Assembly: GCA_009760855.2 (NCBI GenBank)
Contig: WPIO01000017.1
Location: 124,001 to 188,000, forward strand
Length of the DNA stretch: 64,000 nucleotides
From: Cristatella mucedo
Lineage: Eukaryota > Bryozoa > Phylactolaemata > Cristatellidae
Reading direction: 5' to 3'
The number at the start of each line of letters is the position of its first letter. Position 1 is the stretch's first letter. The notes under the pieces are model-generated. The model made no database searches, was not told where the DNA came from, and saw only the letters and a list, made by a program, of their open reading frames with translations. Made by a program: the position numbers and the translations under genes. Positions 1 to 64,000 of this stretch are shown one piece after another.

Positions 1-606
1 GCCGACAGCATTGGCTGGCTTAAACTCAGTGGCAGCTACTGCAAACGTTGGAAAGAAAATCAATGCTTGACGTGACGCTAGGTCACGGCCCTCCAAGTGC
101 GAAACAGAAGTAGAGCAGGTCGCACACTCTGACAAAGCTCATCCAATCGGCAGCGCTCACTGGTCTATACAGTTTGCGATCAAAGAGGCACGAGAAGAAG
201 ATTTTAGAAAGAACAAACGCAAATTTGGCAATTACCATGGAGACAGAGTGGGAAGAGGGACAAAAGAGAAGAAAGTGGGACGGATTACTAAAGAGGACTG
301 TAGCAGAGAAATGGAATAGACACGACAGATGCAGCGAGTGAAAGGCGCGCAGAGTGCGAGACAAACGGAAACGGACACTTACTTGGCTTGGGTTAAGAAA
401 TTCAAGAGTCAGACTGAAAAGTGAGGGTAAGTAAGCACGCAAAGAATTCAGAACAGCAACTACGGACAACAGAAGCTTAGTAATGATGAGTATAAATTCT
501 CTTGTGTTATTTGTAAAGCGACTGATTAGAAATACATTTCTCTCAGTGTGCTTTAAAAGCTACCAATTTCTGTTATTATCATCGTTGTTATTATCGCTAT
601 TATTAA
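1..606. repeat. Dispersed repeat, copy 1 (truncated by window start)
   Basis: The segment is closely similar over about 600 bases to 23,460-24,050, from the GGCTGGCTTAAACTCAGTGG block near the start through to an L2-like tail at about 508-606 (TTTGTAAAGCGACTGATTAG, then TTATTATTA). On the minus strand the first 100 bases stay open and conserve a peptide with copy 2 (LEGR-LASRQ-LIF-PTFAVAA). This may be coding sequence of an element or of a duplicated gene exon. The rest of the repeat has no frame conserved between the copies that I could follow. I do not recognise the peptide. The L2-like tail argues for retrotransposition of this unit rather than plain segmental duplication. Confidence 0.75.
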
Positions 607-619
607 AGGAGGCACTCGT

Positions 620-1450
620 TCGCCAAATCTAGATGGGGAAATAGATGCACGGGCAAAACGGCTGCAGGACAAAAAAGGAGGCAGAGAGTGAGATGGTTAT
701 CGGAAAACAGGAGAGGCAGGCCAGCTAAGCCGCTAGCCAGCTCAGCGTTGTGTGGCACGTCCAATGCACGAAGTGCTACGCAGTTACTCGACTTTGGCGC
801 CGTAGTAACTTAAAACTCCTGCTTAAAAGGTGCCAATAATCGGATTAGCATGCACGCACGTGCATACGTACACAAGCTAAGTAGGCCGAGACTGACCATT
901 GCCATGGCGTCTGACCCCTGATAGCAGCATTATCGGCGCATAGTGCGATTATTTTTTGAAAACTAACGCCCCTATGCAAGTTTAGTGGTAACTGAAATGG
1001 CAAGAAGCCAAAAAAAGCATTCATTATAGGGCTCCGTTGTGGTAAAGATGTTAATAAGTACCTCCGTATTAAGAACTCGTACCGCATGTTTCACAATATT
1101 ATCTCTTAGCATTTAATGCGTTAGGAATACGCGAGAGAAAACAAAATGATTCTTTGTTTGCTTTTCGCTGAATTTGACTTAGTAAAATCGCTTACAGTTC
1201 GTGCTGTTGTAGACTTATTAGGAGCCGGAATCGCTCAAACCTACACACAATTTCTATAGAAAATTTGGTTTACTGGAAGGTTAGCCATCCAGTCTCCAAC
1301 CTGTGAACTCTTTTGAAAGTCGCGAGGTGCTCCTTACGGTTGAACCTAAGAATTAAGGATGAAACGGAATCAAATATTGGTGAAGTACGTAACATCTGAA
1401 TAGTGGTTATTGAGTGTTCAATATATAGTAATTAAGGGTTGAAATATATT
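620..1450. other. Non-coding stretch, nothing recognised
   Basis: No recognisable coding, RNA or repeat feature was seen on either strand. Confidence 0.5.
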
Positions 1451-1451
1451 C

Positions 1452-1547
1452 CCTTTGCAGCGAATATAAAACGCCTAGAAAGAGATTGAGTTCTCTCAGG
1501 GTGCTTTATCAAGTGCGTTATAACTATTATTATTATTATTATTATTA
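1452..1547 (+). repeat. L2-type LINE 3' tail
   Basis: TTTGCAGCGAATATAAAACG is followed by the AGAAAGAGATTGAGTTCTCT core, a GGTGCTTTATC arm and ATTATTATT repeats. It is a severely 5'-truncated insertion of the window's dominant L2 family. Confidence 0.75.
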
Positions 1548-1549
1548 GA

Positions 1550-3780
1550 TAGTTAGCAAATGAGTTCGGTTGCCTCACGGTATTTTATTCAGTTTTTTCG
1601 AACCTTCACTGTTAACGCAGCATTTCTGCTATTAATCCATTTGTGGTCAGTTATATACACCCACGACCGTTGTTCTAAAAGGAGGTGAGAGCTGAACCAT
1701 GAGTTACCCATGGTAGCCAGTCCGAGAAGCCAGAATGCCACTCAGAGAGCCACACGGCTTGGGTGGGGTCGCATCCTTTTACTAGGTCCAACGTACTCGC
1801 CAATACACAAGGTTGCGTGGGTCAAGTGGGTTTTTACTAATAGCTGGGCATTGCTGCGTGCTTGTCGTGATGCATGACGATGCACGAGCTGTCGAGTGAC
1901 GCAGGGAGTGTATAGAACCTCCATGAGCAGCAAAGAAACCTCTACTAGGAAGCCTGCTCTTTTCGCATGCCGCCCACTTAGCTGGCTCGCCGACACCTTC
2001 CTCTAACGACGCAACGTGGTTTCATCGCGTCGAAGAGCCAGCTCAGATTAAGGCCGCGTGTCGCGTGCAGCCCATTCGGCTTCCCTAGAGTGCCGGCTAA
2101 AAACTGCAGGCACTGTCACTGCTCCGCCGCGGAGCTTCGCTGTACAGCCTCAGTCAGGCACATAATAAGACCTGCTTCTTGACTAACTTTGCATTGCGTA
2201 CGCTGTGCTAGCGAATGGGTTACTGCGAGCGCCCGATCGTCTAGCGCTAATTACGTTGCCATGCGAGACGACAGCGCCGATCAGAAGTCGCGAGATACGA
2301 ACCTACACGACCACGCAACTGAACAAGCACGACGGCACGACAGTGTCGCACAGGCTCACACTTTCGACCGTACAGTCACCACTTCGGATCGGACCGCCGT
2401 CCGTTTGCAGCCGATTACTTTTACTTTTACAGATTACGCGTTTGCCAGCCGATTATTCGACAGCGAAAGGACGAGGCGCACGCGGCGGACGCATGCGATT
2501 TGTCTATTTCGCGATGCTTTCGCACAAGTCTACAAGTCTACAAAGCGCAGTCGTAAATTTGCCAACGAGTTTAATTGCTGTAATGCCGAAGTGGCTTGCA
2601 AATTTGTACCGAGCTTGGAGGCAGAGTTGGTCCGTGCTTAAAGCTACATGCCTCCCGAAACTGGCTACAGTGGACCGCGGTTGAAACGCAATCGACGCCG
2701 CTCACGGACATACAAACCCAAAGTATTTCATCCTTGGCTCAGAGAAGTTAATCAAGAGCATGGACCGAGCTGAAGGAGCAAGATGGCTGCAATCCACTCA
2801 TGCCGGAGGAACGCAGCCCCTCCTTCAAGAAAAGGAGACTCACGAGGTCCTGCCTTGTTCGCAACATGGGTATTGTGACAGAGGCTGCTGGTCTCCGGCC
2901 CGCTCACCTTAGGCTCGGTCGCATTCAGAGGGGGGTAGTGTCCTGGCAGAACTGACACGCCAGCTGCTGCGTATACCGGTTCGAGTAAAGCCATGGTTCA
3001 GCGGTCCCCTTAAGTAGCTAGCCTCCTTAAACCTTGTTGGCAGAGCTCCTGGTCAACACTTGTTATTGGTTACCTTTCTATTTGAAATGGAAAATGTTTA
3101 TACTAAGTGCCTCAATGTGGCACAGCAGGTGACTATGTCGGTTCTCCTTATCAGGACCTTTCTGCATTTAGCAGACCGAATTCGGCTGCTACAAATGTTC
3201 ATGTTATGGAAAGCACCAAACAGTTTAAGAACAGAATGCAAATAGTGAAAACGCATTATAGAAATTCACAGGGGTACTGAAGTGTCGTGAAAGAACAAGC
3301 AATGCATTTTCTTCTGGGCAAGTGCAATGCCAACCATTTGCAAAGTCATTTGCCAGTGATCGAAGCTGGCAGGTTTTAGTCAACCTGCACACGGTCGATT
3401 CTTTGTAGCTTTGAAGCTACTAGTACTTATCCCTTGAATGGGCGGGAGCTGCTTTAGTCACGGTGAGGGTTAGTTTAGCTATCCTGCTGACAAACCAGTG
3501 TGCCCCCCTTCCTGCGACCAGTGGCTACGAGATCTAAGGATAAGGATGGGGGTCGGTAAAATAAAGTGTAAAGGACTACTGATTCAACAGCCTCGTTTAC
3601 GTGTACATTGAGGCAGTAGAGACGTTCGCACTGCAATGATTTGATAAGGTTTAGCCTGTGAACCTTTGGAGAAGTAGAGTACTCCCCGCTAAGCTTTGTT
3701 CCATAGGGGAGATGAGAGATTTCTTGAAAATCGGCCGTCAGATGTGATACTCCGTATTCATGTTAAGTCTCAGGTCAAAT
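1550..3780. other. Unassigned stretch, moderately CpG-rich at 2.0-2.7 kb
   Basis: Overlapping open frames occur on the plus strand at 2,189-2,684, but they are Arg/Ser/Thr-rich, compete in two frames and match no family I know. A CpG-rich stretch such as this could be a first exon or UTR. No convincing splice-bounded exon was found. Confidence 0.35.
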
Positions 3781-3789
3781 TTAAGGTGG

Positions 3790-4240
3790 TCTATGACAAT
3801 CACTGATGGAATTTGTTTGCCGAATCCGCTTCACAGGCATTGTGCCGGACGATTTCACCTTGACCTGCAGTGCATCATGGACTGACTCGGGACACCGGCT
3901 ATTTTCGGAGCTGCAGACCACTGCTGATTGGCTGCACCTAGGCCAAAAAAAGCCATACCAGCTACGGATGATCATGGCTGATCAGAGCCTGGTTAGGAAG
4001 AGAAGCCATTAGTATTGAGATTAGTATGCATGATGGCTTGCTCAGCCAATGGCGATCATTTAGGACTATTATATATTTGACCCGTCGATTGCTTGTTCTT
4101 GGTCCGTATTTGGATACGGTCCACGTTCTGTATGTCGGCTGCATTAACAAACTACCACATACATCCGAGATACAGCCGTACAAAAGGGTTTTTCTCGACC
4201 ATTGACTGGTGAATGGTTTCACGGCAGCACTGCGTCTCAT
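3790..4240 (-). repeat. Dispersed repeat family R, copy 1
   Basis: Read on the minus strand this matches 62,812-63,180 on the plus strand in the same order. Shared blocks include GTGCTGCCGT, CCATTCACCAGTCAATGGTC, ATTGGCTGAGCAAGCCATCA, and AGCCAATCAG through to CTGCAGGTCAAGGTGA. Several short frames are open, but no known protein is recognised. The plus-strand copy ends in an L2-like tail; this copy has no visible tail. Confidence 0.7.
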
Positions 4241-4375
4241 AGAAGTATCGTGTACGTGTTCTTTTCATGTGAATGAGCGATCGCGAATATTGAAATTGAG
4301 ACAGTTCAAATAATTGTAATGACACAAACCACACCAACGACGAAGAACACTTTAATTAATGCTTGCTTTACAGCA

Positions 4376-4437
4376 TAGGTAAAGTACCTAGACCGAGATT
4401 AAGTTCTCCGTTATACTAATGTATCATTATTATTACG
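4376..4437 (+). repeat. L2-type 3' tail, diverged
   Basis: GTAAAGTACCTAGACCGAGA then TTAAGTTCTC and a short ATTATTATT run. It is an old, short copy of the common tail. Confidence 0.5.
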
Positions 4438-4439
4438 AT

Positions 4440-7400
4440 AGATAGTGCTTTTGCTATGGGACTTCAAAGTCTGCGATCCCCTAAATTCTCAGTCTCTGCA
4501 AGTGGGGTTACAAATCTTTCTTAACTCGACTAAGGTTTTTCTATATATGGCTGGGTCGCAAGCAAGATCTATAAGCATTCCTATGAAGAATTTATATTTC
4601 TTAGGAGAATTATAGGCTGCGTAGCCGCACTTTATCAGCTGGACTTGTAAGCAGTGCACTGCTGTCAGGTCACATTTTCGTATGCCTCTGGATAGGAAGC
4701 AAACATTTTCTGAGAAAGAACTGTGTACAAAAGCTTTTGTTAGAAGCTAGCTTTATTGCGAAACCAGAGAAAATATTTCCATGTTTACCGGTATATTAAT
4801 ATTGCCGAAAACACGGCTGAGAGTTACGTCAAGTGGTTTTGGATAGCAGAATCTTCCGCAGCGCTCGGCTAAAAATAGCACACGCTTACAAGGAATAGCA
4901 ATGCCACTGAAATCGCTGACCAGTTCCGTTGTTTTGCTCTGAGCTTGTAGTGCCCTTCGTTCGTTCGATTCCTTTCAGACTTTCGAATGCCTTTGATGTT
5001 ATTCCTTAAATTTTCTCAAAATTAAAATTGGTCAAACTGGAAGCCAGATTGCCAGAAATTGAAAAAAACAGTAACAAGGACGATTGTCGCTTCAAAGTAG
5101 CAAACGTCTGTTCAATGCTTTCTTACTGTGCTTAGCTGTTAAGTTTTTAATTAAATACGTTGCTGCAAACGTACAGTAAACATCGTGCTGTTTAGCACCC
5201 CTCGTCTCAAATGTATTTCAGTGCATGATAAAATTGTGTGCACTGCAATGAAATTATCACAACAGAGTGCCAACTGATGAAAGCACTACACTATTGTTCC
5301 ACGTGCCTACCTGTGAGTAGGAACGTGCTTTTCTTTATGTTATTCGCTTTTCTGCCACTGCATCAGTACACTGCTGATATAAGTATGCTTTAGCCACATG
5401 CCTGTGGGTGGACTTGTCGCAATTTACCATTATGCTAGAAAAAAGTGTACAAGTGTGTCCTCAAGAGTTGAACCCACGACCTTTGGCATCAGCGGCGACA
5501 AATCTTATAGCACTCTCTCCAATTCGACCGCCAAGGGTATGTATAATCGAAAAGGCGATGGAGAACGTAGCTGGTGGCTAATCCATCTTAACCTACTGTG
5601 AACGAGCATTAGACCGGCTGTTCCGGAGTGCTTGCTGCTATCATTGAACACATGCAAAACAAATGCCACCAGTCATGTGTCACCAGTGGGTGACGGATGG
5701 TATTGAGGTAGCAGTCTGGGATGATGTAACTAGAGCCCTGTTATATGAGGTACCGGAAATAGTCAAGGTAGACCTTGCCAAACTGTAGAGTTCCGGAAGA
5801 ATTGATGTACGCCGACTTGAGTTACCTCTCCGAGTTACCTCTCGAAGGCTACGCGGCGTGTTAGCTCACTCCTTCGTTAGTTTGAGCTACTAGCTGGTCT
5901 TTGCCTAAGACCATTTTGCTGTTGACTGACATCTCTACCATAAATTGGCTGGCTTTTGCAATGCTCTGCAATATTTATCCGGCCTCAAAAATATGCATGC
6001 GTCATTCAAGTCAACCATTGTTTAACCTAAACTAAAAGAAAGTGTGGGTTTCATCCCAAGTTTTTGAAAAGGTAATTAAACAAGGTCAAAGCTCTTGTAC
6101 TATAATATAACTATATAATATAATATATATGATCTTATAGTATACTTATATCTTATATAATAAGCTCTTAGGTCGGATCACTTAGAAAATAGCAGCTGAC
6201 AAGACAATGGTTATTCGAGATCATCCTGATATCATTGCAATTCTTCACTTGACTAATGACGTCGCCGGGGAGATACTTTGCAGGAGTGTCACAGTCTTAG
6301 GTATCCTCTCATTTAATGCCACCGATGCTAGATTTAGCTAAACTGACTCCAAGCAGCGGTCGCTCTGATAGGAGACGCTGAGGCGTTGTTAGAATCGTAC
6401 CGTCTGACGGAGTCGAGTCCTTTTCATTTGAAGTTCAATTCTTATCTAGAAGGCTCATCACTTGCAAACTTTTCCAACGAGTCTATCCTAAGACCTCTAA
6501 GCTTTCCGTGAATACAGCTCTTCATAGGCAGATAATTCAGGCTCACAACGGTGCCTATGACTGACTGTATGCCTGCCTCAACATTACGAATGTATGACTA
6601 CGACCAGCTCTACATGCCACTCACATTTCAAGAGTCGGCTGCAGTCGGTTACGTTTCGAAGGAAAACCTAATTCCTGCCTTGCAGGCGATGAGTCCTGAA
6701 TGTTGGGCAGTTTTCAAAAACGAAAAAACGATTAAAGCTAACTGCTCCCGATTGCAAGCACGAAGCATGTAGCAGCAAACAGGGATCCAACCCGTTTGAG
6801 CTTGTATCTAATCTTGGCTGATATATTACACTTTAATAAAAGCACGGCTCCCTCCACGTTATCCAAAATTGGGCTGATACGAACTTTGATTAGTAGAGCG
6901 GCAGTGACAGTGCACTTAGTGTTCCCTGATCGGCTGCCTTTCTGGACCATCTGATTTGACACATTAGCTCATTAGCCCGCGTCACCTAGTCACGGCACTT
7001 TTACTGCACGGAATAAAGTAAACAATTACATAGCAATAACCACATATGCTTGATGAGGAAATAGCTTATCTGGCTCTTGCTCGGCTGGACAAGGTTAACT
7101 CGCTTTTAGCAGGGCTGCGAATTAGCCACCAGGTCCTAGCTGTTTGCCCAAACAATGGCGACTAGATTGGCTTTTGAATCTAAGAAATTCAGGTGAGATC
7201 TTGCGTTTCTAAATAAGCTTTACTTACTTCCGCTTGAATAGCATGTCAAAGCTCTCACTCTAGGTCCGCCACGGCTGTGTTTGATCATAACATCATTTAA
7301 AAAAAGCTGCGGCTGTAGCAGCCTCCTAGCATGCAGGTCTCCGCCGGGCTCCCGGGTTATCATTGCCAAAGAAATCGCCAATCGCAAATGATGATTGCTG

Positions 7401-8580
7401 TGCAAATCCCAGATTGCTGAACTCATTTCATCATTTCCAGTTTTTCAAAAGATATTTTTTGCTTTCTGTGATTCTAACATCCGCAACTTCTCACCGTCCT
7501 TCACCGCTACTTTGTATTTCTACACAATCGGTAGTGCGTAATTTCACTGAGTCGTGCCGTGAAACATATGCATTTAGAAAAAATTCATTCAAACGAGGCG
7601 ACAAATATAACCTGATTACCGTGTTGGCAACCCGTTTCTGCCATTGAAGCTTAGCAATAAAACTAGGCAGCACGTACACATTATACGTAGTGAAATCTCC
7701 GTATCCAAGGGAAGAAATTCCTGGGTCAAACAAGATTATCCATGCTAATTTTATGCGGTTTCATCATGCGTCTACCTAATCAAATTTTGTGAAATTTTGA
7801 CTCATCTCGGATGGCATTTATATGAGCATGATAAGACTCCCTTGAAGAAAAATCTGCTCGCGGTACTGAAAAACGCTTACATCACGTGCAATCAAGAAGC
7901 AGCGACTCACGTGAGCTCACGAATTCACTTCTTTTAACTCAATCTTGGTTTCAGAAATAATTTTATTGCACTATCGACAATTAAAATATGTGCTTGCCTG
8001 TTTCATCGAGTGAACGTTCGGTTAGGTGCTTATTTTCATAGTTTCATACCAAGACGAGCGGACACAATTTGTGCCGATTTGTCAGTTCCCATGTTTTTAC
8101 CAATGGGGTCGTCCGGACGTTGGATATCCTGAAGAGCCTAACACTAACCTTGAAAGCTAATAATAGTGTGTGAAGTTACTGAGTACCATGGTAGCATTTG
8201 TGCATCCCCTTCTTTTTAGTGGCCATCGGACAAGAAATAGCCGATTACTGCTATTTAGCATTGTGTTGGAGAACGTTTGGATGTTTGGATATTTGATGAC
8301 AAGCAGACCATCGATCGATCTAGCTGCCTCTGGTTCGCCTCTAGCTCGGTGGCTACGTCGTGATCTTCCATGCGCATGCTGTGCAAGTTATTGCGATCAT
8401 ATGGTGATGTTCTTTTATGATCTATTAATCACCTATTTCTACTAAATTAGGAAAGCTGAGCAGTACGGTGAAGAGCTGCGTCCTTTGCTGGGACTTACAC
8501 ACGCACCCACATCAACTCAGAAGAAAGGAAAGTCAAGTCAAAAGAAGTCAGGGAAGCCGGAAGCGAATTCCCGACTTTCG
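4440..8580. other. Unassigned AT-rich stretch
   Basis: Open frames are all shorter than 100 codons and lack recognisable motifs. A TA-rich patch lies at about 6,100-6,165. No gene, RNA or transposon could be supported. Confidence 0.4.
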
Positions 8581-8584
8581 GCGG

Positions 8585-8690
8585 ATCTGTAACAACCAAG
8601 GGCATAGGCTCGAGCCCTGCGGTTCATGCAAAGCACCTGGATACAGACTAAGTTCCTTTGCCGTGCAATTTCAATGAATTACATATCTAC
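8585..8690 (+). repeat. SINE-A fragment (tRNA-like head, L2-like tail)
   Basis: A B-box-like GGCTCGAGCCCTGC is followed by GCAAAGCACCTGGATACAGA, CTAAGTTCC and a short AT-rich end. The order is the same as in the better-preserved SINE-A copies at 22.5, 36.7 and 44.8 kb. Confidence 0.55.
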
Positions 8691-8699
8691 ACATATTAC

Positions 8700-9630
8700 A
8701 TATTACATAGCACACACAGGTGTACTTACCTGTATATCTAGATGTGCCATGCAGCAGCTTTGTGATTTATCTTAGCCCTATGGTCAACACAACGTAAGCA
8801 GGAAGTGATCCCTAACATAAATGCAGCTTACACAAACCATTAAATAAAAGGCTGTACAGAATTGAAATATTATAATTACAACATTCCGTTTAACCGGTAA
8901 GCACGTGCAGACTTTCTAGGCAAAATGCAGACTGTAACACAGCTTTACACTTGGGTGTAACGCAACACGAGCAGAATAGAGATGTGCAGACCCTCGGCCC
9001 CTGATGCTGCTAGGCGGCCATCAAAGTAAGCCATTTGGTGCAAAAGCAGCGCTTCGAAGTATGACTAAACAAAAAGAAGCCATTGGCAAAAACTGCCTGG
9101 TAACTGAATTGGCACTATGCTCAATCCCAGCAATACGCAAGCCCGAAAATATTGCAAAGCATCAGGAAATGGTTTTGAACCAGATCGGTTAACTAAAGGA
9201 GACTACCCTAAGCTCCAGACAGAAGATAGAACTACCCTAAGCTCCAGACAGAAGATAGCGCATGTTGCAACGGACAACCGTAGAGAAGGTCAGCCAGCTT
9301 TTCCTCTGCTTTCTTGCTTTTGTAGATTCATCGCCTACAGCCTTACGGCCTCACGGTAGGATGGTGGCTGCGGTTGTGCCTGTGCAACAGGCGAACCCAG
9401 CGGATAAAGAGTAGCTGACCCTGCAAAAGTCACTGTTGTAGCTATAGTTGCAGTCCTCGAGATCGAAGCAGGTGAAGCAGCATTAGCTAATTTGGACAGC
9501 GAACGGTTTCATGAAGCCCATGAGAGCCACATCTATTACCGGGTTTACCGTGCTACTAACTGAAAGAAGAAACCTTATTCAAATTTTGTAAGATGATAAA
9601 GTGATGGAAGCCGAAATTATACCACCCTGT
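8700..9630. other. Unassigned stretch with a small tandem duplication
   Basis: At about 9,200-9,258 a unit of about 29 bp (ACTACCCTAAGCTCCAGACA onward) is repeated twice head to tail. Nothing else is recognised. Confidence 0.5.
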
Positions 9631-9634
9631 AGCA

Positions 9635-9637
9635 TCA

Positions 9638-9701
<64 letters not shown>

Positions 9702-9763
9702 CTCTCTCTCACTCTCTGTCTCTCGCACTCTCTGTGTTTGTGTGTGTCTCTATCTCCCTCCCT

Positions 9764-9828
<65 letters not shown>

Positions 9829-9950
9829 GCTGTCTCTCTGTCTTTGTCTCTCTCTCGCCCTCTCTGTGTTTGTGTGTGTCTCTATCTCCCTCCCTCCCTC
9901 CCTCCCTCCCTCCCTCTCTCTCTCTCTCTCTCGCTCTGTCTCTATCAGGG
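9635..9950. repeat. Compound (CT)n microsatellite with internal duplication
   Basis: Long CT runs are broken by a distinctive insert (TCTGTGTTTGTGTGTGTCTC then TATCTCCCTCCC) that appears twice, at about 9,731 and 9,864. This indicates an internal duplication of about 130 bp. The long Ser/Leu and Arg/Glu open frames here are repeat artefacts. Confidence 0.9.
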
Positions 9951-10059
9951 ACATTGCAATGCAGGAGACAGATTTTTAAATACAATATAGCCGATGGAAA
10001 TACACCATGAATTTGGATACCGAACCAAGTTCTCCGGGATTGAGAAAGATCCCACATTG

Positions 10060-10590
10060 TCTACGTTACCACTGTTCTGCCCTTTAACGGAGAATGTTAA
10101 GAAAATACTCATAGCATTTTTTCCGACAATCGAATATGTGCTTAGGGTACCCTTCGAAAGTCAAATATGTTAGAATTGTGATAGAAATTTCTGACGACTT
10201 CCGCGAGAAAGAAAAAATGGTTATGCAAACTACTTATAACCTGGATGTAAAGTAGAAGCAAAAAATCTAAAAATAAAAAAATTACCTATCTCTGCTTCAT
10301 GTGCTACTTGTTTCTCAACTTGTTGAACCTTGGTAGACCGAGATACATGCGTGAAGTTTATTGAGGTGCATTCTTGTGACTTTTATACAGCTTCATTTCC
10401 AGGGTCGGTTGATGCATTGCAAATTCTATAACTCAGCTAATACTTCACATATCAGAATGAAATTTGAAGTGCGAGTTCAGCTCTGATTATTTTACATTAG
10501 TGGAGAATTTCTGATTTCGGCTTGATACATTTTTTGTAATAAAGTATATATACATATATAGATTTATTAAAATATTTATTGGCATATATA
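10060..10590. other. AT-rich stretch, no gene
   Basis: No coding signal was seen. The right part (10,530-10,590, TATATACATATATA and AATAAA-like strings on the minus strand) probably belongs to the 3' UTR of the R2-like element next to it. Confidence 0.4.
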
Positions 10591-10599
10591 CATTAGCCT

Positions 10600-11035
10600 G
10601 CGGTGCCCTGCCCTGCCGGGGTCGCGAGTGCTACCCGGGCCTCCCGGTTCAGGAACAGGAGCCACACGGCTTCCGAGCCGCTACTGGCGTCGTAGACGCA
10701 GAGCCGCCTCAGAGCCTTTCTCTCTGCACGTGGGATGCCGAGGTCAGCCAGGCAAGCGTCATTGTTGGCCACCAGCTGCCGAGAGCCCCGACCGCGAAGG
10801 GCCTCACCACTACCGATCGGTAGCCAGTGGTCAGGAAAGACCGGACAATGGCCGAATATTTACCGGTCTTGTTCCGGGCCGCCATAATAAAAGTATCCTC
10901 GCTGCTGTCGAACGGCACCGATACATCAAAAATGACTAAATCAGTGCCATTGTCAAAATGACCAAGTCCGGCTTGTTAGCCAGACCACCGGGAAGCTGGA
11001 GGGCGAGGCCAGCCGACATGCAGTTTAAATGGGGT
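10600..11035 (-). pseudogene. R2/NeSL-like LINE, endonuclease domain remnant
   Basis: On the minus strand the translation contains KPDLVI, a frameshift, then DLVIFDVSVPFD, AARNKTGKYSAI and VVVRPFAVGALGSWW. This is the layout of the restriction-enzyme-like endonuclease domain that ends the polyprotein of R2/NeSL-type non-LTR retrotransposons: PD, then a hydrophobic-D-V motif, K-Y, and VxPFVVGALG. In the family this domain nicks the target for reverse transcription. At least two frame breaks make the copy inactive. The zinc-knuckle part of the same element lies at 12,250-12,460, much farther away than normal. Confidence 0.65.
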
Positions 11036-11049
11036 ATGTCGGCCAGTAG

Positions 11050-12240
11050 TAGGAATTATCCCCCAAAATGGCCGCCAATAGGGAGAGATGTCCCCCCAAA
11101 AGCATGTTTATAAAATATTGCATGAAGACCAGTAAACTGATTGGCATGAAAATTGGCACGAAGAACACTGGTAGCATTAGCTATTGTTTGATATAATATA
11201 GCTGTTGTTTTGACCTTCGGATGACCTTTAAAAGTCCAAGGTAACGTATAGCACTGCTGGTAAAAGGCAGCTCCAGTTTTCCGATCAAAAAGATGTTTTT
11301 GTAGAAATATAGCAAACCACTCAAAAAATATAAGACATTCCACTGGACACTCCCCCCACAAAAAACTTAAAAAAAGTTTTGACATCTCAAACTGTCGACT
11401 GTCATCACGAACACAGCCCACGGACACTTTGTGACAGGCACATTATATGCATACACACCCATCATGCATACATGCACAGGGGGAGTGTCGAGACAGGTAA
11501 GCTCCACCTATATTCAAAGTTTCACACAGATCAGCTCAGTATCGACTAAGTTGTACAATGTACCAGGTACCAAGTACTACTGTTGTGACAGCACTCAGAG
11601 AAGCCAACTTAAGGTGCCAAAGCATGCAGGTGAAATGGAATAACAAGAGTGTTACTTTATTTGTCGCCATACAACATCGAAACACATACTTAAGAGCATG
11701 TACTTCGAATTTCACGTTGATTGGGTCACAAGTAGCCTACCTGTGAAATTTTTACGCCATGTGAGTGAAAGGATGACAAACGCTTAGCACGACAAATACA
11801 GCCAGTTTTGACCAAAACAAGTCTATATACTGAGGTCCAATATGCATGCGAGAAGGCTGGAATGATTATGTAACTACAATCAATGATATATTCCAAAGTT
11901 TTAAGGTTATCGGATCATTATTTTAGGAGATATGACATAAATGACAGCAGGCATTGGACGGTCGTTTGCAGATAAACTTGCGAACTCCAAGCTATAACCA
12001 AGAGGCAGCACTAGAAAACGCTATCATCGCACGAACATTCAATATTATTCAACATTCAACATATTCAATAAATAGATAAATATGGATCTTAGGAATAGGT
12101 CAACCTAACAAGATCCTTATACAGCCTAAGCAGATCATATCCGCAATAGGTCTCATACCTCACGCCGGCAATCCAGGCTACAGCCGGCGGCTCACCGGCA
12201 TTCGCCAATACAAATATCTAACTATTAACGACATAAATGA
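11050..12240. other. Sequence separating the two R2-like remnants
   Basis: About 1.2 kb with no recognisable coding content sits between the zinc-knuckle and endonuclease pieces of an R2-like LINE. A minus-strand frame of 123 codons at 11,056-11,427 matches nothing I know. A later insertion or a rearrangement is the likeliest explanation. Confidence 0.4.
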
Positions 12241-12249
12241 GAACTTGAA

Positions 12250-12465
12250 ATCACCTAAATTTCGAGGTGGCCGGAAGAGCTCCGATTAGGCGGCCCAGAA
12301 CCAGGTTGTGTCGGGCCGTAATTGCATTCAGCATCTGCCGGCAGTGGCTCAACACGTGGCAAGCAGTCACTGCCTCCGCGCGGAATAGGCAGCAGATGGT
12401 AAACGTCCTAGGGCATGCCCGACTCTTGGCAGCACGTCCAGGCATGCTCGGTGCACGAAACACCA
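12250..12465 (-). pseudogene. R2/NeSL-like LINE, CCHC zinc-knuckle remnant
   Basis: The minus-strand frame reads [18 protein letters not shown] and then [11 protein letters not shown]. It fits the zinc knuckle (paired Cys, then HVL..C) followed by an R-H-N helix that precedes the endonuclease in R2/NeSL-type LINEs. It ends in a stop and is followed at its 5' side by the long TA repeat. It is probably the upstream part of the same dead element as 10,600-11,035. Confidence 0.55.
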
Positions 12466-12508
12466 CGACCGGAATGACCCGTGGTCAAGAAGTGACCGTG
12501 CGTGGCGA

Positions 12509-12796
<288 letters not shown>

Positions 12797-13059
12797 CTCA
12801 CTGTGGACTGGCTTCGCTGATTCATAGCAGAAATACAATACTGTAGGTAAAAATGTACAAGTCTACTACGTCACTCCCGGAAGTACTGGTCACGGAAGAC
12901 AAGATTGCACGCACCATCTTGCCGCGTGGCCGAAGAATGCCAACTTGCTGCTTGACAGAAGGATGGACTTTCTCGCTTTCATTAGTTAAGTATAAATACA
13001 TATACATACACATATCGTATATCGTATCATATAAAAAACCCCAAATTTTTGAAATAATT

Positions 13060-13310
13060 TTTCGTAAAAATTTTATTCAATAACTGAATAAACTGAAGAA
13101 CATCAGGACTCATAATAATCACTCGTGTCACTATCGCTATCCTCTGTATCAGGTAGGGTAATGATACCTTCTCCATCTTCCTAGATCCTATCACAGGCTT
13201 GAAATTTGGTGGAAACTCGGTTATCATCATATGGTCGTCTTCACTCTCTTCATAGAGTGTGTAATCTTCCGTTTCGTTAGTTGCATTTGAAATGCCATGC
13301 TTACTGAAAG
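13060..13310 (-). CDS. Gene A terminal exon, acidic C-terminus, poly(A) signal
   Basis: On the minus strand an acidic frame starts after a possible acceptor (CGGAG|CTTTC, phase 1). It reads SNATNETEDYTLYEESEDD and later TEFPPNFKP. From about 13,180 a second frame is acidic instead: EDGEGIITLPDT, then EDSDSDTSDYYES and TGA at 13,105-13,103. AATAAA follows at 13,077-13,072. The first frame runs on past the poly(A) signal, so the second frame must be the true end. A single extra base near 13,180-13,190 would join them. I see no good intron between them. Confidence 0.5.
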
Positions 13311-16300
13311 CTCCGAATATAATCAGTGGCATTCACACTAGGTAAGTATGTTCAGTGAAATATAAAGGCAAAAAAGAAAATAAACTCCCATGTAGAAGCT
13401 CTCACCATTGTCTGATAACATATTTTGGAAAAAGGAGGTCATACGCAGGGGGCTCAAGCCCCAGGGCATATGTGAAGCACCTGAATAGAGATTAAGTTCT
13501 CTTCGGGCGCTATATAAATGAATTATATATTTTTTCTCATCTTCATTCAGGATCTTTACGAGCAGACACCACACCGTTCATGATGAACTTGTTCTTTCCT
13601 AGCATGGGCATACCCCTAATATATTTGTGCAAGCAGCTTGGAATAATATTGAGTGATTAGGAGAGTTCTGTTGAGGCACAAGCAAAGAGAAAGACTTAAA
13701 ATATCTATCGATCGGGGTGACAAAATGGCATTCAATTTACAGTAGCAGATTGGGCTAATCCCAAAAGGCAAAGCTAGCTGGTCTAAGCTGTTTTCAGCAC
13801 AGATGACTAAAGGCAAGAACCAAAATCGAATGAGATGGTAGTATGGGCATTTTATCATTTGAATACGGGGCAATAGTTGATGAAGAGGGTCAAGATGCAC
13901 ATTTGTGTAGGCGTTTGATACAGCTGTGGCTGCCTATTAGACCGACAGATTATAAATAGTAAAAACACCTCTTGCCCTTGGGCGTGCCTTAGCAGTTGGC
14001 TACCACTGAGCTTCCCTTGAGTAAAGGTTCAGTGGACACCGTTCACTTAAAGAACATTCTAACGGTTATCGCCTAGACCCTGACATTGGCCTATTGAAAA
14101 TAATGAAACTGCAAGGATGACCTAGCTAAAGCACCAGGAAAGAGATTAGGTTCTCTGAAGGTGCTATACAAATGCATTAATATTAGAATAGCCAACCGTG
14201 CTGCCAGACATATGTTGCTTTGGCCACACATTATTTGAAACTGTCTTCAGCACTTACCTGCACAAGGGTACGCCACTGGAGCCGGTAAAGGAGGCATACG
14301 GGTAAAAGGAGCAAATTCGCATGCGCGATCTAAAAGTTAAAACAAATTAGAGAAAGAAAGCAATGCAGTAATGTGATCGACATTGGTATCTAGTGTGGCA
14401 TCAAGCAAAAACAGCAGGCTTACTTGTTGTCACCACTATGTCTTTGCGATTGATGGTAGTTGCATTTGATGGACAGCAACATTTCTTCAACATTGCGACA
14501 AAAACGATGGTCAAGATGATGGCTGCTATGATACCAATGACGGCACCAGCAGTCCGGCCAGGGCTGAAAGAGCAGCTCAGACTCAGCTCGGTCCGCCATC
14601 ATCGACGGTGCACCCCCAACATCCTCACTAGCAGCAGCAGCAGAATGATAAAGAGGAGAAATTCCTGTCAGAGCCCCGTCCCACAGCAGACGGCTTCTGG
14701 CTGCTCTGTTTTTTTTCTGGATGTGGCTTAAAGCATTTGCAAGAAGTTCGTGGAAATGACTTCATGAATAAGCAAAGCATCTACGGTGAAACCGACAAGG
14801 CAGTGACCTGGGTCAAAGCAAAAAGGAATACGACACATCTACCTCCACTAGGGCAGCATTCTCCAAGGTTCAGCAGTCGGCATATTTAGCCACCATGTTC
14901 TAGGGAGCCATGACTCACTCTCCCCAGAAATCGCAACAGTATTGCTCGTCATCGTCACCGCAGCAGTACGTGGCCGAGTCTTCATCCTCTGCCATGGGGC
15001 AAATAAAGTAACCAAGCGAAGTGCCATTGTCACCTTTAACTTCGCTGTAGCACACCGTGGGATCTATGAATAAAAAACAAAAGAGAAAGCAAAATCTGCC
15101 GATACATAGAGCCGATAGTGTTTCCCTACTTATAGAGTGACTGCATGCCAGATCCCACCTGCACCCCAGACTGGTGCTTGCAAGTAAAGAGCCTTTAATT
15201 GCGTAGGAGCTCGAAGGATTGCATACACACCAGATGCCCAATACAGCAAGCAAAGGTTCAGTATGGAAAATGCATTTAGCTACTGGAGACCAACCACTTT
15301 CTGATACATTGAAGTATCAATCTCGCAGGAACATAACTGGCAGCCATAATCGGTCTATTGACCAGGCAGGCAATAGCTACAGAGTAACCGTGTGCCACCA
15401 CGTTATTTTATTTCATATCTACTTCAAAGTACCACATTTCTAATCTACCTTATTAGTATGAAATGGTTTACTATATGGCATAAACCTCACAATCAAAAGT
15501 TTACAGAACAATCTGCATAATTTGTAGATAATAATAATAATAATAATTCACTTGATAAAGCGCCCTCAGAGAACTTAATCACTCTCTAGGCGCTTTACAT
15601 TTGCTGTAAAGTGATCAGCTGCACATCAGCTAGGGAGGGCTGCAAACTTGCTCTGCCAGGCAACCCGAGACCAAGGTCATTACAGGCTCTTTCCTGTCTG
15701 TTTCCTATGAATGGAGTTTCTCAAAAATGAGATCACTTCAACAGAAGGCTGCTCGATTACAACCAACCCGAAGACATTTAGCATACTGATATTGGTACAG
15801 GCACGGCTCTCATTGTGCTGTGGCCGCCATTTTCCTTCATATGGCATCCGGGCGAGTGCTGACAACCGGATGCTACCCAAAATCAAACAGAATTAAATAC
15901 CACCTTTACTAACGCGAAGATTTCGTGCCAAAATAGCAATCGGGAGCAATGAATTCAAACACACTGTGAGCAGCCACTACGCGAGGACGACTAGTCATGC
16001 TAATTAAAAAGTGAACCAGTTTTTGCAATTGTTGGCGTTAAATCAAAGTAAGAGAAATCGGTTACATTACAAATTTAATCGCTACGATATATTTCCCTTT
16101 TCCAATGTGAGGTATTATACAATTTAACGTTTGCATGACTTAAGAAGCCAAATGTTCAAACTGGAAGTCACGAGCCTAGCATGGATGCTGATAGTCAAGG
16201 CCAAAGTTCAGTACCCTCTCGGCTGACTTCTTGAAACCTAGCTGGACTAGGGAGTGAAAATAGCAAGCCAAGTGCAAGTAGCAGACACGAACGAGCTACG

Positions 16301-17440
16301 AATAATGCCGGCCAGGCGACTTTGCGGGAGGCCGCTTGCAATGGTGACTATATGGCTTGACACAGCTCCTGGCTGGCTCAGCTGCTTTCAGGACACAACC
16401 AAAAAGACTAAGGAACCAGCTTCCGTCGCAGAGAGAACCTATTCAAGCATATTCTGAATTGATGTGCTAGTTGCCAATGCAGCCTATGATCAATTCTAAG
16501 CAGGCCATTGCAGGGCATTCGCACAGTTTCAGCAGACAGGCAAAATGCTGTAAACACCCATGTCCGAGTGTAATTCACCCACACTTATTAAGAGAAGGGG
16601 AGATTACACACAAGGAGAAGGAAGGAAGGGGAGAGTGAGAGTAGGAAAAGAGTGAATGTGAGAGAGGCGGCCAGTACAAAAAGCTGAATTGCTGTGTAGC
16701 TTCTTAAAGAGCTGAAACACTGTCCACGTCTTACCATCGTTATTGCCGGAAACGTAGAGATGTCGAGTCTTGTAATAGCTGTAGCCATATATATGAACAG
16801 TTGGGGGAATCACATAGAAGCGGCTTCCATAGCGAACATTTGTCGTCGATATCCTTACTTTCGTGCTAACGCTGGAGCTGCTACGACGATGGCTGCTGAC
16901 ACCTGATATTACCGTGCTAACACTGGAGCTGCTACGACGATAGCTGCTGTAACCCGATTCGCTTCGGCGTTCACCGGCGAACGCATAGTCTGCAATGGCA
17001 GTAAAACCTATTTTTACATGCAACGAAACCTGGCTAGTATGCTCCTACTTTTAGTAGGCTTGATCAGTCTGTATACCAAATATTTTCTTAAATTGAGATA
17101 TCTTGCTAAGTGGGGTACTTAGCTTCTTCATTTCATAATGGCAGAAATTTTCCGAATACCAAATTTAAGTAGCGTTCGGCCTCAAATGTAGGGTAATATT
17201 GCACTTGGGTAAAAAATGCTGAAGGCACTATTACCATTTTGTTAGTTGCTCTTTAGAATGTAATATTCTAAAATGCATAAGAAGTTCATGGACCAAAACT
17301 ATTGCGAGGCTTTATTAAGCTCGGTTTATGTGGCCGAAAACTCGGCGCTATGCTAAAAATAGCACTCCTTTAAATCTTCACCCGGCTCATTATTGAATTC
17401 AGTTAGTGTTACATTATTTAAAGCCTCACTGCATCTAGCC

Positions 17441-17522
<82 letters not shown>

Positions 17523-17553
17523 CTCTCTCTCTCTCTCTCTCCCTCTCTCTCTT

Positions 17554-17599
<46 letters not shown>

Positions 17600-18725
17600 C
17601 GTGACTGGTGGAGACCCATATTCAACTTAACCCTAATCTTAAAGCATATGTTAATAATGATAATCATGACAAAAATACATTTGATATAGCGATCTCAGAA
17701 AATTCAATCTCTTTCTATGCACTTTACATTTGCTGCAAAGGAAGCACGATCGAATGGTTAGTGGTAGCATGCTCAATAAACAACAAGAATAACATAGTTA
17801 GCGTTGACATGCAAAGGGTCCGCATGCAAGTATGGTTAGTGGTAGCATGCACAGTGTCAGCACACATAAGCACTTAAAAGGACTAATTACAGGGACCCGC
17901 TAAATACTGTGATACATAGATGCGTTTTTAGTTTCTTTTATAATGCCGTCAAGTCAGGAGATGTCGTGACCCAAGTCAGGAGTGAGTCCCAGGCTTTGGG
18001 AGCATACGAACTAAAGGCGCGGTCTCCAGAGGATTTGTGGTTAGTGAGAGGTATAGGTAAATAAATAATAAATAAACCCTAGCTGATTAAAAAGCCTCTT
18101 ATTGTATAGCGACAGAAGAGCCTTTACGGCTATCACCACTGCTTGCAGTGGCGATAAAGGATCGCCCACCACAGGATTCGAACCCACGACCTTGGGACCA
18201 AGGTCGTGAAAGCAACCTGGTGTGCCATCACGGCAAACCGTTTAGATTAAAAAAAGCGGGTGGTACGGTACTAAGCCTGGTGAGGCTGTAGATCTGATAG
18301 GTAGGCTGGAGCCAAAAAATGAAGGGACAAAAAAGTGAGCGACAAAACCTTGAAGCCGATGCGTTGCTTGACTGGGAGCCAGTGCACGTCAGCAAGAAGT
18401 GGTGTAATGTGGCAACTGAGACCCTCACGACAGACAAGCCGATGAGCTGTGAACACCCATCCATGAACTCAACGCCGACAAGATCACAGAGCATTTTAAC
18501 TAGCTAACGGCCAGAGCATCTGCTAACCAGCAGCCGTAGATGAAGCTGGCAGCAAAAGCCAGAGTAGCTCACGTGTGGAGGTAAGAGTAAAAACGCAGCA
18601 TCCACGACGCATTCGCAGACGGTGGTCCGAGAAACGCCCGGCCGGACTTACCGCAGGATGATGGTGCAGAGCACAATGAGCGTCGTCAGCAGCGAGAGGC
18701 CGCAGGGGCGAGGAGCCGCGGCCAT
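13060..18725 (-). CDS. Gene A: Shisa-like single-pass membrane protein (multi-exon)
   Basis: I assembled this gene from six minus-strand exon candidates: 18,725-18,652 (signal peptide), 16,989-16,735 (Ser/Tyr cassette), 15,063-14,919 (Cys domain), 14,563-14,424 (membrane), 14,329-14,258 (Pro-rich) and about 13,310-13,060 (acidic end with AATAAA). Exons 2 to 5 have good GT-AG sites and compatible phases (1, 1, 2, 1, 1). The order of signal peptide, extracellular cysteine domain, membrane helix, CCC and Pro-rich tail is that of the Shisa/CYYR1/WBP1-like superfamily. Shisa proteins modulate maturation or surface trafficking of receptors; a role here is inferred only. Two problems remain. Exon 1 ends in phase 2 although exon 2 needs phase 1, and the last exon needs a one-base shift. 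Either sequence errors, a missed exon or decay could explain them. Introns carry L2 and SINE insertions. Confidence 0.6.
13440..13535 (+). repeat. SINE-A fragment with L2-like tail
   Basis: GGCTCAAGCCCCAGGGCATA, then TGAAGCACCTGAATAGAGA and TTAAGTTCTC, ending TATATAAATGAATTATATA. It is the 3' half of the tRNA-headed family seen complete at 22.5 kb. It lies in the last intron of gene A. Confidence 0.65.
14128..14190 (+). repeat. L2-type 3' tail
   Basis: AAAGCACCAGGAAAGAGATT, AGGTTCTCTGAAGGTGCTAT and a short ATTAATATTA end. It lies between the Pro-rich and terminal exons of gene A. Confidence 0.65.
14258..14329 (-). CDS. Gene A exon 5: Pro-rich cytoplasmic segment
   Basis: A 72-bp exon lies between a strong acceptor (TTTTAACTTTTAG|ATCG) and a strong donor (GTGCAG|GTAAGTGC). 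Joined to the preceding exon in phase 1 it reads NRACEFAPFTRMPPLPAPVA then YPCA. A short cytoplasmic Pro-rich tail after the membrane helix is typical of Shisa and WBP1-like proteins, where such motifs bind WW or SH3 partners. No exact PPxY is seen. Confidence 0.6.
14424..14563 (-). CDS. Gene A exon 4: transmembrane segment
   Basis: Acceptor CTCTTTCAG|CCCTGG and donor ACAACAA|GTAAGC bound a 140-bp exon (phase 2 in, phase 1 out). It encodes PGRTAG, a helix of about 20 hydrophobic residues (AVIGIIAAIILTIVFVAML), then KKCCCPSNATTI. The KKCCC motif directly inside the membrane is a stop-transfer and likely palmitoylation site. The exon start, the GRT motif and the CC cluster are shared with copy B at 35.13 kb and, in decayed form, with copy D at 24.19 kb. 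Confidence 0.75.
14919..15063 (-). CDS. Gene A exon 3: Shisa-like cysteine domain
   Basis: A 145-bp exon lies between TTTATTCATAG|ATCCC and GGGGAGA|GTGAGT. It encodes DPTVCYSEVKG, then LGYFICPMAEDEDSATYCCG and EQYCCDFWG. The order C..., F.CP, YCCG, YCC is the signature of Shisa-type N-terminal domains, which are secreted or luminal and disulphide-bonded. Copy B (35,414-35,561) matches it across the exon, including boundaries and phases 1 and 2. In mammalian Shisa a GTC stretch usually follows YCCG; here that cysteine is replaced by acidic residues. Confidence 0.8.
15525..15620 (-). repeat. L2-type 3' tail, minus orientation
   Basis: AATAATAATAATAATAATTC, then CACTTGATAAAGCGCCCTCA, TCTCTAGGCGCTTTACATTT and GCTGTAAAG. 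It is a well-preserved tail with both arms of the hairpin. It lies in the intron between exons 2 and 3 of gene A. Confidence 0.8.
15621..16734. other. Intron of gene A, nothing else recognised
   Basis: Short frames occur on both strands without motifs. No exon-like GT-AG bounded coding segment was found. Confidence 0.4.
16735..16989 (-). CDS. Gene A exon 2: Ser/Arg/Tyr-rich cassette
   Basis: A 255-bp exon runs from ACTGCCATTGCAG|ACTATG to AACGATG|GTAAGA. It is phase 1 at both ends, so it could be skipped without a frame change. It encodes DYAFAGERR, two in-frame repeats of 17 residues containing RRSSSSVST (period 51 bp, starting at 16,862 and 16,913), and then RYGSRFYV...VHIYGYSYYKTRHLYV. 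The second half matches copy B (RYGYRYS...VSVYGYTYYRTRQLYN). The pattern is a low-complexity region followed by a conserved aromatic block. No known domain is recognised. It lies outside the membrane, before the cysteine domain. Confidence 0.65.
17444..17596. repeat. (CT)n microsatellite
   Basis: About 150 bases of nearly pure CT with a few CCCTC and TTTCCC interruptions, inside intron 1 of gene A. Confidence 0.95.
17640..18059 (-). mobile_element. L2-type LINE 3' end (minus), part 1
   Basis: The tail starts at about 17,650 (AATAATGATAATC, AAATACATTTGATATAGCGA, TTCTATGCACTTTACATTTG) and continues into the 3' UTR and C-terminal coding end shared with 26.3, 47.8 and 54.4 kb. The matching C-terminal region continues at 18,238 after a SINE-B unit, so a SINE landed inside this L2. 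Confidence 0.75.
18062..18237 (-). mobile_element. SINE-B, inserted in an L2
   Basis: Minus-strand reading gives a tRNA-like head with a B-box-like GGGTTCGAATCC near 18,185. The family hairpin follows (GGGCGATCCTTTATCGCC), then GTGGTGATAGCCGTAAAGGC and CTCTTCTGTCGCTATAC, ending in GGCTTTTTAATCAGCTAG. The surrounding sequence is one L2 copy interrupted at this point. Confidence 0.75.
18238..18490 (-). mobile_element. L2-type LINE C-terminal coding remnant, part 2
   Basis: The minus strand reads CREGLSCHITPLLADVHWLP, then VKQRIGFKVLSLTF and FLAPAYLSDLQPHQA. This is the characteristic C-terminus of L2/CR1-type reverse transcriptase polyproteins. It is broken at both ends. Confidence 0.75.
18652..18725 (-). 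CDS. Gene A exon 1: signal peptide
   Basis: ATG at 18,725 begins MAAAPRPCGLSLLTTLIVLC then TIIL. It ends in the donor CTGCG|GTAAGTCC, identical over 13 bases to the donor of copy B. A short N-region and a hydrophobic core make a clear signal peptide. The coding part is 74 bp, against 76 bp in copies B and C, so it leaves a phase-2 overhang. The next recognised exon needs phase 1. Either an unseen exon lies between, or two bases are missing. Confidence 0.6.
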
Positions 18726-18929
18726 CGCAGCTGAGCTGGGAGCAAGTGGCCCTGCGGATGTATCATCGCCACTGTGTGGTTCCGCCCTCAGCCGACGTTC
18801 CATCCGCCCGACGGAGTTCGCCGAATTACCGCAATTCACTCTGATTAAGCTAACGGCGACCAGACATCAAGGTTGCCCGCTCCAACCAGTTTGGAATATA
18901 TAACTAGGCTACGCGTACAATATACCCAC

Positions 18930-19960
18930 AAAATTTTACACGATTCCGTGCAAGCATTCTCACGAAGTCCACTGAAATAAGATTTCGGTGGCCAGGCCTA
19001 TACCACAATCCACCGAGATCCGCTGCATTCCACCGCCGTGCAACGAAAACAAATCCTGTTCTAAAAATTTCTGTTTTGATTGCATATGACAGCACACTCT
19101 GCGAAAATTGTACTTAAAAACTTTCACTTGCATTGGCACTGCCGTTCTCGTGCAATACGCTGCAATCGACTGCAGCAGCCCGGGCCAATACCGAAATTCA
19201 CTTCAATCCACCGCATAAAAAATCGAAATACGTTGCACCGAGTTCCAGTTTCTATTGTATATTAAAGTTCACATTTTTTGTGCACAATCGCTTAAAATAA
19301 AAAAAATTGTGCATCCTCGCACTGCGGCAGTGGGCGGCAATCGTCTGAAATGACCTGAAAAACTCCTACAATCCACTCTATTCATCTGAAAACCATCCTC
19401 AAATCGCCATCGCGAAGTTCTACTTGACATTGCATATAGAAAGAGACTCAGTTCAAAGGGAAAACACAAAATTTTGCTCCATTGTTCACACGCATTCTCG
19501 TGCAATGAATTGCAATCGACTGCAACTATCCGGTCCCATTCCCCAATCCACTTCAATCCACTGAAACCCTCTGCACAGCGACCAGAACGCGTACATTAGA
19601 AGCTCTAATTATGATTGCACGCTTCTCTACTCTTCGGTTATTGTGTACTCGCATAACTTCCCTGTAATTGCCTCGACCATTCAGCAGCATTGCACTGCAA
19701 TCAACTGCAACTGCCCGGGCCAGTACACCAATACACCTAAATCCGCCAAAAAAACAAGCAGAATACGTACACTTTAAGCTCTAATAGTGATTGCACATTG
19801 CTCTAATTTTTGGTTATTGTGTAATCGCACAATTTTAATACAATAACCTCAACCATTCGGCAGAAAGGCACTGCAATTTACTGTAATTGTGCGGGCCAAT
19901 GCGGCAATCCACAGCAATCTGGTGCAAAGTGCCCTGAAATCGGTTTCGCCATGCTCCAAT
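18930..19960. repeat. Diverged ~180-bp tandem satellite
   Basis: A core resembling TGCAATCGACTGCAACTGCC, CGGGCCAATACC and CAATCCACTTCAATCCACCG recurs at 19,161, 19,511, 19,696 and 19,872. Weaker copies lie near 18,990 and 19,330. Spacings are about 350 (two units), 185 and 176. Monomers have diverged strongly. No coding potential is seen. It ends about 200 bp upstream of exon 1 of gene A. Confidence 0.75.
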
Positions 19961-20546
19961 TTTGAATGCCTGTTACAAAGCATACAATAGAGTCTTTAAC
20001 GAACAATGGCGGTCTCCCTGAACCACGCAGTAACGCTCGTGCCTGTTGCAAGCGGCGCCAGCAGTCAGTATCAGCATTGTCTTGTAAAATGGTGGGGGGA
20101 CCATCATGACCAGACTCGTTGAATCGGCTCGCCGAAGGCGTGACACCCAGCAAGCCTCTAGGGCTGCCCTCTTAAGCTTGGCAGTCTCCCATCGTAGTCT
20201 CAGTAGTCACCCGCTTTCCGCGGCCAGCATGGGATGCTAAAGAAGCAGAGGGGGCGTACTCAGACATAATCTCGTTAGAGTAGCCCAGCCGGTCCCTTAA
20301 CCATGCAACACCTATTGCACAGGCCTAAACTTCCCTCACTCCATCCCTTCACCGTTAGTAGTAAATTCGTGCTGACTTGTATGCTACAAACGATTCGAAT
20401 TCAAAATTATGCAGATGATTAAAATGTAATCCTCTAAGAATTCACACAACGAGTGATGCAGTGTCGAGCTGACAACAAAACAATTCACTTTGAAGGTCCG
20501 TAATTGGAGCAATCTGGCAGCGTGCCATAAACGGTCGCCATACTAG

Positions 20547-20592
<46 letters not shown>

Positions 20593-20650
20593 CATTTATA
20601 TAGCGCCCCAAAAGAACTTAGTTAACTTTCGAGGGGAGCTTACTTAAAAA
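20547..20650 (-). repeat. (TA)n tract and degraded L2-like tail
   Basis: About 42 bases of TA are followed by TTCATTTATATAGCGCCCCA and AAAGAACTTAG. This is a worn minus-orientation L2 tail whose AT repeat has probably expanded. Confidence 0.6.
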
Positions 20651-20659
20651 CTGCTTGAG

Positions 20660-21584
20660 GTAGAAGCGAGTTACAGGTGACCACTACCTGGGATAATAAA
20701 TGTCTGAACAATTTATTATTTAGGATAAGTGCACAATCAACACAGCCGGAATGGCCTATAGTAGCCATCTATTTTTGATTACCACACTTATGCAGGAGTT
20801 GCCTGGAGCATGTTTATAAGGTAAAAGTTACACGTCGCTAAAGCGGATCAAAACCTACGCATAAATTTCAGCAGGCGTATTGCTGGACATGCCGAATGTC
20901 TCGTTGCATGGTGGAAGCTGCATCTGTGCAGCAGATGGATGTGGGGTGCAGAAATGTGCTCGACCTGTACAATGGAATGAAGCGACTTCAGAAGATCCTC
21001 ATTTTGATACCATTTGCAGCAGCATTGTTCAATAATCTGAGTTCTATACTAAAGCAAAACAGCTTAGCGTATTAACTACTATGATAATTTTATTTTGGAA
21101 AACAATACTAGATTGAACGATCAAGTAGTGCATAACTGAAGCAAAGTGCATGTTCTGTGAATCTTAAAAAAAGGCATTCTACCTAACAAGTACTGCTACA
21201 TTGTTCTCAATTTACAGTGCATTCTAGGGGTGTTAGTTTTCTTTTTCACTTTCCTTTAGAACGACAAAGAGATTCCATAAGCAGCTCAAACCATTGCCAC
21301 CATTTATAAGCTCCAAGAAACACGGTTAAGCCTTCGTTATTTGCTCAATGACTGCAATACAATTGAAACATGAAATGAGGCCTATACACCGCTATTTGAA
21401 GTTCAAGGAGCTCTACTTCCTAATATCTGTCACGGAGCACAGCTTGTCAAAGATATGTATCTCGTTCGTATGAATGGACACATGTATGCATAATGCCAGG
21501 GAGTCAGCAATCAAAGCCAGGTTATTTATATCCTATACTTATAACAGTATGAATAGAATCGTCACATCAGTCCATAGAGAGAGA

Positions 21585-21625
<41 letters not shown>

Positions 21626-22510
21626 TTATGGCTTTAGGCAAATAGAAACTTAAAGTGAGTCTTTGAAGGATGTGAGCATTTTAGGTTGTCCAGAGGCACA
21701 GCTAAATCATATTTAGAAGAGCAGGTAGTACGAAAAAAACCAAGAGAAATCAGTATTACAGATAGTCAAAAGGAAGCAAGAGAATGATGAACACACAAAG
21801 TGAGAGATTAGATCTTGACGTCATAGTGCTGCTCAAGGGAGGCCATCACATGTCAACCAGAAGAGAAGTAATGTCACAGTTGTCATGAAAGAGACAAAGA
21901 AGCTTAGCTAATGCATTGTTATGCAAAAGAGCTTGAATTAATAATGCAACATTAAAGTGACAATTGAGTTTTTTTTAGTGAGGCCTTTGAGACAAAATTG
22001 TCATCCAAACCTGAAACCAATTGCATATATAATAAGCTGTAGAATGTTCCACCATATCCAAGCGTATTATTCTACTTTTGTGAAGGATTTCGCGACAAGA
22101 AGTATACAATTTTAGATTGATGTCACAAACTAAGCCTCCTCTATGCGACGGGTAACTGATTTCGATCATCTAACAAAAGGTCAATTTGGACAAAAGCCCC
22201 AAAATTATACCGAACGTTACAGTGATTCCAGGTAAGCGATTTAAAAGAAGAACTACGCGTCCAGTTCGTGAGTGAGACTAGTTATTCCAATCAGTGATGT
22301 AGTAGCACTAGCCACAGTCAGCCGCTAGAGCTGCCAAAGGAGACCACCATGAGTAGTAAAAGATCCGGGTTTTCTTGTATGGTTCCCTTGAGCTGTGCCC
22401 CATGTCGGCCGTGAGAAGGCTTCATGATGGCCACATTATTGCCAGAGCTAATGTTTCAAGTATGACGTAATGATCTCGGAGGCTAGGTAGCTGTATGCCC
22501 CCCCCCCGAT
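20660..22510. other. Unassigned stretch with a (GA)n tract
   Basis: A (GA)n run sits at 21,580-21,622. No coding, RNA or transposon signature was otherwise recognised. Confidence 0.4.
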
Positions 22511-22519
22511 TTCGCCGAT

Positions 22520-22668
22520 ATTAGCCGACCTGGTTTGGTCCAGCGGTTAAGGTGCTTGCCCCGACCAAGGTCTGCCTGAGGTCGTGGACTCAAGCCCCAA
22601 GGCATATGTGAAGCGCCTGAATGGAGATTATGTTCTCTGAGAGTGCCATGCAAATGAATTATATATTT

Positions 22669-22670
<2 letters not shown>
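22520..22670 (+). mobile_element. SINE-A, near-complete (tRNA head, L2 tail)
   Basis: An A-box-like TGGTCCAGCGGTTAAGGTGC is followed about 35 bases later by a B-box-like GGTCGTGGACTCAAGCC. The L2-type tail comes next (GTGAAGCGCCTGAATGGAGA, TGTTCTCTGAGAGTGCCATG), then an AT-rich end that has grown into a TA/GA microsatellite. It is a classic tail-sharing SINE structure: RNA polymerase III promoter in front, LINE recognition sequence behind. Confidence 0.8.

Positions 22671-22731
<61 letters not shown>
22671..22731. repeat. (TA)n(GA)n microsatellite
   Basis: A TA run passes directly into a GA run at the end of the SINE-A copy, probably seeded by its AT-rich tail. Confidence 0.9.
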
Positions 22732-23076
22732 CCAGGAAAATACACTTTAGTTCCGTGTTGCTTATGCAGCACTGAACCGCTAAGTTACCTGACTGATTCT
22801 GCGGCTCATAGTGGGTTGGAGGCTAAGGGGTCGTTGCTCAATACTGGTCACTTGTATGGAAACCCTTACAGCTGTCGACTCACAGAAAACTATTACATTT
22901 GTCGTCGTAAGTTTCCTTGAAGCATTAGGTTGTTAAAGGGATAGCAAGGGTGCGACGTTTATCTCCAATCCCGCGACTTGGTACGTGGGCTGCACACTTC
23001 AGCAACTTGAGGAACATAGTCTACAAATAGAAGTTCGGCCATGCTGTTAGTCATGTCGCTAGCGATCACCAATGTA

Positions 23077-23580
23077 CTACTGAGCCACTCTTTGAGACCC
23101 GATCTTCGGTCTTTTTCCGTTGGTCAGAGTGCAGGCTGCTTGGTGACGAAATGGCGACAGATGGGTGAGGAAAGTGGCAGAAGCGGCATGGCCGGGGCGG
23201 ACCATCGTCCGACTGCTGCCGATAACCTCGGCCCGGCCGCCGCTGGAGGAAGTGTGGTAATTCCTATGTCGCGTGATGTGCGAAGCGTGATTCTCGGAAA
23301 CAACTGCGGTCGTCGCCTCAGGACCGGTGTGAGGGGGCAGGGAGCCCACTCCTCCAGCGGCCGGTGCACTGCCACTTCCAGCCGGTGCAACCACTTGGTT
23401 CGGTGCAACAGATTGACCTGGCTCATTATATGCTGTGTGGGGCAAGGAGACAGCAGTGGCTGGCTTAAACTCAGTGGCAGCCACTGCAAACGTTGGATAG
23501 AAAATCAACACTTGGCGTGACGCTAGGCCACGGCCCTCCAAGTGCAAAACAGAAGTAGAGCATGTCGCACACTCAGACAA
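23077..23580 (-). CDS. Uncharacterised 167-codon open frame within a dispersed repeat
   Basis: This minus-strand frame begins MSECATCSTSV and is rich in Ala, Gly, Pro, Ser and Thr. Its first part (LEGRGLASRQVLIFYPTF and onward) is conserved in frame at positions 1-100 on the minus strand, with conservative changes. CpG content is high. I do not recognise the protein. It could be a gag-like or accessory ORF of a retroelement, or an exon of a host gene copied with it. No zinc knuckle or reverse transcriptase motif is visible. Confidence 0.3.
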   Translation of the reverse strand: MSECATCSTSVLHLEGRGLASRQVLIFYPTFAVAATEFKPATAVSLPHTAYNEPGQSVAPNQVVAPAGSGSAPAAGGVGSLPPHTGPEATTAVVSENHASHITRHRNYHTSSSGGRAEVIGSSRTMVRPGHAASATFLTHLSPFRHQAACTLTNGKRPKIGSQRVAQ

Positions 23581-24050
23581 AGATCATCCAATCGGCAGCG
23601 CTCACTGGTCTGTACAGTTTGCGATCAAAGAGGCACGAGAAGAAGATTTGGAAAGAACGAACACGAAGTCTTGCCGTTACCATGGAGATAGAGTGGGAAG
23701 AGGGACAAAAAAGAAACAAGTGGGAGGGATTACTAAAGAGGACTGTAGCAGAGAAATGGAATAGACACGACAGATGCCGAGAGTGACAGGCGGGCAGAGT
23801 GCGAGAGAAGCGGAAACTGACACTTACTTAGCTGTGGTTAAGAAATTCAAGAATCAGACTGAAAATTGAAGGGTAAGTAAGTACGTGAATAATTCAGAAC
23901 AGCAACCTCGGACAACAGAAGCTTAGTAATGATGAGTATCAATTCTCTAGTGTGATTTGTAAAGCGCTTAGTTAGAGATATAGTTCTCTGTGCGAAGTAA
24001 AAGCTACACAATGCTGTTTTTACCACCAATATTATTATTCTAATAATTAA
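23460..24050. repeat. Dispersed repeat, copy 2 of the 1-606 unit
   Basis: It matches 1-606 across its length, including the AACAGCAAC, CAACAGAAGCTTAGTAATGA and TGAGTAT blocks. It ends in an L2-like tail (TTGTAAAGCGCTTAGTTAGA) at about 23,955-24,050. The unit extends further left here (to about 23,040) than the other copy can show. Confidence 0.75.
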
Positions 24051-24109
24051 ATGAGGCAATTCTGCACTATGTAATATATCTCCGTCTGTAACTCCACAAA
24101 GTCTTAAAG

Positions 24110-25324
24110 ACACTAGTATGATGGCTACATCGATCAGGCGATGGTCTATACGAAACCAATCGTGACACTGGTAGTCCGGCCAGAACTGAAGCAATACATG
24201 GATACATAACATACACATAGCATTGTAGCCTAGTTCCAGGGGTCAAAGACTAGTTCCCGCCAAATCCCGCTATACTCCGGCCACGCTGCCGCTCGCCATG
24301 CCACTGAGCCAGGGTAAGACGAGCGGCCGTCAGGTTAAGCCTCTTTATAATAACGCATGCACCAACAACAACAGGGGAACTAAACAAGTCTACAGGGATG
24401 GTCATAAACAAATTACACTATAGGGGCGCAAGACGACGCAGCAACCGCGAACAAACTTGTTAGTTGGTCATTCGGCTTCCACCGTCGTCGGCCTCCGTCC
24501 CACAAGTACAAGCATACGCCGTACAAGACCCGGCTTACTGAATATTCTGAGATTGACGGGGCAGACGTCCGCAAAAGTCGAGAGCTTCCGCCGAAAGACG
24601 CCAACACACCCCCTGGGGGGTCACGAACACGCTATACGGGGAACGTGGAATTCACAAGTCTCAACAACTAGCGAGCTATCCACCTCCGCTCGGGCCTTGG
24701 GTACTCGTCGCCTTGCGTGCGTGGCTGCATCGCCGGAGCACGCCTGCAACCATCCAGGTGCCGATAACTCGGCGAGACCGGGAGCCTCCAACGCCACGCC
24801 TTACTCGGCCAACGTCTCCTGCCCAAGAGCCCCGGTGACCTCTCGTCACCACACATTCGGCCATGGCGTAGGTCCGACCCCGGCCTAGCCGGTGACTCTC
24901 ATTACAGCCGTCCGGTCACAGCCAACCGCCTGGTACAGCATAACAGCATAGTACCTAGATCGTCCTAATCGATCATGCTGCAGTAGCAGAGGCAATAAAT
25001 ACATGTACAACACATAGCTGCCTACCTGTCAGATTAAGTCTAGAAAGTACAAGCAGGCGAGGGGTACACAAGCAAAGCCAGGATGTGCCTTGTGAATACA
25101 GATGACTGGAACGCAACGTATTGACCTAGCTGCCAGTTCGGGTGCCAGCCATGAAGGCACAAGCGCTCTAGCAGCCTCTAGCTCGCCGTGGCTCAATCTA
25201 CCCAGAAATCCCAGCGGTACTGCATCACTTCGATAGCTGTAGGTGTGGGCATGTGCGTCATTTGCCGTTCCACAAACCAGGTATTCGATTGATCTTCCAA
25301 TGCAACCAAGTATACTATCGGTAT
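24110..25324 (-). pseudogene. Copy D: decayed Shisa-like gene, two pseudo-exons
   Basis: The first pseudo-exon (25,324-25,197) aligns with the Cys exons of A and B. The acceptor is kept (TTTGTAG|ATAC). YLVC stands for YFIC and T-Y for the T-Y before CC, then a frameshift leads to QYRWDFW in place of QYCCDFW. Most cysteines are gone and the donor GTGAGT has become TTGAGC. The second (about 24,190-24,110) aligns with the membrane exon: ATTGCTTCAG|TTCTGGCC, then SGRTTSVTIGFV and a stop. Order and strand agree with A and B. The CpG-rich stretch between them (24.4-24.9 kb) was probably inserted or has simply drifted. Confidence 0.65.
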
Positions 25325-25417
25325 CTACAAAGGAGTCTGCGGATGTGTGCGGGTCTTTGATTGCTGGAAAACTGCTAGCATCAGCGTCCACAAACCATTC
25401 GATCCTGCTTCCTTTGC

Positions 25418-25495
25418 AGCGAATGTAAAGTGCCCAGAAAGAGATTGAGCTCTCGGAGGGCGCTGTAAAAAATGTATTAATATTATTATTACTTG
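25418..25495 (+). repeat. L2-type 3' tail
   Basis: TTTGCAGCGAATGTAAAGTG, CCCAGAAAGAGATTGAGCTC, GGAGGGCGCTGT and ATTAATATTATTATT. Confidence 0.8.
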
Positions 25496-25799
25496 CATGT
25501 ACCGGCGTGGCATGTGCGACTCGTTAGCTGCACTTCGAAGCATTGGCAGCACAAACGTGTATACTAGCATTGGTTACGTGTGCAATTTTTGTGACGTCAG
25601 ACTTCGATTCCTGAGGCACTGCACTGCGTTCGTAACAAAATTGAGCGTGAATTTCTGAAGCACTCTTAAAGAAAAATGGCTGCTCGGTTATGGTTGGCCT
25701 GATGACCACTAAGTCAAAGATAAACAAAGATTCACAGTAGTGATAAGGTGAGGACGTATTGGGCGGCTCGGCATGGGGGTGATACCCTATACAAGACAA

Positions 25800-26275
25800 T
25801 GTGATACCCTATACAAAACATCATGTCTGTCTGTCTGTCTGGGTCGAATCATAAGGACGCAGTCTTAGTATATTTGGATATTTTAATTCCACCGGAGAAC
25901 GACTGCAAATTCATCAACCTGTATTAAAGACCTCAGTTTCCTAAGAGGCCTTCAAAGAGTGCTCAGGTAGCAGGGCCACTTGAAAAAGACACTGAGTGAG
26001 TACGCAGCACAACACTGACGTTTTCTCAGCATGGACTTTCGTAGATTTTCATTCTCATTCATAGCATTTTCTCAGCATAGCTGCGAAACAAAAAAGAAGC
26101 TTAAACACGACAGCATTGGTTACACCAAAACATAGTTTATGTTACCCTCGTTGTTTGTGCTAATTTGTATCTATAAGACATATAAATAAATATGGTTAGC
26201 AAATTTAAGTCCCATAGAATAGGGATCAAAACTCCCCACCCCTTCAGCTATTCCACCACTATGGATATAGGAAAT
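25800..26275. other. Unassigned stretch
   Basis: A short duplication (GATACCCTATACAA twice, around 25,781 and 25,802) and a TGTC run (TGTCTGTCTGTCTG at about 25,825) are present. No gene was recognised. Confidence 0.45.
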
Positions 26276-26278
26276 ACT

Positions 26279-27590
26279 ACTAATAATAATGATGATCATG
26301 CACTTGATAAAGCGCCCTCAGAGAACTTAATCTCTTTCTAGGCGTCTTGCATTTGCTGAAAAGGAAACCGCGATTGAATGGTGAGTAATATGATGCTTGA
26401 TAAACAAACAAAATGAATAACATGGTTAGGGGTGACATGCACAGGGTCAGCATGCAAATGTGGTTAGTGGCAGCATGCACAATGTCAGCACGCATAAGCA
26501 CGTGAAGGACGAATCCCTGGGACCCACTAAATACTGTCCTAAATAGGTGTGTTTTTAAATTCTTTTTAAATGTGGTCAGGTCATGGGATGTTCTGACGCA
26601 GGTCGGGAGGGAGTTCTAGACTTTGGGAGCATATGAGCTGAATGCACGGTCTCCAAAGGATTTAAGGTTTGTACGAGGTATTTCCAGACTGTCGGATTCC
26701 GAAAAGCGGGTGGTACGATGCTTGGCCTGATGGGGGAGTAAATCTGAGAGGTAAGCTGGAGCCAAAGAATGAAGGGACCTAAAAGTGAGCGACAAAATCT
26801 TGAAGTCAATCCGTTGCTTGACTGGTAGCCAGTGCAGGTCGGCGAGAAGTGGAGTAATGGGGCAACTGAGACGCCCATGACAGAAAAACCTAGCTGCAGA
26901 GTTTTGCACCGGCTGCAATCGCCTGATCGCACATGCTGGTAGGCCAGCAAGCGGTGAGTTACAGAAGTCGAGACGGGATGTCACGAATGCATGGACCAAC
27001 TTGGACGTGGTATCCTTATCTAAACAAGCCCGAATTTTAGCAATGTTATGAAGCTGAAAATAGGCAGATTTGACTGTGGAACTGGTATGGTCGGCTAACG
27101 AGAGGTCGCTTTGGATTATGACACCTAGATTTCGAGCTGATTCAACTGGAGATATGCTGGCAGAGCCAATTTTGAGCGTCAGCCTTTCCAATGTGTGAAT
27201 TACACTGGGTTTGCCCATAACTAGTAAGTTAGTTTTATTATCGTTTAGTTTTAGAAAATTTGCTGCCATCCATGTGCAGATGTCATCAATACATGCAGCA
27301 AGTAAGTTGAGAGAATTTGAGGTGCTCGAAGGTTGGGAGGGATCAAAGCAAAGGTACATCTGAGTGTCATCCGCATAGAAGTGAAAGCCTAGATTATGCT
27401 TGGAAATTACATCAGCAAGAGGGAGAGTATAAACCGTGAAAAGAACCGGACCTAGCACGGAGCCCTGAGGTACCCCATATTTCAGAGGTACCTCAGATGA
27501 TCTTTGTCCATTCACGTCAATACTCTGGAGTCTCCCACTGAGATAGGACCTAAACCACTGCAGAGTGGTGCCAGTGATGCCAGTGGACTA
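26279..27590 (-). mobile_element. L2-type LINE, 1.3-kb 5'-truncated copy with reverse transcriptase
   Basis: This is the longest L2 copy. The frame is open on the minus strand from the 5' truncation at about 27,588 to about 26,616. It carries the reverse transcriptase motifs GVPQGSVLGP and FYADDTQMYL (the YADD catalytic pair), then ARNLGVIIQSDLS, FCNSPLAGLP, and the C-terminal LLADLHWLPVKQRIDFKILS. A 3' UTR and the hairpin tail with TTATTATTA follow to 26,279. It works by target-primed reverse transcription in the family. The palm motif A half and the N-terminal endonuclease are missing, so it is inactive, but the unbroken frame suggests a fairly recent insertion. Confidence 0.9.
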
Positions 27591-27599
27591 TATTAATGA

Positions 27600-29260
27600 A
27601 GAAAGCAACTAACGAAGAAATTAACTAATGAAGAAGCAAAATCTTTGTCAGCGTAAACTTGTAAGAATCGATAGCTGCATAGTTTGGCTTTTAACTGGGT
27701 AGTCAAGAGATATCTGGGTTTCAGTCGGCAGATTGCTCACCATGTTTTCAGGACGAGCGCTATCAAGCAACAGACGTTCAATAAAAACGAATTGTGCGTC
27801 GGTCAACGAATCCCGAGCACACCGAAATCTAATTCGCAGTAAGAGCGACTGAAACTCATGACAAAACGTGACAAGACGTGGCTCAGAGAAAGATTGTGGG
27901 CAAACCAAAATGGCGCTGTTAATAAGTCTTTTGGGTAGAGCAATCTTCGAATGCATAGCTGTCAGCTCTCGACCTACTTATCTGTGCTGAAATCGCATCA
28001 ATGGATATTGCAAAGCGAGAAAACACGCCTTGTAAGGAGATCCTACCAAGCAGCGCTATCTGCAGAGAATTTATGGCCATCGGAAACTTGGAACGACCGC
28101 GACGATTGGTCAGCGCACGTGCAGCAAATTATACATCGAGGCAAAGGCCAAGTGAAGCACATCTGCATGCACCAAGAAGTTGTTCGGAAGGCTGAGAGCG
28201 CTACACTACCAGGAGGAGCCTCGGACAGGAAGATCAGCCTGACTTTTAACGTTTTCACGTGCGATTTGATCAGGATTCTACACGCAATCGGCCCAAGATG
28301 CGATGCGTGGCCCCCAATTGAAAGGTCAATGCAGAAAGCTTTTGCAGTAAATTGTCTATTATGCCGTCAATCCGACGACGTAGCCGTAAATTTCTACACG
28401 GTGCCACTTCCTTAGTGGCAGTTTAATGCCAGCACTTCTAACTTATAAGTAGAGGTATAATAAAGAATACAGTCCACACTATTCTCATGTCCACAAACCA
28501 CCTTTCGCCTAAAATAGGTGCTTGTCTAAAAGAAATAAGTTCATGTCTTTGAAAAGGGGAATGAAGAGGCGCGTGCAAAATTTGACGATTTTATTATAAG
28601 ATCAAGTGCTGGTCGCAAAATTTACGTATTGCTAACTCTCAATTCAATTCGTGGTTTGCCTATCGCTATAGTGAATTACACCTTCAGACTTGGTATAATA
28701 TAATAACGCCATACAGTTTCTAGTTGCGTATAGTTCTCTCACGGTTGCATGCTAGATCAAAAGCTGAAACAAATAGAGAAAGGAATGGCCTTGAAGCTAG
28801 TGATAAATAATGAACTGCCATTGGCAAGAAACGCTAGCACACGCGGACTCTGTAGCCAGTGCCGGAGCACAAAACGAAATACTAGCTGATAAATTTTCCT
28901 AGCCGGAGCCATGAAATGACACTTTAGCAGTAATCAAAAGAGCTAACCTGACTCGGATACGTTTCCTTCGTACTTTTTCCGCTGTTGCGAGGAAATGTTT
29001 CGCCGGGGAGCTTTCATTATCCAATCTTGCTTGCTCTATTGTTTGCCGTTAGCGGCGACTGAGAGCTTATTCTATTTCGGCTAGTAAGCCGTTACTTTTG
29101 GGAATAATCTCCCTTCTTGGCTGAGTACCACGGGTGTAGGCGCCAACGGTCACCGACCGAGCAGCTTCCCTTCTGTAGGCTTCCCGCGCTTCGTAATCCA
29201 GGACGAAGAGATTCTCTCACCCAGGCTTTCGCCACTCTGCAACGAAATGAGCTTCCGACG
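27600..29260. other. Unassigned stretch with a 154-codon plus-strand frame
   Basis: A plus-strand frame at 27,951-28,415 starts MHSCQLSTYLSVLKS and ends VAVNFYTVPLP. It is among the longest frames here outside repeats and L2s. I see no domain, signal peptide or splice context that supports it, and a minus-strand frame overlaps part of it. It may be chance. Confidence 0.25.
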
Positions 29261-29267
29261 CCGAAAG

Positions 29268-29340
29268 AAAGCGCCTAGAAAGAGACTGAGTTCTCTGAGG
29301 GCGCTTTATCAAGTGCATTATTATTATTATTATTATTGCC
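29268..29340 (+). repeat. L2-type 3' tail
   Basis: GAAAGCGCCTAGAAAGAGAC, TGAGTTCTCTGAGGGCGCTT, TATCAAGTGCATTATTATT. It is a near-consensus copy. Confidence 0.85.
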
Positions 29341-29344
29341 ATCA

Positions 29345-29790
29345 GCCTGGGAGAACTGGGTGGACCTACGAGAGCTCAGACTCGGCCTCAGCAGACGCAG
29401 GCTCTCGAGCGGGCGGCGGAGGGGGCAGACAACGACATTCGGCAGACGACTCGGCGAAGTCCAACCAAAGTCTATGCACTGGCGGCATCTGTGCGGACAT
29501 CCATCTACCGCAAGCTGCTACCAGCTGGTCGGGAGGGTCCCCCGAACGAACAATGGCTACACGATAATGCAAGCACGCTGCACGCATCATGGAAGATAAG
29601 GAGCTGCCGAAGGAGTAGGAGAGAAGAGGATCCTTCGACCGGCAGCCGCCTAGAGTGTGCAGACTGGGCGTGGCCGGCGTGGTTTGCAGAATCGAGTCCT
29701 CTTCGTCGGAGCCAGCAGGCTTGCTGCTCGGTCGTGCTACCCAGCCCGACGGCAGGTCTTGCAGAGGGCTCACACTTTCGGCGTCTTTTC
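29345..29790. other. CpG-rich stretch open on both strands
   Basis: The plus strand is Ser/Gly-rich (TYESSDSASADAGSRAGGGG). The minus strand is open for 135 codons and includes KPAGSDEEDSILQTTPATP. One of them may be exonic, but there is no decisive splice signal. It directly precedes a good plus-strand splice acceptor at 29,791-29,792, so it could be a 5' exon or an intron of that unit. Confidence 0.25.
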
Positions 29791-29792
29791 AG

Positions 29793-29930
29793 CTAGCTAA
29801 AATGCTCGCCTCAAATCAATCGAAGAAGAACCCTCTTGCGGTGCTGAGAGAAGAAGCTCTTGAGATTGAGGGATTAGATACTTTGCAGCAGAGTGAAAGG
29901 ATGAGACATTTAAGGAAATTTGGTTTGTAA
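29793..29930 (+). CDS. Small ORF or exon of 42 codons
   Basis: A strong acceptor (GGCGTCTTTTCAG|CTAGCTAAAATG) is followed by ATG at 29,802 and a 42-residue frame ending in TAA at 29,930. It starts MLASNQSKKNPLAVLREEAL and ends ERMRHLRKFGL. The peptide is charged and predicted helical, with regular Leu spacing, no signal peptide and no low complexity. It looks more like real protein than the neighbouring frames. It could be a complete micropeptide whose 5' UTR is split by an intron, or an exon that continues by a weak donor (GGTTT|GTAAAC). I do not recognise it. Confidence 0.4.
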   Translation, partial: LAKMLASNQSKKNPLAVLREEALEIEGLDTLQQSERMRHLRKFGL

Positions 29931-30556
29931 ACCATTTGCCTACCTTAATCGGCTGGCGCAACCGTGCGAAGCGAACCGTGCTGTGTAAGCTTGTAAGTAT
30001 TCCATATAGAATAGCCTGTGCAGCAAGGTCGGTCCCTAGTATGGAGATCGCGAAATTATAGGTCTTTTCGATCGATGGGAGTTGGCAGCGATAGTAGTCT
30101 GACTACACTGCAAAGAACTTCCTTACTCGCTCAGTTCGAGTTCATGCTTAGCGGCATCCAACCCGACCAAGCCTTGTGCAGGCCATAGATATTACCCCAT
30201 CGTAGAAAAATCTGGCTCATCGGCGTCGAAGGACACTGAGAACATACGGTGACTTCTTTGGCGGCTGGCTTCCAGCCGAGTTTCCGGGATTTCAGCAATT
30301 TAAATTTACTGAGCATTTTAAATCGGCACAAATCTAAGTCACGAGCTCATCCTCACGACAGCAAAACTAGTCAGGCGTCACGGCCAGAGCGATGAAGAAA
30401 CTGTCGAATGAAAATTACGTCAATCTCAGCTGCCTCACTCCGGTCGAAAAGCTCGTGGGCTTCTCCCTGAATTCATCAATTTGCCACGCCCCTCTGTGAC
30501 GGGTCTTGGTTTGCTAGTCATGTATAGGTACTGTTTAGGTCGGCGCCGCCGAAGCC

Positions 30557-30632
30557 ATGGCCACACCATCGCAATGGGGCCCTTCAAGGCTGGCCGCCCT
30601 CATCCTGCTTTGTGCTGCGACGCTATCCATTG
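30557..30632 (+). CDS. Copy C: orphan signal-peptide exon of the Shisa-like family
   Basis: ATG at 30,557 in a good start context (GAAGCCATGG) encodes MATPSQWGPSRLAALILLCA then ATLSI. It ends at donor ATTG|GTAAGT. Length (76 bp) and phase (1) equal those of exon 1 of copy B, and RLAALILLCAAT aligns with QLAALVLCCTAT. It is thus a paralogous first exon in inverted orientation. I found no matching cassette, cysteine or membrane exon on the plus strand to its right within the window. The gene may have very long introns, continue outside the window, or be a partial duplicate. Confidence 0.6.
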
Positions 30633-30639
30633 GTAAGTT

Positions 30640-32420
30640 GACCTCGCTGGGCTAAGAGTGCCTCCCCCCATCACAGCCATCTCTACTCGTTTCCCAGCTG
30701 CTGCTGCAGTATTCTGAGAGGTGTCGTCCATTATAGCCGTTGCCCTCAGCCACTTCCCACCTCCGCATGATCGAGAGTAACACAAGCATTGGGAATTAGG
30801 AAAAGGATTCCTGGTAGAAAGTAAGCCTATTGGTGCACTATTGAATTTCGCTAACAGTTGAATTGTTACTAAATAAAATTGACGATACTAGCTAGTGGTT
30901 CTCCCGTGCTTGATATATGCACGTGAGACAAAAAGCTTAAATGGACCCTTGTAATGCCGCAAGTACCCACACTTAATTGAGGTGCATTACTAAGCCAAGT
31001 TGATAATCTAGAGTGATAAACTATAGTTTTGCTCATAAGTTTCAGAATTAGATTAGCTAATGCTTAAAATGAGAAGTACCAAATCAAGTCAAACAGATCA
31101 GGCAGAATTATTTATGTTAAGTGTATCGTTCTTTTCAAGGTGAGGGCGTTCCAGCACGATCATACTCTGCATCATTGAATGTTCGTTTCTGTCAGTTATT
31201 GCCTAGTTAGCGATGTACTGATTTGTTGATATCGTGAAACTTTGCCTAACCATTACCAACCCCTTGCACACAAGCTACTTGTTAGTTATCGTGCCTGGTC
31301 CCAGAGTGATGCTTACAGTTGGTATTATTAGCTTGTATTATTATTGGGAAACTTGATCACTGGGCTTGAATTGCCAAATAGTTCACCGAATAAATAGCAT
31401 CACAATGCAGTATAAAACACTTCCTAGACCTTTGGTATAAATTTCCACGCTAGTCGCTATTTCACCCACTGTACCTACCATGCATTGAAATCTTCACGAA
31501 TAAGTTGTGCCAATGTGTACGCTTTCTTGCGAAATATTACCAATAGTCAACTCAAGCAAACTGTAGCCACTAAGTCTGCAGTTGTCTGTAGGCTTAATGA
31601 ACATGCTTAGGATATACTGAAGTTGCAATATCAAATTCGGGCACGAGAGCAATAAACTAGCCCCATGTATGCCGTCTTTGATCAATTGTTCGTTCGATCT
31701 GCGTATTTGTTCTTCCACCACACCATTCCAGTTGGAAGTACGTGGGCATTCATTCATTCAGTTGGGTGAGCGAGCTAGATCAAGCTGCGGCTGATGAAAT
31801 ATGTCTGGTGAAATATCTCTGGGATCAGTAAAACCTATAACAAAAGCTCCCCTGCAAGTGCAAAGGAGTTCGCGTGATCTAAAAGGTTACTCCACTGAAA
31901 TGTGCAGAGATTAAAAGCCACCCATGTCCCTTCAAGCTACTTTCTACCTAAGCCTACTTTCTCTGAGCATATTTTCTAGTTTCAAAATTTCTTTGAGCAT
32001 ATTTTCTATTTATACCTATTTCTCTAAGTGTATCCTCTAGATACATCTGTGATCTCCGTAAGCACACCCTCTATCAATGCCCATCGTATCCAAACGTATC
32101 CTGCAGTTCGCTAAATGTGTTCTCTTTATGATCGCTAATACTAATTATTGGGGACCTGTAAGTAGGGATTCTAAAAAAACAGTCATTTTTAAAAGCGGCT
32201 TTTCACTGTTTCCAGTTTTCAAAAATATTTGTTAACATCTTTTTAACAGCTGTTTTTTTATTTTTTTTAGTAATTCTACAGGCAATAGCTTATTTTTGTG
32301 CTAACCGCCATTTTAAAATATATTCCTTGTAATAAGTTCTAAAAAAAACGTTTTTACTTCTTATAATAATATTTCAAGAACACAAGTGCATCAAGCGAAA
32401 TGCTTTTCGTAATGCTTTAT
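30640..32420. other. Unassigned stretch downstream of exon C
   Basis: No splice-bounded coding segment was recognised on either strand. If copy C is a gene, this would be its first intron. Confidence 0.4.
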
Positions 32421-32426
32421 GTGCAG

Positions 32427-32503
32427 CAACTATAAAGTGCCTAGAGAGAGAGATTCAGTTCACTGAGGGTGCTATTAAAATGTATTAATATTATTATTAT
32501 TGC
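32427..32503 (+). repeat. L2-type 3' tail
   Basis: GCAACTATAAAGTGCCTAGA, then a GAGATTCAGTTCACTGAGGG core and ATTAATATTATTATTATT. Confidence 0.75.
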
Positions 32504-32639
32504 CTAGGAGACGCAATCTTAATTTTGTACAGAAATGTGTACAGACCGAAAAGCTATTTAGACGTTAATTAATATTGGTCTAATGGATAGAATTGCGTTG
32601 TACAATTCCTGGATATTTTCAGTGCGCTGACCAGAGTTC

Positions 32640-34290
32640 CCAGAGAGCGTGAACTCGGACTTGAATCACTCGCAACTGTCTTTCCCTTCGACTACAAATG
32701 ATGGTCCATCTTTTTGAAGCAACAAAATCAATTCATCTTGAAGGGACAAATCACATTTTCAGCGTCATTTGACAACTGTTCGACGACAACTTCTATATCT
32801 TAAACTTCAAAAAGACGAGACGCTCGATTTCCTGCGAAATTAGTAATAGTTTTTGACGGGGCGACAGTTGGATCTCTGAGACTGAGCAAGTGGTTCATGA
32901 TCCTCGTTCAGTCGCTCTTCAAAGCGACACTTCAAATTTTGCATGAGCTTGGTACTAATATCATGATTCAGGTTAGAGAGCTTGTTGACCATGAATTCTA
33001 AAATTGTGTCAGCACTCATTAACGTCGCGTATTCCGACTTTGAATCTCAACGGCAAGTTTCACAGGTTTCATTGCCTTCAGAAGAGTTTTGAGAGCGTCA
33101 ACATCCAATTTCTCAATCCTTTTCATGCCTTGAATTTGGTTAGTGTCTCTCAGATGGCAACTTCTGGCTTTACTAATGCTCTAAGTTGTTGGGATAGAGT
33201 TCAAGTACGTCTTTAAGTCAAGATGCAGTTCAATCTCGCATCTGACCTCAGCCGTTATCTTGGGTTGAAAGACATTATTTCGTTCAATTGGTTATTGATT
33301 AATTTGACAAGCTTGCATGAGTTCCTTAGCAGATCAGAGATTATAGTAATCAAAGTCTCCCAAGTCTATTATCACTGATCACATCCAAGTTCGTACCTGC
33401 TTCAAAGTATTCCATTTCGTATATATAGTCACTATCCGAGTTTAATTCGTCTAGCTCGGTACTCTTCTAGAACATACTCCGATGTGCAGACCAGGGTTTA
33501 AGCAGATGTTCGATGACGTAGATGTGGCTAATGCGTTTCTTATTTACTGCAGCGCCATCCTGATTAGATCCTACAAAATCCCACTCTATTGTTATTCCAA
33601 AAACGCTCAAATGTTATTTCGTTAATTCGACCATATCTAGGGTAGTGCACGAACCAAATATGCGAACAAGAGCCGTATTTCTTGCTGTTTTATCGCCGCT
33701 ATCATGAATGTTGACTCCGAAGAATTGACGTCGTCTCACTGTTGTGTATTCATTCACAGTCATGCTAAACTTTACTCCACTCTCAATATTTTCTTGATAT
33801 CGGCATTTTTTGTTTCTCTTTTCGTCGTAATCATCATACGCCAGCTTCATCACATCGCTTTCGTTCGCTGGAATTTTGAATCCTTTCCGTGAAATATATT
33901 GCCGTATACTCTTTTCTAGTGATAGCTCTCATCGATAATCCATCAGTAGCCAGATTAGTAAAAATCTCCTTCAGACTTTTGCGCCCAGGAAATCAGAAAT
34001 CGATTTTTTTCTCTTATTGTTCTCTGGCCCTTCCTTAGATATACATCCTCCAGCAGCTTTATCAAAATCAATTCCATTAATTTTCAGATGATTCTTTAAG
34101 TTTGTCGTGGAGCATTCAGAACATTTGATGATTGTATTTCAATTTCCACATTTTTCTTCTAGCTCTTACGTCATTGGATTCCTTCGTTTCGTGACATATT
34201 CCCAAACTTTTATTCCAAAGACATGGCTGAAAATAACATCAAAGTTTGTTGATGCCACACGATCAATTTATATCTTACTTAACCTTTTCA
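32640..34290 (-). pseudogene. hAT-type transposase remnant with BED-like zinc finger
   Basis: On the minus strand broken frames give, in order, KVWEYVTKRRNP and IIKCSECSTTNLKNHLKIN (a BED finger, C..C with a distal LKNHL). These are followed by a variable linker, then MTVNEYTTVRRRQFFGVNIH and ALVRIFGSCT (33.64-33.75 kb). Further on come EIELHLDLKTYLNS, MKRIEKLDVDALKTLLKAMK then PVKLAVE, and SADTILEFMVNKLSNLNHDI (to about 32.96 kb). The order matches hAT/ZBED transposases, which cut and paste with an RNase H-like fold. Many stops and shifts show it is dead. I could not find terminal inverted repeats or an 8-bp target duplication by eye. Confidence 0.7.
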
Positions 34291-34619
34291 AAATTTCACT
34301 TTAATTTCAATTTTTTCCAATTTGATCAAATTATAAAAAATTCAATAACATATTCAAAAGGAATTTATAAATTTTGTCCGTTACATAGCTAATGTCCATA
34401 ATGAACATTAAAACTTTCGTTGCAGTGTCTTTTTGTTTAGAAATTGCCGTTAGACACAGTAAACAGTCAGAACAATAGCTGTTTAAAGTTTTTTTTGATT
34501 TAGGATAAAAAATAGCTGTTTTACTGTTTCTGTTAAACAATTACCAGAAACCCTACCAGTCAGGAAAGTAGCTTCGCCAAGCAGGATCTAAGAACATGAT
34601 TTTGACAATTGGACGAGGC

Positions 34620-34715
34620 ATACTTACAGCGATATAAAGTGCCTAGAAAGAGATTGAGTTCTCTGGGTAATCTATTTCAAATTTATGATTATTATATTAT
34701 TGTTATTATTATTTT
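34620..34715 (+). repeat. L2-type 3' tail
   Basis: TTACAGCGATATAAAGTGCC, TAGAAAGAGATTGAGTTCTC and AT-rich TTATTATT repeats. Confidence 0.75.
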
Positions 34716-34855
34716 TATTTTTGTCAGTCCTCAGTACTCACTAGCAAACTAAATCCTTAGAACAGAATCCAAAATAATATTGAGCGGGTAGTCCTGCCCA
34801 AAATTCTGGCAACAAGGTTCAAGCAGAGCCTTAGACAAGTAGCCAAGAATATTAC

Positions 34856-49935
<15,080 letters not shown>

Positions 49936-49939
49936 CGCA

Positions 49940-50350
49940 GCGCCTGTGCAAATACGACTCGACGAGCTCGCCAGCGGCAGTGCGGGGCGTAGTCAAGGTG
50001 AGCAGGCTCGTGGCACTCGAGACTTGCACTCGGTCGCTAAGGGAAGGATGCTCGAACGACGACCCAAGAGACGCCTGCCCTCGACCTAGAGAGGTCCGTA
50101 GGACCGTAGTAGCACGAACGGGAACTCGACGAATCGGTGCGAGCTCCGCGCGAGCTCCGCGCTCGGCTTAGCTCTCTCTCCGGCCTGGTTGCCGTTCGTG
50201 GGGCGTGGAGCGCGCGCACACACAACATCGACTCTCGCCGTCCGCTCTTCGGCGACAGCGGGCGAAAAGGAAGCGTGCGCATTCCAAGGGCCTAGGAAGG
50301 AAGGAAGGGAAGAAAAGGCGTAGGGAAGGAAAGGCGTAGTAAGGGCCCCG
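49940..50350. promoter_or_regulatory. CpG-rich region, candidate promoter of gene B
   Basis: Dense CpG dinucleotides surround and precede exon 1 of gene B (for example GCGCGAGCTCCGCGCTCGGC near 50,150), in contrast to the AT-rich flanks. This fits an unmethylated promoter or 5' UTR. No TATA or initiator could be singled out. Confidence 0.35.
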
Positions 50351-50354
50351 ACCG

Positions 50355-52245
50355 AGGCTAAAGCCCGAACTCCAAGGTATGGCTGAAGGTAACGACTGGG
50401 TTTTGTCAACCCAATTGACAGCCGATCAAGGCCTTCTCACTAGTTAACAAACCTTCATAGCCTGCCCACCCCGTCCCCCCGCCAGAGGTCCTGGCCTTCT
50501 CCGGCCTGAGGCAAACTTTGTCATAATTCATAATATCATTTAAAGCGCCCTAAGAAGAAGAGGCCCGCAGTCGGATGGCTCTCACGTAAATTAGTGGACA
50601 TCGAAACTTTGGATACGTTGGTTCGTGGACCGCGGAGCAAAACACCTCGACAATTCTTACGGCTCGACTTCCTCTGCTGCTGCTGCTGCACAAACTCCGG
50701 CGGATCGTCCTTGGCTTCCTTTTCTGTGCTACTCAGTTGATCGGCTGTCCTAATGACTCACCTATACTTAACGAGATTTAGCTCTCTGAAAGTGTTAAAC
50801 CGACGTCTTAATGTTCTTGCTATTTGCACTGACATTATGTTGTCATTATGTATATTATGCTTCCTACGCAGAAAATGTAAATTGGCTAGAAAGAGATTGG
50901 GTTCTCTGAAGGCGCTATAAAGAATGTATTATTATTACATCTCTCACTTTCTCTTTGTTTCATTAGGTGAAGGCGGTTGTCTGCCGTTTGCCCTCGGGAA
51001 ACCGCTAGACTTTTGAGTTATGCTATCGAACCCCCACCCCCCCCCGTAAAATACCCGCTTACCTTTTCCAGCTTCGCGTCGCTAAAGGGAAACACACGTC
51101 AGCCACGCGTCAGCTGCTCGAGTCAGGAGCAGCCCACCGCGCCGCCAAGCCGCCACAGTGGGAGGGGGGTAACGCGTCAACAGGCGAGGAGGATTAAGGT
51201 AGTGTGTGTCTGGTATGTATGTGGACTGAGAGCAGCCGTTCGAGTGAAAGCCGAAGTAGTCTTTGGATGGGCTACCAAGTACTGGGCAGTACCGAGGGCC
51301 CCCTAGAAACCAAATAGGCCTATAGGCCGATAGGATTGGTTGGATAGTTGGCCGATAATAGGATAATGGTCGGCAAGGCAGACGAGTTGTATTCGTACGC
51401 TCGAAGCTGCTTGCCCTCTCCTGCGACTGAAATGAAGAAGATCTCCAGAAGTACCAGATTCGAGTGGTGGACACTTTCTATCTCTACTGACAGGATACGG
51501 TTGAAACTGCAAGGCCCGTAAAGATGAGTGAATACATCGAGCAGCTATAAAACCCCACGCCAAAAATTATTCAAATATATACCGGTATCGTCCCGATCTC
51601 GCCAGTGGCTGATGGAAATATCGGCTTCTGAATGATATCACGATTAAGGGGTATATGTATTATTATCTATGGTGGCTCAAGCCTGCTATTTCAATACTTG
51701 GTCATTTGACTTCCTGTCGTTTAGTGCAGATGCTGCCTGTTTGGGCTGAAGAATACGAAGTCACGAAGCACATGGAGTAATTACTGAGGCAAGGATAGTA
51801 CTGATCGCTGGCGTACACTGCCATCGTCTGCTTATCTATACACAATGACACTGCTTTCAAGAAGCATGAGTCGCACTTCATCGGAGTAGTTACTAATTTC
51901 AGTCGCGCAGCTATAACCTCTCGCACTAGTTATACGTAATGTGTTTTGTGCGAACTGTTCAGTTCATTTGTGAAAGTTCTTGGGTTTGGTAAGACCCCAG
52001 ATGAGGCTCTTGCACGCATCGACGGTCGCGGTCTATTGTTGGCAGGCGACTGGCCGACTAGTTTTATGATCCCATGACTACGAGGCTCCACGACTAGATG
52101 CCAAGCCTTACACGTACACTTTGATCCGTTTACGAAATGTGCAGTGTGACATAATCTGAAGGTAGTAACCGGATCTTGATCATCAATTCGGTGTGTATGT
52201 CTACCACTCGGATCGTTCACAGCTGATGTCTGGCAGTCCAAACAG
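50355..52245. other. Unassigned stretch with one L2 tail
   Basis: An L2-type tail in plus orientation lies at about 50,868-50,937 (GCAGAAAATGTAAATTGGCT, AGAAAGAGATTGGGTTCTCT, TTATTATTAC). A CTTTAG|CGACGC...AAAG|GTAAGC pair on the minus strand near 51,065-51,090 would bound a 19-bp micro-exon, which is too weak to call. Confidence 0.5.
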
Positions 52246-52251
52246 ACAGCT

Positions 52252-52252
52252 C

Positions 52253-52284
<32 letters not shown>

Positions 52285-52505
52285 AAGAGAGGGAGAGGAG
52301 AGAGACACAGCTCGAGAGAGGAGAGAGAGAGAGAGAGAGGGAGATAGAGAGAGGGAGAAGAGAGAAGAGGAGAGGAGAAGAGAGAGAAAGGAGAGGAAAG
52401 AGAGGGGAGAGGAGAGGAAAGGAGAGGAGTGAGAGAGGAGAGGAAAGGAGAAGAGAGGAGAAGAGAGGAGAGGAGAGGAGAGGAGAGGATAGGATAGGAG
52501 AGAGG
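52252..52505. repeat. (GA)n / (GGAGA)n microsatellite
   Basis: GA runs grade into GGAGA and GGATA units. Confidence 0.95.
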
Positions 52506-52629
52506 CTCGGGCTCTTCGCTGATAAAACCGAGTTCTTCACTGTCTTTACGTACCTGCTTTAGCCATTGACAATATGCTTAATCGATATCCACTTATCTAG
52601 GAAATAATCTTCGGCTGAAGCATCAATAT

Positions 52630-52860
52630 TCACACACATACACACACACACAAACACACAAACACACACACACACACTCACACACACTCACACACGCGCA
52701 TGCACGCACACACAAGCGCGCACATACACACGCACACACGCATGCACCCGAACTCACTCTCGCGCACACGCACTCGCACACGCACACGCACACGCACACG
52801 CACAAGCACACGCACAAGCACACGCACACACACACACACTCACACATGCGCACATACATC
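52630..52860. repeat. (CA)n microsatellite with (CACACG)n hexamers
   Basis: Mixed CA, CACACG, CACAAG and CACACT units. Confidence 0.95.
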
Positions 52861-53384
52861 ACAGCGCACGCGCGCGCCCTTGACACGAATTGTTGAACGT
52901 CCAGTCTATACCTATGGATACGCAGAACAATAACAGCGGCCATCGGTAACCTGGCAATGCTCGGCCATGGCAAAATCAATCCCACTGGAAAAAATTCATT
53001 AACAGACTTTAATTAGAAGAAATGTTTACGTGAATAATTTAAATAATACACTAATTTTTAAAATTTGAAGGCAAAACGATCTACGCTCGCAAACAGACAA
53101 AAAGTTTCGTCCCCTGGCCGTCGCCGGCACATACTTGACCTGCCGTTACCATGTACGCGACAACCATTTCTACTTCCGCTCTTGGCTCGTTGTAGTATGT
53201 GCGAAAACGTTCTTCTCGCGTTTGCAGTGTGCAGAATCTGCGCTCATACGGTTAGTGGACATCTACTTTCCTATAAGTTTTTTTGCAAGCCTTTTATCCA
53301 AGTAACGCTGCATGGGTTCCCCTCGCTTTCGCTACCCTTTTATAAACCCGCAGCCGGCCCTGAGCTCTCTCTCCCCCTCCCTCT

Positions 53385-53390
53385 CCTTCC

Positions 53391-53433
<43 letters not shown>

Positions 53434-53462
53434 CTCTCTCTACCTCTCTCTCCCTCTCCTTC

Positions 53463-53502
<40 letters not shown>
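53385..53502. repeat. (CT)n microsatellite
   Basis: CT runs with CTAT and CCTT interruptions. Confidence 0.95.
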
Positions 53503-53509
53503 CTGCAGC

Positions 53510-54405
53510 ACCTAGCTGTCAGAGTTCTGCTCGCAGCGTGAGCGTACACTATCGTTGGAACGATAAATTACTCGGTATTACTACGAACGCTCTTATTTTT
53601 AGCTATGGAGACGTCTTTTTGGTGGAGCCACGCCAGCCCCAGTGCCCGACTTCTCGGTTCTATGTTTGGGGCTGGGTGGTGCAGGAAAAAGTACATTATT
53701 GGCCGCATTATGCAGTGAATCCGTCGAAGGAATTGGATCAACAAACGGTATAATGCAGCATGCCGCTGACCATTTCTGTGATAGGCTTATCATTTAGCAT
53801 GCAGCAATGTTTCGGTAGATGCGAAACGTGTATCCGTTAAATACATAGCTATGCAGAAGGAAGACAGCTCACATGGCTCTAATAGCCTGCTGGGGCTCAC
53901 AGAATACAAAATTCTACATGTTTTCCTAGAGATATTTCGTGATTTAAAATTAAATGTTCGTTAATATTTACTTTGATACCCATTCATGATTCATGATTGA
54001 ATACTCATTCATCTAATGACAAATGTTTTGTACGTCTCAAGCATCTCGACATAACTAGAGGTATTCTCAGAAGGAACCACCCACCGGTCTCCTTTACAAT
54101 GAGTGCACGGTCTGCTTATTTTAAAGAATGCTGAAATTATTTTGGATAATGTTATAGCGTTTCGTTTCTTACCGTGGATTTTTGCCAAGATAGTGAGTTT
54201 TCGTCGGCAGGTCTAGAGAACGAGAATGTATGCAGAGCTCCAAGTCACACTTGACTTAAAATACCATTTTATTGCCTCAATCACGGCCAATACCCAACCC
54301 TGATAATTATCGGTTGAATGCCAATCTCAGCTTTGTAGAATGTTATATCTTTGAGCTTTGATGTTCTGTTAGCCTGTTTACCTTGAGCAGCTAATACGTC
54401 AATGA
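53510..54405. other. Unassigned stretch
   Basis: Short frames without motifs. No repeat was recognised. Confidence 0.4.
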
Positions 54406-54412
54406 ATATCTA

Positions 54413-54806
54413 TAATAATAATAATAATAATAATAATATTGCACTTGATAAAGCGCCCTCAGAGAACTTAATCTCTTTCTAGGTGCTTTACATTTGCTGC
54501 AAAGTGATACGCAATAGAATAGTAAGTAAAATCATGCTTGAAAAACAAACAAAATGAATAACATGGTTAGGGGTTACATGCACTGGGTCAGCATGCAAAT
54601 GTGGTTAGTGGCAGCATGAACAGTGTCAGCACGCATAAGCACATCGAGGACGAATCACAAGGACCCACTAAATGCTGTCCTAAATAGGTATGTTTTTAAG
54701 TTTCTTTTAAATGTGGTCAGGTCAGGGGATGTTCTGATGCAGGTCGGGAGGGAGTTCCAGGCTGTGGGAGCATACGAGCTAAATGCACGGTCTCCAAAGG
54801 ATCTAT
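54413..54806 (-). mobile_element. L2-type LINE 3' end, young copy
   Basis: AATAATAATAATAATAATAA tail, TTGATAAAGCGCCCTCAGAG, 3' UTR and the C-terminal coding end. The minus-strand reading repeats RAFSSYAPTAW-type sequence. It is nearly identical to 37,990-38,380. Confidence 0.9.
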
Positions 54807-54809
54807 AAA

Positions 54810-55410
54810 TGGTTGTGTGGATCCTGCTATGGCCACTATACTCATACCTATAATAACGACATCGTAACTTGCAGCTTGAACTAACCGAATGTCATTGATC
54901 GTTCTCCTAGAGAACAGCAGGAATTTACCGGAGAAGCTTGCTGGCTCAGCAAAGAGGAGCATTTTCGCTGTGAACATAAGTAGGACAGAGCTCTTTCTCC
55001 AGCCTTTGCTGGACCATACTCTAGCGAATCTGGCTGTGGTTACCCAAAACACTGCCATATTGCAATGGAAGGAGTTTTTCTAGTCGCTTAGGGGTCAGTT
55101 GTGGCTCATTAGCAGAGTCGGATGCCGGCAAGTGCTAGTGCCTGCATCTGACATCATCGAGACACATTCTTCTCATACTCACATTTGTTTCTATGAAACC
55201 TTTTAAGGTATTAATGCTGTACAAATGCTACTGTCAGGTCAGTCACATTCTGCTATTGTTCATGAGTAATCACTCTGTAAGTCGTGGTTTTGGATATTTC
55301 GGTCTCGGACATTTAGGTCCAGTCAGTTTGCAGTCTGGCTCATGATCTGGAAGCTGTAGATCACTATCTGGACGTTTCTACGTGGCACTTTGTTTCGGTG
55401 CTCAGCAGCA
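54810..55410. other. Unassigned stretch
   Basis: Open frames on both strands at 54,820-55,080, none recognised. Confidence 0.35.
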
Positions 55411-55414
55411 CTTG

Positions 55415-56045
55415 TAGTACTGACTCCCTGTCGTCAAGCATTGAATTGTCTTCAAGACCCTCTGCCTGGATTACTGGTGGCTTCTTCTTGCTGACACCAG
55501 CCTACTGATGCGACCTCCTTTGTTCATCCTGTCATGTGCCCTCACACTACTTTCTTCCTATCATCTAGTCGTCGCACCATCCCTAGCACTTAATTGATAT
55601 CGCTTTGTGATCAGGCTTTCAGTTTGTATGCACGAAAGGTCCAACACTTGCTTCCGGCTTCTATCGCTACCTGTAATGGCTTTAGATCATTTAAGGCTGA
55701 TGTGAAGACACATCTTCTCCGGTCAGCTTTCCCTTTGACCCAGTGAAACTGTCTTTTTTGTTCCCGTGTGCCTGGCATGCATCAAACCTGTGCATGATTC
55801 AGTGCATGTTACTAGCCAGAGGTCCTACTTACCGGTAGCCCTGAGTGTTCTTGTGTGCTTAAGCATTCTGGCCTAAGAGTGATATTTGTTAGCTTTTGCA
55901 CGATTGTCTAAGCATACTACAATTCATTTGGTTAACCCTCGTTTAGTGATGTTCTTGCAGCAAATTATGAAGCACCTGAATTCAGATTTAGACTCTTAGG
56001 ATGCTACACAAATGATTATATTATTTATATTATTATCATCATCAC
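55415..56045 (+). mobile_element. L2-type LINE 3' end, second subfamily
   Basis: The plus strand reads FSLYARKVQHLLPASIATCN, then GFRSFKADVKTHLLRSAFPL and a stop at about 55,745. A 3' UTR unlike the common subfamily follows, with a variant tail: CAGCAAATTATGAAGCACCT, GAATTCAGATTTAGACTCTT, AGGATGCTACAC, ATTATATTATTTATATTATT. The FKADVKTHLLRSAF end is a standard L2 C-terminus. Confidence 0.75.
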
Positions 56046-56334
56046 CCGTGAACTGTCTCACATCAGCTATTGATTTATGGTGCTTGCTATTTTACCTGAC
56101 GTCTTGATAGGCGGCCTTGTGCATACCAATAAGTACTGCTTAGGAAATCAGCTAGGAGGGAGTATTCAATGATACCCAGGATTTCAGTGTTGCCGAAGCA
56201 TCAGCAGCAGCAGCTGGTTATTTACGTTATGGCTCAGCCGGAAAGTTGGTGCAGTACAGTTTCTGGTTTTTGTACCTTGCCTGATTGTATCTGTCTTGGC
56301 TGACAGTGTGACACTGGAATGCCTTGATTTTTGT

Positions 56335-56451
56335 GAGCTGGTGAAGGTATGGCAGACTTTGTCTTTGACTCTGTGCACCACTGCACCTTAGGGTTCCACA
56401 TCAAGACGGTCAGGCTGGACCAGTGCAAGCTCAACGTAAAAGAAGTGGGAG
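56335..56451 (+). CDS. Candidate exon, unrecognised
   Basis: From a possible acceptor (GGTGAAG|GTATGG) an open frame reads [35 protein letters not shown] and ends at a good donor (GGGAG|GTGAGTAC). Its mix of hydrophobic, charged and Cys residues looks more protein-like than nearby frames. The acceptor is weak. I do not recognise the peptide. Confidence 0.3.
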
Positions 56452-56552
56452 GTGAGTACAGCACGGTGCAGCAGAGAACGAGAGGCGCTGCTTCGTTTGA
56501 AAAGACGAGTAAGCAGCATAATTCAAAGTTCAAACTCGCTTCTATACTGTGT

Positions 56553-56558
56553 AAGTGT

Positions 56559-56633
<75 letters not shown>

Positions 56634-56658
56634 TGCGTGCGTGTGTATGCGCGTGTGC

Positions 56659-56698
<40 letters not shown>
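56553..56698. repeat. (GT)n microsatellite
   Basis: GT repeats with GCGTGC interruptions. Confidence 0.95.
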
Positions 56699-57308
56699 TC
56701 TCTAGTTTTTCCTGTGCTTGTACTATGCTATGTTAATATAATTTCTTTGAGAACTCGAACTGCATGGGCTTCGCCACAGTTCATAAAGCACCAACATATC
56801 AGCCTGTCACCTGGCATGCTGCGGGTGGCCTGTCGCATTAATGAAGCTCGGCCTAGAGTGTAGAAATAGCATGTAACAAAACACTGAGTTTGGCTTGTTC
56901 GCTCGACCAGTTTGCAGAGCACCGCCGCGGTCCGTAAAGCAGAAGCTGCAAGCAAGGGCCCGACGAAGCTGGGCGACTGCAGCTTCTCTCTCACTTGTTG
57001 CTCTTCCCTGAGCTTCGATTTCTGCAATCGGTGGGAGCTGATATTAGTACTATTTGGCTGCTGAGCAGTGTAGTGCAGATGCAGTCATTCAGCCATCTAT
57101 GGCACGCTGCAGGTATACAGGGGCAGGCTCAGCTGCAGCTGTTAGCGTTCCTAGTGGATGAACAGCTGATGTGCTGCCCAGGACCTTTCTGCCAAGAAGT
57201 TCGGATGGTGGTGCTTAGAATGACTGAGTGCTGACGATTGTGAAGCTCCTCAAAGTAAAATCAGAATAAAGAGGTTTCCTCTAAGGAAACTACAGCCTGA
57301 TCGTCTAG

Positions 57309-57310
<2 letters not shown>

Positions 57311-57363
<53 letters not shown>

Positions 57364-57430
57364 TCTCTCTCTATCTATCTCTCTTTCATCTCTATCATAT
57401 CTCTCTCTTTCTTTCTTTCTCTCTCATCTC
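57311..57430. repeat. (CT)n microsatellite
   Basis: CT run with CTAT and CTTT variants. Confidence 0.95.
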
Positions 57431-57813
57431 TCCCTTGCTCACCTCCCTCTTTTTCTCTCACAAGACTGAGTCGCAGGACCGAGCTGCAGGTTATGGACCC
57501 GAGGAAAAAAAACTAGTCTGGAGCAGCTCCACCGTACCCATAGCTCTAGTCGTCGACAGCCCTTTAAGGCAGAGCACGCGACGTGAGACTTCGGCAGCAT
57601 GTTCATCGACATTGTGTTTTGTGAAGTTGCCTCGGCAAGTCACTTCTGGGCAACACTGCGCATGGGATGCAGCCAGCCTGCTGCTGTAATGTGAAAGGCC
57701 AGAGGCCCTAATCCATTGCACGCCTAGGCATGCCCAGCCGAGAAATTGCCCGATTAGGCACGAAAGGGTAGGCAATTCAGCTCTTTCATCACCCTAGCAT
57801 AAGCCATTGGCCA

Positions 57814-58107
57814 TTGGCTGACATCCACCACCACCGGCTCCCCTTCCTTCCCCCCTCTCTTTCCTTGCCCGCCCCCAGTTCAGTTGGTGAGCTGGGCAGT
57901 GTAAGCGCGAAAGGCATCGTGCTTGCCGCATGGCAAAAGATTACCCGAGAGAGCAGCTACCTTTTTCTAGCCAGACTCTTCCTCTATGCCCAAGTGCATC
58001 AGCCTATCTATCGGCCGTATCAGGGTGAACTCTCGAGCCGATCGTCGCCTGGTGGGCCATCTTTGTACACTTTATCTTCTGAGTCATTGTATTCAGAGCT
58101 CGAATGA
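57814..58107 (+). CDS. Candidate C-terminal exon or small ORF, unrecognised
   Basis: A 97-codon frame begins MADIHHHRLPFLPPSLSLPA. Its second half reads RLFLYAQVHQPIYRPYQGEL, then SSRSSPGGPSLYTLSSESLY and SELE before TGA. The Tyr/Ser/Pro-rich end looks like a cytoplasmic tail. A perfect 11-bp hairpin (58,102-58,134) overlaps and follows the stop. No family is recognised and no strong splice acceptor was chosen. Confidence 0.25.
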   Translation: MADIHHHRLPFLPPSLSLPAPSSVGELGSVSAKGIVLAAWQKITRESSYLFLARLFLYAQVHQPIYRPYQGELSSRSSPGGPSLYTLSSESLYSELE

Positions 58108-58139
58108 ATGCCAGTGAGTGCACGGCATTCATTCTAAGG

Positions 58140-59265
58140 ATTACAGTACGTGAATTGGTAGGATCAGGAGAGACTTTAATATAGGGAGGGGCGCTTTGAT
58201 AAAGATGGGTGTCGCTGCAGTAGTTCCTTGTGCATGGCCTTGGCTTCGAACAGTGATCCCAGGTGACTGGCTAGGAAGGGGAAAAGGCTTATCATTGCAG
58301 TGCAACTCCACCTTGTTGGCGCTCAGCAAGCCACGAGGCTCTAAGCTAAGTCTCGAGTGCGCTCAGAGATGAGAAGCGGATCTAAAATGATTTGCTTTTT
58401 GATAACCTGGCCAAGTTAAAACGGCTGATAAATAAACGAGTGTGTGAAGCATAAGCAGATGCAAGGAAATGCGTTTGTAACCAGCTGGCTGCTGCACTGG
58501 TTTTGGGTCTTGAGCATACGAACTTACTCACGCAAATTGAAGTATGATGGCCGTTGAGTCGCACTTAGTTCTTTAAAAAGATGTGCTGCCAGCCTGGGGT
58601 GGCTTGGTATGGTTTACCACGGGCACATTTGGATTCACGGGAATTACATTTGGATTTACACTGGCTGCCACTGTCTCAGCTCGGCTCTCACTTGCGTGAC
58701 CTTTAGCTTCAAATCTCTTGTCGCTCGTAGTCTCTTTGTTGGCATCTCATGTACAGGCAGCAGAATTGCGCTGTCCTACCTGGAAGCTCACTGGAGGAGC
58801 CACTTTTAATCTGCTTGCAAAAAACTGCAGCTCTGAGCACAGTTGTATGCTGCAGTTGAGTTCTAGCTAGATGCTCGGCTTCTCGAGCCTTCTCAGGTCG
58901 ACTTGTCGGTGACAACTTGTTTATTTGGCTAGTAGTGATGCATGTCTCACCTGGGAGTCCATGAGCTTGCACTAATGCTATTTTCGCATTCTGGTCGATA
59001 CAGAATTGCACCTCCCTCCTCCACCCACCGACTTAAGCTTTGTGATTCAAAGCAGAATGGCTCCTGCAGGTCTGATAGTCTACTGATGGAACCAAATATA
59101 TTTCTAGGCACTTCACATCGAGTGGAAAAGTGGATGATTGATTCATAAAACATGCATAACATGCACAATTGCAGCATGCATGAGAACATTAAGGACTATC
59201 ACATGGACGAATTAATTGTTACGAGGAGCATTTGGATTCTTAGCTTTACTTGGGATATTTTAATT
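58140..59265. other. Unassigned stretch
   Basis: Only short frames without motifs. Confidence 0.4.
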
Positions 59266-59269
59266 TTTC

Positions 59270-59400
59270 ATTAGCTGATTTAACAGCCTCATTTATATAA
59301 CCTTAACGGCTATCACCACCGTTTGAAGTGAGTAATAAAGGATCGCCCACTGCAGGACTCGAACCCATGACCTAGATTGTAAAGAGCAAGTGACTTACCT
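59270..59400 (-). mobile_element. SINE-B
   Basis: TTAGCTGATTTAACAGCCTC, AACGGCTATCACCACCG, AATAAAGGATCGCCCACTGC, AGGACTCGAACCCATGACC (B box). Confidence 0.8.
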
Positions 59401-59445
59401 CCTGAGAAAAAAGGTGTCGGCAAGTCAGAGGTTGCCATAATGTCA

Positions 59446-60180
59446 GTCAATAATAATAATAATAAAATATTTGTATAGCGACCTCAGAGAACTGAATCTT
59501 TCTCTCTATGCACTTTACCGATGCTGCATATAAAGCATTACCAAATTTTTGGGGGTAATATCCCCAAGTAGCGGGCACGAGCTAGTAAGCAGGTACATGC
59601 ACACGAAGGATGAATCACAAAGACCCACCAAATGCTGTAATAAAAAGGTGCATTTTAATCTTCTTTTTAAATGCTGTCATGTCAGGGGACGTTGTGTTGT
59701 GCATCGGTAGTGAGTTTCTGCAAAGGACCTGAAGGCATGGTCCCCAAAAGATTTGAGTTTCAGTACAGGCGAAATTAATGGCCTATGGTCAGAGAAGCCG
59801 GTGATTTATGGGAAGCATGAGAAGTAAGAATTTCGGAGAGATTAGCCTGAGCAGGCATGCAGGATGTAAAGGTGAGTAGCAGGACCTTAAAGGCAAAGGC
59901 TGCTTGATGGGAAGCCAGTGCCGGTCGGGGAGAGGCAGTGAAATGTGGCAGCTCTGTAATTCGGCAGGCTGTGGCGGCTGCGTTCAAAGCAGATAAGCCC
60001 AGCTGCTGCCTAGTTTTGCCCCCCCCCTCCTGTCTGTATGTGCGTCGAGGTGCAGGCAGAGAAAGACTTCCAGGAGAGAGTTGCATAAGTCAAGATCGGA
60101 TCGAGAAAATGCTCGGACCATGTTGGCACAGCACCCTTATCTAAGCATGCCCGAAGCATGCCTCAATGGTTCGCTTTGTA
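59446..60180 (-). mobile_element. L2-type LINE 3' end, diverged
   Basis: AATAATAATAATAAAATATT, TGTATAGCGACCTCAGAGAA, CTATGCACTTTACCGATGCT. The body is homologous to 47.84-48.6 kb on the minus strand with indels (for example AAGGATGAATCACAAAGACC). The coding end is broken. Confidence 0.8.
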
Positions 60181-60184
60181 CTGG

Positions 60185-61915
60185 GGAGCAGGAGTTAGTT
60201 ACACTGTGCTGGCAGCCCAGACAGCAAGGCAGTGCATTGCATTGTTTTTTGCCTGCTTGACCGACCCTGGATGCAGCCCCGGTGAGTGGAAGTGCTCCCA
60301 GGCCAGAGAATGAGCTGCGGAACGAATCTGCTCCAAGCCCTTTAACATCCTCGGCCAGATGGTTATCACCCAGCTCAGCTCGGTCCCTGGCTGCTCTGCC
60401 CCGAGCAGTGTCAGCTCCCCAATCTCCTCAGGCTAGTGACAGCTTGTGACTGCGGCCAACTGCCACTAGCAGCTGCAGGCAGCTGGTGGAACAGTATCCA
60501 CTGCCACTCCAGCTCTTTCAGGCACCCTTCGAGCGTTTTCGTGCCCAGGGCTGAGCATGCCAAGGCACCCGGCCGCTCAGTTTTGCCGGTCGTTTCACTC
60601 GACGCACGGATCACCTCGTGCGATGCCGAGGTCTTTGCGGTGGGTGATGCCGAGATATCTTGGTGCAAACCTGCTGGCATTGACGGGCTGGCATTGACAC
60701 AGGGAGCAGCAGGCTGTCTGGCTCACTCTGGCACGTCTAGTCCCAGGTGCCAGGCTTCCAGCCAGCTCTCTTCCAGCCGGCCCTTTTTCGCCTGCCAGAT
60801 CGCTTCCTTCTCTGCCAGTGAGTCGTCCCCTGTCTGTTGAGCCGCCTTGCACACCACAATGTCACACACAACTAGCAACACTTGGCAGCAAGCAGAGCAC
60901 CTATGCTACCAAGGTACACCACCTGTACACCACCATTACGCCTGTACACCAACGCCTTGCAACGCCACCATTCTGTAAGTAATACACAAGGCTTTGTTTT
61001 CTGCGTTTTATTTGCTCTCCTGTGCTTCCTTGCATTGGCAAGCAGCGTGGATTTGAAAGATTGCACGAAAGTCTACTTTAGACAAATCCCTATGCCACCC
61101 CAGTATTAGCCTGAATGAGTCTGTGGCCTTGCTGGCTGCTTAACCTTCAAAAAACTAGGACGAAATCACTTGCTCTGCTGAGAAGAATTAGATGGTTTCC
61201 AATCAACAATTATGGGAGCACACCTGGAGACTGCTTCTGCTGCTGCTTCTGCTGGTGGTGCTGCTGACGTGACCGGTGCAGGCAATAAAATTGACTTGGA
61301 GCAATCAATAATGACTGCTGCTGTGAGTAGAAATATATAATTCAGTCCAGTGGTCCAAACATGCTTGGTCCAAGGCATGCCCAAGTAAAAGACACTGTAT
61401 CTGGTATTGGACCCAGCACAAGCATCCCAGTTGTCTAAGCTGACTGCATACCTATTTGGAGCACCAGTCTGTAAATGACAGGCAACTGTCGCTAGTGTTG
61501 CTTGGCCACGGCCAGTAAATCACAGCCAGTCACTGCCTGGGTTGCCATGAAGCTTTGTGGCAATCTTGGTAGGTAGAGTAAGCTTTCCCTACCAAAGTAG
61601 GCCAGCTGTGACCAGCAAACAGCTGCTGGTACTGGCAACAATAGCTTACCTGTGCAGTAGACCATGCTTGCTTGCCGGTCTAGGGCATCTTTCCAAACGA
61701 AACTTATTTGCTGAGCCTGTTTTTGCAGCTAGCTGCTGGGCTGCAACGAGTGCCCGAGTGTGTGCCCAACTCGTGCCCAACGTGGGCACGAGTGCCTCTG
61801 CATGCAGGCACGAGTGTATTGCATGCAGCATTCTTCAGACTAACAACCCACTTGTGTGTAGGGGGCACCATGTCGGTCTGTGTTCTGGCTGGCCAGTTGC
61901 CCTCGTGTCGTGTGT
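60185..61915. other. Unassigned, GC-richer stretch
   Basis: Many short competing frames and a CTGCTTCTGCTG-type triplet run at about 61,230-61,265. A minus-strand donor (GCACAG|GTAAGC) lies at about 61,650 without a supportable exon. Confidence 0.35.
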
Positions 61916-61922
61916 TCATATA

Positions 61923-62238
61923 AAAGATTCTGGAAGGAGTCTTGGCAGACCAGTTAAGCTCTTATTAGAAAAAGTTAAACCTAGCAAGTTCCAAATTTGG
62001 TTTTAGTGCTAACCACTGCACAGAGTCTGCACTGCTCTGACTGTTGAACGACCTTCTTAAGAATGCAGATTCAGATAGATTCTCTCTACTGGTTTTGCTA
62101 GATCTTTCGGCAGATTTTGATAATGTTGATCACCCCAAGTCCTTCTAGAGCCCCTGTCATCTCGCCTGGACATCACTGGTACTGTGCTGAAATAGCTTGG
62201 GTCCTATCTCAGTAGACTTCAGAACATTGATGTCAATA
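61923..62238 (+). mobile_element. L2-type LINE reverse transcriptase fragment (motif A region)
   Basis: Frame-broken plus-strand sequence reads KILEGVLADQLSSY, FSANHCTESALL, FSLLVLLDLSADFDNVDHP (reverse transcriptase motif A, family F/LDLSAAFDTVDH) and GSYLSRRLQNIDVN-like. It covers the part of the polymerase missing from 26.3 kb. It is directly abutted by a minus-oriented L2 tail. Confidence 0.75.
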
Positions 62239-62795
62239 ATAGTAATACATTTGAATAGCTCCCTCAGAGAACTCAATCTCTTTTTAGGAACTTTACAAAT
62301 GCTGTAAAGAAAGCATGATCATATGTTTAGAAATAGCATGCACAATCTCAACAAGGATGACATCATTAGAGGTGACATGCACAAGGTCAGCGTGCAAGAA
62401 AAGTTAGTTGCAGCCTGTGCAGTGTCTGAAGGCATAAGCACACAAAGGACGAATCACAAGGACCCACCAAATGCTGTGACAAATAGGTGCGTTTTTAGCT
62501 TTTTTAATTTTGTCAAGTCAGGGATGTTTTGACGTCAGTCGGGAGTGAGTTCCGTGCTTTGGAAGCATACGAACTAAAGGCTTGGTCTTTAAAGGATTCG
62601 GAATTCATAGGAGGTTTAGCTAAACGATTAATTCGGAAAAGTGGGTGGTACGATGCCTGGTGAGGGAGTAGTTGTGATAGGTAACCTGGAGCCACAGAAT
62701 GAAGGGACCTAAAAGTGAGTGACGGAACATTTAAGTCGATACACTGCATGATTTGGAGCCAGTGCAATTTGGCTGGAATTCTTGCAAAAAGCATC
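62228..62795 (-). mobile_element. L2-type LINE 3' end
   Basis: AATAATAGTAATACATTTGA, ATAGCTCCCTCAGAGAACTC, TTTTTAGGAACTTTACAAAT and a diverged body. The minus strand reads FARIPAKLHWLQIMQCIDLN, VPSLTFRSLHSVAPGYLSQL and FSSYASKARNSLP. Confidence 0.85.
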
Positions 62796-62799
62796 TGAA

Positions 62800-63335
62800 G
62801 TATTAGGCGTGAGATATAGTGCTGCCGTTAAGCCATTCACCAGTCAATGGTCGAGAAAATTAAGAGCCTAAATAATGCAGCCGACAACAAAACGTGGACT
62901 GTAGCAAAGACGGACAACATATAAGCAACAAGAGGGTCAATATAAAATATTCCTAAAGGATCACTATTGGCTGAGCAAGCCATCATGCATTAAAATCTTA
63001 ATGCCATTGCCTTCTCTTAAGGAGCATGCTCTGAACAGGGGTAGCTGGTGCCCTTCGAAGAGTTTGATTGGACCAGAGTCACGCGATATCCAGCCAATCA
63101 GGAGTGGTTTGCGGCTCCAAAAATATATAGTGTCTTTGAGTCATCGGGTGCTGTACTGCAGGTCAAGGTGAGATCGCTCGCTGAGAAATAGGCACACTAG
63201 ATGTGAGACGTCCTGACACAATGCATGCTATCACTAACCAAAGGCTTCTTTTCCAGAATTTTTCAAATTCCCTAGAAAGAGATTTAGTACTCTTAGGATG
63301 CTAGGCAAATGCCTCCGTAATAATAATAATAACCT
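62800..63335 (+). repeat. Dispersed repeat family R, copy 2, ending in an L2-like tail
   Basis: It matches the minus strand of 3,790-4,240 and then continues to a tail at about 63,265-63,332 (AATTCCCTAGAAAGAGATTT, AGTACTCTTAGGATGCTAGG, AATAATAATAATAACC). No protein is recognised. The tail suggests mobilisation by the L2 machinery. Confidence 0.7.
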
Positions 63336-63339
63336 TATA

Positions 63340-64000
63340 AATATTATAATTGTGCTTAATCCATCATTTGTAGACTTGCATAGCCCAGGCACCACGATAT
63401 AGGCACTGGTATGGTTTGTAAGCCTGCACCTTCAATTACTAGTCTTGAGCTAGCCTGGAACAGGTCAGCATAGTTTATAGCAGGTTTTGGGATTTGGTGG
63501 TATACCATGGTATTCCCATGAGCAGCCAGTCTGGCTTTCTTAACATTCAAGGTAGATGGTGCAAGCTACCCAAATCGTATTTTTCTTAGTATAATCTTAG
63601 TAGTAGCACCATCTGTTGCCTGATTCCATAATTGTCAATGGGGTCTCTTGTAGACCCCCTGAGTGCTAATATATGCAGTGCCTCCAATTTGACCTAACTC
63701 TCCATCGCCAAAAATGAGCCGAAGTATCAGCTTCTCAAGGTTGCTTGTGGAGATTCAGAGTAAGATTATAGTGCAGGTCGTGCTAATCAGGCCAGTTTGA
63801 GCCAAATGGTAAGAACTCAGATCATTTGGAAAAACAGTGTAAGAACCAGAGACTCTCTTCTTCTTTTTCTTTCTCTTCCTCTCTCTCTCTCAGCATATCC
63901 CTAGCACTTCTTCTTTCCATCTCCCCCCTCTATCTATCTTTCTCAGGCTCTTGCTCACAGCATCCGTGTCATTCCTCTGTCTCTCTCTCTCTCTTAATCT
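63340..64000. other. Unassigned stretch to window end, CT-rich at the end
   Basis: Short frames only. CT-rich low-complexity sequence from about 63,855 to the end. Confidence 0.4.

Follow-up and report, generated by a model that had tools for sequence, protein, structure and literature searches.

Two multi-exon genes on the minus strand of a Cristatella mucedo contig raise the question of what kind of membrane protein they encode, and of whether they belong to a gene family that has expanded locally. The stretch of DNA analysed here, referred to as the window, comprises 64,000 nucleotides (C88:124001-188000); feature coordinates are given in window numbering unless they are prefixed with C88 or C676. 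The genome searched comprised 572,011,866 bases in 688 contigs, and genome searches were run exon by exon, with only the best candidates being scored. Judged from sequence, and with a probability that we put at roughly 0.7, the two genes (A and B) are part of a small, young birth-and-death cluster that encodes Shisa-like (STMC6-type) type I single-pass membrane proteins. Three gene copies were found on one contig (A, B, and E), together with a remnant (D), and a distant relative (F) lies elsewhere in the genome. The exons follow one order, in which a signal peptide-like exon is followed by a Ser/Tyr-rich symmetric exon, a six-cysteine domain, a hydrophobic helix, and juxtamembrane cysteines (Table 1).

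Table 1. Positions of the exons of A and B, of the pieces D and C, and of the cysteine-exon matches of E and F.
Feature	Coordinates	Strand	Description
A exon 1	18725-18652	minus	signal peptide-like, 74 nt, phase 2 at its end
A exon 2	16989-16735	minus	Ser/Tyr-rich symmetric cassette, phase 1-1, 255 nt
A exon 3	15063-14919	minus	six-cysteine domain, 145 nt, phase 1-2
A exon 4	14563-14424	minus	GRT, hydrophobic helix, and juxtamembrane CCC, 140 nt, phase 2-1
A exon 5	14329-14258	minus	tail containing Pro; counterpart present in E
B exon 1	49935-49860	minus	signal peptide-like; ACG at the place of ATG
B exon 2	43987-43685	minus	Ser/Tyr-rich cassette, phase 1-1, 303 nt, seven N-glycosylation sequons
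B exon 3	35561-35414	minus	cysteine domain, 148 nt, phase 1-2; one member of a CC pair lost, extra Cys
B exon 4	35130-34856	minus	GRT, helix, and juxtamembrane Cys unit (three times), 275 nt, phase 2-1
D decayed exon 3	25336-25197	minus	most cysteines and donor GT lost
D probable decayed exon 4	24190-24139	minus	blastn E-value 0.33, alone not significant; order and spacing fit
C signal peptide-like exon	30557-30632	plus	donor GTAAGT; family membership uncertain
E Cys-exon match	C88:102759-102905	same as A and B	98% identity to A
F Cys-exon match	C676:2060987-2061094		on another contig; 50% identity to A

The exon borders of A and B were found to carry AG before and GT after each exon from exon 2 onward, and GT also follows exon 1. 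Exon order and intron phases are common to both genes from exon 2 onward, and over the same extent the joins are free of stops in each gene. Given these borders, matching phases, and open joins, the exons and splice sites proposed in the preliminary description are considered real. The architecture that it held to be shared by A and B is indeed shared from exon 2 onward; the first exon of A is out of frame at the obvious acceptor, and that of B lacks an ATG. Exon 2, which it had called a symmetric cassette, was correctly so described, having the same phase at both ends in A and in B. Within this exon of A, 21 Ser and 10 Tyr occur among 85 residues; the exon 2 acceptor of B (GGAG) is a predicted one, picked because it preserves phase 1. 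Inside exon 4 of B, a 60-nt tandem repeat (2.8 copies, 35044-34875 on the minus strand) was detected, and each unit carries a juxtamembrane cysteine cluster. By hydropathy, the proteins have the single membrane helix that marks Shisa members, with best 19-residue values of 3.05 in A, 3.5 in B, and 2.16 in exon 4 of F; the helix of E differs from that of A by two conservative changes.

Further copies were sought across the full genome, a check that had been suggested earlier, and this search added E and F, both of which lie outside the window. When the cysteine exon of A was used as query, four matches were obtained, namely A, E, B (66% identical), and F. The five exons of E lie on the same strand between C88:115262 and 101815, that is 8.7-22.2 kb to the left of the window, and E is free of stops from its ATG through exon 5. 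For F, an exon 3 of 187 nt and an exon 4 of 113 nt containing a helix were delineated, both bordered by AG and GT and in phase agreement with the other copies; this exon 4 is a candidate that was chosen by hydropathy and phase. A 47-residue exon 2 query matched the genome at three places (E, A, and B). The cysteine exon of F, used in turn as query, matched five places, namely F itself, A, B, E, and one further place that was taken as a chance match; the latter, on contig C653 (E-value 1.52), was rejected, its locus being without such a cysteine pattern. Taken together, A, B, E, and the remnant D support the local expansion that had been claimed for this genome.

The relationships among the copies were then assessed from their divergence. 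The cysteine exons of A and B are 63% identical, and the likeness of the two genes is more than chance. Over 169 codons, A and B gave a dN of 0.41 and a dS of 1.37, and exon 3 alone (47 codons) gave a dN of 0.22 and a dS of 2.59; dS values of this size are rough estimates, and gaps occur in the alignments of exons 2 and 4. Such values indicate that A and B are old paralogues with a constrained cysteine exon. Among the DNA matches listed between them, the only one covering an exon was that of exon 3 (168 bp, 69.6%), the other rows looking by eye like dispersed repeats. Between A and E, a dN of 0.086 and a dS of 0.133 were obtained (192 codons), and the DNA identity of these two copies extends into introns, with 83.6% over 134 bp around exon 1, 88.8% over 1,380 bp around exon 2, 88.4% over 508 bp around exon 3, and 96.75% over 1,323 bp covering exons 4-5. 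This identity, introns included, points to a fairly recent duplication with a 3′ block that is younger or converted. In that block (C88:138847-137530 versus C88:102407-101087), which stands out from the 84-89% of the other A-E blocks, either gene conversion or a second duplication is possible.

Among the three cluster genes, only E was seen with exons 1-5 in frame, and its first exon is hydrophobic by hydropathy. The ends of A and B bear on the reading that both window copies are dying pseudogenes and that only E, perhaps with F, works. Exon 1 of A falls short of the 82 nt of its counterpart in E, from which it differs by alignment gaps of 3 nt and 5 nt, and when it is joined at the obvious exon 2 acceptor, a stop appears in frame; an acceptor 28 nt further downstream, however, gives an open frame from the same exon. 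In B, no ATG in frame with exon 1 was found back to the upstream stop, and ACG stands where E and C show ATG, yet translation could begin at this ACG as a non-AUG codon, or the base could reflect a sequencing artefact or an allelic variant. The last exon that had been proposed for A, with its boundary at 13060, found no support: read in phase from the acceptor at 13303, the sequence runs into a stop after 25 codons, a longer open frame nearby sits in another phase, and E has no counterpart of this exon. That the in-phase last exon of A fails, and that D is dead, fits a pair of dying genes; the joins of A and B that stay open from exon 2, and the low dN/dS of their exon 3, do not. We conclude that A may be damaged at its first junction and B at its start codon. 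The chance that both are dying pseudogenes is considerable, if somewhat short of even, and such an outcome would be compatible with a Shisa-like birth-and-death cluster.

Two further pieces lie between the genes. The exon 3 of D gave a 38-residue ungapped match to exon 3 of A, starting at the matching acceptor, and with the A exon 3 query its score was reached by none of 300 shuffles, in which doublets of a 3-kb stretch were rearranged (this is not a true dinucleotide-preserving shuffle). The description of D as a decayed copy was thereby borne out. With the other queries, the best score was reached by 16 of 300 shuffles (B exon 3), 16 of 300 (A exon 4), and 28 of 300 (B exon 4), and the best match of the A exon 4 query lay elsewhere than at the exon 4 remnant; this remnant therefore rests on its position and on a weak blastn match. 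The orphan first exon C is signal-like with a good donor, but it lies on the opposite strand from the genes, and its similarity to the first exons of B and E is weak (tblastn E-value about 0.02).

Other elements were also observed in this region. Copies of a LINE-like element sit between the gene pieces. On the minus strand, an open stretch of 323 codons (27587-26619) matched the reverse transcriptase family RVT_1 at 51.5 bits (cut-off 29.6), and a piece similar to this stretch (48608-48180) gave no Pfam match at E-values up to 0.1. A broken coding-looking stretch on the same strand (34230-32540) is transposase-like by eye. Elsewhere in the genome, five COX1-like stretches were found on four contigs (C166:4375626-4376390, C83, C549, and C299) in addition to that on C688. 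Some contain internal TAA or TAG, and these extra stretches are probably nuclear mitochondrial DNA copies or assembly leftovers. Mitochondrial COX1 was translated with five code tables; reading ATA as M, AGR as S, and AAA as K agrees with conserved positions, which points to the invertebrate mitochondrial code and probably to a protostome.

The assignment of the cluster to the Shisa family was examined with Pfam profiles. Shisa_N (PF13908, cut-off 22 bits) headed the Pfam matches of A, E, and F, with 19.5 bits for exons 2-5 of A, 20.3 for full E, 22.4 for exons 3 and 4 of E, and 18.2 for F; B gave no Shisa_N match in this Pfam search. When every cysteine was fixed in place and the rest was shuffled, none of 10 sequences matched Shisa_N. 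In a search of the genome with Shisa_N at E-values up to 10, six matches were returned and nine candidates were scored; the loci of E (25.2 bits) and A (25.1 bits) were the only two of the six above the cut-off, the next scoring 19.2, and at E-values up to 0.001 no match was returned. In the profile check of the joined cysteine and membrane exons that the preliminary description had proposed, Shisa_N passed its cut-off with exons 3 and 4 of E but not with exons 2-5 of A, full E, or F, and no match to the WBP1 or CYYR1 profile reached the respective cut-off. WBP-1 (PF11669) was absent from the Pfam match lists, and none of its 10 genome matches passed the cut-off or lay at the cluster; CYYR1 (PF10873) reached 14.4 bits against a cut-off of 31, with none of its five genome matches over the cut-off or at the cluster.

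The cysteine patterns were C-C-CC-CC in A and E, C-C-C-C-CC in B, and C-C-CCC-CC in F, which has a seventh cysteine and is without the juxtamembrane cysteines. The classical Shisa pattern is given as C*C*CC*C*CC*C in the accessible part of PMC10531659, and this eight-cysteine arrangement occurs in none of A, B, E, and F. No [LP]PxY motif was present in the known exons of these four copies, a scan that covered exons other than the final ones. One helix with six cysteines, by which STMC6 proteins are defined (taken via the portion of PMC6125347 at hand), was found in A and E; B also has six cysteines, one of them shifted, and F has seven. The earlier label Shisa-like accordingly holds in part, through the top-ranking family and the genome loci of A and E over the cut-off, but it does not extend to a profile match in B, to the classical cysteine pattern, or to PPxY. 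The best reading of these sequences is that the cluster is Shisa-like in the broad STMC6 sense, and not Shisa proper.

The same results could be accounted for by a separate cysteine-rich single-pass family that converged on a Shisa-like layout and has its own role. Scores close to the Shisa_N cut-off, a B copy that matches no such profile, the missing eight-cysteine pattern and PPxY, and genome searches in which neither WBP-1 nor CYYR1 passed its cut-off would all agree with convergence; nevertheless, Shisa_N ranks first for A, E, and even the divergent F, and it was not matched by the cysteine-preserving shuffles. We consider a separate family unlikely. The reference fold for Shisa proteins would be that of the Shisa-3 ectodomain (5m0w); a fold search gave no structure match. 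By sequence, a profile of the four cysteine exons, in which the F sequence ended before its last cysteines, returned 12 PDB matches with HSP90 first (E-value 0.28) and Shisa-3 last (E-value 9.4). When exons 3 and 4 of E (C88:102904-101982) were compared with PDB by phmmer, antibody heavy chains appeared among the best 60 of 270 matches, with a best E-value of 0.00099 along DSATYCC...EQYCCDFWG, a likeness to the end of the heavy-chain variable domain, as would be expected if the cysteine exon derived from part of a V-type immunoglobulin domain. However, no immunoglobulin family was among the Pfam matches of six proteins at E-values up to 10, the four-sequence profile returned no antibody in its 12 rows, the motif is not kept in B and F, and the exon is only 49 residues long. 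An immunoglobulin origin is thus highly improbable; the resemblance was judged to be chance or convergence, and it shows how a single short sequence can mislead. A DUF4118 match in exon 2 of B (cut-off 28.4), which scored 21 bits with the joined protein and 17.8 when this exon was taken by itself, was likewise rejected as chance.

That the cluster encodes Shisa-like proteins of STMC6 type remains the explanation that we favour because A, B, E, and exons 3-4 of F have matching phases and join without stops, because of the Shisa_N ranking together with the shuffle result and an A-B cysteine exon dN/dS well below 1, and because A, B, and E carry juxtamembrane cysteines that resemble those of Shisa-1 to 5, as far as the available text of PMC10531659 describes them. 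According to the same text, Shisa proteins share with these genes a cysteine-rich ectodomain with paired CC, one helix, and juxtamembrane cysteines, and the first exon here may encode the signal peptide that Shisa proteins have; the copies studied here differ in having six cysteines (A and E) instead of eight, no [LP]PxY in the known exons, and an extra Ser/Tyr exon. With the STMC6 group (WBP1, WBP1L, VOPP1, CYYR1, and TMEM92), they share a single helix, the six-cysteine count (in A and E), and FW aromatics after the last CC (PMC11399591 and PMC6125347, in the parts available), but WBP-1 was absent from the Pfam matches, CYYR1 was weak, and no PPxY occurs in the exons known here.

In the portion of PMC11399591 consulted, CYYR1 and WBP1L are described as recruiting NEDD4-like E3 ligases, with PPxY motifs in their family, and lipidation of the juxtamembrane cysteines has been proposed for Shisa-1 to 5 (PMC10531659, in part). 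From such family precedent, we infer for the present proteins a possible role as receptor-trafficking adaptors. The cysteine domain would form a small disulphide-held ectodomain that touches a client receptor or channel on its luminal side, palmitoylation of the juxtamembrane cysteines may occur, and the tail could draw in cytosolic sorting factors, such that the protein would tune the trafficking of its client. Exon 2 is predicted to encode a stalk that is exposed and, in B, bears N-glycans. The cluster itself would evolve by duplication, divergence, and decay, with D as its dead member. More tentatively, and with odds on the lower side of even, the genes may constitute a Shisa-like subfamily confined to this lineage, set apart by a symmetric Ser/Tyr exon newly inserted ahead of the cysteine domain; the stalk sequons and the tripled cysteine unit of B would then diversify fast via short tandem repeats, and the glycosylation and membrane lipidation of the adaptors would be retuned while the cysteine domain stayed constant.

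Independent Shisa-like expansions are known in cephalochordates, hemichordates, and vertebrates, and one or two genes are reported per Shisa-bearing protostome in the available part of PMC7653359, as compared with three clustered copies and one elsewhere in this genome. In the accessible portions of the literature on Shisa together with invertebrate or lineage-specific expansion, with lophotrochozoans (where a mussel transcriptome only was retrieved), or with tandem duplication, no description of this cluster was found. The find is a real but modest one, a new and partly decaying cluster of a known gene kind, and a believable new branch of an established family. The general picture of Shisa-like proteins would stay unchanged. 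If expressed, the cluster would represent a Shisa-like expansion in an apparent protostome, where, in the part of PMC7653359 available, one or two genes have been reported, and it would show clearly how an exon cassette and repeats can change around a cysteine domain that stays constant.
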